A stretch of DNA of 64,000 nt from Maribacter cobaltidurans (GTDB taxonomy: Bacteria > Bacteroidota > Bacteroidia > Flavobacteriales > Flavobacteriaceae): positions 1,049,001-1,113,000 of the forward strand of contig NZ_CP022957.1 in the NCBI RefSeq assembly GCF_002269385.1. The letters are read 5' to 3'. Shown here piece by piece: positions 1 to 64,000 of this stretch. The notes beneath the pieces are model-generated. The model was not told the DNA's origin, did no database searches, and saw only the letters and a program-made list of their open reading frames with translations. The number at the start of each line of letters is the position of its first letter. Positions within the stretch are counted from its first letter, which is position 1. Both the position numbers and the translations under genes were made by a program.

Positions 1-758
1 CTCTGTTTCTGATTTAATGCTTCCGATTGTACGACCGATTCATACAATCTGTCATACCGCAAAAGTTCAGGATTCAATTCCAAGTTCTTATTCTCGTAAA
101 TTGGATCTTCCAAGGGTATATCGAGTTGCGATACCACATCTACCGATAGACTTTTTTCCTGGTTTCTTAGTCCATTGAAGTTAGCCTTTTCCGCCAAGGC
201 CTTTTGCTCCAAAACATCAATTTGTTGCTGTAATTCATTCTGGCAAATTTGCAAACGCAGTACCTCCACAGCCGAAGCCTTCCCTACCTCAACGGAGGTC
301 AATGCCAATTTTTCATATGTATCCAACAATTGCATGTTTTCCCTTAAAACTATTTGTTTCGCATTTAACACATAGAGTTCATAATAGGATTGAGCTACCG
401 ATAATGCCAACTTTCTTTTGGCTATAGCCAAATCTAAATAATCCGCTTCCGCAAGGGAGTTTGCATAGCTTTCCCTAGCCGTAATCGTTCCAAACCAAGG
501 AAGCATCTGTGCAACGGAAAGTCGGGTACGCTGTGCCCCGGTACGGGTTTCCGGCTCACTTACGAAATAACCAGCACTGATAGATGTGTTGGGCAAGCTC
601 TTAGCTTCCCCCACTTTTTCCTTGGAAATGTTATATCGGAGCTCGTAGGCCTGTATTTCTGGATTGTTTGCTTCTGCCTCTACCAAATAGGATTCCAGAC
701 TTTGCGCATTCAGGGTAAATCCGAACAGTATCAGAAATATAATTAGTATTGTTCTCAT
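1..758 (-). CDS. TolC-family outer membrane efflux protein (partial, 3' end off the window)
   Basis: Reading from ATG at 758 toward base 1 gives about 252 residues with no stop. The protein begins with a signal peptide (MRTILIIFLILFGFTLNAQ) and continues with long alpha-helical, Gln/Glu/Ala/Leu-rich coiled-coil sequence. The pattern EAEANNPEIQAYELR near the start is typical of TolC/OEP channels of metal efflux systems. The channel would sit in the outer membrane and form the exit duct of a tripartite RND pump. Its start codon overlaps the stop of the upstream RND gene (ATGA at 755-758), so the two are translationally coupled. A periplasmic adaptor (CusB type) would be expected further along the minus strand, beyond the window. 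The family is clear; the metal specificity is inferred from the neighbour. Confidence 0.85.
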   Translation of the reverse strand, partial: MRTILIIFLILFGFTLNAQSLESYLVEAEANNPEIQAYELRYNISKEKVGEAKSLPNTSISAGYFVSEPETRTGAQRTRLSVAQMLPWFGTITARESYANSLAEADYLDLAIAKRKLALSVAQSYYELYVLNAKQIVLRENMQLLDTYEKLALTSVEVGKASAVEVLRLQICQNELQQQIDVLEQKALAEKANFNGLRNQEKSLSVDVVSQLDIPLEDPIYENKNLELNPELLRYDRLYESVVQSEALNQKQ

Positions 759-3700
759 TTGTTAGCTCGTTTTAATTGATACTCTTTTTTCCAACTGTAC
801 AGCACAGGTACCAGAAAATAGGAGGTTATATCTATTACCATTCCCCCAAAAATGGGTATGGCCATAGGAATCATAATATCGCTTCCCTTCCCTGTAGAGG
901 TCATGACAGGCAACAAAGCCAAAATAGTGGTAACCGTGGTCATCAAACAAGGCCGAATTCGTTTGTTGGCAGCCTCCAAAGCTGCTGAACGAATCTCCTT
1001 TACATTGTTGGGATTTTCCCTATCAAAAGTCTGCGTCAAGTAGGTGGCCATAACCACCCCATCATCCGTTGCAATTCCGAATAGGGCAATGAACCCGACC
1101 CAGACGGCAACACTCAAATTGATGGTCTTCATGTTGAATAAATCCCGAAGGTTTTCCCCGAACAAGCTAAAATTCAAGAACCAATCCTGTCCGTAAAGCC
1201 AAATCATGATAAATCCACCAGCAAAAGCTACTGCAATACCGGTATACACCATTAAAGATGTGGTGACCGACCTAAATTGAAAGTAAAGTATTAGAAATAT
1301 AATCAACAAGGCCAAGGGAACTACAAAGGACAATGTCTTTTCTGCCCTTAATTGGTTTTCGTAAGTACCCGTAAACCTATAGCTTATACCGCTAGGCACC
1401 TTTAACTCTCCATTATTTATTTTTTCCTGTATTAAAGCCTGTGCATTTTCAACGACATTTACTTCAGCAAAACCGTCCAGCTTATCGAACAGCACATAAC
1501 CTACCAAAAAGGTATCCTCACTTTTAATGACTTGAGGTCCCTTTTCATATTGAATGTCCACCAATTCACCAAGGGGTACAGGACTTCCATTTTCTACAGG
1601 AACATAAATGTTTTTTAGGTCGGTAGGATTATCCCTAAGCTCTCGAGGATACCTGACCCTAACCGAATATCTTTCCCTACCCTCTACCGTTTGTGTCAAG
1701 GGCATACCGCCGACTGCGACTTCAAGAATATTCTGAACATCCATTATGGAGATACCATATCGCGCCAACTGTTCCCTTTTTATATCGATAAGCAAATAGG
1801 GCTTACCAATGATTCGGTCCGCAAATACCGCCTGTTCCTTTACACCTTCAGCCTCCTTAAGGATATCTTCCAACTGCAGACCGAAACTTTCAATTTGCTG
1901 TAAATCCTGTCCTTTGACCTTAATACCCATGGGTGCACGCATGCCGGTCTGTAACATGACCAACCTAGTTTCTATGGGCTGAAGTTTAGGTGCCGAGGTT
2001 ACACCGGGCAATCTGGTGGCGGATACAATTGCATTCCATATATCGTCCGGAGTATTAATTTCCGGTCTCCAGTTTCTAAAATAATCCCCATTGCTATCTT
2101 CAATCAAATCCTCTCGAGATACCGTTTCAGCCAGTTGGGTAGCATCATACTTGCCGTTATTGTCTATAGGATTGTTCGGGTTAATATGCAGCTTTCCATT
2201 TTCCAAAATGAAAAGTCCGTCCGTGTTTACTTTATACCTTTGCCTTTTACCCTCGGTATTTCGCATAAACTCCGACTTGTATTGAATGACGTTTTCGTAC
2301 ATGGAGAGCGGTGCAGGATCCAAAGCCGATTCGGTCCTCCCTGCTTTTCCTACCACAGTCTCCACCTCGGGAATGTTGGCCACCACCATATCCAACTGTT
2401 GCAAAACACGTTTGTTTTCAGCCACTCCTGCGTGCGGTAGAGAAGTAGGCATCAAAAGGAAGGTACCTTCGTTAAGTGATGGCATAAATTCCTTGCCTGT
2501 ATTTCTCATAATCCATATTCCCAAGATCAATACGGTAGAAGGAATTAATATAAAAAGTCCTTTATTTTCAAGCGCCCACTGTAGGATTTTGGAATAGTAT
2601 TTTTTGAATAAAGAGAAAATCCCCAATAGACCAAAGCAGATAATCGCAACGAAAATGAAATTTATGACCAATCCCCGATCAAAGCCCAAGGGCCTCCAAT
2701 ATTCCGCAAGGAGAATAACAATAACCAAAACGGAAATACCAATGTTTGCCAATTTTTTTAGAAACCGATACCTGATAACGATTTATGGAAAACCTGAAAT
2801 TTTCTATAGCCTTAAAACCAAACCATAACCCTAAGAATCCGAAGGCGACCAAGGCCGAGCCCAACCAAAAACCAAAAATTATAGCCAAAACCCCCGAAGC
2901 TATAAGAGCATAGTTCCAAACTTTGCGGAATGGCAATTGTCTTTTTGATTTTTTAAAAAGGAATGCAGCAAAGGGAGGAATCAAAAACAAGGCGATTACT
3001 AGAGAGGCGGATAAAGCCATGGTTTTGGTAAAGGCCAAGGGCCGAAACAATTTACCTTCCGCACCTATCATGGTAAAAACAGGGATAAAACTTATAATGG
3101 TCGTCAACACCGCTGTAAGGATAGCTCCCGAAACTTCTGAAGTCGCATTGTAGACGATTTCATTCGTTGTGAGGTGACTTCCATCCTCCCGAATTCTCAG
3201 CTTTTCATCCTCCAAATGCCGTATCATATTTTCCGCCAATATGACCCCAACATCGACCATGGTTCCTATAGCAATGGCAATACCGGATAATGCTACGATA
3301 TTGGCATCCACATCAAATAATTTCATGGTGATAAAAACCATAAGAATGGCCACGGGTAACAGTGCAGATATAAGCAGCGATGCCCTTAGGTTAAAAACCA
3401 TAACGATGATTACCAAAATGGTAATGAGCACCTCCAAGGTCAGGGCTTCGTTTAAAGTACCCAAGGTTTCCTGAATCAGTTCCGTACGGTCATAGAAAGG
3501 CACAATGGTCAATTGCGAGGTACGTCCGTCAGCTAAAACTTTAGACGGCAGTCCGCCACTCAATTCCATAATCTTGTCCTTCACGTTTGTAATGACTTCC
3601 AAAGGATTGGCACCATATCTGGCTACAACAACACCGCCAACGACCTCTGCTCCCTCCTTGTCCAATATGCCCCGTCGGCTTGCGGGTCCTAAATGTACCT

Positions 3701-4540
3701 TGGCAATATCCTTGATACGAATGGATGTAAAGTCTTCAGATGCAACTACCGCATTTTCAATATCCGCTAGGGATTTTATATATCCCAGTCCCCGAATTAG
3801 ATATTCGACCTGGTTCATTTCCAAAGTTTGGGCTCCTAAATCTTGATTGCTCTGCTTTACGGCCTTCACAACATCTGTAAGTCCAATACCATACTGTCGC
3901 ATCAATTCCGGGTCAACATCCACTTGATATTCCTGAACATACCCACCAATGGAAGCCACTTCTGAAACCCCACCAGCAGCCGACAATCCATATTTTACAT
4001 AGTAATCCTGTATGCTTCGTAGTTCCTGTAAATCCCATCCGCCGGTGACATTGCCTTCTTCGTCCCTACCTTCCAAGGTATACCAGAATATCTGTCCCAA
4101 TCCGGTAGCATCCGGACCTAATGTAGGGGTTACCCCTTCCGGCAACAATCCATTTGGCAGCGAATTGAGCTTTTCCAGAATTCTACTGCGGGACCAATAG
4201 AACTCTACCTCTTCCTCAAAAATGATATAGATACTGGAAAACCCAAACATGGAAGAGCTGCGAACAGTTCTAACTCCGGGAATACCCAACAAGGAACTCG
4301 TTAAAGGGTAGGTAATCTGATCCTCTATATCCTGTGGAGAGCGACCTTCCCATTTCGTAAAAACAATCTGTTGATTTTCACCAATATCCGGAATAGCATC
4401 AACTGCAACCGGATCGGTTGGTAAAATTCCAATATTCCAATTGAACGGGGCGTTTACTATACCCCATCCTACAAATAGGAGGAGCATGAGAACCGCAATC
4501 AGTTTGTTTTCTATAAGGTATTTATGCCTTTATTCAGCAT
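755..4540 (-). pseudogene. CusA/CzcA-family heavy-metal RND efflux permease, broken by two frameshifts
   Basis: An inner-membrane proton-driven RND pump (heavy-metal HME subfamily), about 1,260 residues if intact, lies here as two overlapping frames. The N-terminal half occupies 4487-2679 and the C-terminal half 2752-755. They join cleanly if one base is removed from the seven-A run (T7 on plus, 2753-2759), turning SKKIGK into SKKLANIG. A second lesion lies at the 5' end. ATG at 4540 opens MLNKGI, but the frame fails near 4521-4523; adding one A restores MLNKGIKYLIENKL running into MLLLFVGWG. Without it the first ATG in the long frame is at 4487, inside transmembrane helix 1. Conserved RND features remain, such as the porter-domain text DAIPDIGENQ and the TM4 segment IAIGTMVDVGVILAEN. 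Either this is a decaying gene or both sites are sequencing errors. No other large gene in the window shows such lesions. Confidence 0.85.
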
Positions 4541-4646
4541 ATACTTTGATAATTAGACAGTTAAACATTTTCAAGTCTTGAAATAGTTTATAACAAAACA
4601 TGCCTGGAAACCATTAGTTAACAGGGAAAAATTAAATGCCTAAAAA

Positions 4647-5033
4647 TCAAATTAGGAAGGTCTGGTCTAGAACCTGGACATCCCTGATCAAGGGAGGAGG
4701 GGAATAATCCTTAAAATGTACTTTTTCTTGATGCCTGTTTTCAAATAAACAGGAATAAGTATATACGAAGGAGGTAATAAACAACTGTTTATCAAAAGAC
4801 AATTGATAGAAGGAAATTTGTAAGTCGTCATGACCCGTAACAGCAAGTTCCACATCGGAACAGCAATCCATTTTCATTTCCATCATAGGACAACTAGACG
4901 TTTCATGGGAAATCTGTGGTTGCATCATACAACGTTCCACGTCTCCAGAAAGGCTAAAATCTATAAGATGGTCTCCACAATAATGCATGTCTACCGAGAA
5001 CGATGTCGTGGTAAACAGCACTAAAAGTGCCAT
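4647..5033 (-). CDS. HYC_CC_PP family protein (possibly truncated by a nonsense codon)
   Basis: A 128-residue protein carrying the three signatures that name this Bacteroidota family: HYC near the start (DMHYCGDH), CC in the middle (DCCSD) and PP near the end (YSPPPL), plus a Met/Cys-rich stretch (CPMMEMKMDCC) suited to soft-metal binding. Members usually lie next to CusA-type copper/silver pumps, as here. The usual start would be ATG at 5069, giving MKDIFQ, but the next codon (5051-5049) is TAA. Reading through gives IVSIT and then the Met at 5033. Starting at 5033 shortens the hydrophobic export signal. The expected residue at the stop is probably Lys (AAA), one base away. The function of the family is unknown; a periplasmic metal-binding role is inferred. 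Confidence 0.75.
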   Translation of the reverse strand: MALLVLFTTTSFSVDMHYCGDHLIDFSLSGDVERCMMQPQISHETSSCPMMEMKMDCCSDVELAVTGHDDLQISFYQLSFDKQLFITSFVYTYSCLFENRHQEKVHFKDYSPPPLIRDVQVLDQTFLI

Positions 5034-5322
5034 GGTAATAGATACTATTTATTGGAAGATGTCCTTCATTGCCCTTCAAAAATACAAAATAAACAAATTG
5101 TATTACTGTAAAGTCTTTGATTCTAATTTAATAGTACTGGAATAACGCAGATTTCAAGATGATATTTGATAATCAATCAAATGAAAATACGGCTTATAGA
5201 GGTTCTTCTTTTTTTATTAGCAAAAAAACGCCCAAGAAGATGAAGAAAAATCTATTTTTTAGACTAAAATAATTAATTCGAAAATGCAGTAACTTAAAGG
5301 GCTTTAATATATACTATTTGAT

Positions 5323-7059
5323 ATGAATTTTAAACCCAACCAATATAAACTCCTTAAAAGATTTTTTATAGGGTTTGGGAGCCTTTTACTTTCTTCGATT
5401 TGCTTACTTGGATGTAATTCTGAAACAAAACCTGAATCTGAAGAGAAAGCGGGGCGGCCCAATATTGTGTTTATCATGTCGGACGACCATGCCTATCAAG
5501 CTATTTCTGCGTATGACAATAGCTTGATCGAGACACCCAACATTGATAGGATTGCCAAAATGGGCATGTTATTTACCAATGCCAGTGTTACCAATTCTAT
5601 TTGTGCTCCTTCTAGAGCTACTATTTTAACCGGAAAGCACTCCCATATAAATGGCAAGATTGACAATGTCTCCCCTTTCGACACTACTAATGTCACCTTT
5701 CCACAACTATTGCAAAAGGCGGGTTACCAAACCGCCATGTTTGGTAAGTTACATTTTGGAAACAACCCAAAAGGTTTTGACCAGTTCAAAATATTACCGG
5801 GCCAGGGTTCTTATTACAATCCAGATTTTATCACAAAAAATGAAGGTGAAATCAACGTAAAGGGATATGTAACAGATATTGTAACGGACATGACCCTAGA
5901 ATGGCTGGAAAATGAACGTAAAAAAGATTCGCCCTTTATGCTCATGTACCTGCATAAAGCCCCACACCGGTCCTGGTTGATGGCGGAACGACATATGGAG
6001 GAATACACGAATAAAACTTTTCCAGAACCCAAAACCTTGTTCGATGACCATGAAGGAATGCCCGCGGCTAAGGTGGCCGAAATGAAAATAGACGGCGATA
6101 TGGGTTGGGCGGCCGACAGCAAGCTCTATCCTGAAGTTATGGATCAATTAGGGTTGGAAGAACAAATTGGTTTTGACAAGCGCAGATACGAAATGACGGT
6201 TGGAAGATTAGACTCCACCCAAAAAGCAAATTTTGATACATACTACAGAAAAGTTGCGGAAGATTTCATTGAACAATATCCAAGCATGACAGAAAAGGAT
6301 ATTGCCAAATGGCGCTATCAAAGATATATGCAGGATTATTTGGGGACTATCAAATCTGTCGATGAGAACGTGGGTCGGGTTTTGGATTATTTAGAAGCCA
6401 ATAACATGATGGACAACACGATTATTGTGTATACGTCCGATCAAGGTTTTTACCTTGGGGAACATGGCTGGTTCGACAAAAGATTCGTGTACGACGAAAG
6501 TCTTAAAACGCCGCTTTTGGTTTCTTGGCCAAATCGGGTAAAAGCCGGAAGTGTATCCGATGAACTTGTCCAGAACCTGGATTTTGCCGAAACATTCTTG
6601 GACGTGGCCGGCGTAGAACAACCCGAGGACATGCAGGGAAAGAGTTTGGTTCCCGTTCTTACCGGTGATATGGAAAATTGGAACAGGGATGCCGTTTACT
6701 ATCACTATTACGAACATCCTTCCGAGCACAATGTCAACAGGCATTATGCAGCGATTACCAAGGACTATAAATTGATTCATTATTATTTCGATATGGACTA
6801 TTGGGAATTGATCAATAGAAAAAAAGACCCTTTGGAACAGCACAATTATTATGATGATCCGGCCTATGCAGAAATACAAAAGGATCTGCACCAAAAATTG
6901 GATGCCTTACGTGAACAATATGGTGACTCTGAAGCACTCAGTCAAAAGTATATAGACGAATTTATGCCACTCGCAAAAGAGGGTAAAGTATATGGCGTTG
7001 AAGATGATATTTTGAAGCCTATGGTAGAAAAATGGGAAAGTTCAAAGAAAGAAGATTGA
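5323..7059 (+). CDS. Family S1 sulfatase, lipoprotein
   Basis: A 578-residue formylglycine-dependent sulfatase. It has a lipoprotein signal peptide with lipobox ending at Cys31 (CLLGC). The alkaline-phosphatase/sulfatase fold begins at residue 46 (PNIVFIMSDD), with metal-binding Asp54-Asp55. The maturation motif C-x-P-S-R is at 94-98 (CAPSR), so Cys94 would become formylglycine. A second metal site is seen in YTSDQGFYLGEHGW. The overall look resembles S1 enzymes acting on sulfated glycans, and perhaps the S1_11 group, but the subfamily is not certain. It is transcribed alone on the plus strand, convergent with the L-fucose operon, and ends in a clear terminator. The context suggests removal of sulfate from a fucose-containing polysaccharide such as fucoidan, at the cell surface or in the periplasm. 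An anaerobic or FGE-type maturase must be elsewhere. Confidence 0.9.
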   Translation: MNFKPNQYKLLKRFFIGFGSLLLSSICLLGCNSETKPESEEKAGRPNIVFIMSDDHAYQAISAYDNSLIETPNIDRIAKMGMLFTNASVTNSICAPSRATILTGKHSHINGKIDNVSPFDTTNVTFPQLLQKAGYQTAMFGKLHFGNNPKGFDQFKILPGQGSYYNPDFITKNEGEINVKGYVTDIVTDMTLEWLENERKKDSPFMLMYLHKAPHRSWLMAERHMEEYTNKTFPEPKTLFDDHEGMPAAKVAEMKIDGDMGWAADSKLYPEVMDQLGLEEQIGFDKRRYEMTVGRLDSTQKANFDTYYRKVAEDFIEQYPSMTEKDIAKWRYQRYMQDYLGTIKSVDENVGRVLDYLEANNMMDNTIIVYTSDQGFYLGEHGWFDKRFVYDESLKTPLLVSWPNRVKAGSVSDELVQNLDFAETFLDVAGVEQPEDMQGKSLVPVLTGDMENWNRDAVYYHYYEHPSEHNVNRHYAAITKDYKLIHYYFDMDYWELINRKKDPLEQHNYYDDPAYAEIQKDLHQKLDALREQYGDSEALSQKYIDEFMPLAKEGKVYGVEDDILKPMVEKWESSKKED

Positions 7060-7102
7060 TAGTTTCAAAGGACTGAATATCCTTTTCTCGTTTAAATATG
7101 CG

Positions 7103-7129
7103 AAAGCCTACCGTTAAAGGTAGGCTTTT
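7103..7129 (+). terminator. Rho-independent terminator after the sulfatase
   Basis: A perfect 10-bp inverted repeat (AAAGCCTACC at 7103-7112 and GGTAGGCTTT at 7119-7128) with a six-base loop is followed by TTTT, 44 bases after the sulfatase stop. It may also act on the convergent fucose operon, although the U-tract is weaker in that direction. Confidence 0.85.
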
Positions 7130-7229
7130 GAATTACCGTACTAGTCTTTGTTTTGACATCTAGCCATTACCGTATAGCATTAGGCGCCATAAACAAATCC
7201 GTTATTTAAGAAACCCATTTAAACAGGTG

Positions 7230-7577
7230 TCAACGCAATTTAAAAATACATTCTGTGGCCACCCACTTTTCACCTTCCAATGCGGAGGGTAATGCTTGCT
7301 GAAATTTCCACATCAACTGTTCCCATTCTTGAACTTTTGGATTCCCTTCGTCCATTTTTCTCTTTCGTTCTGGACTAAAGGTATCGTCTACTTCTACAAT
7401 CATAAACAAGTGATTTTCCACCAAATAGATTTCCATATCCACAATACCGGCAGCTTTAATGCTATCCGTAATTTCTGGCCAAACTTTGCCTTCCGAATGA
7501 TATTCCCGGTATTGTGCTATTATTTTTGAATCCTTTACCAAATCACAGGCATAACAAAAACGTCTCGTAGTTTTCAT
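7230..7577 (-). CDS. L-rhamnose/L-fucose mutarotase (RhaM family, DUF718)
   Basis: A 115-residue cytoplasmic protein of the RhaM fold, a dimeric alpha/beta barrel that interconverts alpha and beta anomers of 6-deoxysugars. Recognisable elements are the N-terminal FCYACDLV strand, the conserved Y-x2-H-x5-WPE pattern (YREYHSEGKVWPE, His27 the likely catalytic residue) and the C-terminal WxxLMWKFQQALP helix. It is the last gene of the operon, three bases after the FucP permease stop. In this setting it most likely supplies the L-fucose anomer used by the SDR dehydrogenase rather than acting on rhamnose. No rhamnose isomerase or kinase is present nearby. Confidence 0.85.
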   Translation of the reverse strand: MKTTRRFCYACDLVKDSKIIAQYREYHSEGKVWPEITDSIKAAGIVDMEIYLVENHLFMIVEVDDTFSPERKRKMDEGNPKVQEWEQLMWKFQQALPSALEGEKWVATECIFKLR

Positions 7578-7580
7578 TGA

Positions 7581-8900
7581 TTAAATGTTATATTTTGCGT
7601 ATACGTTTCGGGCATAAATCGCTACCAAAACAAAACAGCCCAACGGTAATATAAAGGAGAAGTTAACTTCAGGCACACCTAATATATTGACATCGGTATA
7701 ACCGGTTCCGCCCAAATCCAAAATAAGACCTTGCAATGTTGGCATTAACGCACCTCCCACTATTGCCATGACCAAAAATGCAGCCCCGAACTTGGAATCA
7801 TCACCCTGCCCATCCAATGCAATTCCATAAATGGTTGGAAACATTATTGACATAAAAAAAGAGATTCCTACCAGGGCATAAAGTCCAACTATTCCCGGAA
7901 CAAATATGGTGACCAAGGTGCATATCGAAGCACCTAAAGCAAAAAAGAACAACAATTTACCGGGTCTTATAGAACGAAGCATTGCCGTGCCCACCCATCT
8001 ACCGGACAAAAAGATGACCAATGCCGCAATGCCATAATTGACTGCACTGGCGTTGTCTATACCAAAAGATTCGGCATATTGATAAAGATACGTCCAGCAC
8101 ATTATTTGGGCGCCTACATAGAAGGCCTGTGCCACAACGCCTCCAACAAATTTTTTGGATTTGAACAATCTTTTAATGGAGTCCCCAATGGCTACTTTTC
8201 CTTCCTGTCTTTCATTATGTGGCATTTTCATGGCAGCTATAATCACAAAAAAAGCGATTACAACTAAACCCAGAATAACATAGGGATTCCTAATTACGGA
8301 TAAATCAGAGGTTCTTACCAATTCTTTGGCACTTTCAGTCAATGTACCATAAACGGGTTCTCCATTGGGTAATAAATCATCCGATTGAAGTGCGGCCAAA
8401 ATGAATTTTTGTGCTACCACAAGTCCCAACAGGGCACCAACGGGATTAAAAGCCTGTGCCAGATTTAAACGTCTGGTTGCCGTTTCTTCCGATCCCATGG
8501 ACAGAATATAAGGGTTGGCCGTTGTCTCCAAAAAAGCTAGACCAAAAGTAAGAATGTACAATGCCGCTAGAAAAAATCCGAATTGCTCATAGGCTGTAGC
8601 AGGATAAAAGAGAAGTGCCCCAATAGCATAAAGGGCCAAACCCATTAGAATTCCCTTTTTATAGGAATACCGGTTCACGAAAATAGCAGCGGGTAGTGCC
8701 ATGGTAAAGTACCCTCCATAGAAAGCCAATTGCACCAAGGAGGCTTGAAAATTATCCAGTTCCAGCACCTTTTTGAATGCGGAAACCATTGGATTTGTAA
8801 TATCATTGGCAAAGCCCCAAAGCGCAAAAAGTGAGGTTATTAAAATAAAAGGAACTAAAATGGTCCTTCTTACTAATGGAGTGGTATTTTTCTTGGTCAT
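7581..8900 (-). CDS. fucP: L-fucose:H+ symporter (FucP-type MFS permease)
   Basis: A 12-helix major facilitator protein of about 439 residues. The text FALWGFANDITNPMVSAFKK near the N terminus and AFLETTANPYILSMGSEETATRRLNLAQAFNPVGALLG at mid-protein are hallmarks of the FucP/GluP subfamily (quoted in part: the Asp/Asn of the first motif and the ETTANPY box are the key ones). It imports L-fucose across the inner membrane by proton symport. I place the start at ATG 8900 (MTKKN), because the longer frame would run into the upstream SDR gene, whose stop is at 8920. It sits fourth in a tight operon with the fucose dehydrogenase, lactonase and Zn-dehydrogenase, which supports fucose as the substrate. 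Confidence 0.9.
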   Translation of the reverse strand: MTKKNTTPLVRRTILVPFILITSLFALWGFANDITNPMVSAFKKVLELDNFQASLVQLAFYGGYFTMALPAAIFVNRYSYKKGILMGLALYAIGALLFYPATAYEQFGFFLAALYILTFGLAFLETTANPYILSMGSEETATRRLNLAQAFNPVGALLGLVVAQKFILAALQSDDLLPNGEPVYGTLTESAKELVRTSDLSVIRNPYVILGLVVIAFFVIIAAMKMPHNERQEGKVAIGDSIKRLFKSKKFVGGVVAQAFYVGAQIMCWTYLYQYAESFGIDNASAVNYGIAALVIFLSGRWVGTAMLRSIRPGKLLFFFALGASICTLVTIFVPGIVGLYALVGISFFMSIMFPTIYGIALDGQGDDSKFGAAFLVMAIVGGALMPTLQGLILDLGGTGYTDVNILGVPEVNFSFILPLGCFVLVAIYARNVYAKYNI

Positions 8901-8919
8901 GGTTATCGAGTTGGTTATA

Positions 8920-9714
8920 TCATTTTGAAGGAAGCAGGGCTCTGTCCAAATGGACATATCCCCCATCGACAAAAACAAATTGACCCGTGGTATGCGAGGA
9001 TTTGTCCGAAATTACAAAGAGGGCGGTATTTGCTATCTCTTCCGGTGTAGTCATTCTTGACTCCAATGGAATCGTATTTTTTATGGAATTCAATTTCTCG
9101 GTTCCATTTTCCAGTGATTCTATCCATGTTTCATAAGCCGGGGTATAGCATTCTGCTATAATCAGCGCATTACTTCTTATACCATAGCCGATTAGATCGA
9201 CCGCCCATTCCCTCGTTAGGCCCAACACACCACCTTTGGCAGCCGCATATCCGGAAGTTCCTCCTTGCCCAGTCAATGCCACTTTGGAACCAATATTCAA
9301 AATAGCGCCCTTACTCCTTTTTAGGAGTGGAAGGGCAAATTTGACAACCGCAAAAAAACTGACCAAATTTAGGCGAAGGGAATCCATAAAATCATCGATG
9401 GAACCTTCCAATGAAGCACCGTCATTGACCCCTACATTATTTATTACAGCATCAATCCTACCATATTTTTTTGAAATCTTGGTTATGGCCTCCTCAATTT
9501 GTGAAACATCGGTTAAATCGGTCTGATAAAAAGAGGACTCCGGATGAATTTTCTGAAGTTGTTTTTCATATTCGACCCCCCGTTTATTTCTATCTATCAA
9601 AACCGGAATAGCTCCCTCATTGGCCAACGAAAAAATAATGGCATGCCCAATACTTCCTTCCATTCCCGCAGAACCTGTGACTACAACAACTTTATTTTTA
9701 AGATTTAAATCCAT
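8920..9714 (-). CDS. SDR-family L-fucose dehydrogenase (probable)
   Basis: A 264-residue classical short-chain dehydrogenase. The Rossmann glycine motif is TGSAGMEGSIG (13-23), the NNVG structural motif is at 92-95, catalytic Ser143 lies in NIGSK, and Tyr156/Lys160 form YAAAK. There is no signal peptide, so it is cytoplasmic. SDRs in operons with FucP, an amidohydrolase lactonase and a mutarotase oxidise L-fucose to L-fucono-1,5-lactone, the first step of the non-phosphorylating route to pyruvate and lactate. An alternative is the 2-keto-3-deoxy-L-fuconate dehydrogenase step, which is also done by SDRs in Xanthomonas-type pathways. The sequence alone does not separate the two. It lies six bases after the lactonase stop. 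Confidence 0.75.
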   Translation of the reverse strand: MDLNLKNKVVVVTGSAGMEGSIGHAIIFSLANEGAIPVLIDRNKRGVEYEKQLQKIHPESSFYQTDLTDVSQIEEAITKISKKYGRIDAVINNVGVNDGASLEGSIDDFMDSLRLNLVSFFAVVKFALPLLKRSKGAILNIGSKVALTGQGGTSGYAAAKGGVLGLTREWAVDLIGYGIRSNALIIAECYTPAYETWIESLENGTEKLNSIKNTIPLESRMTTPEEIANTALFVISDKSSHTTGQFVFVDGGYVHLDRALLPSK

Positions 9715-9720
9715 ACGACA

Positions 9721-10554
9721 TCAATTTTTTAAATTATAAATTCGTTGGGCATTGTTATAAAAAAAATCCACTTGCTCATTTGCTGACAGTTTATCGGCGA
9801 AATTTTTGGCCAACGCCAGGACCTCCTTATATTCTCCTGCTACCAAACAAACGGGCCAATCCGAACCATAAAGAATACGCCGTGTCCCAAAAGATTCCAA
9901 TACTAAATCAAAGTAAGGTACCATTTCTTGCTCGGTCCAATTTTGGTAATCTGCTTCCGTAATTAAACCCGAAACTTTACAGTTTACATTTTCGATTTGT
10001 CCAATTTCCCTCATCAACAAGGCCCACGATTCAAAAAAACCTTGTTTAATGTATGGTTTGGCCATGTGGTCAAGGACAAATGTAATATGGGGGAAGTGTT
10101 TTACAAATTCCAAAACGGCGAGTAATTGATGCGGAAACACCAAAATTTCATAAACCAAATCTCTTTTTTGAAGTTCCGCTATACCCCTTAAAAATTCCTT
10201 TCTTAGTAGGAATAACGGGTCTGTTTCGGCCTGAACAATATGGCGATATCCCTTAATCCGTGGATACTGGGCATAATAATCCAAATCACTCTTCAATTCA
10301 TTACTACGTAAATCTACCCATCCTATAATTCCCTTAATAAAATCGTGTTTTCTTGCCTGCTCCAACAAAAAGTCGTTCTCTTTCAGGGTCTGATCTGCCT
10401 GTACCGCAATACAACCAGTAACCCCATTTTCCTCATATAATGGTTTTAAGTCCGAGGGTAGAAAGTCCCTTCTTATACTGGACATTTCATCATCTATCCA
10501 TGCATGTTTTTCAGTTCCATACCTCCAGAAGTGTTGATGTGCGTCTATAATCAT
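9721..10554 (-). CDS. L-fucono-lactonase (amidohydrolase family 2, COG3618 type)
   Basis: A 277-residue TIM-barrel amidohydrolase. The metal-binding HxH is at residues 6-8 (DAHQHFW). Other conserved elements are the KGYRHI segment, FVLDHMAKP and the C-terminal RILYGSDWPV, whose Asp is the catalytic base in this group. It has no signal peptide. COG3618 enzymes in deoxysugar operons open L-fucono- or L-rhamnono-lactone to the aldonate. It lies between the Zn-dehydrogenase and the SDR with gaps of 14 and 6 bases, so it is co-transcribed. Confidence 0.85.
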   Translation of the reverse strand: MIIDAHQHFWRYGTEKHAWIDDEMSSIRRDFLPSDLKPLYEENGVTGCIAVQADQTLKENDFLLEQARKHDFIKGIIGWVDLRSNELKSDLDYYAQYPRIKGYRHIVQAETDPLFLLRKEFLRGIAELQKRDLVYEILVFPHQLLAVLEFVKHFPHITFVLDHMAKPYIKQGFFESWALLMREIGQIENVNCKVSGLITEADYQNWTEQEMVPYFDLVLESFGTRRILYGSDWPVCLVAGEYKEVLALAKNFADKLSANEQVDFFYNNAQRIYNLKN

Positions 10555-10568
10555 GTTATACCCTTATT

Positions 10569-11588
10569 TCAGTCAAAAGTAACCATCGCCTTTACCACAC
10601 CCGTTTCCGGAAGTAACCAAGAATCAAAATTTGATATCATTTCTGAAAAATGTACTTCATGTGTTACAAAAGTATCGGTCGGAAATTGTCCAATATGTTC
10701 TATGACGAACTGAAAATCCTCCAATGTGGCATTTCTACTGCACATAAGTGTCGTTTCCTTAGCATGGATTTGGGGGTGGTTATAGGTCAACTCCCCTTTG
10801 GAAAGCCCTACCAAAACATATCTGCCCCCGTGCGACATATAGTCGATGCCCGACTCCAACGCCTTGCGGTTTCCTGTAGCATCAAAAACGGCTGTTGCCA
10901 TATCCCCGTTTGTGATTTCTGATATTTTTTCCTGCGGATTCTCTTGAACAGGGAAAGCATGGGCTACCCCTATTTCATTCCTTGCATAGTTCAATCGGTC
11001 TGTATTGACATCTAAAGCAATTACGTTTGCTCCGATTATTTGGGCAAGTTTCATCAATCCGATACCAATGGGACCACAACCGATTACAACGATGGTTTCT
11101 CCTTTTTGTACCCCTGCCCTTCTAAGGGCATGGGCCCCAATGGCCAAAGGTTCAATAATAGCCATTTGATTAAAGGATAGATTTCCTGCCGGAATTAGCA
11201 AATCAGTTGGAACGCTGATTATCTCTTGCATTCCACCATCTACGTGGACGCCAAGTACCTTAATGTTTGTACAGCAGTTCGTTTTACCTTTTTTGCAGGC
11301 TACACAAGTACCGCAACTAACATAGGGCATAATGATCACATGGTCTCCGGCTTTTAGGCCTTGTTTATTTTCTCCGATTTCCAATACCTCCGCGGCGAGT
11401 TCATGCCCCAATATCCGTGGATATTTAAAAAATGCCTGGCTACCCTTATACGCATGTAGATCGGTGCCGCATATTCCTACACGGTGAACTTTTAATAAGG
11501 CCTCTCCTTCTTTTCTTGTTGGGACATCCTTTTCGTTCAAAACAAAATAGTTGGGCTCCTCGCAAACTATATATTTCATCAATTGCAT
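10569..11588 (-). CDS. Zinc-dependent MDR alcohol dehydrogenase, probable sugar-acid dehydrogenase of the fucose pathway
   Basis: A 339-residue medium-chain dehydrogenase. The catalytic zinc ligands appear as Cys40 (GICGTD) and His62-Glu63 (GHE). The structural zinc lobe has Cys92, Cys95, Cys98 and Cys105/106. The NAD-binding GCGPIGIG motif follows at mid-protein. A second Met four residues in could also start the protein. As first gene of the L-fucose operon it could oxidise 2-keto-3-deoxy-L-fuconate to the 2,4-diketo acid, or act as a second fucose or galactose dehydrogenase. The family is certain, the substrate is inferred from context. No fuconate dehydratase of the ordinary cytoplasmic type lies in this operon. 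Confidence 0.8.
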   Translation of the reverse strand: MQLMKYIVCEEPNYFVLNEKDVPTRKEGEALLKVHRVGICGTDLHAYKGSQAFFKYPRILGHELAAEVLEIGENKQGLKAGDHVIIMPYVSCGTCVACKKGKTNCCTNIKVLGVHVDGGMQEIISVPTDLLIPAGNLSFNQMAIIEPLAIGAHALRRAGVQKGETIVVIGCGPIGIGLMKLAQIIGANVIALDVNTDRLNYARNEIGVAHAFPVQENPQEKISEITNGDMATAVFDATGNRKALESGIDYMSHGGRYVLVGLSKGELTYNHPQIHAKETTLMCSRNATLEDFQFVIEHIGQFPTDTFVTHEVHFSEMISNFDSWLLPETGVVKAMVTFD

Positions 11589-11737
11589 TTTTCTTTGGCA
11601 TATGGCAAATCATCCACATACCTAAAACATCAACCCAATATACCATTATATTTTGTCGGATTTCATATGGAAGTTCATATTTCAGCCAACACGAAAGGAT
11701 AGGGTTTAAAGCAAATTAATGCCTCAAACCCTAATGA

Positions 11738-12826
11738 TTATATTTTTACAGCACAGTTTTGATTTGCCGACTTGTAAATTGCCTCCACGACCCGAATATC
11801 CCTCAAGCCTTCCTCTCCAGGAACCAACAAAGATTCTTGGTTCATTATGGCCCATGCATCTTCATCCATTTGCTTTGCCTGTTGATTTTCTATGGGAAAA
11901 TTAATTATGGTACTGTCGGACATACTGCCGTTGTTGCCATTGTAGGAAGAATGCGGCTCCATTTTAAGCCATCCTTTTTCATAATTGACCTGTAGATGGT
12001 TCATGTTTATCCCAAAACTGGTTTGACAGGAGGCCCGGGCACCACTCGGAAATTCCAATTGAAACATCATCGTCTCTTCCACTTCGTGATAAATTTCTGG
12101 TCGTGTTGTGGAAGCTTGTGCCATAACGGAATTGGGTTCTTCCCCTGTGGCCAATCGAGCTCCTTGTAAGGCATAAACACCCATATCCCCCATTGCACCG
12201 CCTCCCAAAGCCTTGTTCTGTTTCCAATGGTTTGTTCTACCATCAAAATACCCAGCAGCGGAAGTGACCATTTTCACCTTTCCAAAAGGGCGTTCCTTGG
12301 CAACGTTCATGTAAGCCTGTATGTTTGGGTCATGCTGACATCGATACCCTATAGCCAATTTTACCTTGTTATCGTCACATGCCTTAATCATGGCTTCACA
12401 TTCAGCTACAGAAGGAGCCATAGGCTTTTCGCACCATACATGTTTTCCTGTGTTGGCAGCACGTATCGTATACTCAGCATGCATGGAAGGAGGTAACACG
12501 ACATAGATAACATCAATGTCGGGGTTATTGGAAATGGAGTCAAAATTCCCATAGTTATAAACGTTCTTATCCTCAATGCCATATTTTTCCTGCCATATTG
12601 GAATTTTCTCCGGGCTTCCCGTAACAATCCCCTTCAACTCACAATTCTTGGTCAATTGCAATGCCGGGGCCAAAAGATCCGTGCTATAGTAACCCAATCC
12701 AACTAGGGCTACCCCTAATTTTTCTTTTTTAGGAGCCGTGGCCGATAATAATACGTTTGGTGAAAACGCTATCGCAGCACCTATTATCCCCGCTTTTTTG
12801 ATGAAAATTCTTCTTTGGTTTTCCAT
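11738..12826 (-). CDS. Exported Gfo/Idh/MocA-family oxidoreductase with twin-arginine signal
   Basis: A 362-residue protein beginning with a Tat-like signal: Arg5-Arg6 in RRIFIKKAG, then a hydrophobic stretch and an SATA cleavage region. The N-terminal Rossmann domain (GVALVGLGYYS) and the diagnostic EKP motif (VWCEKPMAP) identify glucose-fructose-oxidoreductase relatives. The Lys of EKP is usually catalytic. The C-terminal alpha/beta domain contains the GGGAMGDMGVYALQG segment. Such exported members carry a tightly bound NADP in the periplasm. It stands between the fucose operon (149 bases) and the RraA/enolase operon (166 bases). It could oxidise or reduce a sugar or sugar acid in the periplasm; the substrate cannot be told from sequence. 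Confidence 0.85.
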   Translation of the reverse strand: MENQRRIFIKKAGIIGAAIAFSPNVLLSATAPKKEKLGVALVGLGYYSTDLLAPALQLTKNCELKGIVTGSPEKIPIWQEKYGIEDKNVYNYGNFDSISNNPDIDVIYVVLPPSMHAEYTIRAANTGKHVWCEKPMAPSVAECEAMIKACDDNKVKLAIGYRCQHDPNIQAYMNVAKERPFGKVKMVTSAAGYFDGRTNHWKQNKALGGGAMGDMGVYALQGARLATGEEPNSVMAQASTTRPEIYHEVEETMMFQLEFPSGARASCQTSFGINMNHLQVNYEKGWLKMEPHSSYNGNNGSMSDSTIINFPIENQQAKQMDEDAWAIMNQESLLVPGEEGLRDIRVVEAIYKSANQNCAVKI

Positions 12827-12992
12827 AGTGACATGTTCTTCAAATCAATTACATTGTACATCAATTTTCCTACTTCCCATTTCAATTGCACACAAAAAAT
12901 ATGAATCCTACATGATTTTCATGAAAGTAAGGAATAGATTTTTAGACTAGTTTTATCTTAGAAGATAATATCCGCTTGTTGTCTACATTAAC

Positions 12993-13928
12993 TTACCATG
13001 TACGTTTCTTTAATATTTCCTGAATTTGTTCCCTGGATACGGGAAGATCATCAATATGTTCGTTTAGCCATTTACTAAAATCCTTTTCAATTTCATCGGC
13101 CCAACGTGTATCAATTTGTCCGGCAGTGTAAACTCCATCCTTAATCCGTTGATGCCCAAACATGTCCCGTAAACGGACAACTTCGGAAACCGTAGCCACC
13201 TTTTCTGCCAAGTGTGGGGGTATAAAGGTTACCACTCCCATTTTTCCCAAGACTACGTCTCCAGGCATTACGGTTACCGTTCTGATTCTGGTAGGTTGAT
13301 TGATTCCAATCAGCATAGTGTTCAAATCCCCTGGCGGATTATGGTGTGAAGCATCATAACTGGTATAATAAGAAGTAAAACCACCTATTTCCATGAGTCC
13401 CTCAACATCCCTTAGCGCACCATCATAAACAATTCCATTCCCAGATTTGGCATATATGGCATTACCTACGTTATCCCCAATCGTTGGTCCATCTTTGTCC
13501 GCTCCAAATTGGTCGGCTACGTAAACATCACCTTTTACCAAAATATCTACCGGCCACGTATTCTGTCCTCGCTTTCCTTGGGCCTTTCCTCGATCATCGA
13601 TGGCTTTCCAAACATCGGGCCGACCAGGCATAAAGGTTGCCGTAACCGCACGTCCTACAAGTACACTATCCGGGTTTATCATTTTCCAACCTTCGGCAAT
13701 TTGATATCTGTACCCTTCATTCTTCATAACGGCCCAAGCCTCTTCCACACTAACGGATTTTATTCTTTCCAAAAGGGCATCGGAAACCTTGGGTCTTCCA
13801 TCATCAAAACGTTCTCCCGTCCATTGGGGAGTTAAAAAAATGAGTTCTTCCTTACTGATTTGTTGCCCCATCATTTGGGTTGCCAAACCGACAAGAACCA
13901 CAATGAGCATATACTTTTTTCGTAACAT
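12993..13928 (-). CDS. Exported RraA-family protein (HMG/sugar-acid aldolase-like), copy 1
   Basis: A 311-residue protein with a Sec signal peptide (MLRKKYMLIVVLVGLATQMMG), longer than ordinary cytosolic RraA proteins (about 160-230 residues) because of extra N- and C-terminal parts. The RraA core is seen as GDVYVADQFG, GDNVGNAIYAKSG and VYDGALRDVEG. The Arg-Asp of the last motif matches the metal-site and active-site residues of HMG/CHA aldolases and oxaloacetate decarboxylases. It begins 27 bases after the enolase-family gene and shares its transcript. A paralogue lies at 16886-17824 with the same architecture. A periplasmic retro-aldol cleavage or decarboxylation of a keto sugar acid is plausible but unproven. 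Confidence 0.75.
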   Translation of the reverse strand: MLRKKYMLIVVLVGLATQMMGQQISKEELIFLTPQWTGERFDDGRPKVSDALLERIKSVSVEEAWAVMKNEGYRYQIAEGWKMINPDSVLVGRAVTATFMPGRPDVWKAIDDRGKAQGKRGQNTWPVDILVKGDVYVADQFGADKDGPTIGDNVGNAIYAKSGNGIVYDGALRDVEGLMEIGGFTSYYTSYDASHHNPPGDLNTMLIGINQPTRIRTVTVMPGDVVLGKMGVVTFIPPHLAEKVATVSEVVRLRDMFGHQRIKDGVYTAGQIDTRWADEIEKDFSKWLNEHIDDLPVSREQIQEILKKRTW

Positions 13929-13955
13929 GATAGTCTCTATTTAATGTGTTATTAA

Positions 13956-15236
13956 TTATTCAAAAAATGGTATTCCTTCAGGAGCATATTTTCGCATGGC
14001 ATCTTCATTGATGTCCACTCCAATACCTGGTTTTTCTGAAACTGTTACAAAACTGTCTTTTACCCAGTCTCCCTCGTCATACGTAACGATTTCCTTGAAC
14101 ATTGGATCTGTATGGAAATAGGATTGCCATTCCATTAAATGGAAATTTGGTACTGTGGCACAAACATGTGCACAGGCCATTGCGCCTAAGAAAGAAGCAA
14201 CCATATGCGGTGAGAAGGGAACATAGTAAAGATTAGCCAAGTTCGCTATACGTTGACCTTCACCTAGACCTCCACATTTTTGAAGGTCTGGCATAATAAT
14301 ATCCACGCCATTGTCCAACAGTTGTTTAAACCCATGACCTAAATACACATTTTCTCCTGCAGAAATCGGAGTACTGGTTTCTTCCGTAAGGGTTTTAAAG
14401 GCATCAAAATTTTCAGCAGGAATGGGTTCCTCCAACCAGGTCAGGTTTAAATCTTCCACCTTTTTTGCAATGGTCTGGGCCGTAACATGATCATATCGCC
14501 CATGCATATCAACACAAAGGTCTATTTTTGGACCAACGGCTTCCCTTACTGCTGCTAGTTGGTCATACATTCTTATGATTTCCCCTGGACTCGCCGTCCA
14601 ATTATAACGATCATATTTATCCGGGTCGCTGGCATAGTCCAAATCGAACTTCAATGCGTTAAAGCCCCAGTTGCTTATGGCATCCTTGGCCGCAGTTGCA
14701 AAATCGTCCGGTGACGGGAAACGAACACGATACAAGGCCGTGTCACAATAAACGCGGACTTTATCCCTAAATTTTCCACCTAATAATTTGTAAACAGGCA
14801 AGTCCAAAGCTTTGCCAGCCAAATCCCATAAAGCAGTTTCTATAGCCGAAAGAACAGCTACATAAGTACCTGACTGGGCACCACCGAAATGACCTGCTCG
14901 GCGAATATCCTCAAATATTTTATGAACATTGAAGGGACTTTTGTCTCTTAAAAAAAAGCCCATTCTTTTGACTAGGTGGTAGGTACCGGGTACTGCATCT
15001 ACACCCTCTCCACAACCATAAATTCCCTGATTGGTATGTATTTTCACAAACAGACCACTACCACGGCGAATAAAACCACATTTTACATCCGTAATCTTTA
15101 AATCAGAGGGTGCAGAAAGCTTAGGGTTTTTGTCAATAGCCGTTACATACTCGTTACCATAGGTACTTGAAACCATACCCAAACCGGCACCGGCCATTAG
15201 TGATTTTGATATAAAAGATCTTCTTGAATTTTTCAT
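13956..15236 (-). CDS. Exported enolase-superfamily acid-sugar dehydratase, copy 1
   Basis: A 426-residue mandelate-racemase/galactonate-dehydratase-like protein preceded by a Tat-like signal (Arg5-Arg6 in RRSFISKSL followed by a Gly/Ala/Met-rich stretch). In the barrel domain I see Lys196 (ALKFDLD), Asp243-x-His245 (DMHGR), Glu269/270 (WLEEP), Glu295 (SAGEN), Asp317 (PDLQKCGG) and His344 (SPHMVA). These correspond to the metal ligands and general acid/base residues of GalD-type sugar-acid dehydratases. It should convert an aldonate or uronate-derived acid to its 2-keto-3-deoxy acid. Most relatives are cytoplasmic; export is unusual. It lies 41 bases downstream of the BASS transporter gene. 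Confidence 0.8.
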   Translation of the reverse strand: MKNSRRSFISKSLMAGAGLGMVSSTYGNEYVTAIDKNPKLSAPSDLKITDVKCGFIRRGSGLFVKIHTNQGIYGCGEGVDAVPGTYHLVKRMGFFLRDKSPFNVHKIFEDIRRAGHFGGAQSGTYVAVLSAIETALWDLAGKALDLPVYKLLGGKFRDKVRVYCDTALYRVRFPSPDDFATAAKDAISNWGFNALKFDLDYASDPDKYDRYNWTASPGEIIRMYDQLAAVREAVGPKIDLCVDMHGRYDHVTAQTIAKKVEDLNLTWLEEPIPAENFDAFKTLTEETSTPISAGENVYLGHGFKQLLDNGVDIIMPDLQKCGGLGEGQRIANLANLYYVPFSPHMVASFLGAMACAHVCATVPNFHLMEWQSYFHTDPMFKEIVTYDEGDWVKDSFVTVSEKPGIGVDINEDAMRKYAPEGIPFFE

Positions 15237-15277
15237 TGGTTCTTTTGATTATTGTTAATATAATTTAATTATTTCCT

Positions 15278-16384
15278 TTAATTAGTTTCCAAAACTTTAG
15301 ATTCTATCTCCGTGGGCTTTCCGTGCCAATACGAGGCAAGTATAGATCCCGTTATGTTCATTAACGGTCCAAAAACCGCAGGAGCCAACCCCATAGTAGC
15401 AATTTTGCCAAGGCTGTTGGCAATACCCGAGGCCAGACCAGCGTTCTGCATACCTACTTCAATGGCAATTGTTCTTGAATCCTCTTCCGTCATACGAAAC
15501 AGTCTGGCATACCAGTATCCCAGCAAATAGCCGAAAAAGTTATGTACAAGTACAAGAACCATTAGAATCCCTCCTATTTCCAACAGGCTGTCCCTTCCCG
15601 CTGCAGTAATAATTGTAATTATTAGTCCAATGGCCAGCATGGAAATTAAAGGCATAGCCTTTTCTAACCATTTGACCCTATTACCGAATATCCTATTGAA
15701 AAGTAGCCCGGCACCAATAGGTATGATTATCATTTTAACGATACTCCACATCATGGCAAGAACATCTATTTCAATGAATTCGCCAGCAAATAACTTCATC
15801 ATTAAAGGTGTCAAAAAAGGCGCGAGTAATGTTGCTAACGAAGTAATTGTAATAGAAAGGGCGACATTGGCGTTGGCCAAAAATGCCATTACGTTGGATG
15901 CTACACCACTGGGCGAACACCCAATAAGCACAATTCCGGCCGCAATTTCCGGTGGAAAATTACTTATTTGGGCCAAACAATAGCCCACTATCGGCATTAC
16001 GATCAACTGTGCCGAAACCCCGATAAGAACTCCCTTAGGCGATTGAAATACTGCGGCAAAATCCTTGATGCTCATGGTAGTCCCCATACCGAACATGATA
16101 ACCTGTATTAATGGTATGATCAAGACCGTGTACTTAAAATCCCCGAAATTGGTAAAATAGGTAGGGTAATATAAAGCTGCGGCAACACCCGCAAAAATCA
16201 TAGTGGTAAATATTAATCCCTTCATTTTTTCATAGCCATTGAAACCAAGTGCCAATAATGCAAAGAAACCTAGAACAAAGGGTCCGGCTTTGTCTATGTT
16301 TCCCGTCACAATCATACCAATAATTACTAGAAATAAAAGGCCAGCCAAGCCCAAAGAAATTGAATATATATTTAGTTTTCCCAA
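15278..16384 (-). CDS. BASS-family (bile acid:Na+ symporter-like) organic acid transporter
   Basis: A 368-residue polytopic membrane protein. The two crossover motifs of the BASS fold are visible: GCSPSGVASNVMAFLANANV in the first half and EVGMQNAGLASGIANS in the second. BASS relatives move pyruvate, pantoate, 2-keto acids and other organic anions with sodium. Two extra N-terminal helices precede the core. The gene lies 11 bases after the NTF2-like gene and 41 before the exported dehydratase. Import of an acid made in the periplasm by its operon partners is a reasonable inference. Confidence 0.8.
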   Translation of the reverse strand: MGKLNIYSISLGLAGLLFLVIIGMIVTGNIDKAGPFVLGFFALLALGFNGYEKMKGLIFTTMIFAGVAAALYYPTYFTNFGDFKYTVLIIPLIQVIMFGMGTTMSIKDFAAVFQSPKGVLIGVSAQLIVMPIVGYCLAQISNFPPEIAAGIVLIGCSPSGVASNVMAFLANANVALSITITSLATLLAPFLTPLMMKLFAGEFIEIDVLAMMWSIVKMIIIPIGAGLLFNRIFGNRVKWLEKAMPLISMLAIGLIITIITAAGRDSLLEIGGILMVLVLVHNFFGYLLGYWYARLFRMTEEDSRTIAIEVGMQNAGLASGIANSLGKIATMGLAPAVFGPLMNITGSILASYWHGKPTEIESKVLETN

Positions 16385-16395
16385 GAGTATACGGT

Positions 16396-16866
16396 TTAAA
16401 GTTTATATGCTTGTCTTGCCAATAATTTCCATCCACCACCTTCTTTTTGAAAAATCAAAAGGCAACCAATTCTAACATCTGCAGGTTTACCGTTATTGGT
16501 GCCTTTTGCCTCAAATATATGGCGCACAACACCTACTTTTCCTGAAATTGAAATGGTTTGATCCTTGGGCGTAATTTCCGTAAACTGGAATGCCCCATTC
16601 AATACACCATCAACATATTCGGCTTTATTTTCTATAGTACCACTAGAATGGCCATAGGTTAATTCATCCATTGTCAGGTCCTGCAGTATGGCCTTATTCT
16701 TATCTACCATTGCTTTGTATAATTCTGTGACCGTTTTCTCTATTTTGGCAACATTTTTATCATCGCTTTGTGCCGATAATAACGAAAAACAGAATATGCT
16801 TACCAGGGTAAGAATTACTGATGGCCTGAACAGCATGGGTAACTTAATGGATTTCTGATTGTTCAT
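16396..16866 (-). CDS. Secreted NTF2-like (DUF4440/SnoaL-type) small protein
   Basis: The protein has 156 residues from ATG 16866 (MNNQKSIKLP). I prefer this start over one 16 codons upstream, since the upstream one falls inside the RraA copy 2 gene. A signal peptide ends near SLLSAQ. The mature part has the NTF2-like cone fold pattern: an early helix with TELYKAMVDKNKAILQDL, then strands ending in WKLLARQAYKL. Family members bind small molecules or act as lyases/isomerases, but many have unknown roles. Its position in the RraA/BASS/dehydratase operon suggests a periplasmic role on a sugar-acid intermediate. No catalytic assignment is possible. Confidence 0.7.
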   Translation of the reverse strand: MNNQKSIKLPMLFRPSVILTLVSIFCFSLLSAQSDDKNVAKIEKTVTELYKAMVDKNKAILQDLTMDELTYGHSSGTIENKAEYVDGVLNGAFQFTEITPKDQTISISGKVGVVRHIFEAKGTNNGKPADVRIGCLLIFQKEGGGWKLLARQAYKL

Positions 16867-16885
16867 TTTTAAAAAGTATTGGTTG

Positions 16886-17824
16886 TTAATTTTTTCTAGA
16901 CGCCATGTAATCATTTAGTTCTTTTCTGGTCATGGGCAATTTACTATCCGGATAGGATTTTAACCAATTTTCAAAATCGGCATTGATTTCATCGGTCCAG
17001 CGGGTGTCAATTTGGCCTGCTGTATATTTTTTTTCACGTAATCTCTGGAATCCAAAAAGGTCCCTTAGACCAACTATTTCGGAAGAAAGCACTAATTCTG
17101 AAGCCAAATATGACGGTATAAATACGGTTCCATGTCTATTTGCCAAAACCACATCCCCGGGCAATACCGTAGCCCTTCCAATGCGGATGGGTACATTGAT
17201 GGCCGTCAACATTTCCTCCTGGAGATAGGAAGGGTCCGCCCCCTTATGCCATCCATTGAAACCTTCAATATCCAATAGCCCCGCAACATCCCTAACTCCG
17301 CCATCAAATATGACCCCGTTCTTGGAATTGGTATAAATGGCATTTCCCAAATTGGAACCTATTAATGTACCATCTATAATTCTACCATAGCCATCTGCGA
17401 CATATACATCCCCAGGAACCAATTGCTGGATCGGCCATGAATTACTTCCTCCTATGGTATCCCTATTTTCCTTTGCTCCCTTTAATTTTATCAGTTTTTG
17501 ATAATCCGGCCTTAATGGCATGTATTGGGCGGTTACTACTCTTCCGGTCATTACACTATCTGGGTGTATAATTTCCCATTCCCCCTCATATTGATTGTTA
17601 TATCCTTTTCTTCGCAAGTATCCCCATGCCTCCTCTATTTGGATATTTTTCATTCTTTTCAACAGGGCATCCGAGACCTTGGGCCTCCCGTCCTTGAAGC
17701 GCTCACCGTTCCATTCAGAGGTTAATTCCTTAATATATTCTACAGACCCCGCTACGCCTTGGGAGATTCCTTCATACCCAAAAACTAAACAGGTTAGTGC
17801 AATTATTATCCTTAAATTTTTCAT
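16886..17824 (-). CDS. Exported RraA-family protein, copy 2
   Basis: A 312-residue paralogue of the protein at 12993-13928, collinear over its whole length. Shared landmarks include EWNGERFKDGRPKVSDALL near the N terminus, GDVYVADGYG, FDGGVRDVAGL with the conserved Arg-Asp, and a C-terminal YTAGQIDTRW block. It has a signal peptide (MKNLRIIIALTCLVFG, with a further Gly/Ser stretch). It opens the five-gene run RraA2, NTF2-like, BASS, dehydratase, RraA1. Two diverged copies in one operon could form a hetero-oligomer or act on two intermediates. Confidence 0.75.
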   Translation of the reverse strand: MKNLRIIIALTCLVFGYEGISQGVAGSVEYIKELTSEWNGERFKDGRPKVSDALLKRMKNIQIEEAWGYLRRKGYNNQYEGEWEIIHPDSVMTGRVVTAQYMPLRPDYQKLIKLKGAKENRDTIGGSNSWPIQQLVPGDVYVADGYGRIIDGTLIGSNLGNAIYTNSKNGVIFDGGVRDVAGLLDIEGFNGWHKGADPSYLQEEMLTAINVPIRIGRATVLPGDVVLANRHGTVFIPSYLASELVLSSEIVGLRDLFGFQRLREKKYTAGQIDTRWTDEINADFENWLKSYPDSKLPMTRKELNDYMASRKN

Positions 17825-17897
17825 TTTTAGTTCTATTAAAGTTTTTATTGGTTAAGTTTTCTCAAAATTTAGCCAATAATACTCAGTAAGGCAAGGA

Positions 17898-17919
17898 ACT
17901 CCCTCATGAATAAGGGAGT
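17898..17919 (-). other. Hairpin downstream of the SusD-linked dehydratase gene
   Basis: ACTCCCT (17898-17904) pairs with AGGGAGT (17913-17919) around an eight-base loop, and two further G-C pairs are possible with one bulge. No clear U-tract follows on the minus strand, so it may be an RNA-stabilising or attenuating hairpin rather than a full terminator. It lies between dehydratase copy 2 (stop 18024) and RraA copy 2 (start 17824). Confidence 0.5.
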
Positions 17920-17930
17920 CCGCATACCTC

Positions 17931-17957
17931 ACTCAAACTAACTCAAACTAACTCAAA
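17931..17957. repeat. Tandem 10-bp repeat (ACTCAAACTA units)
   Basis: Two perfect copies of ACTCAAACTA (17931-17940, 17941-17950) and a partial third (ACTCAAA) follow the stop of dehydratase copy 2 on the minus strand and precede the hairpin at 17898-17919. The same unit recurs at 50059-50084 in an equivalent position after a SusD gene. Confidence 0.85.
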
Positions 17958-18023
17958 ATCTTGCTCATAAAAATGCGTTTCAATATTCCTATTTTAAACA
18001 TTTAAATGAGTTTGTTAATACCA

Positions 18024-19523
18024 TTAACTATACGTTCTATCGTGTGATCTTAACTCGTTCCATTCCTCGGTAGACTTAAAGAAAGTCTTATCCGAAGGAT
18101 GTAAATGGGCCTTGACTACTTCTTCATCCAACTCGATACCCAAACCTGGTGCTGTCAGCGGTACGGTGGCAAAACCTTTATCGATCATTTTGAAACCACC
18201 AACTGTTTTCACCAAACTTTCCCACCAAGGCACATCGACGGAGTGATGCTCCAAGGCCAAAAAGTTTTGGGTAGCCGCGGCACAGTGTACATTGGCCATA
18301 AAAGAAACCGGGGTACCCGCCTGATGCATCGCCATGGCTATGCCATATTCTTCCGCGTAGTCACCGATTCTTTTTGTTTCCAAAAGTCCTCCGGAAGAGG
18401 CCAAATCTGGATGAACGATGTCGACCGCCCTATCATGGATGAGTGGCAGGAAATCCTTTAACAAATAGATATCCTCACCTGTCGTGGTTGGGGTCTCAAT
18501 GGCATCGGTTATGGTCCTCCATTGCTCGTTGTACTGCCAAGGAACCATATCCTCAAACCAAGCAAGTCTATACTTATCTAGGGCTTTTGCCAAACGGATT
18601 CCGTTGTTCAAATCAAAATGTCCATAGTGATCAGTAGAAATGGGAATTTCATAGCCGACCATGTTACGTACGTCCTCAACAACCTGCTGCAAAACTTCCA
18701 GACCTTTTTCGGTAATCTGAATCTGTGTAAATGGATGCATCGTATTGCCGTAGGACAGCATATTTCTACGATCGCCCCATTGTGCCAAAACGCCATTATC
18801 GTTCTCCCAGAACTTACCATTTACTACAGTGCCCGGTTTGCCGCGCAGCTCCCCAATGGAAACATCCATTTTTAGCCAGGTATAACCTTGTTCATTTACC
18901 CTGAAGTCAATCAGTCTTTTTTGTTCTTCTGGAGAAGATGCTTCCGGTGTATCCGCATATAGTCTAACCTTGTCCCGATATCTTCCTCCCAACAACTGCC
19001 AGGCCGGAACATTGTATGCCTTTCCGCAAATATCCCATAGCGCCATTTCCACCGCGCACACACCACCTGCCTGTCTTGCAGGTCCGCCGAACTGTTTGAT
19101 ACTTTTAAAAATCCTTTCTACGTTACAAGGGTTTTCTCCTAAAATACGACTCTTCAAAAACAGGGCATATCGAACATCGGCGGCGTCCCTTACCTCACCA
19201 AGACCATAAATACCTTGATTGGTCTCGATTTTAATAATGGCCGTACCGCCCATAACATTGGTCAAGGCATAGCGCATATCGGTAATCTTCAACTCCGAAG
19301 GGGCAGACATTCTACTCACCTTCGAAGTTGTTTGGGCAATGGTATCCTCGATACCAAGACCCATCATACCGGTCATGGCGATGCCTCCCAATGCCGTCTT
19401 CTTTAAGAAATTTCTTCTTTGGTCCGTGGTTCTGGGATTTTCCAGTTCCCTATTTCTAAGGGCCAAGAAAGTTTCTTCCTCCTTTTTAAATTTCGATATT
19501 AGTTTTTGCAGTGTGTTTTCCAT
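18024..19523 (-). CDS. Enolase-superfamily acid-sugar dehydratase, copy 2, with late twin-arginine motif
   Basis: A 499-residue protein. The first 30 residues form a charged helix (KFKKEEETFLALRNRELE); then comes a Tat-like signal with Arg36-Arg37 in RRNFLKKTALGG and a Met/Gly-rich hydrophobic run. The dehydratase core shows Lys218 (WLKMD), Asp298-His299 (TDHYG), Glu324 (WFED), Glu350 (TTGED), Asp373 (HPDLASSGG) and His400 (AMHQAG), matching the metal and acid/base positions of mandelate-racemase-type enzymes. It lies 61 bases after SusD, so it is probably co-transcribed with the SusCD pair, which ties its substrate to what that pair imports. The long N-terminal extension is odd; other start codons near the RR motif are not obvious. 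Confidence 0.8.
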   Translation of the reverse strand: MENTLQKLISKFKKEEETFLALRNRELENPRTTDQRRNFLKKTALGGIAMTGMMGLGIEDTIAQTTSKVSRMSAPSELKITDMRYALTNVMGGTAIIKIETNQGIYGLGEVRDAADVRYALFLKSRILGENPCNVERIFKSIKQFGGPARQAGGVCAVEMALWDICGKAYNVPAWQLLGGRYRDKVRLYADTPEASSPEEQKRLIDFRVNEQGYTWLKMDVSIGELRGKPGTVVNGKFWENDNGVLAQWGDRRNMLSYGNTMHPFTQIQITEKGLEVLQQVVEDVRNMVGYEIPISTDHYGHFDLNNGIRLAKALDKYRLAWFEDMVPWQYNEQWRTITDAIETPTTTGEDIYLLKDFLPLIHDRAVDIVHPDLASSGGLLETKRIGDYAEEYGIAMAMHQAGTPVSFMANVHCAAATQNFLALEHHSVDVPWWESLVKTVGGFKMIDKGFATVPLTAPGLGIELDEEVVKAHLHPSDKTFFKSTEEWNELRSHDRTYS

Positions 19524-19584
19524 TATAATTTAGTTAGGGATTTCAAATTTTTAGCTGATAAATTATCCCTTTAAATTAATTCTT

Positions 19585-21150
19585 TTATTCCACATCCCAG
19601 AATACCCTGGAAACTAGATTATCCCCGCCTATGGCAGAGACTGCTGCAGTGTAACTATCCGAGTTGGCAGAACCCTCACGATCAGGGTACGTCATTCTGT
19701 GCACATATCCATCTCCACCGTTTGCCAATAAATTATCATTAAAATCATTGCGAGCTAAATCAGGAAATCCGCTTCTTCTAACATTCGCAAAGGCTTCCGT
19801 TCCATTACGGAAGTTGGTCAGCCAATATTGAGTATTTATAAGTTCCAACGCATTGGAAGCATTATAGGCAACCTCAGGTTCGGCTAAATAAGTATCTACT
19901 TCAGACGTTGGTATGGGCTCCGTATTGGGATATAATGAATAAATATCCATATTGGCTCTGATACCTTCCTCATAATAAGCCTGGGCATTCCCAGAGATCC
20001 AACCTCTAAAGGCAGCCTCTGCTAATAAAAGTGAGGTTTGTCCGTAAGTAACATAGAATGCTGGGGCTGCCGGTGAAGCTGCAGATAAAATGTTTATTTG
20101 ACTATAATCCAGTCCACCACCACGTGGCCCTCGATATCCAAGGGAAGTGTCCGACAGTTCCAAATCCGAAACACCGATTGGAACCCCGAATTGGTTGGCC
20201 AAGTCGGTATCGGGATTGGGGTCATTGGCGACTGATCCGGGATCCTCATAAGTCGCTATCATATATTTTGCCCTTGGATCATCGGTAGCTTTCAACTGAT
20301 CCACCAAGGGTTCTGCCGCATAATTGAACTGGGAGAAGTCCCTTAAGGTATTATTGTCGTTCCAAACATAAAGGTTTCCATCATATTTCACATATGCATT
20401 ATCGGCATTTGATGTCATAACTCCTCCAGAAAAAGCCTCCGAAACAATGGACTCGGCTTTGGAAGGATTTACCTTGCTGTATCTCATCCCTAATCTCAAC
20501 AACAGTGAATTTCCCAATTTTCTCCACTTTTCGACTTGGGCCGATGCGGAATTTGTTGGTTGGCTACTATTGCTACCATAGAAAAGATCCTCGGAAACAA
20601 AATCACCGCTTGGGGTTAGGGCAGCCAATGCACTTGTTATTTCTTTATACAGGTCTTCATATATCGCCTCATCATCGTCATACGAAGGAAAGTAAATGAA
20701 ATCCCCAACCGCCTTTCCTGCCTCGGAATAAGGTACGTCCCCATAGGTGTCAACCAGACCCATGAACACTTGCGCTTTCCAAATACGAATCATACTTAAC
20801 AGATTGGTTCTATCGGTGTCTTCACCCAACAAATCTATAGCCTGTACAAGACTTCGTATAACCGAAGGGTAAGATTCATTCCATTTGGGATTGTTAACCC
20901 CATCAATATCCTCATTAAAATTAAAGCCTAAGGTGGCTCCCTGGTTATAAGGAATTACAAATTGCTGTACTATGGTGTGCTCAGCAGTCCAATTGCCCAA
21001 ATGGCTTCTTTGCGCTCCTGCGAATAGAAGAGCTGGGTTAATATCCCTAACGGCATATGGATCTGTATTTACTTCCACAAAGTCTTCATCGCACCCCACA
21101 ATCATTAAGGATGCCAATAATATTGGTATAAAATGTTTTATCGTTTTCAT
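19585..21150 (-). CDS. SusD/RagB-family nutrient-binding outer membrane lipoprotein
   Basis: About 521 residues from ATG 21150 (MKTIKHF). The lipobox is in LASLMIVGCDEDF. The start EDFVEVNTDPYAVRDINPALLFAGAQ-like region, the tetratricopeptide-type helices and the C-terminal EAFANVRRSGFPDL segment fit the SusD-like_2 group (PF12771). It forms the lid on the SusC barrel encoded directly upstream; the two genes are separated by four bases. It captures a glycan or oligosaccharide on the cell surface. The ligand is unknown; the co-transcribed acid-sugar dehydratase hints at an acidic or uronate-bearing sugar. Confidence 0.92.
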   Translation of the reverse strand: MKTIKHFIPILLASLMIVGCDEDFVEVNTDPYAVRDINPALLFAGAQRSHLGNWTAEHTIVQQFVIPYNQGATLGFNFNEDIDGVNNPKWNESYPSVIRSLVQAIDLLGEDTDRTNLLSMIRIWKAQVFMGLVDTYGDVPYSEAGKAVGDFIYFPSYDDDEAIYEDLYKEITSALAALTPSGDFVSEDLFYGSNSSQPTNSASAQVEKWRKLGNSLLLRLGMRYSKVNPSKAESIVSEAFSGGVMTSNADNAYVKYDGNLYVWNDNNTLRDFSQFNYAAEPLVDQLKATDDPRAKYMIATYEDPGSVANDPNPDTDLANQFGVPIGVSDLELSDTSLGYRGPRGGGLDYSQINILSAASPAAPAFYVTYGQTSLLLAEAAFRGWISGNAQAYYEEGIRANMDIYSLYPNTEPIPTSEVDTYLAEPEVAYNASNALELINTQYWLTNFRNGTEAFANVRRSGFPDLARNDFNDNLLANGGDGYVHRMTYPDREGSANSDSYTAAVSAIGGDNLVSRVFWDVE

Positions 21151-21154
21151 TGTT

Positions 21155-24100
21155 CTAGAATTTAACATTTAGGCTGAAATTATAATTTCGGGTGGTAGGC
21201 AACGCGGAATTTTCATAACCGGCCCTAAAATCACCCGAGGACTGAATAGCTTCAGGATCAAGTCCTGGAATATCCTTATAAAGAATTGCTACGTTACGGC
21301 AAGAAGCAGATAACGTCAATCCTTTTATGAACTGTAGTTCAGATATATTTCTGATGGCGTCCGTTAGATTATATGAAAGGGATATACTCCTCAATTTGAT
21401 GAAATCCGATTTAAAGGTAAAGGGATCCCCTATTTGAAGGTTACGGTAGTCAGCATAGAACGACTGTAAATTACTAACCGCCGTGGTATTGGTCTGTCCA
21501 TTGCTTTCATACACACTATTGGGCACCACAACACCATTTTCCCCTTCTCTACGTCCTTCCAAAGAAAATTGGGAATGCCCCTGTCTAGTCATGTTCAAAT
21601 GTGTGGAAGACAAAATGGTCCCTCCAAACTTATAATCGATCAAGAAGCCAAAGGTTAAATTTTTATAGGTGAAATCGTTGTTCCAGCCTCCCGTATGTTT
21701 TGGAATTGAGCTACCTACTGGCAAAAATCCATTGGTATTCTCTGCTCCTGGCGTATCGCTATTTGTGGCCAATAGTCGCCCATCATCATTTACTAAAATT
21801 TGTCCACTATCATTTCTTCTATATGTTCTGGTATATAATTGATTCATAGGAAGGCCTTCTGTATAGCGAAGTTCTCCTAGAAATTCATTTCCAGTACCAT
21901 TAAAATAAAGCAATAATATGGTTCCACTGTCATTCCCTACATCTAAAACTTCCGTGGATAAATAGGCATTGTTCCAAGTACTTGTCCACATAAAATCATC
22001 TGTTTCAATGGGAACAACTCCTATCATTGTTTCAAGCCCCCTGTTTCTTAACGAGGCTAAATTTTTTGGAGTATTATCAAAGCCGGATGCATTGGACAGT
22101 GTAACGTCCAAAATTTGATCCGTAGTAACTTTATCAAAGGCCGCTATATCCAAACGCAATCTGCTATTGAACATTCTCATTTCTAGACCAACCTCTTTTT
22201 CGGTCACCGTAAACGGTTTTAAAAATGGGTTTGGTGCAGAACTTCCTTCAATACCGGCGGTTGTCTGACCATTAAACGGTGGATTAATGCTATAGTTTAG
22301 AACACCCTCATAGGTGCCCACACCATTTGCACTACCTACTTCGGCCCAAGAAGCTCTTAGCTTACCGTAGGTCAACCAACTTTGCTCTTTCATAAACTCT
22401 GAAAAGATAAGGCTACCAGATACTGAAGGATAGAATACGCTGTTATCCTGTGGATTGAGTACTGAGAACCAGTCCTGTCTTCCGGTAAAGTTCAAATAGA
22501 CAAGGTTGTCATAACCAAATTCAGCAAGTCCATAAAGAGAGTTAATTCTAAAAGTACTGTATTGGTAAGGTTCAAAATTAGCATCATCTGTTTCAAAATT
22601 GGTACCGTTTTTTATTGAATACAGATCTGGCAAAACAAAATACCTGGAATATTGAGAGTTTCTTTGGAATTTAGACCTCCATGTGTTACCCCCAAAACTG
22701 GCATCTACTGAAAATTTACCAAATTCCTTGCTTGCCCCTAATAAAAAGTCGGCATTTATATCCTGAGTTTGGGTCTGCTGTATATCATATCGTCCCCGAT
22801 AAAATCCGTTACCTTCCACAGTAGTGGTGGCACCAGCTCCATTAAGCTCATTCCACTCCGTAAAGTTTGTGGCATAATCATAATTATAACGCCCTTGTAG
22901 GTAAAGCCAGTCTGTAAAATCATACCTCAGCGTTGCTGTTCCCAGTAAACGCTTTCTGTTATCATTAAAAAATTGGTTTTTTTGTAGTTGATAATAAGGA
23001 TTGTTTATGGTTCCTAAGAAACCGTTGGTTCTTACCTCGGCTCCGGTAAGTGGGTCAATTGCATTCTCCCTATAGGCCTCTATGGGTGTGGAAATGGCCA
23101 ATCTGTTGAAGAAATTGACCGCTCCTGGCCCTTGTGTTCCAATCTGGGGCGGATTAATGTTTTCTTCGTTGGCATAGTTAACGTTCAATAGCATGTTCAA
23201 CTTTTCCGTAAGATTATAATTTATACCCACATTGAAAATTCTTTTCTTGTATTCGTTAGCAGGTTGAATACCCTTGGCTCCGGTATTGGCGAAGGATGCC
23301 CTAAAGCTTCCCTTTTCGTTGCCCCCGGAAAACCCTATGGTATTTGTTTGGTTTGTTCCTGTTCTCAGAAAATCATATAGTTGATATGGATTTGGTGAAT
23401 ATGGCCTTAAAACACCGTCAAAGTTGACAGTAGGCACTCCATCATACCTTTCCCCAAAGCTAAATTGCCCCGTACTTTGTGCTTCTCCCTGGGTCTGGGG
23501 TCTTACCCCACCAGTCCCTTGACCATATTCGGTTTGCCTTATTTCATCTAAAAAATTCAAGGCGTGTGAGGAGGTATAACTAGAGGTGAATTCTATCCCA
23601 ATCCCTTGATTCAGTTTACCTGATTTTGTAGTTATGATTACCGCACCGTTGGCTGCTCTTGCCCCATAAATTGCTGCAGCGGTAGCTCCTTTAAGAACGG
23701 TCATGGATTCTATATCATCGGGATTCAAATTCTGGAGGTTATCCCCTAAATCCCTTGAACTATCCCTTCCGTTGGCACCTCTGGCTCCTTGATCTATAGG
23801 CAAACCATTGATAACGAACAAAGGTGAGTTGCTGGCCCCTGCAAATGCTGACTGTCCTCGTAAACGTATTTGCATACTTGAACCAGCCCCAGCCGATGGA
23901 GGGGTTATGTTAAGTCCCGAGACCTTACCTTCAAGGGATTCCATAACGTTTACTGTTCTGGTTTTGGTAAGCTCCTCTGTATCTACCGAGGTCACCGCGT
24001 ATCCTAGTTTTTTGGCATCTCTTTTAATACCTAGACCAGTTACGACCACTTCGTCCAAGCCCTCGACATTTTCTTCCAAAACAACATTAACCTCACTGGA

Positions 24101-24715
24101 TTGTCCCACAGTTACTTCTTTTCTAGAAAACCCTAGCGAACTAAAAACTAGAACCGCATTGGGCTGTAATAGGGTAATGGAGTAATTCCCATCAAAGTCG
24201 GTCGCAACTCCATTAGAAGTACCTTTCTCAACCACTGACACTCCAGGAATTGGTTGCCCGTTGTTATCTTTTACGCTTCCTGACACGCTTTGTTGAACAG
24301 AAGTCGTTTCATTGTCCGTTGTTTTTACATTGGGCTTCGGTTTATTAGTTTGTACCTCTTTGGGCTTTAATACAATTTGATTACCACTAAATATAAAGTC
24401 AATGTTGGCATTGTTAAAGAGTACTTCAAGTACATTCTCTAGGGCTATATCCTTAACTTTTATGGAAACCTTTCTCGATGTATTCACTTTATTGACATCA
24501 TAGAGAAATTTATATTCCGTAGTGGCCTCGATTTCTTCCATTACCCTGTACGTTGGTACATTTTCCAAGTTAATGGTCATCTTGGTCTTTTGGGATAAGG
24601 TATTCGCCTGTGCAGAGATAAATGCGGCGATAAATAAGAGTGCACATAATTTGGTTCTTAAACCAATCTTCATGGTACTAGATCGTAATGATCCAAATAG
24701 TTCTTTAGTTTTCAT
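21155..24715 (-). CDS. SusC/RagA-family TonB-dependent transporter with N-terminal STN signalling domain
   Basis: An 1,186-residue outer membrane transporter. A signal peptide is followed by a Secretin/TonB short N-terminal (STN) domain (about 45-118: TINLENVPTYRVMEEI onward, ending NQIVLK), a carboxypeptidase-regulatory-like domain (about 143-230) and the plug with the SusC signature DEVVVTGLGIKRDAKKLGYA. The 22-strand barrel ends in aromatic NFSLNVKF. The STN domain contacts a FecR-type anti-sigma factor in the periplasm, and such a gene lies 80 bases upstream. Substrate binding should therefore induce the operon by cell-surface signalling. Energy for uptake comes from TonB. Confidence 0.95.
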   Translation of the reverse strand: MKTKELFGSLRSSTMKIGLRTKLCALLFIAAFISAQANTLSQKTKMTINLENVPTYRVMEEIEATTEYKFLYDVNKVNTSRKVSIKVKDIALENVLEVLFNNANIDFIFSGNQIVLKPKEVQTNKPKPNVKTTDNETTSVQQSVSGSVKDNNGQPIPGVSVVEKGTSNGVATDFDGNYSITLLQPNAVLVFSSLGFSRKEVTVGQSSEVNVVLEENVEGLDEVVVTGLGIKRDAKKLGYAVTSVDTEELTKTRTVNVMESLEGKVSGLNITPPSAGAGSSMQIRLRGQSAFAGASNSPLFVINGLPIDQGARGANGRDSSRDLGDNLQNLNPDDIESMTVLKGATAAAIYGARAANGAVIITTKSGKLNQGIGIEFTSSYTSSHALNFLDEIRQTEYGQGTGGVRPQTQGEAQSTGQFSFGERYDGVPTVNFDGVLRPYSPNPYQLYDFLRTGTNQTNTIGFSGGNEKGSFRASFANTGAKGIQPANEYKKRIFNVGINYNLTEKLNMLLNVNYANEENINPPQIGTQGPGAVNFFNRLAISTPIEAYRENAIDPLTGAEVRTNGFLGTINNPYYQLQKNQFFNDNRKRLLGTATLRYDFTDWLYLQGRYNYDYATNFTEWNELNGAGATTTVEGNGFYRGRYDIQQTQTQDINADFLLGASKEFGKFSVDASFGGNTWRSKFQRNSQYSRYFVLPDLYSIKNGTNFETDDANFEPYQYSTFRINSLYGLAEFGYDNLVYLNFTGRQDWFSVLNPQDNSVFYPSVSGSLIFSEFMKEQSWLTYGKLRASWAEVGSANGVGTYEGVLNYSINPPFNGQTTAGIEGSSAPNPFLKPFTVTEKEVGLEMRMFNSRLRLDIAAFDKVTTDQILDVTLSNASGFDNTPKNLASLRNRGLETMIGVVPIETDDFMWTSTWNNAYLSTEVLDVGNDSGTILLLYFNGTGNEFLGELRYTEGLPMNQLYTRTYRRNDSGQILVNDDGRLLATNSDTPGAENTNGFLPVGSSIPKHTGGWNNDFTYKNLTFGFLIDYKFGGTILSSTHLNMTRQGHSQFSLEGRREGENGVVVPNSVYESNGQTNTTAVSNLQSFYADYRNLQIGDPFTFKSDFIKLRSISLSYNLTDAIRNISELQFIKGLTLSASCRNVAILYKDIPGLDPEAIQSSGDFRAGYENSALPTTRNYNFSLNVKF

Positions 24716-24795
24716 ATCATATTGTTGATTATTAATTGATTTAGTCTGTCTATCCTACAGAGTTGAGTATGCTCCGTAGATTAAATTTTCGTTCT

Positions 24796-26013
24796 TTAAA
24801 CTTTACCCATAGGCTTGTCGGTTTTAGGTTGTCTTTTTATAAGAATGTGATTTCCTTCGATTTCATAATCAAAGGGTGTTTCCAGCTTAAAGGTTTCCAA
24901 AACTTCCCTAATGGATTCCTTTTCGAAAGTGGCGGTAAAAACTCTACTATTTAGTTCTTGATACTCACTGGTTATGTTGACATTATAGTGTCGTTGAAGT
25001 CTTTTTACAATGTTTGAGAAAACCATTTCCTTCATCATCAACTTACCGTTTATCCAACCTGTATACAATTCCGTGGGCACCTTTTCCAATTGCATATTTT
25101 TTTCCTCTGGATTCCATTCTGCCTTATATCCTGGGGAAAGCAGGGTAGAATTCTCAACATCATATGTAGAACCTGTTTCATAGATTCTAACTGAACCTTC
25201 TACCAAAACCGTATTTTGACGTTTATCCTCCGGATAAGAGGTGACGTTAAATTTTGTCCCCAAAACCCTAACATCCACACCTCCTGAGGTAACTATAAAT
25301 GGACTGGATTCATTCTTGGTGACTTCAAAGAAACCTTCACCTATTAAAACGACCTCTCTATTCTTATCTTTTTGAAATTGTACGGGATACTTTAGAGAAG
25401 ACCCTGCATTCAAGTGCACCAATGTACCATCCGAAAGCACTACTTTAAATGTCTTGCCATTGGGTATACGCAGTGTATTATATTCTGGTGCACTATCATC
25501 CACATCATCAGATTTGGATTGGGAGTAGTCCACTAGACCGTCTACTTTCTTACCTAAAACTTCTCCTTCACTGTTTACAATTTGCAATGTACCTTCTCTT
25601 GTAAGTACTTGCGTGTTTCCATTTCCCAAATCCAGCGTAATGGAATTAGGATCTATTGGCTCAATAACTGTAGCCTCAGATTTAAAAGACCTGTAAGCTA
25701 AAAAGCAACCAAAGATTCCTACGAAAATGGCTGCGTATCTTAAAAGTGTGCGACTTGAAAATCTAACCACCCCCTTTCGTTGCTTTCTTTGAGCATCAAG
25801 AAGCAACTGCCATGCTTTTTGAGCATCCAATTCCTCAATATCAGGGATAGGCACTTTAAGCTCGTGTAATTTCTGAAGCCTTTTAAAGGTCAAAAGATTT
25901 TCATCCTTCTCAGAAAGCCAATTCTCAAAAAGAATTTCTTCTTCTTGGTTTAAATGACCTTTAATTTTCCTAATTATAATATCTGCTATCAATCTTATTT
26001 CTTTAATAGACAA
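24796..26013 (-). CDS. FecR-family anti-sigma factor (DUF4974)
   Basis: A 405-residue single-pass inner membrane protein. The N-terminal cytoplasmic part binds the sigma factor (LSEKDENLLTFKRLQKLHEL region). A transmembrane helix lies near residues 88-108 (LLRYAAIFVGIFGCFLAYRSF in part). The periplasmic FecR domain contains RIPNGKTFKVVLSDGTLVHLNAGSSLKYP-type text, with key LSDGT and LNAGS boxes. The C-terminal DUF4974 runs from about 330 (LMMKEMVFSNIVKRLQ). It relays the signal from the STN domain of the SusC encoded next. The sigma gene lies 91 bases upstream. Confidence 0.93.
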   Translation of the reverse strand: MSIKEIRLIADIIIRKIKGHLNQEEEILFENWLSEKDENLLTFKRLQKLHELKVPIPDIEELDAQKAWQLLLDAQRKQRKGVVRFSSRTLLRYAAIFVGIFGCFLAYRSFKSEATVIEPIDPNSITLDLGNGNTQVLTREGTLQIVNSEGEVLGKKVDGLVDYSQSKSDDVDDSAPEYNTLRIPNGKTFKVVLSDGTLVHLNAGSSLKYPVQFQKDKNREVVLIGEGFFEVTKNESSPFIVTSGGVDVRVLGTKFNVTSYPEDKRQNTVLVEGSVRIYETGSTYDVENSTLLSPGYKAEWNPEEKNMQLEKVPTELYTGWINGKLMMKEMVFSNIVKRLQRHYNVNITSEYQELNSRVFTATFEKESIREVLETFKLETPFDYEIEGNHILIKRQPKTDKPMGKV

Positions 26014-26104
26014 AACAACATTGTCTACTAATAAGACCTAGCAAGATTAATATCGGGTAGTGGATTCGTCAAAAAAATGTATCTTTTTTTGACAATTAGA
26101 TATT

Positions 26105-26608
26105 TTAGAAGAGCCAAAAATACACATCCTTCAAATTTAAACGTAGTAACTTAAAGGATTTCTTCAAGTGGTACTTTACCGTATTCACGGTAATTCCCAT
26201 AATTTCCGCTGCATTTTCATACTTGAGGTCTTCTAGAACACAGAGCTCAAATACTTTTTTGCTATGGTCCGGTAAAGCATCAATTTGTCTAAAAAGTGTA
26301 TCGGATATTTCCGAACGTATTAGTTCGTTTTCGTGTGAAGAGACCTCGGTTGAATAATTTTTAAGAGAAAAAGTTCGTTGACTTTTTTTAATTTTTTTTA
26401 AACTTTCATTTCTTATGCAAGTATTGATGTACTTTTTTAAGTCAACAATAGGAGCATCAAATTCTTTCTGTAAAAGTTTAATGAAAATGTTCTGTACAAC
26501 ATCCTTGGAATCCTCTAAATCCCCAACATAACTAAAAGACAATAAACACCATTCCTGATAATGTTTCAGAAACATTTCTTCAAGAACTAAAGAGTTTATC
26601 ATTCCCAT
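26105..26608 (-). CDS. ECF-type RNA polymerase sigma-70 factor
   Basis: A 167-residue sigma factor with region 2 (DSKDVVQNIFIKLLQKEF, about 33-50) and region 4 helix-turn-helix (LKYENAAEIMGITVNTVKYH, about 128-147). The N-terminal Met at 26608 and a second at 26602 are both usable. It pairs with the FecR protein encoded next and should drive transcription of the SusC/SusD operon when the anti-sigma releases it. It is the first gene of the sigma, anti-sigma, SusC, SusD, dehydratase series. Confidence 0.93.
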   Translation of the reverse strand: MGMINSLVLEEMFLKHYQEWCLLSFSYVGDLEDSKDVVQNIFIKLLQKEFDAPIVDLKKYINTCIRNESLKKIKKSQRTFSLKNYSTEVSSHENELIRSEISDTLFRQIDALPDHSKKVFELCVLEDLKYENAAEIMGITVNTVKYHLKKSFKLLRLNLKDVYFWLF

Positions 26609-27000
26609 GTATCCTATTTATATGTAGAATCCAAACTATTAAGTAATATTAAATGTATTAAAATAATTGTATATTTCACACTTAATAGATGGCTAATATA
26701 TAGATTTGATATTTTTTTTACAATAAAAATATTTATTTAACAGAATTGATGTGAACGCCATAAATACTGACAAGCATCTTAATATATTTGAACTGATAGG
26801 CTTTACGGTAAGTGCACGGCATAATTAATGAGCATTATTAAAAGATATGAGGTGCTATTAAAGGAAGGATTTTACACTAGTTTTTGTTCGGAAATCAATA
26901 TGGAAGGCTAATTTGTTACCGGAATATTTCTATGGATCAATCCAGTTGTTTGAGAAATAGAATTCATTTAAAATATAATGTTTAACAACTTAATTAAAAT
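26609..27000. other. Divergent intergenic region, sigma factor / XylX-like gene
   Basis: 392 bases, very AT-rich, between two divergent genes. It contains plus-strand -7-like elements TAGATTTG (26701-26708) and TATATTTG (26783-26790), but neither has a TTG at the 17-23 base spacing expected in flavobacteria. No ORF or RNA gene was recognised. Confidence 0.4.
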
Positions 27001-28188
27001 ATGGAAATGAATGAAATAATTCCCGAAATGGGACTAGAAGGTACATGGATAGGAAGGTGTTATATACCTAAAAAAATGGCTTATCGAAATGTGGAAGGCC
27101 CTCATGTGATATGGGTACATCAAAAGAAGGTGTTTGATTTATCCTATTATTTTAAGTCCACCAGTGAATTGATCAATACTCCCAATTATAAAATATATCT
27201 AAAGGAGGGGGACCCCAACATTAAAGAGGTATGCTCATTACCGGAACTTTTGGAAAATTCCATACATTATCAAAAGGATACCTCCAAACCCTTTTTGTTA
27301 GCTCCTAACGACACTCAGGCTGTTAAGGCTTGCGGGGTGACCTTTATTCAAAGCCTTTTGGAACGGGTCATTGAAGAAAAAGCAAAAGGAGAACCTCAAT
27401 TGGCACTGCAAATACGGGATGAAATTACTTCAACAATTGGGGAGGGACTTAGTAATGTCAAGCCTGGATCTCCGCATGCCATGAAATTAAAGGAGGAATT
27501 GAAGAAAAGAGGGATTTGGTCACAATATTTAGAGGTAGGTATTGGTCCCGATGCCGAAGTTTTTACAAAAGGTCAGCCTTTTTCGTCGGTTGGATTCGGT
27601 TCAGAAGTTGGGGTACACAGTGAATCGGGATGGAACAATCCAGAGCCCGAGGTGGTACTTGTCGTTTCAAATTCTGGCCAAATATTAGGAGCAACCTTGG
27701 GAAATGATGTTAACTTAAGGGATTTTGAAGGGCGAAGTGCTTTGCTATTGGGAGAGGCCAAAGATCAAAACGGTTCTTGTGCCATAGGTCCTCTGTTTAG
27801 AATGTTCGATGATAGTTTTACATTGAACGACGTTAAATCCTCAAGAGTAGCCCTTAGTATCGAGGGCTCGGACGGCTTCCGATTGGAAGATTCTTCAGAT
27901 ATGGGGGAAATTAGCAGATCACCCGAAGATCTAGTAGCACAGGTCTTAAGCGAGCATCATCAATATCCTGATGGATTCGTTCTTTTCTGCGGCACCATGT
28001 TCGCACCCACATTGGATCGCGATAAAAAAGGTATGGGCTTTACCCATAAACCCAACGACAAAGTTACTATTGCCGCACCAAAATTGGGTAAATTGATCAA
28101 TTGGGTGAACTATTCGGATAAAATTCCACAATGGACGTTCGGAATCAATGCTTTTGTCAACTATACCCTGGAAAGGTCCAAAAATTGA
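27001..28188 (+). CDS. FAH-superfamily dehydratase, XylX-like (2-keto-3-deoxy-sugar-acid dehydratase)
   Basis: A 395-residue cytoplasmic protein (no signal peptide) of the fumarylacetoacetate hydrolase superfamily. Its text closely follows the Caulobacter XylX pattern as I remember it: GVTFIQSLLERVIEEKAKG, WSQYLEVGIGPDAEVFTKG, WNNPEPEVVLV, LGNDVNLRDFEGRSALLL and QYPDGFVLFCGTMFAP. XylX converts 2-keto-3-deoxy-xylonate to alpha-ketoglutarate semialdehyde in the Weimberg pathway. The metal-binding Glu residues of the FAH fold fall in the NPEPEVV and DFEGRSA boxes. It precedes the SMP-30/cupin gene by 105 bases on the same strand. An L-arabinonate or 2,4-diketo-deoxyfuconate substrate is also possible. 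The aldehyde dehydrogenase that completes the route is not in the window. Confidence 0.75.
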   Translation: MEMNEIIPEMGLEGTWIGRCYIPKKMAYRNVEGPHVIWVHQKKVFDLSYYFKSTSELINTPNYKIYLKEGDPNIKEVCSLPELLENSIHYQKDTSKPFLLAPNDTQAVKACGVTFIQSLLERVIEEKAKGEPQLALQIRDEITSTIGEGLSNVKPGSPHAMKLKEELKKRGIWSQYLEVGIGPDAEVFTKGQPFSSVGFGSEVGVHSESGWNNPEPEVVLVVSNSGQILGATLGNDVNLRDFEGRSALLLGEAKDQNGSCAIGPLFRMFDDSFTLNDVKSSRVALSIEGSDGFRLEDSSDMGEISRSPEDLVAQVLSEHHQYPDGFVLFCGTMFAPTLDRDKKGMGFTHKPNDKVTIAAPKLGKLINWVNYSDKIPQWTFGINAFVNYTLERSKN

Positions 28189-28293
28189 AATTAATCAATT
28201 GCCTTCATAGGATAAATCCAAGCTCATTAATTCAATTATAGATTGTCAATATATTTTTAAAAAACAAGTGCATCAAATATCCTTTAAAATAAA

Positions 28294-30237
28294 TTGCCTA
28301 TGCCATTTAATAGTTATCGACCAGCAAGCGCACTCCTTTTTATAGGTTTTCTGAACCTACTTCTTTTAAGTTGTGATACTTCCAACAAACCGGAATGGGA
28401 AAAGCGCAATTCGGAATTAATCGAGGAGTTTGGCCTCACCGCTAGGAATCTGCCCAACCTACCTTCCTCAGATGTAGCCCCCAACTTAAAAGTGGGTACC
28501 CTTAGTAATCTTGGGAATATGGAAGGTATCTTACTATATCCCGGTATAACCGCCAAAATTTTCTGGGGAAATGGAAATTTAGTCAGTGTATTGGAACTAG
28601 AGGCCAATGCAACCCTGCCAGAAGAAGCTCTGCCAGCGGACCGGTTTCTGATACTTTCCCAAGGATCACTTGAATTAAACAGTGATGGGCAAAAGCATCA
28701 CATGATGGCCAAGGAGCGGGAAGAACCGGACGGCACTCACAGCGGAACTCCGAGAATGGATTTTATTTTTCAGGAAAAAGGTAGCAAAAGTGAAATCAAA
28801 GCAGGAGACACAGGTGCCAAAGTTATGGAAGTCTATAGCCCTCTTCGTTTGGATTATCTTGAAAAATTAGGTGTTTCCGACCTTCCCTCCGAAATTCCAC
28901 AAAGAAGTTCCAATAAGGAAGCGACGATTAATACCAACACCGTGTATGACTTTTATGATATTCAGTTAACACAACTTACAAATGGGGTATACACCAGACT
29001 TGTTTCGGCTGGCGACATACAACTTAGCTTAGTCTCTGCAGACCCAAATACACAATCGCAGGCACATATACATCCTGAGGAACAAATAACAATTTTGCTT
29101 AGGGGAAGCCTTAAAGAAACCGTTCTGGATCAGGAATTGGACATGGTACCACAGGATATAGTCTTGGTTCCCGGAAACGTGGTCCATTCTGGGGTTGCAG
29201 GTGAATTGGGTTATGATGCCTTGGATATCTTTTGGCCCGTACGTGAAGATTATTTGACCAAGCAAAAGATAGCACTTGAAAAATATCAAGAAATTATACC
29301 TGAGGGAGCAAAGCCCCAGTTGGTTATCGACGGAGCAAAGACAAAACCAACATTAACGTTTAGCGAAGGTCCTAAATGGATGGATGGTAAACTCTATTTT
29401 TCCAACATGTATTTTGACCAGAATTGGAACGCCGACCCAAAAAGAAGTTCCATTGTAGAACTAAAACCCGATGGTTCGTACAAAAATATTATGGAGGGCA
29501 AAATGCAGGCCAACGGCCTATATCCCTATAAAAATGGAAATTTGTTGGTCTGTGATATGATAGGGCACTGCGTGTTGGAAATGACCACTTCTGGCGATGT
29601 GGTACATGTCATTGCGGATTCCTACAACGGAAAACCTATAGATGGCCCAAACGATATAATCACCGATAGCAAAGGCGGTATCTATTTCACAGATCCCCAG
29701 TTTACCATGGAAGCGGAGAAGTTTCAGCCCGGCCGTGCCGTATACTATATATCACCGGATAAAAATATAACTCGGCTAGTTGAACCCAATGAATTTGCTA
29801 TGCCCAATGGAATTTTATTATCCCCGGACGGCAAAACGCTTTACATAAACAATTGCTATGACGATGAATCCTGGTATCCCGTAAATAGTTCCAAAGAAAA
29901 TTTTGTCTGGGCTTATGATGTAAACGATGATGGCACCATTTCAAACGGCCGAAAATTTGCGGAATTACGATTGACAGGAAATGTTTTGAATCGCAAAGGC
30001 AAATCCTCCAGCGCAGACGGAATGGCTATTGATACTATGGGCAATATTTATGTGGCCACTTATTTTGGAGTACAGATATTTGACTCAAAGGGTAGCTTCA
30101 TAGGGATGATAAACCTTCCCTCCTTTCCTGTAAGCTTAGGTTTTGGTGGGGAGGATATGAAAACCTTGTACATTGTTAGTTATGATAAGGTCTACAAGAT
30201 ACCAACCAATAGGACAGGGTATGTAAACTACCTATAA
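28294..30237 (+). CDS. Lipoprotein fusing two cupin domains to an SMP-30/gluconolactonase domain
   Basis: A 647-residue protein. The lipobox is LLLLSC with Cys27. Residues of about 60-200 form a first cupin-like domain (AKIFWGNGNLVSVLELEAN), and about 215-325 a second with the metal-binding His cluster HIHPEEQ. Residues from about 345 form a six-bladed SMP-30 lactonase propeller: FSEGPKWMDGKLYFSN at the start, DGPNDIITDSKGGIYFTDPQF in the middle and SSADGMAIDTMGNIYVATYFG near the end. The Glu, Asn and Asp metal ligands sit in those three boxes. It would hydrolyse an aldono-lactone on the outer or periplasmic face. The nearby PQQ dehydrogenase could make that lactone. This cupin-cupin-lactonase fusion is uncommon. 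Confidence 0.8.
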   Translation: MPMPFNSYRPASALLFIGFLNLLLLSCDTSNKPEWEKRNSELIEEFGLTARNLPNLPSSDVAPNLKVGTLSNLGNMEGILLYPGITAKIFWGNGNLVSVLELEANATLPEEALPADRFLILSQGSLELNSDGQKHHMMAKEREEPDGTHSGTPRMDFIFQEKGSKSEIKAGDTGAKVMEVYSPLRLDYLEKLGVSDLPSEIPQRSSNKEATINTNTVYDFYDIQLTQLTNGVYTRLVSAGDIQLSLVSADPNTQSQAHIHPEEQITILLRGSLKETVLDQELDMVPQDIVLVPGNVVHSGVAGELGYDALDIFWPVREDYLTKQKIALEKYQEIIPEGAKPQLVIDGAKTKPTLTFSEGPKWMDGKLYFSNMYFDQNWNADPKRSSIVELKPDGSYKNIMEGKMQANGLYPYKNGNLLVCDMIGHCVLEMTTSGDVVHVIADSYNGKPIDGPNDIITDSKGGIYFTDPQFTMEAEKFQPGRAVYYISPDKNITRLVEPNEFAMPNGILLSPDGKTLYINNCYDDESWYPVNSSKENFVWAYDVNDDGTISNGRKFAELRLTGNVLNRKGKSSSADGMAIDTMGNIYVATYFGVQIFDSKGSFIGMINLPSFPVSLGFGGEDMKTLYIVSYDKVYKIPTNRTGYVNYL

Positions 30238-30248
30238 AAAATATCGGT

Positions 30249-31487
30249 TTAATGCTGTACATCATCACCCATAACATCGTAGCCTCGCCATTTAAATTCC
30301 TTGGCTAGGCCGGAGGCAGCAGGCCATGCAATCTGATGTTGGTCACTTGCCACCCATTTTCTACGGTTTTCTTCGGTATCGAAGGATATCTGAATTTGGT
30401 AGTTGTAGGTTGTAGGTTCCGCTTGAATCTCCTTCGCCAAATCATCTGAAAAAAGCCGAAGCAATTTTGAGCTTAAATATCCATCTTGTACCACCATAGC
30501 GGGCACATAGATTGAATAGTACATTTTTTCAAAAGCGGCCGCGTTTTCCTTGTCCACTACAAAATCCATTTGCAAAGCCATGGCCTTTGGTTTTTCCAAT
30601 GGCCGAGCAATTGCCATTCCGTCATCCTTGGATCCGGCTATACCGATGACCAATATTTCGAGGTCATCCCCACCTGTACTCGACCAAGAAATTTCCTCCC
30701 CCAAACCGGCATAAAAAGAATCGTCTTTGCCGACATTGACCGTCTCAGAACCTACAGTTACCGCCCCAGTACCATTCATCACATAATATACTTCCTCTAC
30801 GCCCTCTAATTGACGTTTTTCAGTTTTACTGCCAGAAGGAACAACCAAATGGTCCACGTGGTGCCAGTTTGTTCGGAATACTTCCGGTCTTAACACTCGT
30901 CTATAAAGCACTCCTTCACCCTTATAAATTTTGTCCTCTAAACCCCTAAAACCTTTGTCTTCAGGCTTAAGCTCTTCCTTTATCAATCGCGAAGCGACAA
31001 ACGTTGGGATTTCATCTGTTTTGGACCCAACTAGATCATCCGCCAAATCAAAAGCGTCACCCTGTGCTTTTACCTCGCTTACCGCAAAGTTCAACCACTT
31101 TAGCGGTTTTCCCGAAGTATTATAAATTCCGTGAGAATCCCCTAGCTTACAAGGAACCAACGCTGGACCTTTAATTTTTGATGTTCTTCCATTAATGGTA
31201 AACTCAGCTTCCCCATCCAGAATGACATACATTTCTTCAATGGTATGGTGAAAATGATGTCCGATACCCGATTTAGGCTGGATAATACCTGAATGTAAAT
31301 ACAAAAAGTTAGTTGCCAGGTCATTCCGACCGATCATCTGTGTAAATCCCATTTTGCCGGCACCGGCATGTACTGCGCTCAATTCACGATAGGCAGATGG
31401 ATCATTGTGAACCACCCTTTCATTTAAATTTTGGGCCATGCAGAAACTGCCCACGATGCAGAACACTAAACTAAGTACTGTTTTCAT
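30249..31487 (-). CDS. Secreted dicupin protein with C-terminal dimeric alpha/beta-barrel-like domain
   Basis: A 412-residue protein with a signal peptide (VGSFCMAQ). The first cupin is around 45-140, with the metal-site signature GHHFHHTIEEMYVILDGEAE. The second is around 205-290, where TNWHHVDHLVV and VEEVYYVMNGTGAV serve the same role. The last 110 residues (from KAMALQMDFVV) look like an antibiotic-monooxygenase/ABM-type fold ending in WRGYDVMGDD. The enzymatic role is unknown; cupins with two metal sites can act as isomerases, dioxygenases or lyases. It is 56 bases downstream of the PQQ dehydrogenase and convergent, with an 11-base gap, to the SMP-30 fusion gene. Confidence 0.7.
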   Translation of the reverse strand: MKTVLSLVFCIVGSFCMAQNLNERVVHNDPSAYRELSAVHAGAGKMGFTQMIGRNDLATNFLYLHSGIIQPKSGIGHHFHHTIEEMYVILDGEAEFTINGRTSKIKGPALVPCKLGDSHGIYNTSGKPLKWLNFAVSEVKAQGDAFDLADDLVGSKTDEIPTFVASRLIKEELKPEDKGFRGLEDKIYKGEGVLYRRVLRPEVFRTNWHHVDHLVVPSGSKTEKRQLEGVEEVYYVMNGTGAVTVGSETVNVGKDDSFYAGLGEEISWSSTGGDDLEILVIGIAGSKDDGMAIARPLEKPKAMALQMDFVVDKENAAAFEKMYYSIYVPAMVVQDGYLSSKLLRLFSDDLAKEIQAEPTTYNYQIQISFDTEENRRKWVASDQHQIAWPAASGLAKEFKWRGYDVMGDDVQH

Positions 31488-31543
31488 AATAAATTATTTA
31501 TATAATACTCAACATACAAACGCATGCCATTTTTTCCAAAGTT

Positions 31544-33820
31544 CTATTTCTTATCCGGTATACCGTATACCACATATCCCTTGGCAATTGCTCCCGGCTT
31601 TTTTGAATGGTCGTAACTGTCACTTCTAAAATTAGAGGTTGCATTGATTACCAAATATTGCTTTCCGTCCAGAGTAAACATGCTTGGTTGGGCATTGGTC
31701 TCATTGCTCAAGGTCGTTTCCCAAAGCACACTCCCATCATCCGCATCCAGAGCATAAATCCTGCCTCCCTTAGCTGTTGTAAATACAATGCCAGTAGACG
31801 TAATAACCATGCCCTTTCGTTGGGTACCGTTAGGTGCTCCTTTGCTCTCGTCACCTTGAACATAAAGTGAATCCACTCCAATGGGTCGTCGCCATTTAAT
31901 AGTGCCATTGTTAAGGTCATAGGCTAGAATTGAAGACCAAGGCGGGTCGATTAGTCCGGGCCAATCCAAACCATAATCCGTAGTGTATCTATCTTCCGGA
32001 TGGTCAACACCTTCAGGATAATCCTGCATTGGAGCACCACGTTGTGCATCTGGTGAGGTGGTTACTCCTCCCGAAGCTACTACGGGACCATACACAGGTT
32101 CTGCCTGTTGATTACCAAATCTAAAACTTCTGCGTTCCGGATCACCACCAAGAAACTTGAATAAAGCTTTTAAGGACTCTTCGTCTACGTGAACCAAACC
32201 AGGCATTACACCCTTTCCATTGATTACGGTATTCCTGAATTCCGAATAAAACATGTGATGCCCAATGTTTTTTAGGGAAGGTCCTGCCCCACCCTCCATA
32301 TTTGGACCATGGCAGGCGATACAGGAGGAATTATAAAGGTTTTTGACCCTATCGACATCGTTGTCAGTGAGTTCATTTTTTGGTGGTTCAACCTTGTTCA
32401 ACCGATATGTAGATGCATACTCTTGGGTTTGAATGTACATGATACCATTGAGAGGGTCAGCCGCGGTATTGCCATAATTGGCGCCACCTAATGCACCGGG
32501 CATCATGATGGTCTCATATTTATCCGAAGGCGGTACGTACAATCCAGACTTGGCAGAATCCAGTCTTTGTAACCAATCTTGACGAAGGCTATCCGAAAAA
32601 TAGGGATTCAAGTTCTCTTTAGTTACCTCATGTCTGGTAAAACTGGGAAGCGAGCTTATAGGCTGTGTTGGCCAGGATTCCTCTCCTGGCATTTCGCTTT
32701 TGGGAAATGGTTTCTCCTCAATAGGAAATAAGGGCTCACCGGTTTCACGGTCGAACACGAATACAAAACCATGTTTTGTGGCTATGGCCACGGCATCCAC
32801 TTTTTTACCGTCTTTATCCACTGTAAGTAATTGAGGTGCGGGTGAAAGATCATAATCCCAAAGGTCATGATGAACGGTTTGGTAGTGCCATATCCGTTCC
32901 CCTGTTCTGGCGTCTACGGCGACCAAGGAGTTGGCAAACAAATTACTGCCCAAGCGATCTGCACCATAATAATCATAAGTTGGCGACCCTATTGGCAAAT
33001 AAGCAATCCCACGTTCGGGGTCTACCGAAATTTCACTCCATACATTGGCCCCACCTACATATTTATAAGCATCCTTGGGCCAAGTATCATAACCATATTC
33101 TCCTGGATGCGGAATGGTATGAAAGGTCCATTCCAGTTTACCTGTAACAACATTGTAAGCCCTAATGTGACCTGGTGGAGAAAAATAGCCTTCTCCGGGT
33201 GCCGAACCTAGTATCAGAAGGTCATCATAAATAACCCCCGGCATCATGGGTTGAATTCTAGTAATGGATGTTGGATCTCGATCTAATCCTTCCCTAAGAT
33301 CAACATATCCCTCAGTTCCGAAATCTAAAATTGATTTTCCAGTATCCGCGTTTATGGCCTGAATAGAATTATTAAGGGTAAACAACAATCTTTTGTCTTT
33401 TTTATCCTCGCTTTCCCAATAATTAATACCTCGTCTCGTAATACCGGGAAGGTCTGTATGTATCCAGAGTTCTTCACCTGTTTTGGCATGTATCGCGATT
33501 AGCGAACTATTCTTTCCCAATACATACATGGTACTGTCCACAATAATGGGACTGAAAAAATAAAACCGGTCATCACCGGAAGGATAGCTCCACAGCAGCT
33601 CCATTTGAGCCACATTGGACTTTGTTATACTGGGTGATTCAAAGAATTTGGATTGGTCCGGACTTCCACCATAATGGGACCACGTTGTATGGCGCGTAGC
33701 ATTTGTTTCTTTTTGTTGGCAACCTATAGTTAAAATTAAAATGGCAAGGCAAATTAGCTTACTTGGGGAAATGAAAAAAAATCGAGGCTTGAACATAAGT
33801 TTGTTAAATGGATAAACCAT
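31544..33820 (-). CDS. PQQ-dependent sugar/alcohol dehydrogenase, lipoprotein, with inserted cytochrome c domain
   Basis: About 758 residues from ATG 33820. A shorter start at 33796 and a longer one at 33898 are possible. The lipobox is LTIGC (Cys34). The quinoprotein propeller begins with WSHYGGSPDQSKF. Tryptophan-docking repeats are visible as GEELWIHTD, GKLEWTFHT, GERIWHYQT and GSVLWETTL. A c-type heme domain is inserted between propeller halves near residues 490-570, with CIACH (about 500-504) and a candidate axial Met in GKGVMPGL. This layout matches membrane-anchored PQQ glucose/alcohol dehydrogenases; electrons pass through the heme to the respiratory chain. It probably oxidises a sugar to its lactone outside the inner membrane. 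It lies downstream of the GH67 gene and shares a transcript with the dicupin gene. Confidence 0.85.
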   Translation of the reverse strand: MVYPFNKLMFKPRFFFISPSKLICLAILILTIGCQQKETNATRHTTWSHYGGSPDQSKFFESPSITKSNVAQMELLWSYPSGDDRFYFFSPIIVDSTMYVLGKNSSLIAIHAKTGEELWIHTDLPGITRRGINYWESEDKKDKRLLFTLNNSIQAINADTGKSILDFGTEGYVDLREGLDRDPTSITRIQPMMPGVIYDDLLILGSAPGEGYFSPPGHIRAYNVVTGKLEWTFHTIPHPGEYGYDTWPKDAYKYVGGANVWSEISVDPERGIAYLPIGSPTYDYYGADRLGSNLFANSLVAVDARTGERIWHYQTVHHDLWDYDLSPAPQLLTVDKDGKKVDAVAIATKHGFVFVFDRETGEPLFPIEEKPFPKSEMPGEESWPTQPISSLPSFTRHEVTKENLNPYFSDSLRQDWLQRLDSAKSGLYVPPSDKYETIMMPGALGGANYGNTAADPLNGIMYIQTQEYASTYRLNKVEPPKNELTDNDVDRVKNLYNSSCIACHGPNMEGGAGPSLKNIGHHMFYSEFRNTVINGKGVMPGLVHVDEESLKALFKFLGGDPERRSFRFGNQQAEPVYGPVVASGGVTTSPDAQRGAPMQDYPEGVDHPEDRYTTDYGLDWPGLIDPPWSSILAYDLNNGTIKWRRPIGVDSLYVQGDESKGAPNGTQRKGMVITSTGIVFTTAKGGRIYALDADDGSVLWETTLSNETNAQPSMFTLDGKQYLVINATSNFRSDSYDHSKKPGAIAKGYVVYGIPDKK

Positions 33821-34063
33821 TCTATATTTAGTTTTAAAGTTTAATCGACCACTATTCAAAATTTGGGGCATTCTAATATCCTTCAAAATACTTTGCAAGT
33901 GAAAAAATTTAGTATTTATCCGATCCGTTTAAAATCACTGTTGAGTTACTATTCTTTTCTGTTTTCATTGAATACCACATAATTTTACGAAAATTTCAGA
34001 TTTATTTTTGTTAATTCTCATTTAGAAATACATGTTACAGCTACCTAACTCTAATCCAAAACG

Positions 34064-36244
34064 TCAATCCCACTGTGGCCGGATACCCGGTGCAAAAGGA
34101 AACTTTAAGGATTTAAAATAGTCCAGACTTTGTGTTGGTTTTTCAACTCCTTTAGGTAAATCCTTATTGGAAAAGGTCTGAAAATAAAGTAAACAGGCAT
34201 CTCGCCACCATTTTGCCTCCTTTAATTGAATATTGAGCAGCATTTTGACTTCTCTGTGCTGTTCTTCGCTCACGTAGGGTTTCATTTTCTTCCAAGTTGA
34301 AATCATTTCGGCTACTTGGTTCACACCTTCTTGGTATTTTAAGGCTATGCCATCCCAGAGCGTATTTCCATCCTCCAAGACATAATCCCATGGTAGATGA
34401 TGGAACCACAACAAATATTTTTCAGGAGTTGTTTTTGGGTCGTTCCATAGCAATCTCAAAGGTTCAGCATATTGTGCTACGGCGTTACTACCTTTCGTTG
34501 TACGGTCAAAACCAATTCCATTTACATCAGCATTGTGGTAATAGGTGGGGTTCCATTCGGGTCGCCCAAGCTCACTAACCCAAGGTCCAGGGCCATAATG
34601 GTGGCCGGTGTCAAAAATATGGTGCAGGCCAAGGGGATTCATATAGTTTACGACAGCTTCTCGAGAATCGATCAAGAGTTCTTTCATCGGATTAACAAAG
34701 GCGTTCTCGTTGGAATAGGTCAGTCGCAACCATTCATCGGCAATAGTCTCAGCGTCTAAATAAGGGTTCCAGGCCAAACGTCCAAATCCGTACCAATTGG
34801 CCTGCGCAAAGGGGTGTCCGGTCCAGTTCAGGTCGGACCCGATATTGGCTACACCCACCATACCGGTCATTTTCTTGTCATACAAAGAACCATCTATGGC
34901 CTTGGCAACGGTTGACCCCTTTCCCTTTCTATACGTATCGGAATCCAGTACTTCTTCAAAAAGTTTGGGTAAAAACACTAAATGGGTACTAAAACCCAAA
35001 TATTCTTGGGTAATCTGAAATTCTATAATTTGTGATGTTTTGGGCATGGCCCCAAACATGGGGTGGAAAGGTTCCCTAGGCTGAAAATCAATAGCACCAT
35101 TTTTGGTCTGTACAAGAACGTTGTCCATGAACTGCCCATCGTAAGGAACAAATTCAGAATAGGCCTGCTTGGCACGGTCATCGGCATCATGTTCAGAGTA
35201 TACAAAGGCCCGCCAAATTACATTGCCATCATGGGGCTGCAACGCTTTCGCCATCATGTTAGCACCGTCTACATGGTTACGGTCGTAGTTCTGCGGCCCC
35301 GGTTGTCCTTCGGAATTGGCCTTGACCAGAAATCCGCCAAAATCCGGGATTAAACCATAGATTTCCGCTGCCTTTTTATCCCACCATTGTTGTACATTTT
35401 GATCCAATGGATCTGCAGTGTCCAACCCACCAATTTCTATAGGTGCAGAAAAACGAGCCGTGAGATACACTTTGATGCCGTATGGCCTAAATACATTGGC
35501 AAGAGCCTGTACTTTTTCCAAATACATGGGCGTTAAAATCAGGGCGTTGGCGTTGACATTCGTCAACGATACCGCATTTATGCCTATTGAGGCATTTGCC
35601 CGAGCATAATCAATGTAACGTTGGTCTATATATTCTGGGAGTTTTTGCCAGTTCCAAATGGAAGCCCCTGCGTAGCCTCGTTCTACAGTACGGTCTAAAT
35701 TATCCCAATGGTTGAGCATTCGTAGATCTATTTTGGGAGCATCGACCAAATTTATTTTGTCAAGACTTTGGTGTTGCCCCATTAATTCAAGTAACCTAAA
35801 AACCCCATATAAAATTGCGATATCGGTATTTGCCGTAAGTACTAAAGCGTTTTTGCCCTTTTGTACCAAAGCCTTTATAACAAAGCCTTCCTCACCTACT
35901 TGCTCCAAATCTTTGGCCAACCTATTTTGTATTGTTGTATGGAGCTGGTCCTTGGTACCGACAATCAGGTCAGCGCTGTTCGGGTCCGCATTCATTATCA
36001 CGGAAGAATTTCCCAACATGTTTCCCAACCCTAAGCGAAGCTCCTCTTTGGCCACGATTATGGTTTCGGAATTACCCATAAAAGCGATGTCATTGGTCTG
36101 GGCCCGATATTTGTTCACTAGTTCAGTATCTGATATTTTTTGGTAAGAAAGCCACAAGTCATAATCGGCCACGGATTGCGAAAACGCTGTCGCCATAAGA
36201 AGTAGCATACAAAACAGAAGTATATTTTTAAATGGAATTATCAT
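34064..36244 (-). CDS. GH67 alpha-glucuronidase
   Basis: A 726-residue secreted enzyme (signal peptide ending ATAFSQ). The GH67 architecture is complete. An N-terminal alpha/beta domain (to about 140) has the IVGTKDQLHTTIQ region. A TIM barrel follows, with LRMLNHWDNLDRTVERGYAGAS-type text (key boxes NHWDNLD and ERGYAG) and the segment FGGFLVKANSEGQPGP, where Glu is a substrate-binding residue. The C-terminal helical domain has LLWFHHLPWDY. It removes 4-O-methyl-glucuronic acid from the non-reducing end of aldouronic acids made from xylan. It is divergent from the HTCS regulator gene and lies next to GH10, so it belongs to the xylan locus. A fitting flavobacterial promoter lies about 105 bases upstream. 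Confidence 0.95.
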   Translation of the reverse strand: MIIPFKNILLFCMLLLMATAFSQSVADYDLWLSYQKISDTELVNKYRAQTNDIAFMGNSETIIVAKEELRLGLGNMLGNSSVIMNADPNSADLIVGTKDQLHTTIQNRLAKDLEQVGEEGFVIKALVQKGKNALVLTANTDIAILYGVFRLLELMGQHQSLDKINLVDAPKIDLRMLNHWDNLDRTVERGYAGASIWNWQKLPEYIDQRYIDYARANASIGINAVSLTNVNANALILTPMYLEKVQALANVFRPYGIKVYLTARFSAPIEIGGLDTADPLDQNVQQWWDKKAAEIYGLIPDFGGFLVKANSEGQPGPQNYDRNHVDGANMMAKALQPHDGNVIWRAFVYSEHDADDRAKQAYSEFVPYDGQFMDNVLVQTKNGAIDFQPREPFHPMFGAMPKTSQIIEFQITQEYLGFSTHLVFLPKLFEEVLDSDTYRKGKGSTVAKAIDGSLYDKKMTGMVGVANIGSDLNWTGHPFAQANWYGFGRLAWNPYLDAETIADEWLRLTYSNENAFVNPMKELLIDSREAVVNYMNPLGLHHIFDTGHHYGPGPWVSELGRPEWNPTYYHNADVNGIGFDRTTKGSNAVAQYAEPLRLLWNDPKTTPEKYLLWFHHLPWDYVLEDGNTLWDGIALKYQEGVNQVAEMISTWKKMKPYVSEEQHREVKMLLNIQLKEAKWWRDACLLYFQTFSNKDLPKGVEKPTQSLDYFKSLKFPFAPGIRPQWD

Positions 36245-36604
36245 TGTCCTTTTTGGTCTTTGTCCTTAATAGGTTTACAAAAGGAATAAATAGATTTATA
36301 CGGACTAACCAATCCATAGAATCCCAACCTTTTATATAAAATATCGCTCAAATTTAGTTCAAATGCACTGGGCCAAATAAGAGGTATGTTGCTTGTAATG
36401 TCAATTTTGAAGCATAAACCAAGATTTGGGCAATATAAAATTCGACCTCCATTGGTTGATCAGCTTAATTTTAGGAATATAATTAGTTTTTAGAAATTAC
36501 ACCATCATTTTGATTTTAATTATAGGTTTAAAATGACGATATGACATTTTAAACCAAGTAAACCATGTAAAAAAATTATATTAGTACTTTATTATTTGAA
36601 CGTG
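36245..36604. other. Divergent intergenic region, GH67 / HTCS regulator
   Basis: 360 AT-rich bases holding the GH67 promoter at 36349-36377. No complete TAnnTTTG promoter was found toward the HTCS gene. A binding site for the HTCS itself could be here, but none is recognisable from one window. Confidence 0.4.
36349..36377 (-). promoter_or_regulatory. Flavobacterial-type promoter for GH67
   Basis: On the minus strand, TTTG (36377-36374) is separated by 17 bases from TAAATTTG (36356-36349). This fits the Flavobacterium consensus TTG-N17-23-TAnnTTTG. The -7 element lies about 105 bases before the GH67 start. Confidence 0.55.
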
Positions 36605-39600
36605 ATGGACATTGGAGACATATTTGGCAGGTATACCTGGGGCATTCTATATGTCTTATGTCTATTTCAACCATTATCCGCACAGGAAAGCACCTATTCT
36701 TTTGAAGATTTAGAAGAACCCATAACCCAGCGTGCCGTTTCAACCATAGTACAAGATCAAAAAGGCCTAATTTGGATAGGCACCTACGGCGTAGGACTTA
36801 ACAAATATAACGGTAGTGATATCGTTGCCTACAAACAGGAATTTGACAATCCTAACTCTTTGAACAGTTCCTTGGTACATACGTCATACATTGACAGTGC
36901 AAACCAACTATGGATAGGTACCGAGGTAGGTCTAAATATCTACCAAAGCAAATATGATAACTTCAAACAGGTTTCTTTTTATAATGAGGGAATACTACTC
37001 AATACCGTAGTCGTCAACGCCATTGTTGAGGTAGCTAACGACAAATTATTAATAGGTTCCATCGCCAATGGGTTATTTGAGGTAGATGTAGAGACTTTAA
37101 AAGGAAAATCGGTATCAATCGGTAACCATGTTTCCGTACCCATAATGATCAATTGTATGGTTCGTCATGGCTCGGGGAAAATTTTTATTGGCTCCAATAA
37201 GGGCCTCTTTGAATATGATAATGGGCAAATAAAAAAAGTCATTTTTAAGGATGAAGTCCTTACTTCGAATTCAGATGTTAATGTGGAATCATTGTTAATT
37301 GATACCGATGGCTCACTTTGGATGGGCACCCATTCTAAAGGGTTGATGAAAGTAGTAACAACATTCCCAAATCAAAATTCGCTACATGTCTATGAAATTA
37401 CCACAGAACGCATATTGACAATGGTGCAAGCCCCGGATGGCAATATCCTCTGTGGTACTGAAAATGACGGTTTATTTGTTGTTTCCAAAGAAGGTGATCT
37501 GGTCAAAAACTATCGATATGATAAATTTGACTTGAACAGTATAAAATCTAATTCGGTCTGGTCCCTATTTGTAGATCGACAAGAACGTATTTGGATTGGG
37601 TATTACAACAAGGGTGTAGGTGTTTACGATCGATATTATGATAAATTCAAGGACATACAAAGCCTCCCGAATGTTCAAAATTCCTTACAATCTTCCTCTG
37701 TTACAGGAATCATCAAGGATTTAAAAAATAGGCTTTGGATCGGCATGGACGGTGGAGGTATCGATGTTTATGATTTGGATACCAAAAAAATTGTGCACTT
37801 ATTGGAACCCGATAATGGCATCGCCAACGGATTAGGAGCAGATGATGTCCAAACCCTGTTTTTGGATAGCCAGGATAACTTATGGGTAGGTACTTGGAAT
37901 TCGGGTATATTTTTTCTGCCAAAAAATAAAAAGGTTTTCCAACATTTTCATATGGAAAATACCAACAATGGCCTGAAATCAAACAGGGTCATGAGTTTTT
38001 CCGAAGATGTTAACGGTAAAATTTGGATCGGCACCTTTTCCAACGGACTTCATTATTACGATTACCAAAAACGCTCCTTTGGTTTCGTGGACGATAAGTT
38101 GTTTACCGATTTGAAAACCAACCGGGCAGAAATAAGAAAAATTCTGGTGGATCACAAAAACGAGATTTGGGTTGCCACAACCAGTGGTCTTTTTAAAAGA
38201 CCTGCAAATTCCAGCTCAACATTTAGCAAAGTTGTATTAAAAACTACTTTGGAAGAGGAAAATTCCCTGAAAACCAGCATAGATGTAATCGTCTCACTGT
38301 ACGAGGATAAAAACCAAAATGTATGGATAGGTACAGATGGTGCCGGTGTTTGGCGTTATACGACCAAGGACGATTCCATTAAATGGTTCAACAAAGAACA
38401 TGGTCTTCAACAGGAGACAATCGCCACCATAATAGAATCAGATGATGGAAGACTATGGATGGCCGGAAACAAAGGTCTATCGTGCTTTGACAAATCAAGG
38501 AACCAAATTACCAACTATGATACGTATGATGGTCTACTTACAAATGATTTCAATTTCAATGCTGCCTATAAGGATACTGATGGTACTTTATATTTTGGGA
38601 ATTACAAAGGAGTAAATATTGTTGAACCTGCCAATATTCCGATAAACAAAAAAAAACCGGAAGTTTACTTTACCGATTTTAAAATTTACAACAAATCAGT
38701 AGATATCCATCAGAAGGATTCGCCACTTCAACAAGTTATTTCCGAAACAGATCAGGTCACGTTAAACCATCGTCAGGGGGTCTTTACCATTGAATTTATG
38801 GGCATAAATTTCACTAGGCCCGAAAAAAACCAATATGCCTATTATATGGAAGGCTTGGAAGACACATGGAACTATGTTGGCAATACCAGAAGTGCAACAT
38901 ACACCAATCTTTCACCTGGGGAATATGTTTTCAAGGTAAAAGCCGCCAATAATGATGGTATATGGAACGATGAAGTGACAACTTTAGAACTAAATATTTT
39001 GGCTCCTTGGTGGAAAACCCACATGGCCATTGCCTGTTATTTGGTAATTATTATTCTGTTTTCATCTTGGCTGTATCGACTACTAAAGGAACGCATTCGT
39101 GAAAAGCGCCTCGTACAGCTTGAACGTGCTAAACGCATTCAAGAAGAAGAACTTAATGACAGAAAAATACAGTTCTTCACGAACATTTCTCATGAGTTCC
39201 GAACCCCGCTGACGCTCATTTTAAATCCGTTGAACGATATTATGTCGAATTCTTCTTATGAACTTCCCAAGGCAGTGCATGACAAACACAATATTGTTTA
39301 TAAAAATGCCACCAGGCTAAAAAGACTAATTGATGAATTGATGGACTTTAGAAAACTTCAATTGAATAAATTTTCAATCAAAGTTTCCGAAATAGATGCT
39401 CATTCCTTCGTAAAGGAAATTACGAATCATTTTAAAGAGGAGGCCATATTAAAAAATATCGCCATGCTACTAGAATATGAAAAGTTGCCCATAAGTCTTT
39501 GGAGCGACCCAGGGCTGTTGGAAAAGATAATTTTTAATATTCTTTCAAATGCCTTTAAGGTAACACCTGAAAATGGCACTATTACTATAGGTGTAACTCA

Positions 39601-40741
39601 ATGCAGCAACGACGTTGTTTTTTCTTTGATCGATGAAAAAAATTCATTACCCGCTGTTGAAATTTATATTGAGGATACGGGCAGTGGGATTAACCAAGAA
39701 GAAGTAAAAAAGATATTTGACCGGTTTTATCAAGTGAAAAATATGAACAGCCAATATTATGGCGGTACAGGTATTGGACTTGAAGTAGTCAAAAATTTTG
39801 TTGATTTACTAAAGGGTGAAATAATAGTGGAAAGTGAAGTGTCCGTGGGCACAAAGTTCAGGATTTTTCTTCCGTTGGGGAATGACCACTTCAACACCGA
39901 TGAAATGTTTGTAAAACAAAATAATGTAAGTTTTTTGCCAGAACAAAATTCAATCCAAACTGAAATTTCACCGGACCTTGAAAACGATTTAAAAAGGACC
40001 TTACTTATCGTTGAGGACAATACTGAATTGCGCTCCTATTTAAAGTATGAGCTCTCTTTTGAATATAATATATTGGAAGCTTCCAATGGCCTACAAGGAT
40101 TGGAAATAGCAACCAAAAAATCACCAGACCTAATTATAACCGATGTGGTGATGCCTGAATTGGATGGCGTTGAATTTAGTCGAGCCCTTAAAAGTAATCT
40201 CGGTACAAGCCATATTCCCATAATCATGCTTACCGCTAAGATCATGGGTGACGATAAGATAAAAGGTGTTAATGCGGGTGCAGATGTTTACTTGACCAAA
40301 CCCTTTGATATGGGGCTATTAAACTCATATCTAAAAAGGTTGATTGAAAACCGTCAAGTTTATATCAATAAAAATTTGAACGACCCTAATAAGTTAAGCC
40401 TTTTGGAAAAAACTACGGATATGGACAAATCTTTCATGCAGAAAGTATTGGACCATCTCAACAAAAATATTGACAAGAGTGACCTGAACGTGGAGCACTT
40501 GGCAGACGACATGCATCTGAGCAGAAGCCAATTGTATAGAAAAATAAAGGCCATGACCGGTTTGACCCCTAATGAGTTGATACGAAAGGTAAGATTGGAA
40601 AAAGCCAAGAAAATGATTGAAAATGGTAGCGAATCAATTGCCGAAGTTGGCTTCAAGGTTGGGTTTTCATCCCCTTCTTATTTTAGCCGTTGTTTTAAAT
40701 CCGAATTTGGTGTTTTACCCACAGAACTAAAAACAAAATAG
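36605..40741 (+). CDS. Hybrid two-component system sensor-regulator (HTCS)
   Basis: About 1,378 residues from ATG 36605; an alternative TTG lies three codons upstream. The signal peptide (LYVLCLFQPLSAQ) leads into a periplasmic double beta-propeller of reg_prop repeats (many copies of IWIGTxxxGL, about 40-690), then a Y_Y_Y domain (near 720-790) and one transmembrane helix (about 805-828). The cytoplasmic part has a HisKA domain with His near 863 (ISHEFRTPL), an ATPase domain (IEDTGSGI, GGTGIGL), a receiver domain (LLIVEDN, phospho-Asp near 1178 in LIITDVVMPELDG) and a C-terminal AraC-type HTH (about 1280-1378). It senses an oligosaccharide in the periplasm and activates the xylan locus. Its position between GH67 and GH10 points to a xylo-oligosaccharide ligand. 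Confidence 0.95.
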   Translation: MDIGDIFGRYTWGILYVLCLFQPLSAQESTYSFEDLEEPITQRAVSTIVQDQKGLIWIGTYGVGLNKYNGSDIVAYKQEFDNPNSLNSSLVHTSYIDSANQLWIGTEVGLNIYQSKYDNFKQVSFYNEGILLNTVVVNAIVEVANDKLLIGSIANGLFEVDVETLKGKSVSIGNHVSVPIMINCMVRHGSGKIFIGSNKGLFEYDNGQIKKVIFKDEVLTSNSDVNVESLLIDTDGSLWMGTHSKGLMKVVTTFPNQNSLHVYEITTERILTMVQAPDGNILCGTENDGLFVVSKEGDLVKNYRYDKFDLNSIKSNSVWSLFVDRQERIWIGYYNKGVGVYDRYYDKFKDIQSLPNVQNSLQSSSVTGIIKDLKNRLWIGMDGGGIDVYDLDTKKIVHLLEPDNGIANGLGADDVQTLFLDSQDNLWVGTWNSGIFFLPKNKKVFQHFHMENTNNGLKSNRVMSFSEDVNGKIWIGTFSNGLHYYDYQKRSFGFVDDKLFTDLKTNRAEIRKILVDHKNEIWVATTSGLFKRPANSSSTFSKVVLKTTLEEENSLKTSIDVIVSLYEDKNQNVWIGTDGAGVWRYTTKDDSIKWFNKEHGLQQETIATIIESDDGRLWMAGNKGLSCFDKSRNQITNYDTYDGLLTNDFNFNAAYKDTDGTLYFGNYKGVNIVEPANIPINKKKPEVYFTDFKIYNKSVDIHQKDSPLQQVISETDQVTLNHRQGVFTIEFMGINFTRPEKNQYAYYMEGLEDTWNYVGNTRSATYTNLSPGEYVFKVKAANNDGIWNDEVTTLELNILAPWWKTHMAIACYLVIIILFSSWLYRLLKERIREKRLVQLERAKRIQEEELNDRKIQFFTNISHEFRTPLTLILNPLNDIMSNSSYELPKAVHDKHNIVYKNATRLKRLIDELMDFRKLQLNKFSIKVSEIDAHSFVKEITNHFKEEAILKNIAMLLEYEKLPISLWSDPGLLEKIIFNILSNAFKVTPENGTITIGVTQCSNDVVFSLIDEKNSLPAVEIYIEDTGSGINQEEVKKIFDRFYQVKNMNSQYYGGTGIGLEVVKNFVDLLKGEIIVESEVSVGTKFRIFLPLGNDHFNTDEMFVKQNNVSFLPEQNSIQTEISPDLENDLKRTLLIVEDNTELRSYLKYELSFEYNILEASNGLQGLEIATKKSPDLIITDVVMPELDGVEFSRALKSNLGTSHIPIIMLTAKIMGDDKIKGVNAGADVYLTKPFDMGLLNSYLKRLIENRQVYINKNLNDPNKLSLLEKTTDMDKSFMQKVLDHLNKNIDKSDLNVEHLADDMHLSRSQLYRKIKAMTGLTPNELIRKVRLEKAKKMIENGSESIAEVGFKVGFSSPSYFSRCFKSEFGVLPTELKTK

Positions 40742-40781
40742 CCCGAAGAATGATACCTCAGGAACATCCCGGAAGAAAAAT

Positions 40782-40789
40782 TATATTTG
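40782..40789 (+). promoter_or_regulatory. -7 element upstream of the GH10 operon
   Basis: TATATTTG fits the Bacteroidota TAnnTTTG element, 88 bases before the GH10 start. No TTG lies at the normal -33 spacing, which fits a promoter that needs an activator such as the HTCS. Confidence 0.35.
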
Positions 40790-40877
40790 TCATCCATACA
40801 ACATCTGTAAGAGATAAGGCTACAAATGTAATATAGCATCATTTCAATTTCCTTTAGTTTTATCCAAAACGACAACA

Positions 40878-42089
40878 ATGAAAGTCACGTTAAAACATGA
40901 ACAGCTAGTTATTCGGTTGGGAAAGTCTAAAAAACTTCGTATCAATCGCAATCCAATCAATGTTTCATTACTTATTATTTGCAACCTTATTATTCTTAGT
41001 TGCTCTGATGCTCCCAAAAAAAGCATTCCCAGTACCGAGTGTCTAAAGGACACTTTTAGCAAAGATTTCTATATAGGTGTTGCATTAAACGGCCGTATAA
41101 TAGACCAAGCGGACAGCCTTTCGCTTAACGTTGTCAAAAAGGAATTCAATAGCATTACGGCAGAAAACATAATGAAATCGATGATCATTCACCCGCAACG
41201 CGACAGTTTCAACTTCGAAATGGCGGATAAATTTGTGGCATTAGGTGAAAAGTATGATATGTTCATCCATGGTCATACATTGATTTGGCACAGCCAATTA
41301 TCCCCTTGGTTCAGTACTATCGAGGATAGCTTGGAGTTCTCAACCGCTACAGAAAAACATATAAAGGACCTAGCTCAACATTTTAAGGGAAAAGTAGATT
41401 CATGGGATGTGGTTAATGAGGCCCTGAATGAAGATGGTACGCTTAGAAAATCAATATTTCTAGAAAAAATGGGCGAGGATTATTTGACCTCGGTATTTAA
41501 ATGGACCGCAGAGGTGGATCCAAAGGCAGACCTATATTATAATGATTACAATATGACCAATCCAGAAAAAAGACAGGGTGCCATTAGAATGGTGAAAAAA
41601 ATAAAAGAGCAGGGAGGAAAAGTGGACGGCATAGGTATGCAGGGCCACTGGCATTTAAATTCACCCTCTTTGGAAGAAATTGAGCAAAGTATTTTGGATT
41701 ATTCGGCTCTAGGTGTCAAGGTCGCCATTACGGAATTGGATGTAAGTGTTTTGCCCAACCCATGGGATTTGGAGGGCGCCGAAATTAGTCAAAACTTTGA
41801 AAACAATGAAGGTATGAATCCCTACAGCAATGGCCTTCCTGATTCAGTACAAGTACAGTTGGCAAACAGATATAAGGATATTTTCAATATTTTTTTAAAA
41901 CACAAAGACAAAATAAGCAGGGTTACCTTTTGGGGTCTCAGTGATGGTCAATCATGGTTGAATGGCTTTCCTATTAGGGGCAGGACCAACTACCCACTGC
42001 TTTTTGACAGGGATTTAAAGCCAAAAGCGGCCTATGACAGCATAATTGCCTTAAAAAAAAGATTTGACCAACAACCTTTAGCCAATTAA
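40878..42089 (+). CDS. GH10 endo-beta-1,4-xylanase, lipoprotein
   Basis: A 403-residue single-domain GH10 enzyme. The lipobox is IILSC with Cys42, behind an unusually long basic n-region (about 28 residues). The TIM barrel shows HGHTLIWHSQ (131-140), the acid/base Glu181 in DVVNEAL and the nucleophile Glu286 in ITELDV, with WGLSDGQSWL near the end. It cuts the xylan backbone internally, probably at the cell surface. The gene opens the run GH10, GPH transporter, GH43, with gaps of 10 and 1 bases. Confidence 0.95.
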   Translation: MKVTLKHEQLVIRLGKSKKLRINRNPINVSLLIICNLIILSCSDAPKKSIPSTECLKDTFSKDFYIGVALNGRIIDQADSLSLNVVKKEFNSITAENIMKSMIIHPQRDSFNFEMADKFVALGEKYDMFIHGHTLIWHSQLSPWFSTIEDSLEFSTATEKHIKDLAQHFKGKVDSWDVVNEALNEDGTLRKSIFLEKMGEDYLTSVFKWTAEVDPKADLYYNDYNMTNPEKRQGAIRMVKKIKEQGGKVDGIGMQGHWHLNSPSLEEIEQSILDYSALGVKVAITELDVSVLPNPWDLEGAEISQNFENNEGMNPYSNGLPDSVQVQLANRYKDIFNIFLKHKDKISRVTFWGLSDGQSWLNGFPIRGRTNYPLLFDRDLKPKAAYDSIIALKKRFDQQPLAN

Positions 42090-42099
42090 TAAAAATAGA

Positions 42100-43557
42100 A
42101 TGACCAAAGAATCACATCAATTATCCGTAAGGGAAAAAATTGGATATAGTCTTGGTGACCTTTCAGCCAATCTCGTTTTCCAAACTTTAGTAACCTATCT
42201 GGCCTATTTCTATACGGATATTTATGGATTGGAAACGGACGATGCATCGGTAATTATCTTTGTGGTAGGTATTGTATCTGCCTTTGCCTTCAATCCAATT
42301 GTAGGAGCTCTTGCCGATAGAACCAGAAGCAAATGGGGTAAATTCAGACCTTGGATTTTATTTACTTCGGTTCCATTGGGCATCGTCGCCCTTTTGGCAT
42401 TCAGCACGCCCAATTTTGATTACCCGGGTAAGGTTGCCTATGCGGCAATTACCTATACCTTATTGTTGTTGCTATATGCTGCAAATAACCTGCCTTATGC
42501 TGCATTGAGTGGCGTAATTACCGGTAGTATGAAGGAACGCAACAGCATTTCCTCATATAGGTTCGTTGCGGTAATGTTTGCACAGTTTTTTGTACAGGTT
42601 TTTATGCTCCCTATTATCATGTACGCTGGAGATGGCAACAAGGCGGAAGGTATCGAGACCGTTATGACCTATTTGGCCATAATAGGGACCATAATGCTTT
42701 TAATTACTTTCTTTACTACCAAAGAAAGGGTTGTGCCTACTCCGGAACAAAAATCAAGTTTGAAAGAGGATTTAGGCGATTTAATGAAGAACAGACCTTG
42801 GATAATAATGCTTGTACTAACAACACTCGTTTTTATTACGCTAGCCATGAAGGGAGGTTCTTACGTTTACTATTTTGAAAACTACGTAGATGCTGCTAGT
42901 TTGGATCAATTTATTCGTCCGCTTTTGAATGGTCTAACCAATATTGGGGTCGACTTTTTTGGAGATGATCCAACTTCTGCCGGTTTTGGATTGTTCAACG
43001 CAGGGGGAATCATATTTATGATTGTCGGCATATCCCTTTCAAAGGGCTTAGCGGACAGATTTGGCAAGCGGGACGTATTTGGAGCGGCGCTGTTCGTATC
43101 CACCATATTTATAGCCATTTTCTATTTCTTCGCCCCTACATCGGTAGGATTAATGTTCTTTTCACAAATCCTACATGGATTCTTTTATGGGATTACCATA
43201 CCTCTATTGTGGGCCATGATTGCGGATGTGGCCGATTATTCAGAATGGAGAAACAATAGAAGGGCTACCGCCATAATATTTTCTGCCATGATGATCGGAT
43301 TAAAATTAGGACTTACTATTGGAAGTTCCTTGGTAACATGGATATTGGGTCTATACGACTACATACCAAAGAAATTTGCCACGACCGATACCATTGTGCA
43401 GCCAGACAGCGCAATTGAAGGTACTAGAATGCTGGTGAGTATATATCCATCCATTGCATTTTTTACAGCCATAGCACTGCTGTTTCTTTATGAAATAAAC
43501 AAAAAAATGGAAACGCAGATTGAAAACGATTTAATCACAAGAAGAGAAAATAAATAG
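42100..43557 (+). CDS. GPH-family (glycoside-pentoside-hexuronide):cation symporter
   Basis: A 485-residue, 12-helix MFS-related protein. It has the GPH signatures KIGYSLGDLSANLVFQT at the N terminus, the NPIVGALADRTRSKWGKFRPW loop (key text: DRTRSKWGKFRPW) and GMMFSQILHGFFYG-like central text. It imports xylo-oligosaccharides or xylosides across the inner membrane with Na+ or H+. Immediate neighbours are a GH10 lipoprotein upstream and a cytoplasmic GH43 downstream, which is the usual arrangement for uptake and intracellular hydrolysis of xylobiose. Confidence 0.92.
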   Translation: MTKESHQLSVREKIGYSLGDLSANLVFQTLVTYLAYFYTDIYGLETDDASVIIFVVGIVSAFAFNPIVGALADRTRSKWGKFRPWILFTSVPLGIVALLAFSTPNFDYPGKVAYAAITYTLLLLLYAANNLPYAALSGVITGSMKERNSISSYRFVAVMFAQFFVQVFMLPIIMYAGDGNKAEGIETVMTYLAIIGTIMLLITFFTTKERVVPTPEQKSSLKEDLGDLMKNRPWIIMLVLTTLVFITLAMKGGSYVYYFENYVDAASLDQFIRPLLNGLTNIGVDFFGDDPTSAGFGLFNAGGIIFMIVGISLSKGLADRFGKRDVFGAALFVSTIFIAIFYFFAPTSVGLMFFSQILHGFFYGITIPLLWAMIADVADYSEWRNNRRATAIIFSAMMIGLKLGLTIGSSLVTWILGLYDYIPKKFATTDTIVQPDSAIEGTRMLVSIYPSIAFFTAIALLFLYEINKKMETQIENDLITRRENK

Positions 43558-43558
43558 C

Positions 43559-44596
43559 ATGCCAGAAGAAAGTATTGAACATATCGATTTTGATGAATTG
43601 AACAAAAAGGCCATCTCACAACCTTTGGTCACCCATATATATACCGCCGATCCATCTGCACATTATTTCGATGGTAAAATATATATTTATCCCTCCCATG
43701 ATGTGGATGCGGGAGAGGCATTCGACGATTTGGGAAGCCATTTTGCAATGGAAGATTACCATGTTATCAGTATGGATACGGTAGATAGTGAAGCTGTAGA
43801 TCATGGCGTGGCCCTTCATGTTAAGGATGTTCCATGGGCAGAGAGACAGATGTGGGCTCCTGATGCAGCGGTTAAGAACGGGAAGTACTATTTGTACTTT
43901 CCTGCCAAAGCGTATGATGGTATATTTCGAATAGGGGTTGCCGTGAGTGATACCCCAACCGGACCTTTCATTCCTGAAAAAGAGGCAATTAAGGGAAGTT
44001 TCTCTATTGATCCAGCGGTTTTTGAGGATGAAGACGGTAGCCACTACATGTACTTTGGAGGTTTGTGGGGCGGACAACTACAACGCTGGCGAACCGGTAC
44101 TTTTAATGCTGATGAGCCGGAAAGTCCAGTTGCCCACTTACCGGCAGATCATGAACCGGCCCTATTGCCATGGGTCGCCAAAATGGCCGATGACATGTTG
44201 CAGTTTTCTGAAAAACCCAAAGAAATTTCCATACTGGACGAAAAGGGCAATTTACTTTTAGCGGGAGATAACGAACGTAGGTTTTTTGAAGCGGCTTGGT
44301 TGCACAAGTATAAGGGCACCTATTATTTCTCCTATTCCACTGGAGACACCCACTTTATCTGCTATGCTACTGGAGATTCACCGTATGGCCCTTTTACCTA
44401 TCGTGGGCGTATTTTAGAACCCGTAGTGGGTTGGACCTCGCATCATTCCATTTGTGAAATTAAAGGGAAATGGTATTTGTTCTATCACGATTCCTCCTTG
44501 TCCAAAGGGGCAACGCATTTAAGGTCGATTAAAATGACCGTAATCGAACATCAAGCTGACGGTAGTATAACCACCATAAAGCCGTATATGGACTAG
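43559..44596 (+). CDS. GH43 beta-xylosidase (GH43_1-like), cytoplasmic
   Basis: A 345-residue five-bladed propeller hydrolase without a signal peptide. It begins with QPLVTHIYTADPSAHYFDGK, where Asp31 is the general base. Asp151 (SIDPAVF) and the acid Glu244 (RRFFEAAWLHK) complete the catalytic triad. The closest recognisable group is the intracellular GH43_1 beta-xylosidases of Bacteroidota. It starts one base after the transporter stop, so the two are translationally coupled, and it should cut imported xylo-oligosaccharides to xylose. Confidence 0.9.
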   Translation: MPEESIEHIDFDELNKKAISQPLVTHIYTADPSAHYFDGKIYIYPSHDVDAGEAFDDLGSHFAMEDYHVISMDTVDSEAVDHGVALHVKDVPWAERQMWAPDAAVKNGKYYLYFPAKAYDGIFRIGVAVSDTPTGPFIPEKEAIKGSFSIDPAVFEDEDGSHYMYFGGLWGGQLQRWRTGTFNADEPESPVAHLPADHEPALLPWVAKMADDMLQFSEKPKEISILDEKGNLLLAGDNERRFFEAAWLHKYKGTYYFSYSTGDTHFICYATGDSPYGPFTYRGRILEPVVGWTSHHSICEIKGKWYLFYHDSSLSKGATHLRSIKMTVIEHQADGSITTIKPYMD

Positions 44597-44712
44597 TTTG
44601 AACAAAACGTAAATACCGTTTGGATTGGTGATTTCACTTTTTTGGTGATTGATTATTGGCTATTCAGCTTCTTTAATTTTGAAACATAACCTTCCTAACT
44701 ATTTCAAATAGC

Positions 44713-46653
44713 GTGAACTACAAAATACACCATCTAATACTTCTATGCTTCGCTATAATAGGATTAAAATGCCATGCGCAGGTTTCCCTGCCCCAAATAT
44801 TACGTGACAGCATGGTGTTGCAGCGAAATTCACCCATAAAAATTTGGGGGTGGGCGACGAAAGGAGAACATATAAAAGTATCTTTCAATGGAAAAATACG
44901 GAATACCATTACGGCTTCCGATGGAAGTTGGAACGTTGAGTTCCCCAAAATGAAGGCAGGAGGACCTTATACACTTAAAATTAACGCTAGAAACGAAATC
45001 GAGTTAAAAGACATTTTAATTGGAGACGTATGGTTATGTGCCGGGCAATCCAATATGGTACATCAACTCAATATTCACGATGTTACCTATGCAGATGAAA
45101 TTGCCATTGCCAACTATCCGGAAATTCGACATTTTAAGATTCCCACCCAAACAAGTCTAATTGGCCCTGAACAGAATTTTCAAGGAGGGGAATGGCAAGT
45201 TGCCACAAAGGATGAAATTAGAAACTTTTCTGCGGTGGCCTATTTTTTTGCAAAAAAAATCTATGAACGATATGGAATTCCTATAGGATTGATAAATGCC
45301 AGTGTTGGCGGAACCCCAATTGAAGCTTGGACGAGTACAGAGGGTTTCGAAAATTTTCCCGAAATATTGGCAGTCGTCAATAAAAATAAGGATACCGCCT
45401 ATGTCAATAGTCGTATTGCAGCAAACAGCGTTGTAGACAATGGTATTCTTGAGCCTACCGATGAGGGTTTAAATGGTCGCATCCCATGGTATGCACCCAA
45501 TTTTGAGCCCAAGGATTGGAGAAGAATCAACATACCTGGGTATTGGGAAGATCAGGGTATACGAAACTTAAATGGAGTAGTATGGTACCGTAAGGAAATT
45601 AAGCTGCCCAAATCGATGGCGGGAAAAGCCTCCCGCATTTTTTTAGGTAGAATAGTTGATGCCGATATGTTGTATATCAATGGCCATCAAATAGGGAAAA
45701 CCACCTATCAGTATCCACAACGACGTTATTCTGTTCCAGAAAATATTTTAAAATCGGGCAAAAACGTCTTTGTTATAAAAGTGACCAATTATAATGGAAA
45801 GGGTGGGTTTGTTCCTGATAAGCCCTATTATCTTTTTAACGAAACGGACACCGTCGATTTAAAAGGGTATTGGGAGTATAAAGTAGGCGAAGTTTTTAAA
45901 CCACAAGAACAGTCAACTGCAGCAACCAGACCTATAAATGCCCAAAACGAACCTACGGCACTGTTTAACGCTATGGTGGCGCCGTACACCCAGCTTTCCT
46001 TAAAGGGAATACTTTGGTACCAAGGGGAAAGTAATTCCCGTAATCCAGAAAAATACGATGATTTGCTGCGCACTTTAATAATAGATTGGCGCACCAAATT
46101 TAATGAACCCAATCTACCTTTCATCTATGCACAGTTACCCAATTTTATGGAAGTGAACTATCTACCCGAAGAAAGTGATTGGGCCAAACTTAGACAATCA
46201 CAGTTGGCTGCATTGTCTATTCCAAATACGGCCATGACCGTAAATATAGATTTGGGGGAATGGAACGATATTCACCCAGATAACAAAAAAGACGTTGGCG
46301 AACGCCTGGCCCTTGCCGCCTTGAAATTGGCTTATGATGAAAACATCGTTTATTCAGGTCCCATTTATAAAGACTACGAGATTACAAACGGTAAAATTAC
46401 CATATCCTTTGATCACATTGGAAGCGGTCTTGTTTCTAACGATGGAAAACCGCTTAGCGAATTTGCCATTGCGGGTGGAGATAGAAATTTTGTTTGGGCC
46501 AAAGCAAGGATAGTAAACGATAAAATCGTTGTTTGGAACGATAAAATTAAGGACCCCAAATATGTCCGATATGCATGGGCGGATAATCCCGACAATCCAA
46601 ACCTATATAACAAAGAGGGTTTGCCCGCCTCCCCTTTTCAAACTATACACTAA
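44713..46653 (+). CDS. SGNH-type carbohydrate acetylesterase (SASA/CE20-like), secreted
   Basis: A 646-residue protein with a GTG start at 44713 and a signal peptide (FAIIGLKCHAQ). The SASA/SGNH esterase domain is split by an insertion. The block I motif CAGQSNM holds the nucleophile Ser113. INASVGGTPIEAWTS and LWYQGESN follow, and the Asp-x-His pair is in NDIHPDNK. Residues of about 250-375 form an inserted jelly-roll domain (WRRINIPGYWEDQ to FVIKVTNYNG), a layout shared with xylan acetylesterases of family CE20. It should remove acetyl groups from xylan. Its stop codon overlaps the stop of the convergent FG-GAP gene by four bases. Confidence 0.85.
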   Translation: MNYKIHHLILLCFAIIGLKCHAQVSLPQILRDSMVLQRNSPIKIWGWATKGEHIKVSFNGKIRNTITASDGSWNVEFPKMKAGGPYTLKINARNEIELKDILIGDVWLCAGQSNMVHQLNIHDVTYADEIAIANYPEIRHFKIPTQTSLIGPEQNFQGGEWQVATKDEIRNFSAVAYFFAKKIYERYGIPIGLINASVGGTPIEAWTSTEGFENFPEILAVVNKNKDTAYVNSRIAANSVVDNGILEPTDEGLNGRIPWYAPNFEPKDWRRINIPGYWEDQGIRNLNGVVWYRKEIKLPKSMAGKASRIFLGRIVDADMLYINGHQIGKTTYQYPQRRYSVPENILKSGKNVFVIKVTNYNGKGGFVPDKPYYLFNETDTVDLKGYWEYKVGEVFKPQEQSTAATRPINAQNEPTALFNAMVAPYTQLSLKGILWYQGESNSRNPEKYDDLLRTLIIDWRTKFNEPNLPFIYAQLPNFMEVNYLPEESDWAKLRQSQLAALSIPNTAMTVNIDLGEWNDIHPDNKKDVGERLALAALKLAYDENIVYSGPIYKDYEITNGKITISFDHIGSGLVSNDGKPLSEFAIAGGDRNFVWAKARIVNDKIVVWNDKIKDPKYVRYAWADNPDNPNLYNKEGLPASPFQTIH

Positions 46654-49600
46654 GGCAATAGTGGTTTCTTTGAAATCACCGAACTTTTAGTGAACACCTT
46701 TAGGCTGTCATTTTGAAGACCTATAATAAATAGTTCACTACCTTCCTTCGTTTTTAAGTTTAGGATAGATCGCGCTTCTCCAAGAACTGCGAAACCACTT
46801 TGACCGATAGATAAGCTGTTAAAATTACCCTCCCCTAAATTCAAGAGCACGTTACCGTTACCAGCGTCATAGTGACCGGTCAGAACCTCCGTATCGTTAA
46901 AATTACCCACGGCCAAAACATCCAGTCTATTATCGCCATTCAGATCGGTAATCTTAAAATCAAAAACGGGAGACCATTGCACATCTTGTGGTAAGGGTAT
47001 GCTTTTAAAACTTCCATTACCAAGATTTTCAATATATACCGAAGAAAGTTGGTAGGCCTTGAATGTACCCTGTTTGTCGATTTTATCTTTATCAAAAAGT
47101 TCGGAGAACGTCTTTTTTCCATAGCCCTCGTAATTATTTGTCATTTTTCGGATCATGGGAAGTTGCTTCATCAAGGTACCCCTAGGATGAAAAATGTACT
47201 CCTTATTTTGAACGAAGTACGTCATTATAGGCTCTATAGAGCCATTATTGTCAAAATCCTTGGCATACAACCCCAAAGGCTCTTTAATACTAGCTTTAAA
47301 GGGATTATTCAATCCCCAGTTGCCTGCTACAAAATCAGTATCCCCATCGCCATCAAAATCAGCCGCCTTTATGCAGTTCCACCAACCATTGGTATTCACC
47401 AGCCCATTCTTACTCCTGTCCAGTTCAAAACGGCCTTCCTTATTTAAAAATACCTGAATGGGATTCCATTCCCCAACAAGCATTAGGTCTATCCACCCGT
47501 CATTATTGACATCACTAGCCGTGCCGTCTGTTATCATTCCAGGAAAGCGCAGCTCAGGCGCAATTTTATCAGTAATATCTTTAAAATTGCCATTACTGTT
47601 TTCTAGGATATATGACCTGGGAGAAAAGGGAAAATTCTTTGAATCTAGACGCCCACCTACAAATAAATCCATATCACCATCTTTATCCATGTCCATTGGA
47701 ACTACAGTATTGGTAGGATATGCTATTTCAGGAAGGGCATCTAAACTTCTTTCAAAATGGCCAAGACCATCGTTTAGATAGAGCTGATCTTGATACAACT
47801 GTGGTTTAGCAAAATTTTCGGAACTACCATTGGCAATATATAAATCCAAATCCCCATCATTGTCCACATCAAAAAAGCATGCGCCTGAATTTTCCGGTAG
47901 AATCTCTTCTTTTGAAATTTGAAATCGCTGTGCTGTAAAACCATCAGATTTGTTTTGAATATAAATGATTGCTTCGTTGTTCGCTGTACCACCCACAAAA
48001 AAATCCTTCAAACCATCTCCATCAACATCGCCGGATTCAAGTACTGGACCGGGTTTGCTATATCCCCGAAAATTCAACGGCCATTTTTTAAAATCATCAA
48101 AGAGGCTTTCTTGATGAACATAGTTGACGCCCTTTAAGAAAGTTTGATAGAACATCGGTTCGCCCTTTACGTTTTTTGGAACATTTTTGCTATCCAAAAT
48201 TTGTTTTTTTGGACTGAGCACTTGATTGACTTTCACATTTTTGTAAAGAGAAACCGTTTGGTCTGGCCAAAGTATTTTTAGCGAATCCGCGGAAGTTTCA
48301 GGACCCATACCAAAATGTAAATAAGGCTCAAATGAGGACAAATAGCCTTTCTGAGGGTAATATTCACCATATTTTACACCGGAACTAGAATAAACCCAGA
48401 CTTTTGCTCCCAAGAATTCGGCATTTGGTTCCATGGCTATTCTGAGATAGTTTGTATTTTGCCCACTTGAACCATTGAGTTTATTTTCAAAAAATAAGGC
48501 TTCCTCGTTAATATTATTGACCACTAGGTCCAAGTCCCCATCCTGATCAAAATCGGCATAGGCGGCCCCATTGGAATACGACGGAATTGAAAGGCCCAAA
48601 TTTAGGGTTTCATCGGTAAAGGAATTGGAACCATTGTTTCTAAAGAAAAAATTGGATTTTTTCATTCCTTTCATGGTATTCAATTGTTCCTTGAGCCTGG
48701 CCTCACGGTCCGCTATGGAGCCAAAAGTGTTCATGGAATTGTAGAAATCCACAAAATCCATATCTGTAATATCCTTTCGGTAACCGTTGGTAATATAGAT
48801 ATCCCGTAAACCATCATTGTCAAAATCTGCAATGAGGGGAGACCAAGACCAGTCTGTCTGTGCTACACCTGCGGAGTAGCCTATGTCACTAAATCCTGCT
48901 TCATCAGTATTTAGCTGAAGAACATTTCTTACATACTGAGGTTGGTAGCCCACGTTTACGGAAGTATTAAAGCGATCAAAGGGAATATCCGCAAACATTG
49001 TTTTCTTTCTCAAATTGTCATCGGGAAGCATATCAAGAACCAGTAAATCCTGCGCACCATCGTTATTGATATCGGCTACATCCATTCCCATACTATTATG
49101 GCTTTGATGCTTGAAATAGGAATTTATTTTATTGGTAAACGTACCATTCCCATTATTGACGTAAAGTAAGTCGTTGGATATAAAATCATTCGCCACATAA
49201 ATATCTGGATATTGGTCATTATTTATATCTAATACGGCGACCCCTAAGCTCCAACCTTCAATACTTATTCCTGCTTCTTTGGAGACATCCTCAAACCATG
49301 GTATCCCGCTTTCACTTACCCCCGAATTTCTATAGAGCTTGTCCGTACTTTTTCCTTTACCATCCTCTCGCTGACCAAATGGATTATTCTTTGGATATTC
49401 CTCTTTGGAATTATTGGCCAAAAAAAGATCCAAATCACCATCACGATCATAATCCAACCAAACGGCTTGCATAGTATAGGATAAATCGGCCAGATTCATT
49501 TCTTTTGATAGGTTTCTGAATTGTACATTGCCTTTTTCGTCCGTATCATTAATAAAAAAGTAGTTTTCAGAATTATTCAAAGAAAGGTCGTGAGCGGTTG

Positions 49601-49985
49601 AAATATGTATGTCCGGCTTTCCATCGTTATTTATATCCATTATGGAAACACCAGTACACCAGGCATTGGTTTTAATACCAGAAGATTCTGTAATATCCTT
49701 AAATTTAAGATTGCCAAGATTAAGATAAATACGACTGTTCACCATATTGCCCGTAAAAAAAACATCAGGTAGACCATCTGAATTGAAATCACCTATACCC
49801 ACACCTCCACCATTATACAGGTACTCGTAATCAAGAATATTCAATGTTTCGTTTTCTGTAATCGTATTGCTGAAAGTGAGTCCGGAATGCTCACTCGAAA
49901 CCATTTCAAACATGGTTTTAGGGGACTTTTTGGTGTCGCAGCCCAGAAATAATAAAAATGACACAATACCGATAATCTTTCGCAT
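46650..49985 (-). CDS. FG-GAP/VCBS repeat lipoprotein with ASPIC/UnbV domain
   Basis: A 1,111-residue surface lipoprotein (lipobox LFLGC). It contains many Asp-rich FG-GAP repeats of the form DxNxDGxxD (for example GDFNSDGLPDVFF, DINNDGKPDIHI, DVDGDGLKDFFV) that bind calcium and build beta-propellers. An ASPIC/UnbV segment lies near 520-595 (YLRIAMEPNAEFLGAKVWVY). A second propeller follows. Such proteins are common in flavobacterial polysaccharide loci, but their role is not settled. Position downstream of SusC and SusD suggests a surface glycan-binding protein in the slot taken by SusE/SusF in other loci. A terminator-like hairpin at 50027-50055 lies between SusD and this gene, so its expression may be reduced or separate. 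Confidence 0.85.
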   Translation of the reverse strand: MRKIIGIVSFLLFLGCDTKKSPKTMFEMVSSEHSGLTFSNTITENETLNILDYEYLYNGGGVGIGDFNSDGLPDVFFTGNMVNSRIYLNLGNLKFKDITESSGIKTNAWCTGVSIMDINNDGKPDIHISTAHDLSLNNSENYFFINDTDEKGNVQFRNLSKEMNLADLSYTMQAVWLDYDRDGDLDLFLANNSKEEYPKNNPFGQREDGKGKSTDKLYRNSGVSESGIPWFEDVSKEAGISIEGWSLGVAVLDINNDQYPDIYVANDFISNDLLYVNNGNGTFTNKINSYFKHQSHNSMGMDVADINNDGAQDLLVLDMLPDDNLRKKTMFADIPFDRFNTSVNVGYQPQYVRNVLQLNTDEAGFSDIGYSAGVAQTDWSWSPLIADFDNDGLRDIYITNGYRKDITDMDFVDFYNSMNTFGSIADREARLKEQLNTMKGMKKSNFFFRNNGSNSFTDETLNLGLSIPSYSNGAAYADFDQDGDLDLVVNNINEEALFFENKLNGSSGQNTNYLRIAMEPNAEFLGAKVWVYSSSGVKYGEYYPQKGYLSSFEPYLHFGMGPETSADSLKILWPDQTVSLYKNVKVNQVLSPKKQILDSKNVPKNVKGEPMFYQTFLKGVNYVHQESLFDDFKKWPLNFRGYSKPGPVLESGDVDGDGLKDFFVGGTANNEAIIYIQNKSDGFTAQRFQISKEEILPENSGACFFDVDNDGDLDLYIANGSSENFAKPQLYQDQLYLNDGLGHFERSLDALPEIAYPTNTVVPMDMDKDGDMDLFVGGRLDSKNFPFSPRSYILENSNGNFKDITDKIAPELRFPGMITDGTASDVNNDGWIDLMLVGEWNPIQVFLNKEGRFELDRSKNGLVNTNGWWNCIKAADFDGDGDTDFVAGNWGLNNPFKASIKEPLGLYAKDFDNNGSIEPIMTYFVQNKEYIFHPRGTLMKQLPMIRKMTNNYEGYGKKTFSELFDKDKIDKQGTFKAYQLSSVYIENLGNGSFKSIPLPQDVQWSPVFDFKITDLNGDNRLDVLAVGNFNDTEVLTGHYDAGNGNVLLNLGEGNFNSLSIGQSGFAVLGEARSILNLKTKEGSELFIIGLQNDSLKVFTKSSVISKKPLLP

Positions 49986-50026
49986 ACAGAAATGTACTAA
50001 ATATAATGTTTAATGATAAAAAGAAA

Positions 50027-50055
50027 GGTGCCAAAACCTACAGGGGATTGGCACC
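50027..50055 (-). terminator. Rho-independent terminator or attenuator after SusD
   Basis: GGTGCCAA (50027-50034) and TTGGCACC (50048-50055) form an 8-bp stem with a 13-base loop. On the minus strand it is followed by TTTCTTTTTA. It lies 41 bases after the SusD stop and 42 before the FG-GAP start, so it probably lowers read-through into that gene. Confidence 0.75.
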
Positions 50056-50058
50056 AAT

Positions 50059-50084
50059 TCAAACTAACTCAATCTAACTCAATT
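50059..50084. repeat. Tandem 10-bp repeat, second site
   Basis: TCAAACTAAC, TCAATCTAAC and a partial TCAATT run in tandem just after the SusD stop (minus strand) and before the terminator hairpin. In phase this is the same unit as the tandem repeat at 17931-17957. Confidence 0.8.
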
Positions 50085-50095
50085 ATTTTTAAATT

Positions 50096-51637
50096 CTAGT
50101 ATCCAGGGTTTTGATCGGCCTCCGATAAATTGGAGTTGTTATCTATTTCACTTTGAGGTATTGGGAGTAATTCCAATTTTGGACTGTAGTGGGCAATGGG
50201 TTCAGTAGCCAATTTGCCTTCTTTTCTCCATCTCAATATATCCCTGTTCCTAATTTGTTCAGAACTTAATTCTACCCTTTTTTCATGAATTATAGCTTCC
50301 ATAACCTCTGTAGGATTGCTTACGGGAACATTAGCTGTAGGGTAAGGAGGCATATCAACACTGGGCCTACTTCTAACTTGGTTCAATAAGGATATTGCCC
50401 TAGAAGAGTTCCCTAATTCCAATTCGCATTCAGCCAAATTGATAAGCACTTCCGCATAGCGAATAACCCTCATATTGATTCCTCCAGTCAGGAATCCTCC
50501 GGGGTCGGTTTTGTACATTAGCGAATACTTTCTCCAGCTTATTTTGGTGGTAACGCCCTCAAAAGTGGTTTCTTCGCCCTGAACATCGGTCAAAACACTT
50601 TCACCATTATTAAATGTGTCTCCCAAGGTATAAAAGCTCTTTGCAAAACGAGGATCATCTTTGGCATCACCCTTGGAGGTGCGCTCAAACTCATTTAAAA
50701 GTCCTTCAGATGGTATTAAGTTTCTCCATCCTACCGCAGAATATTCTTGTGTTCTCACGCTTTGTTCGTTTCCTACGTCGTCACCGGTACCATTCCAGTT
50801 AAAACCTCCAACATTGGCGTAACCAATTTCTGCGATAGACTCGCTGTTATATTCATTTTCTTCCTGAAAGTTATCATCGTATTCATCTACCAAGGCGTAC
50901 TCACCTGAGTTCACAATGGCTTCAAAAGCATTTTTAGCGCCTGCATAATCCCCTGTAAACATTAAGGCCCGCCCTAGCATGGCCTGAGCTGTACCTTTTG
51001 AAAACCTTCCTACTTGCTCCGTATTCGAAGCTAAAGGCAGTCCTGAAGCGGCATCCTGAAGATCCTGAATAGCTTGTGCCAAAACATCTTCTTGGGACGA
51101 TTTTGGAGCGCTATCCTCAAAAGTGGAGGCATAAGTAGTATAAATGGGAACACCTCCCCACAAACTTCCTAATTCAAAATAAGCCCAACCCCTCATAAGT
51201 TTTGCCTCTGCTATTAGAGCCGTTCTCAGACCTTCACTTATATCCTCTACCCCTGGACCTTGCTCGATGACAATATTGGACCTTAAAATAACGGCATATA
51301 ATCCAGTCCACACATCTCTGGCCACTGAATTACCGGGATCATTTGTACCGATCAATAACTGGTTTCTCGGTGTCTCTAGCTGACCTCCGCCTGCTTTGTT
51401 ATCATCACCCCTTAAGTCGTGAAGAAAGAAATATTCCCTAGCGTACAATTGAAGACTCTGCCAAGACGCATATATGGAATAGACTCCATTTCTTAGTTCA
51501 TTCCCGTTTTTATAATAGGTAGCTACGACCACTTGGTTCGGGTTAGTTACATCCAAATCTTCTCTACCACATGACAGGGTAAAGAGAAATGCCGCAACTA
51601 CAGCAATAATTAGTTTAAAATTTTTCATGTTTTTCAT
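50096..51637 (-). CDS. SusD/RagB-family glycan-binding lipoprotein (xylan locus)
   Basis: A 513-residue lipoprotein. The lipobox is FTLSC and the mature start REDLDVTNPNQ is typical of the SusD family. TPR-like helices include LIAEAKLMRGWAYFELGSLWGGVPIY, the RagB landmark. The C-terminal motif IHEKRVELSSEQIRNRDILRW is also diagnostic. An alternative start lies three codons in. It forms the extracellular lid of the SusC transporter, whose gene ends 23 bases upstream, and binds xylan oligosaccharides by context. Confidence 0.95.
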   Translation of the reverse strand: MKNMKNFKLIIAVVAAFLFTLSCGREDLDVTNPNQVVVATYYKNGNELRNGVYSIYASWQSLQLYAREYFFLHDLRGDDNKAGGGQLETPRNQLLIGTNDPGNSVARDVWTGLYAVILRSNIVIEQGPGVEDISEGLRTALIAEAKLMRGWAYFELGSLWGGVPIYTTYASTFEDSAPKSSQEDVLAQAIQDLQDAASGLPLASNTEQVGRFSKGTAQAMLGRALMFTGDYAGAKNAFEAIVNSGEYALVDEYDDNFQEENEYNSESIAEIGYANVGGFNWNGTGDDVGNEQSVRTQEYSAVGWRNLIPSEGLLNEFERTSKGDAKDDPRFAKSFYTLGDTFNNGESVLTDVQGEETTFEGVTTKISWRKYSLMYKTDPGGFLTGGINMRVIRYAEVLINLAECELELGNSSRAISLLNQVRSRPSVDMPPYPTANVPVSNPTEVMEAIIHEKRVELSSEQIRNRDILRWRKEGKLATEPIAHYSPKLELLPIPQSEIDNNSNLSEADQNPGY

Positions 51638-51660
51638 TTTACTTTCTTTTTTAACAATTT

Positions 51661-54600
51661 TTAGAATCCTAGTTCCAATCCTATTAGAATAGTTCGAGGT
51701 CTTGGATATTGACCATAATCTACACCTTGGATGTTAAGGTTATTGTTTCTTGCACCGATTTCAGGGTCGTATCCTTGATATTTTGTAAAGGTCAAGAGAT
51801 TATTTCCTGAAAGATAGACGTTAAAATTGCTGAGTCCAGACAAACCTTTATCCAACCAGTCCTGTGGAAACCTGTAACCTATTTTTAGGTTTTGTAGACG
51901 TAAAAAGGAAGCATCCTCTACAAAACGATCAGAAGTTCGAGTATTCTGATTAGGATCTCCGTTTACCATTCTTGGAATGTTAGTATCCGTGTTTGATGGA
52001 GTCCAGGCATTAAGTACTTGAGTACCGTGATTGAACAACCTCAACCCTCCTTCTGTATAAACCCGGGTAGCATTATAAACGTCATTGCCTTGGTTACCAT
52101 ACCAATACATGTTAAGATAAAAGTTTTTATAAGAAGAATCAAAATTTAAACCATAACTAAAATCAGGAATAAAAGTTCCAAGTACATCACGATCTTCAGC
52201 CGTAATATCACCACTGCCATCCAAATCCTGAAAGATAAGATCACCGGGAGCTGCATTGCTTTGGTAAGGCGTTGATGGGTCACCATCCAGTGCATTGTAC
52301 TGGTCAATTTCAGCTTGGCTTTGAAAAATACCTTCAACCTTCCATCCATAGAAAGATTGAATAGGGTCACCAACAGCCGTTCGGGTTATGTCAAATCCTC
52401 CAGCATCTGCATTCTGCCCTCCAAAAATACTACCCGATTCTGTAGCTAGAGCAACTACTTCGTTCCTGAAAAGCCCAAGATTTGCGGAAACATTCCATTG
52501 GAAATCTGTTCCTGGATTTGAGTAATAAGAAGCACTAAAGTCCAATCCCCAGTTTTCCATGCCCCCAACATTTGCAATGGTATTACCGGCAAATCCAAGT
52601 GAAGCAGGAATAGGTACATTTAGAATTAGGTTATCCGTTGTCCTTTTATACCACTCCGCAGATAACTGCACCCTGTTTTGATATAATCCCAGATCCAAAC
52701 CAATATTGGTCATGGTAGTAACTTCCCACTCCAATTCCGGATTCGCCAGACGATTGAAAAAGGCCCCTTGCACTTCTTCATTGTTTATAATCGCATTGGT
52801 ATTAGTTGATATACCGGCCTGACTTTCATAATCACCTATACCTTCAAAACCTACTTGTCCCCAACTACCCCTTATTTTTAATTCGGATAAGTTTTCAACT
52901 CCTTCCATAAAAGGCTCTGCAGCAATGTTCCAACCAGCAGAAATACCTGGGAATGTTTTCCATTTGTAACCTTCAGAAAACTTAGATGAACCATCCCTTC
53001 TTAAGGAAGCACTTAACAAATAACGACCTCCAAAATCATAATTTAATCTTCCCAAAAAGGAATAAATGACATTTGACCCTTCTGTTCCCGAAACGGTCTG
53101 AGCCTGCGTTCCTTGGAGAACATTTAAATCGTTACTGAGACGACGTCCATTTCCAGTTAAAGTGTATATATCAAAATCTTGACGTTCCGCAACCGCAATG
53201 GCATCTATATTATGTTTTCCCCAAGTCTTAGCAAAGTTCAATTGATTGGAAAAGTAGTTTCCTGTAGAGGTATTCTGCTGGTCGATAGTAATGTTTTCCG
53301 TTCTACCCGCGAAACCATCGAAATAGATAGGTTGCAATTGCAAGTTTCTAAAATTGTTCCAGTCGATACCTGCAGTGAAACGATAATCCAATCCATCAAA
53401 AAGTTTGATATTGGCATAAGCAGTTCCAAAAATTCTTACATTGGAATTTGTGTTCCTATCTATGACGGCCGGTCTTAAAGGGTTTTCAGGATCTGTACCA
53501 TCGGCACCATCCGGAGCCCTAAGTCCTCCCTGCAAAGTTGGATCTCTTAATGGTATATATGGTATCCCCCTAATAATGTTCTGGATTTGCGTACGGCCTC
53601 CCAACTCAGCCTCATTAAGTCTCTCGCCATTGGAAATAGTCAATGACTCCCCAACGGTCAACCACTTGTTAACATCATGGTCTGAGTTCACCCTGAAATT
53701 ATATCTGGAAAATCCAGTTCCCAACATGATACCGTCTTGCTTGAAGTAGCCAAAAGAAGCATACACCCTAGAAGTTTCCGAACCTCCTCGCACACTTAGG
53801 TGATGTTGTGTTGTAATTCCCGTAGTGAAAACCGCATCTTGATAGTCTGAATCCGTTTCTGCATAGGTCTGGGTCGTACCGGCGTAAATAGGTGTGTCCA
53901 GTTGGCTCCAACGGGAAGGGTAAGTGGCACCGGCATTGTCCAATAATTCCCTACCAAACTCAAGATATTGTTCCCGATTCAAAAGGTCTAATTTTTTGGA
54001 AGCCGTTGCAAATCCACTAAATGTTCTGTAATTAAGCTCTACCCCATTTGTAGGACGTCCCTTTTTTGTAGAAACCAAAATAACACCGTTGGCAGCCCTC
54101 GAACCATATATTGCTGAGGAACTGGCATCCTTTAAAACAGAAATGGAAGCTATATCATTATTGTCAAAATCCCCTAATCCCCCTACAGGATAACCGTCCA
54201 CAACATATAATGGACTAGACGCAAAACTAATGGAACCAATCCCTCTTATACGTACAATTGGATCTGTACCGGGACCACCGGAATTATTTATTTGTATACC
54301 AGGTACGCGTCCTTGTAGGGCTTCAGCAAAACTAACTACTGGCAATGCCACAATATCCTTTGAAGATACTGTAGACACCGCACCCGTGACCGACTCCTTT
54401 TTCTGTGTACCGTATCCTATAAGGACCACTTCGTCCAATGCCTCTGCATCCTCTAAAAGAACCAAATTGATAGTAGACCTGCCATCCACTTGAATGTTTT
54501 GTGACTGAAATCCTATATAACTAAAGGCCAAGGTTCCGTTTGAAGGAACATTGGAGATAACATAGTTACCGTCAAAATCCGTTTGAGTTCCATTACTTGT

Positions 54601-54747
54601 ACCCGCCACCAATATGGAAGCACCTGGCAAAGGTGTCCCGGAATCATCGGTCACTGTACCGGTAACAGTTAAAGTTTGGGAAAATGCAAATTGCACACCT
54701 AATAAGAGTGTTACAATAAATGCCGTTTTAAGTTTGTTCATAATCAT
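51661..54747 (-). CDS. SusC/RagA-family TonB-dependent transporter (xylan locus)
   Basis: A 1,028-residue outer membrane transporter without an STN domain. The signal peptide (LLLGVQFAFSQ) is followed by a carboxypeptidase-like domain (TVTGTVTDDSGTPLPGASIL), a plug with DEVVLIGYGTQKKESVTGAV and the SusC box SSAIYGSRAANGVILVSTKKG, then a barrel ending in TILIGLELGF. The lack of an STN domain fits control by the HTCS rather than by a sigma/anti-sigma pair. Its start may also be the Met at 54741. It imports large xylan fragments with the SusD partner. Confidence 0.95.
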   Translation of the reverse strand: MIMNKLKTAFIVTLLLGVQFAFSQTLTVTGTVTDDSGTPLPGASILVAGTSNGTQTDFDGNYVISNVPSNGTLAFSYIGFQSQNIQVDGRSTINLVLLEDAEALDEVVLIGYGTQKKESVTGAVSTVSSKDIVALPVVSFAEALQGRVPGIQINNSGGPGTDPIVRIRGIGSISFASSPLYVVDGYPVGGLGDFDNNDIASISVLKDASSSAIYGSRAANGVILVSTKKGRPTNGVELNYRTFSGFATASKKLDLLNREQYLEFGRELLDNAGATYPSRWSQLDTPIYAGTTQTYAETDSDYQDAVFTTGITTQHHLSVRGGSETSRVYASFGYFKQDGIMLGTGFSRYNFRVNSDHDVNKWLTVGESLTISNGERLNEAELGGRTQIQNIIRGIPYIPLRDPTLQGGLRAPDGADGTDPENPLRPAVIDRNTNSNVRIFGTAYANIKLFDGLDYRFTAGIDWNNFRNLQLQPIYFDGFAGRTENITIDQQNTSTGNYFSNQLNFAKTWGKHNIDAIAVAERQDFDIYTLTGNGRRLSNDLNVLQGTQAQTVSGTEGSNVIYSFLGRLNYDFGGRYLLSASLRRDGSSKFSEGYKWKTFPGISAGWNIAAEPFMEGVENLSELKIRGSWGQVGFEGIGDYESQAGISTNTNAIINNEEVQGAFFNRLANPELEWEVTTMTNIGLDLGLYQNRVQLSAEWYKRTTDNLILNVPIPASLGFAGNTIANVGGMENWGLDFSASYYSNPGTDFQWNVSANLGLFRNEVVALATESGSIFGGQNADAGGFDITRTAVGDPIQSFYGWKVEGIFQSQAEIDQYNALDGDPSTPYQSNAAPGDLIFQDLDGSGDITAEDRDVLGTFIPDFSYGLNFDSSYKNFYLNMYWYGNQGNDVYNATRVYTEGGLRLFNHGTQVLNAWTPSNTDTNIPRMVNGDPNQNTRTSDRFVEDASFLRLQNLKIGYRFPQDWLDKGLSGLSNFNVYLSGNNLLTFTKYQGYDPEIGARNNNLNIQGVDYGQYPRPRTILIGLELGF

Positions 54748-55327
54748 TTTGGTTTAAGTTAGCTTTAATCCCATGTTCAAATTTGTTGTAGGAAATTGCC
54801 TAAACAATCCTTTGCTCAAATGTATTGGAATAGCCAAATAAACTATAAAACATATGATGCACTTACTGAAAATAATGTTGCAACTTCAAGGCAAACAGTG
54901 TTAATTTTTTAATTATATGCCATATATAGCTTAAAATTATAGAGGGTATGTGAATATTAAGAATTAAATATTTCCATATTCACAAATAGGGTAAAAAAGT
55001 ATATCCTCTTGGAACAAGACGATTCATCATTTAAAAAATACATAAGTCTAAAAGAAAATAAAAAGCACTTGAATACACATACAGAGGTTAAGATTTGTAA
55101 GAGCAATTTTCAAAAATAAACAGTATAGAGACTTTACATTTTTAATTGAATGAATCTTAAAATATTTTCCAATAATTGGGCCAACATTTTTAATTCAATT
55201 GCTTTCTATCTGCGTCGCAGAATGAACAAATGACTTGCCATTGAAAAATTTGATTTGAAAATAAAAATATATGTGTATATTCAACACTTAAATGAATTTG
55301 AGCTTCTAAACTGTCCGGTAGACTATT
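54748..55327. other. Divergent intergenic region, SusC / GH95
   Basis: 580 AT-rich bases between the divergent SusC and GH95 operons. Apart from the -7 element at 54817-54824 I saw no promoter matching the consensus, no hairpin of note and no credible gene. It is the most likely place for HTCS binding sites that control both sides. Confidence 0.5.
54817..54824 (-). promoter_or_regulatory. -7 element upstream of SusC
   Basis: On the minus strand this reads TACATTTG, which matches TAnnTTTG, about 70 bases before the SusC start. No TTG is present at -33 spacing, which fits an activator-dependent promoter. Confidence 0.35.
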
Positions 55328-57790
55328 ATGAAAAGTCCTTTTTATTTCCTTATTTCCTTTATTCCCATAATTCTTTTTGGCCAACAATCAGATGATTTAA
55401 AATTATGGTATGACGAGCCTTCAGGAGAGGTTTGGGAAAAAGCCTTACCTATAGGAAACGGTAGGATAGGAGCCATGGTCTATGGGAATGTGGATAAAGA
55501 TATTTTTCAATTGAATGAACATACGGTTTGGAGTGGAAGCCCTAACCGTAACGATAATCCCAATGCACTGGAAGCTTTGCCCGAAGTGCGCGAGCTGATT
55601 TTTAAAGGCGAATATAAGGCCGCCGAACAACTGGCCAATGAGAAAATCATTACCAAAAAATCGCATGGCCAAATGTTTCAACCCGTGGGTAATCTGGAGC
55701 TATCGTTTCCAAACCACGACAACTACCAAGATTATTATCGGGAATTGGATATCAGCAAGGCCATCAGCAAAACCTCATACCAATTAAATGGGGTTACCTA
55801 TACCCGGGAAGCCTTTGTTTCTTTGGCCGACCGTGTGTTGGTCATCAAACTTTCCGCTGATGAACCGGGTAAAGTTTCATTTACGGCAAACTTTACTTCG
55901 CCACATCTAGAACCAAGAATTGAGACTCAGGATAACGACCAACTTTCCCTTTGGGGTAAAACAAGCGACCACGAAGGAATAGAAGGTAAAGTGGAATTCA
56001 ATGCACTGGCCAAAATAAAAACTACTAACGGAACAGTCACCCAAACCAATTCCTCCGTAAAAGTTAAAAATGCAAGTGATGCTATTATTATGGTTTCCAT
56101 TGCTACGAACTTTAATTCATACCATGATTTGGGTGGTGATGAAATGGAACGCGCAAAAGCGTATTTGGATACTGCTTTTGAAAAGGAGTATGACCAATTA
56201 AAGTCCGACCACATTAAAAAATACCAGGAACTTTTTGAGAGGGTTGTATTGGATTTTGGAAGTTCGGAGGCTTCAAAACTACCTACAGATGAGCGCTTGG
56301 CGAACTTTAGAAATACCGAAGACCCCTCATTTGTTGCCCTTTATTTTCAATTTGGAAGATATCTATTGATATCCTCTTCCCAACCTGGCGGACAACCGGC
56401 CAACTTGCAGGGGATATGGAACGGACGCATGAAACCCGCGTGGGACAGTAAATATACAATCAACATAAACGCCGAAATGAACTATTGGCCCGCAGAGCGA
56501 ACCAACCTCTCGGAATTGCACGAACCCTTTTTGACCATGGTGAAAGAGCTTTCGGAAACGGGAAAAGAAACCGCAAAAGTGATGTACGGCGCAAAGGGTT
56601 GGATGGCGCACCACAATACCGATATATGGCGAATAACCGGCCCCATAGACGGTGCGTTTTGGGGTATTTGGAACGGCGGTGGTGCATGGACCAGTCAACA
56701 TCTTTGGGAACACTATTTATATACCGGTGATACCTCATTTTTACAATCCATCTATCCCGTTTTAAAAGGTACTGCCGAGTTCTATGCCGATTTTTTGGTT
56801 GAACATCCGAATTATCCCTATCTGGTAGTTGCTCCTGGAAATTCCCCCGAAAACGCCCCAGAGGAACATCAAGGTTCTTCCATTACGGCAGGTTCTACCA
56901 TGGACAATCAGCTAGTTTTTGATGTTTTCAATACCGCAATCAAAGCCTCTAAAATTTTGGGAAAGGATGAAGCTTTTGCCGATTCCCTTAAAACATTACG
57001 CAAACAACTACCCCCCATGCAAGTGGGCAAGCACAACCAATTACAGGAATGGCTGGATGATGTGGATTCACCCGAAGACCATCATAGGCATATTTCCCAT
57101 TTGTACGGTCTCTTTCCGTCCAACCAGATTTCGCCCTACCGAACTCCCAAACTTTTTGCAGCTTCTAAAAATACGCTCTTACAACGTGGTGATGTTTCTA
57201 CGGGATGGAGCATGGGCTGGAAGGTAAATTGGTGGGCCAAAATGCAGGACGGCAACCACGCCTATAAATTGATAAAAGACCAACTGACTCCGGTCGGCAT
57301 AAACCAAGGTGGAGGCGGTACCTACAATAACCTTTTTGACGCGCACCCACCGTTTCAAATCGATGGTAATTTTGGGTGTACTTCCGGTATTGCCGAAATG
57401 TTATTGCAAAGTTCCGATGGGTCGGTTCATTTACTCCCTGCCATTCCGGATGCCTTAAAGTCCGGTTATGTAGGCGGATTAAAAGCCAGGGGCGATTTTG
57501 AATTGGTTTCGATGGAATGGGAGGATAAAAAATTAGTGGTCGCTACGATCAAATCGCATTTGGGAGGAAACCTTCGGCTTCGAGTTCCAAATGCTGTAGA
57601 ATTAATAGGAACGGGAACCTTGAAAAAAGCGGGAGGCGAAAACCCGAATCCACTCTTTTATGTACCTGAAACAGCTGCACCCATAATTTCCAAAGAGGCC
57701 ACCTTGGAAAATCTTGAATTGGAAAACACGTTTCTATACGATTTGGAAACCGAAAAAGGAAGAACGTACACCTTTATAATTAAGAAGTAA
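55328..57790 (+). CDS. GH95 alpha-L-fucosidase/alpha-L-galactosidase
   Basis: An 820-residue secreted enzyme (signal peptide ending ILFGQQ). It has the N-terminal GH95 beta-sandwich starting LWYDEPSGEVWEKALPIGNGRIGAM-like text (key boxes WEKALPIGNG and LNEHTVWSG). The (alpha/alpha)6 barrel carries GIWNGRMKPAWDSKYTININAEMNYW-like text, whose NAEMNYW Asn/Glu region is the catalytic neighbourhood. C-terminal QIDGNFGCTSGIAEMLLQS follows. GH95 enzymes invert alpha-1,2-fucosyl or alpha-L-galactosyl linkages. In xylan loci of Bacteroides ovatus a GH95 removes alpha-L-galactose from complex glucuronoarabinoxylan side chains, which would suit this context; fucose is the alternative. It opens the plus-strand operon that runs to the window end. 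Confidence 0.92.
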   Translation: MKSPFYFLISFIPIILFGQQSDDLKLWYDEPSGEVWEKALPIGNGRIGAMVYGNVDKDIFQLNEHTVWSGSPNRNDNPNALEALPEVRELIFKGEYKAAEQLANEKIITKKSHGQMFQPVGNLELSFPNHDNYQDYYRELDISKAISKTSYQLNGVTYTREAFVSLADRVLVIKLSADEPGKVSFTANFTSPHLEPRIETQDNDQLSLWGKTSDHEGIEGKVEFNALAKIKTTNGTVTQTNSSVKVKNASDAIIMVSIATNFNSYHDLGGDEMERAKAYLDTAFEKEYDQLKSDHIKKYQELFERVVLDFGSSEASKLPTDERLANFRNTEDPSFVALYFQFGRYLLISSSQPGGQPANLQGIWNGRMKPAWDSKYTININAEMNYWPAERTNLSELHEPFLTMVKELSETGKETAKVMYGAKGWMAHHNTDIWRITGPIDGAFWGIWNGGGAWTSQHLWEHYLYTGDTSFLQSIYPVLKGTAEFYADFLVEHPNYPYLVVAPGNSPENAPEEHQGSSITAGSTMDNQLVFDVFNTAIKASKILGKDEAFADSLKTLRKQLPPMQVGKHNQLQEWLDDVDSPEDHHRHISHLYGLFPSNQISPYRTPKLFAASKNTLLQRGDVSTGWSMGWKVNWWAKMQDGNHAYKLIKDQLTPVGINQGGGGTYNNLFDAHPPFQIDGNFGCTSGIAEMLLQSSDGSVHLLPAIPDALKSGYVGGLKARGDFELVSMEWEDKKLVVATIKSHLGGNLRLRVPNAVELIGTGTLKKAGGENPNPLFYVPETAAPIISKEATLENLELENTFLYDLETEKGRTYTFIIKK

Positions 57791-57792
57791 GT

Positions 57793-60511
<2,719 letters not shown>

Positions 60512-60520
60512 AATGCTTAA

Positions 60521-61699
<1,179 letters not shown>

Positions 61700-61728
61700 A
61701 GCAGGCGATGAAACTTTAATACACTACT

Positions 61729-62931
61729 ATGAATTTTAAGAATTTTTATTTACAAATTTTCACCTCGGCTCTGCTGTTAACTGCAGCCCCTAGCTTTGGT
61801 CAGCAAGCGAATGTCAACTTGGACTATAACCCCCAAAAAGATACGGAAGGGTTGATTCCTTTTAGTGCAGCGGTAAATTCTCCCGAAGTGCACGATGACC
61901 GCACCGTTACTTTTCGGGTAAAAGCTCCCGACGCAAAAAATGTGGAATTGAACCCGGGTGCCATCAACACTGCTTTGGGCAAGGGAAGAGAGCCCATCCC
62001 TTTTACCAAAGGTGATGATGGGGTCTGGTCATTGACTATTGGCCCGCTTCCGGTGGATATGTATTCGTATCATTTTAGAATAGATGGTGCACAAATTGCA
62101 GATCCTAATAATACCCAGGCCGCTTTTACGGCCATGCCACCATACAGTACTTTGGTGGTGCATGGAGACGGCCCTGCGTATTATGATGCGAAAAATGTAC
62201 CCCATGGAAATGTTACGCGTCACGTTTATCATTCGGATGTCACCAATGGCGAAAGAGAATTATATGTTTACACTCCTCCTGGCTATGATTCCAGTAAAGA
62301 ATATCCAGTACTCTATCTGGTAGGAGGAAGTGGCGAACTACCTTCAAACTGGATTTATGATGGAAGGGCAAATTTTATTATGGACAATCTTTTGGCAGAA
62401 GGCAAGGCAAAACCAATGATTATTGCCATACCCAACAATCAGGTCATTCATCGGAATCATCCGGAGCATGCTGAACTAACCTTTGGTATTTTTGAAAAGG
62501 AGCTACGAAACCATGTGATTCCAATAGTAAATAAAAATTACAGTACAATAGAATCTCCTCAAGGAAGGGCCATTTCCGGATTGTCCATGGGCGGCCGTCA
62601 CAGCATGTTCATCGGTTTTAGGTCACTTGACCTTTTTGCAAACTTTGGAATTCTTAGCGCTGGCGATACCGATGCAGAAACTTCGTTGGCAGCTTTTTTA
62701 AATAATCCTAAAGTCAATGATAAGGTCGATTATCTTTTTGTAGGTCAAGGAACCAAGGAAGCGGAAGGCTTTTTCAACGCAAGGGTGAAAGGACTCGTAG
62801 ATGCTCTTAACAACCACAACATAGAACACGAATACTATGATGGAGGAAATGGTGGGCATGACTGGTCTACTTGGCGTCATCTCTTATATTACAGGTTTCT
62901 ACCTAATCTTTGGGAAGACCTTGATAATTGA
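61729..62931 (+). CDS. CE1-type esterase, copy 3 (more diverged)
   Basis: A 400-residue secreted esterase (signal peptide ending APSFGQ). The E-set domain runs from about 40 to 150, with the box VTFRVKAPDAKNVELNPG. In the esterase domain the elbow is GLSMGGRHS and the His is in GGHDWSTWRHLLY. It differs from copies 1 and 2 in the N-terminal domain and in PVLYLVGGSGELPSNW replacing the QHG motif. It is 29 bases after copy 2 and 17 before the CE15 gene. Confidence 0.87.
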   Translation: MNFKNFYLQIFTSALLLTAAPSFGQQANVNLDYNPQKDTEGLIPFSAAVNSPEVHDDRTVTFRVKAPDAKNVELNPGAINTALGKGREPIPFTKGDDGVWSLTIGPLPVDMYSYHFRIDGAQIADPNNTQAAFTAMPPYSTLVVHGDGPAYYDAKNVPHGNVTRHVYHSDVTNGERELYVYTPPGYDSSKEYPVLYLVGGSGELPSNWIYDGRANFIMDNLLAEGKAKPMIIAIPNNQVIHRNHPEHAELTFGIFEKELRNHVIPIVNKNYSTIESPQGRAISGLSMGGRHSMFIGFRSLDLFANFGILSAGDTDAETSLAAFLNNPKVNDKVDYLFVGQGTKEAEGFFNARVKGLVDALNNHNIEHEYYDGGNGGHDWSTWRHLLYYRFLPNLWEDLDN

Positions 62932-62948
62932 ACAACAATCCTTCCAAC

Positions 62949-64000
62949 ATGAAAAAACTACTATACTTCTTTATTTTTTTAAGTACTATCCTAGTAGGTG
63001 CCCAGAATAGTGATTTGTCAAGGGATAGTATCGCCAAGTATACCCAACAAGATTTTGCACAAATGAAGGAGCAATTGGGGATTACGATTCCCAATCGTCC
63101 AGGACCTTCGGGAAATCCAGCTGACCCGAATGCAGCCAATAGTGACGAAAATAAAGTTGTTGCATATAATCTTCCTGACCCTTTAACTACTTCAAAAGGA
63201 ACTCAAATAGTAACAGAAGAAGCTTGGTGGAAGATTAGAAAACCAGAAATAGTAGCACAGTTTGAAACAGAGATGTACGGTCATGTCCCCGAAAACATCC
63301 CCGATATAAGCTGGACCGTCGTATCGGAAAAAGACACCACAGCCGGTCCGTATCCGGTAACGGAAACGCTGCTCATAGGCAAGGTGGACAATTCCAATCA
63401 TCCCGATATCGAAGTTAATATAGAGTTGCTGATAGGCCTTCCCAAAAACAGTGAAAAGGCGGTGCCTTTGGTCACACGTTTTGGCTTTATCACTTGGCCT
63501 TTTGGTCCGCCTCCCGCAGAACCTAGCAGTTATTTTATGTCCTCTTATGAACCTTTATGGAAACAACAACTAATCTCACAAGACTGGGGCTATGCCATTT
63601 TGGTACCTTCAACCATTCAGGCAGATAATGGTGCGGGATTAACCTCAGGTATTATAGGTCTCGTCAATAAAGGAGAGCATAGAAGCCCGGAAGATTGGGG
63701 TGTACTCCGTGCTTGGGCCTGGGGAGCTGGAAAAGCCATGGACTATTATGAAACTAATCCAAAAATCGACGCCTCAAAAATCGGTATTGAAGGAACCTCT
63801 CGCTATGGCAAGGCGGCCTTGGTCACCATGGCTTTTGACCCACGGTTTTCTTTGGGCTTTATTGGTAGCTCTGGAGCTGGAGGAGCTTCCCTATTACGAA
63901 GGAATTTTGGTGAGATGGTAGAAAATTTGGCTTCTAGTGCAGAGTACCACTGGTTTGCAGGTAATTTCATTAAATATGCGAGCACCCTCACGGTAAATGA
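62949..64000 (+). CDS. CE15 glucuronoyl esterase (partial, 3' end off the window)
   Basis: About 350 residues from ATG 62949 to the window edge, with no stop. The signal peptide is MKKLLYFFIFLSTILVGAQ. The family marker G-x-S-R-x-G-K appears as GTSRYGKAAL, with Ser the nucleophile. Other conserved text includes WWKIRKPEIVAQFETEMYG early and GEHRSPEDWGVLRAWAWG before the active site. CE15 enzymes cut the ester between glucuronic acid of xylan and lignin alcohols. It fits with the GH67 and CE1 enzymes in a locus for decorated glucuronoarabinoxylan. The catalytic His and acid lie partly beyond the window. Confidence 0.9.
   Translation, partial: MKKLLYFFIFLSTILVGAQNSDLSRDSIAKYTQQDFAQMKEQLGITIPNRPGPSGNPADPNAANSDENKVVAYNLPDPLTTSKGTQIVTEEAWWKIRKPEIVAQFETEMYGHVPENIPDISWTVVSEKDTTAGPYPVTETLLIGKVDNSNHPDIEVNIELLIGLPKNSEKAVPLVTRFGFITWPFGPPPAEPSSYFMSSYEPLWKQQLISQDWGYAILVPSTIQADNGAGLTSGIIGLVNKGEHRSPEDWGVLRAWAWGAGKAMDYYETNPKIDASKIGIEGTSRYGKAALVTMAFDPRFSLGFIGSSGAGGASLLRRNFGEMVENLASSAEYHWFAGNFIKYASTLTVN

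Follow-up and report, generated by a model that had tools for sequence, protein, structure and literature searches.

Bacteroidota of sea and soil carry a gene set whose products, working outside the inner membrane, seem to oxidise plant or algal sugars and dehydrate them; the keto acid formed seems then to be imported. We studied this set in Maribacter cobaltidurans, in a window of 64,000 nucleotides, and consider it reasonably probable that the set encodes a split oxidative sugar pathway, with dehydration outside and import of intact keto acids by a BASS carrier. SusCD would take up a saccharide set free from a polysaccharide, after which either a PQQ/haem-c lipoprotein or a Gfo/Idh oxidoreductase with its own bound cofactor would make an aldonolactone in the periplasm, to be opened by an SMP-30 lipoprotein. 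Two enolase-superfamily proteins, Eno_A and Eno_B, would each convert a different aldonate by dehydration into a 2-keto-3-deoxy acid, and BASS would carry these acids in intact. In the cytoplasm, the acid that comes from a pentose would be dehydrated by a FAH-family protein, giving 2-oxoglutarate semialdehyde, which an aldehyde dehydrogenase encoded elsewhere in the genome would convert to 2-oxoglutarate, while the hexose-derived acid would pass to KDG kinase and then KDPG aldolase. Our first guess for the sugar is a xylan pentose. Protein families, export motifs, conserved linkage and the absence of Tat leaders on the enzymes after BASS are direct observations, to which we add, as what we infer, the order of steps, the substrate of BASS, the sugar and the role of the exported RraA-like proteins. 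The features of the window are the following.

11738..12826, minus strand: Gfo/Idh oxidoreductase with Tat leader, of AAOR/GFOR type, candidate for aldose to lactone (PF01408, 90.4 bits)
12993..13928, minus strand: RraA-like protein A, predicted to be exported, adjoining Eno_A (PF03737, 54.5 bits; Sec-like signal)
13956..15236, minus strand: Eno_A, enolase-superfamily (MR subgroup) dehydratase with Tat leader (PF13378, 186 bits; best PDB match 2qq6)
15278..16384, minus strand: inner-membrane carrier of the BASS (SBF) family, proposed to import 2-keto-3-deoxy acids (PF01758, 135.5 bits)
16396..16914, minus strand: NTF2-like (DUF4440/SnoaL) protein, probably exported (PF14534, 65.6 bits)
16886..17824, minus strand: RraA-like protein B, predicted to be exported, partner of Eno_B by its place in the tree (PF03737, 65.4 bits; Sec-like signal)
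18024..19523, minus strand: Eno_B, enolase-superfamily dehydratase with Tat leader and long n-region (PF13378, 151.8 bits)
19585..21168, minus strand: SusD-like lipoprotein (PF12771, 241.7 bits), in the same place in relatives
21155..24715, minus strand: SusC-like TonB-dependent receptor with STN domain (PF07715, 66.5 bits; PF07660, 40.8 bits), in the same place in relatives
24796..26608, minus strand: FecR anti-sigma factor and sigma-70-family factor (PF04773, 53 bits; PF08281, 47.8 bits)
27001..28188, plus strand: signal-less member of the FAH family, candidate 2-keto-3-deoxypentonate dehydratase (9kkt, 362 bits; 2q18, 76.7 bits)
28294..30237, plus strand: cupin and SMP-30 lactonase lipoprotein, candidate aldonolactonase (PF08450, 132.1 bits; lipobox LLSC)
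30249..31487, minus strand: double-cupin protein, predicted to be exported (PF07883, 61.2 bits; in 10/53 loci)
31544..33898, minus strand: PQQ propeller dehydrogenase lipoprotein with inserted c-type haem domain, alternative candidate for aldose oxidation (PF01011, 519.3 bits; PF13442, 44.3 bits)

Pfam recovered in their places all protein families named in the initial annotation. SusCD (19585-24715), the signal-less FAH gene (27001-28188) and the double cupin (30249-31487) were not listed there and are part of the set in relatives. The FecR and sigma-70-family pair likely controls the SusCD operon, and its gene order is repeated in loci L071, L074 and L077.

Tat and Sec/TM signals were scored with our own motif scripts, not with SignalP or TatP. 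An RR motif followed by an uncharged hydrophobic stretch is present in Gfo/Idh (RRIFIKK; positive in the Tat test), Eno_A (RRSFISK) and Eno_B (RRNFLKK, at residue 36). Of the export signals claimed by the initial annotation, these three, the Sec-like signals of both RraA-like proteins and the LLSC lipobox of SMP-30 were found again, whereas the other two, the NTF2-like protein and PQQ dehydrogenase, were negative in the signal tests when read from their listed starts; a signal in the former (MLFRPSVILTLVSIFCFSLLSAQ) and the lipobox TIGC in the latter appear only in a reading that begins at an internal Met. Absence of TatABC had been named as a point that would speak against export; TatC is encoded once in the genome (224.5 bits). 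Judged by the leaders, dehydratase export is conserved among relatives: in 53 loci the Tat test was passed by 42/42 Eno_A and 20/20 full-length Eno_B relatives (62/62 together), against a background of 9/347 unlabelled neighbouring ORFs, and by none of the FAH (0/13), KGSADH-like (0/10), KdgK (0/3), KdgA (0/3) and IlvD (0/6) proteins. Among full-length RraA relatives, 63/70 (40/44 A, 23/26 B) pass the Sec/TM test, compared with 166/347 unlabelled ORFs; this test is weak, as it also passes 3/3 GarR and 2/4 SDR ORFs, and read by eye the RraA N-termini look like signal peptides. The signals might be non-functional or the linkage fortuitous, the proteins being cytosolic sugar-acid enzymes; the use of motif scripts rather than SignalP or experiment leaves room for this, but we hold it to be very improbable in view of the Tat counts on either side of BASS, of the 5/8 MR_MLE_C matches in the same genome that lack a Tat leader in the ORFs read, and of the constant adjacency of Eno_A and RraA described below.

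Both dehydratases score over the Pfam cut-offs for the MR_MLE C and N domains (29.4 and 22), with 186 and 41.2 bits for Eno_A and 151.8 and 43.5 bits for Eno_B. Residues D243, E269, E295, K196, D198, D317 and H344, which we take to be the three metal-binding carboxylates, the KxD lysine and the Asp-His dyad, are identical in all 64 rows of one alignment and in 24/24 of another. H245 of the DxH motif is present in the Eno_A of the window, and its Eno_B has a histidine one residue earlier. With 233.7 and 182.4 bits, the enolases stay below the D-galactonate dehydratase cut-off (NF010624, 311), and none of the enolases, RraA-like proteins, BASS or Gfo/Idh reaches an NCBIfam equivalog cut-off, which counts against a split pathway. 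A 3,6-anhydrogalactonate cycloisomerase function for Eno_A was set aside, since 5olc ranks only 18th with 28% identity, compared with 40% for 2qq6.

The closest PDB chains to Gfo/Idh are 5a02 (270.6 bits) and 1ofg (233.5 bits), the aldose-aldose oxidoreductase (AAOR) of Caulobacter and the glucose-fructose oxidoreductase (GFOR) of Zymomonas, with the CEKPMA segment aligned; the best chain outside this group scores 111.9 bits. AAOR and GFOR hold NADP(H) tightly bound, transfer hydride from sugar to sugar and are used outside the cytoplasm, and this proximity makes export of Gfo/Idh plausible. By its similarity, the protein is better read as a putative self-recycling aldose oxidoreductase: it shares with them a match over 327 residues, the CEKPMA segment and a Tat-type leader, but differs in lying within a SusCD operon with dehydratases. 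An assignment as Gfo6 xylose dehydrogenase (164.5 against a cut-off of 350) was rejected because AAOR and GFOR fit better, and so was one as 3-keto-glycoside dehydrogenase (BT_2158_fam, 46.8 bits against 750). Bacteroides has a periplasmic 3-keto-glycoside pathway, which resembles the present set in its exported Gfo/Idh enzymes in Bacteroidota and in the 3-keto-disaccharide hydrolase of locus L087; the Gfo/Idh described here, however, belongs to the AAOR/GFOR type and has sugar-acid dehydratases as neighbours.

The PQQ dehydrogenase carries CIACH. In its own genome no PqqE scored over the cut-off and PqqC had no match, so that PQQ may have to be scavenged, a point against a split pathway; as no control genome scored over either cut-off, these negatives do not prove absence. 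The SGL domain of SMP-30 (132.1 bits, cut-off 26.3) aligns with 3e5z such that E, N and D of SEGP, PND and ADG, which we assume to be the metal ligands, line up.

Linkage was surveyed in 395 genomes of the class and in 53 loci around RraA; many of the loci come from close relatives, so the locus counts are not independent. The co-occurrence of exported enolase and RraA proposed by the initial annotation was borne out: Eno_A was found in 10 of the 395 genomes, with RraA directly adjoining in 10/10 (matches 14-80 bases apart), and Eno_B adjoins RraA in 6/9 genomes, the remaining 3/9 having no RraA beside Eno_B, which counts against a split pathway. An exported-kind dehydratase is held by 51/53 RraA loci, as a full-length enolase in 47 and as a DgaE-type lyase in 4; SusC is present in 28/53. 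The proposed co-occurrence of BASS held in part, in 35/53 loci. Its absence from the other 18 also counts against a split pathway, and only 7 of 16 BASS matches adjoin RraA; among the 9 that do not, one belongs to the DgaE/RidA set of L132 and no exported dehydratase was recognised beside the other eight. In relatives, the PQQ dehydrogenase, cupin, lactonase and signal-less FAH genes share a run with the set. L087, for instance, has on one strand SusC, SusD, RraA, Eno, BASS, a 3-keto-disaccharide hydrolase, PQQ dehydrogenase, cupin, SMP-30 and FAH, followed by a KGSADH-like gene on the opposite strand. In loci L051-L053 and L132, RR leaders are carried by RidA and a DgaE-type PLP lyase, with BASS adjoining in 3/4, and this set repeats the same logic with another dehydratase.

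The BASS protein exceeds the SBF cut-off (135.5 against 24.3), and its best NCBIfam match is PanS (NF047939, 243 bits, below the cut-off of 400). Directly behind BASS on the same strand stand FAH in 5/35 and KdgK in 3/35 loci; anywhere in the locus, FAH occurs in 13/53, a KGSADH-like gene in 9/53 and KdgK with KdgA in 3/53. The FAH protein of the window scores 76.7 bits against the 2-keto-3-deoxy-D-arabinonate dehydratase 2q18 and 362 bits against 9kkt, and a short FAH of a relative reaches 155.4 bits to 2q18. FAH follows PQQ dehydrogenase and cupin in L066 and L071, and in L073 a gap of 3 bases separates an FAH relative from a KGSADH-like gene of the same orientation. Mucilaginibacter speaks against a split pathway, as IlvD and GntP are further neighbours of its FAH gene, which may there serve an aldonate imported by GntP. 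So does the low score of the KGSADH-like protein of L085, which best matches alpha-ketoglutaric semialdehyde dehydrogenase (NF042993) at 99.2 bits, against a cut-off of 770. M. cobaltidurans itself encodes an aldehyde dehydrogenase that is 51% identical to the L085 protein and had no NCBIfam match at 1e-40, together with KdgA over its cut-off and a KdgK-like kinase as best match, below the cut-offs. The enzymes encoded next to BASS in relatives (FAH with aldehyde dehydrogenase, or KDG kinase with KDPG aldolase) have no Tat leaders and are predicted to use 2-keto-3-deoxy acids that are still intact, which is easier to reconcile with import first than with RraA cleaving them outside. We therefore prefer a scheme in which dehydration happens outside, BASS imports the uncleaved acid and the remaining steps follow in the cytoplasm. 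Of the pathway first proposed for this DNA, what stands is a conserved group of neighbouring genes for exported proteins, comprising candidates for aldose oxidation, lactone opening and dehydration together with a carrier; cleavage by RraA outside followed by import of the product has been revised.

In that original order, the exported RraA-like proteins would be periplasmic pyruvate aldolases (a Dahms-type step), BASS would import pyruvate and the aldehyde would be oxidised, perhaps by the PQQ dehydrogenase. We regard this as doubtful, although RraA is tied to each dehydratase type by position and phylogeny. Both proteins pass the PF03737 cut-off of 24.5 (A 54.5, B 65.4 bits); one clade of 41 rows, including protein A of the window, adjoins Eno_A throughout, and clades track the partner dehydratase with 5 changes, compared with 26.7 when shuffled, which also fits consecutive, substrate-matched cleavage outside. 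The RraA profile reaches the HMG/CHA aldolase 3noj at 2.2e-7, a structure model does so in Foldseek at 4.7e-12, and in L051-L054 RraA stands with the DgaE-type lyase, where a cytosolic DgaE set would have the aldolase DgaF. Of D-x20-R-D, which we take to be the aldolase motif, the A rows keep D in 44/45, R in 45/45 and D in 45/45; the B rows keep R173 (27/27) and D174 (26/27), but D152 in only 10/27, being lost in 17/27. Further against an aldolase, the equivalog cut-offs are unmet (A and B score 31.9 and 49 bits for TIGR02798, cut-off 304.5, and 33.2 and 48.5 for NF006731, cut-off 179), L132 combines DgaE, RidA, SMP-30 and BASS without RraA, and the FAH, KGSADH-like, KdgK and KdgA enzymes adjoining BASS, none with a Tat leader, would use intact 2-keto-3-deoxy acids or their products. 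No evidence of decarboxylation by RraA was found. An RraA aldolase would destroy what BASS should import, which again counts against a split pathway; some of the keto acid may be cleaved outside by exported RraA. Compared with the RraA-like/HMG-CHA aldolase family (PF03737), the fold and R-D pair are the same, but the proteins described here have about 310 residues, a signal peptide and conserved stretches beyond the Pfam core.

Free pentonates need not be the substrates. The exported dehydratases could use uronate-derived or acidic oligosaccharides, such as an aldobionate or oxidised 4-O-methylglucuronate from glucuronoxylan, a possibility suggested by GH67 and GH10 in the window, GH67 in L044 and L045 (the latter also with UxuA and a glucuronoyl esterase), a glucuronoyl esterase in L050 and KdgK/KdgA in L074, L075 and L077. 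We think it improbable, as FAH proteins related to 2-keto-3-deoxypentonate dehydratase occur in 13/53 loci, arabinose genes adjoin the set in Pricia and Euzebyella (L072, L073), and UxuA in L045 already gives glucuronate a route inside.

Returning to import of intact keto acids, a wider proposal, plausible and more tentative, is a pathway of Bacteroidota with an exported oxidoreductase and lactonase, interchangeable Tat-exported dehydratases (an enolase, or a DgaE-type PLP lyase with exported RidA), a BASS carrier of new specificity and RraA subfamilies each matched to a dehydratase and performing a new reaction on the keto acid. To our knowledge, sugar-acid dehydration is treated as a cytosolic step. 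The Weimberg and Dahms pathways are non-phosphorylative pentose oxidations for which candidate genes are all present here (dehydrogenase, SMP-30 lactonase, aldonate dehydratase, 2-keto-3-deoxypentonate dehydratase and aldehyde dehydrogenase), but here export signals mark the enzymes as far as the 2-keto-3-deoxy acid, the enolase family supplies the dehydratases and a carrier would join the two halves. In Pseudomonas and acetic acid bacteria, periplasmic PQQ glucose dehydrogenase leads to gluconate and 2-ketogluconate; there too, sugar acids are made outside and then imported, whereas in the present set dehydratases with Tat leaders appear to move a further step, dehydration, to the outside. 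If conserved extracytoplasmic dehydration is true, sugar-flux models of xylan- and alga-degrading Bacteroidota change, a function is found for the exported RraA, enolase, DgaE and RidA proteins, whose families are known from the cytosol, and a BASS carrier for 2-keto-3-deoxy acids is predicted. Exported and signal-less enzymes divide at BASS, which makes each step directly testable.

In the window, predicted promoters (52, against 46.5 in shuffles) and terminators (17, against 15.7) were hardly above expectation, and no tRNA was found. Genes at 7230-11588 were rejected as pathway core, as they resemble a cytosolic L-fucose module, comprising RhaM, FucP (536 bits, over the cut-off of 280.4), an SDR, an L-fuconolactonase-like protein (279 bits, below the cut-off of 400) and a Zn-ADH. 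Among the 53 loci, only L062 and L063 have Gfo/Idh and then such a module behind RraA_A, and in eight relatives (L064-L069, L071 and L072) this position holds the PQQ dehydrogenase.

On the minus strand of the window, a closely spaced run of genes leads from SusC (24715) down to RhaM (7230), with sigma-factor and FecR genes (Pfam) upstream of it. It includes Eno_A and Eno_B, two enolase-superfamily candidate dehydratases with Tat leaders, their putatively exported RraA-like partners RraA_A and RraA_B, and the SBF carrier BASS, the proposed importer of a 2-keto-3-deoxy acid.

Gene order in the window
Minus strand, run with the sugar-acid set: SusC, SusD, Eno_B, RraA_B, NTF2-like, BASS, Eno_A, RraA_A, Gfo/Idh
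Minus strand, run continued after Gfo/Idh: Zn-ADH, fuconolactonase-like amidohydrolase, SDR, FucP, RhaM
Other side, plus strand: FAH (candidate 2-keto-3-deoxypentonate dehydratase), cupin/SMP-30 lipoprotein
Other side, minus strand: double cupin, PQQ dehydrogenase, GH67
Beyond GH67: hybrid two-component regulator, GH10, GH43, SASA, GH95, esterases

The stretch from GH67 to the esterases reads as a putative glucuronoxylan locus, and an FG-GAP/ASPIC-UnbV lipoprotein (46650-49985, minus strand) lies between two polysaccharide-locus parts. At the far end of the run, FucP, RhaM, SDR, the L-fuconolactonase-like protein and Zn-ADH (7230-11588) resemble a cytosolic module for oxidising L-fucose, within which no signal-less L-fuconate dehydratase was found. 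At 755-4487, two ORFs of 665 and 602 aa overlap and match different parts of the Pfam model of an AcrB-family efflux protein, as if a frameshift had split a single gene.

The nearest named relative of RraA_A, from Maribacter sp. PR1, is 99% identical. Among 395 genomes of the class, 19 contain RraA_A matches at E 1e-3, 14 of them strong (E below 1e-60; six family codes) and five weak. Eno_A matches at E 1e-60 occur in 10 of the 395 genomes, each time with an RraA match 14-80 bases away. Eno_B is found in nine genomes and adjoins an RraA match in six, the other three showing no RraA in a flank of about 1.5 kb. Seven of the 16 BASS matches (14/395 genomes) adjoin RraA. The 25 strong RraA matches comprise the window's own two, 22 in the 20 regions read and one on a 3.5 kb contig (G383) that was left out. 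One region (L059, G014:C17 near 126120-127021) has an intact Eno_A whose neighbouring RraA gene is interrupted by a TGA in frame, reflecting either a pseudogene or a sequencing error.

These 20 regions, together with 33 from named organisms, gave 53 loci around RraA relatives, many of them near relatives of each other, with Maribacter, Allomuricauda and Pricia predominating in the first third of the 33-locus set. Eno_A is present in 42 loci and Eno_B in 21 (20 full length), and at least one full-length enolase occurs in 47/53; four of the other six have a DgaE-type PLP lyase, a candidate alternative exported dehydratase, and L050 and L061 have neither. The remaining genes are BASS (35 loci), SusC (28), SusD (24), NTF2-like (19), PQQ dehydrogenase and SMP-30 (11 each), cupin (10), FAH (13; 4 long, 9 short), a KGSADH-like aldehyde dehydrogenase (9), and the KDG kinase KdgK and KDPG aldolase KdgA (3). 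The 220-residue ORF counted as Eno_B in L042 (G267:C39:338053-338715) has an RraA-like start and Eno_B as best match, and appears to be what is left of an RraA_B/Eno_B pair after fusion.

Gene orders in related loci
Allomuricauda L065, L067-L069: SusC-SusD-Eno_B-RraA_B-NTF2-BASS-Eno_A-RraA_A-PQQDH-cupin, then SMP-30 on the opposite strand
L066, L071: FAH after the cupin; Eno_B and RraA_B absent from L071
L087: SusC-SusD-RraA-Eno-BASS-3-keto-disaccharide hydrolase-PQQDH-cupin-SMP-30-FAH on a single strand, KGSADH-like gene next on the opposite strand
L073: long FAH of the window's type 3 bases from a KGSADH-like gene, with NTF2-RraA-Eno-BASS-PQQDH-cupin pointing away
L074, L075, L077: BASS-KdgK-KdgA
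Mucilaginibacter L085, L086, L089, L093: RraA-Eno-BASS-FAH, then IlvD and GntP; KGSADH-like gene in two of the four

Export was assessed with our own Tat motif test, requiring RR-x-hydrophobic followed by an uncharged hydrophobic stretch. In the window it was positive for Eno_A, Eno_B and Gfo/Idh, with one clear false positive, the permease FucP. Across the 53 loci, all 42 Eno_A relatives and all 20 full-length Eno_B relatives were positive, compared to 9 of 347 unlabelled ORFs, as were 4/6 Gfo/Idh-labelled and 3/5 DgaE-labelled ORFs. No positives were obtained there among FAH (4 long, 9 short), KGSADH-like (10), KdgK (3), KdgA (3), IlvD (6) or GntK (10) ORFs, and a weaker Sec/TM test selected one of the ten KGSADH-like ORFs and none of the other five groups. 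Since the dehydratases carry the motif and these enzymes do not, the boundary between exported and signal-less enzymes would lie at the BASS carrier, RraA being the sole doubtful case. The M. cobaltidurans genome encodes TatC, and only three of its eight MR_MLE_C matches have an RR leader (Eno_A, Eno_B and L103:7635-8933), which argues that export is not general to the enolase superfamily. The third of these, on the plus strand (C1, 1636634-1637932) and unlinked to the window, exceeds the NCBI galactonate dehydratase cut-off (334.9 vs 311 bits) and is for that reason likely an exported galactonate dehydratase. Signal peptides were also seen by eye in proteins of the YhcH/YjgK/YiaL family, known as cytosolic, at L050:5592-6197(+) and L079:12475-13086(+), where the family appears to be exported.

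A phylogeny built from 72 RraA rows groups 41 rows adjoining Eno_A in a single, fully supported clade; its deepest branching order is uncertain, the program having warned of long branches. Partner labels require five changes on this tree, compared to a mean of 26.7 after shuffling (0/200 shuffles as low), from which we infer that RraA subfamilies travelled together with their dehydratases, and this co-movement speaks for a common substrate or product. One row, L084_9, labelled as an Eno_A partner, is placed among Eno_B-partner rows. The RraA fold was assigned by sequence and model (5x15, 3k4i, 3noj; model pLDDT 86.7) and the R-D pair is retained in the aligned relatives; the RraA proteins stayed below the aldolase model cut-offs.

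In alignments, Eno_A and Eno_B retain the residues that we take to be the metal ligands and the Asp-His dyad, which makes aldonate dehydratase the natural reading of both putative enzymes, neither of which reaches an equivalog cut-off. The Gfo/Idh protein matches along its length aldose-aldose oxidoreductase (AAOR, 5a02) and glucose-fructose oxidoreductase (GFOR), enzymes that act outside the cytoplasm with a bound cofactor; a bound cofactor here would answer the objection normally raised against export of an NAD(P) enzyme. Gfo/Idh follows RraA_A in L062 and L063, the place taken by PQQ dehydrogenase in eight relatives, and therefore the two may be alternative routes to the lactone. The window holds both, and a search of its genome could not demonstrate PQQ synthesis.

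The relatedness of FAH to 2-keto-3-deoxy-D-arabinonate dehydratase and the presence of KdgK and KdgA in other loci suggest that the acid imported by BASS would enter intact. The M. cobaltidurans genome has a KGSADH-like homologue (51% identity) near glucuronate isomerase, a KdgK-like kinase, KdgA and tagaturonate reductase. These neighbours, and a KGSADH name taken from a best NCBIfam match far below cut-off, weaken its assignment to the proposed pathway, in which it would be a candidate. The xylan setting of the window, a protein cluster shared by 12/53 loci (a SASA and esterase protein in L069, the one member scanned), glucuronoyl esterases in L045 and L050, and arabinose genes in L072 and L073 point to xylan sugars as a candidate source.

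A second exported design combines RraA with the DgaE-type lyase, a RidA homologue and an exported amidohydrolase (L051, L052, L053). By eye, DgaE and RidA have RR leaders; the strict test was positive in 3/5 and 2/3, respectively. L132 has the DgaE/RidA/amidohydrolase set with BASS and SMP-30 and no RraA within the 15 kb read; its DgaE-like ORF, without a Pfam match at 1e-6, was named by its match to the L053 counterpart (192 bits). BASS is present in L051, L052 and L132. RidA clears the enamines formed by PLP lyases; together with export leaders on both proteins, this supports genuine extracytoplasmic chemistry of this type, and the four loci perhaps represent a parallel exported amino-sugar-acid pathway. 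In Cyclobacterium (L084, L088, L094), a UxuA-like mannonate dehydratase homologue is Tat-positive in all three loci and lies near RraA/Eno, GarL, GarR and a glucarate dehydratase-like gene.
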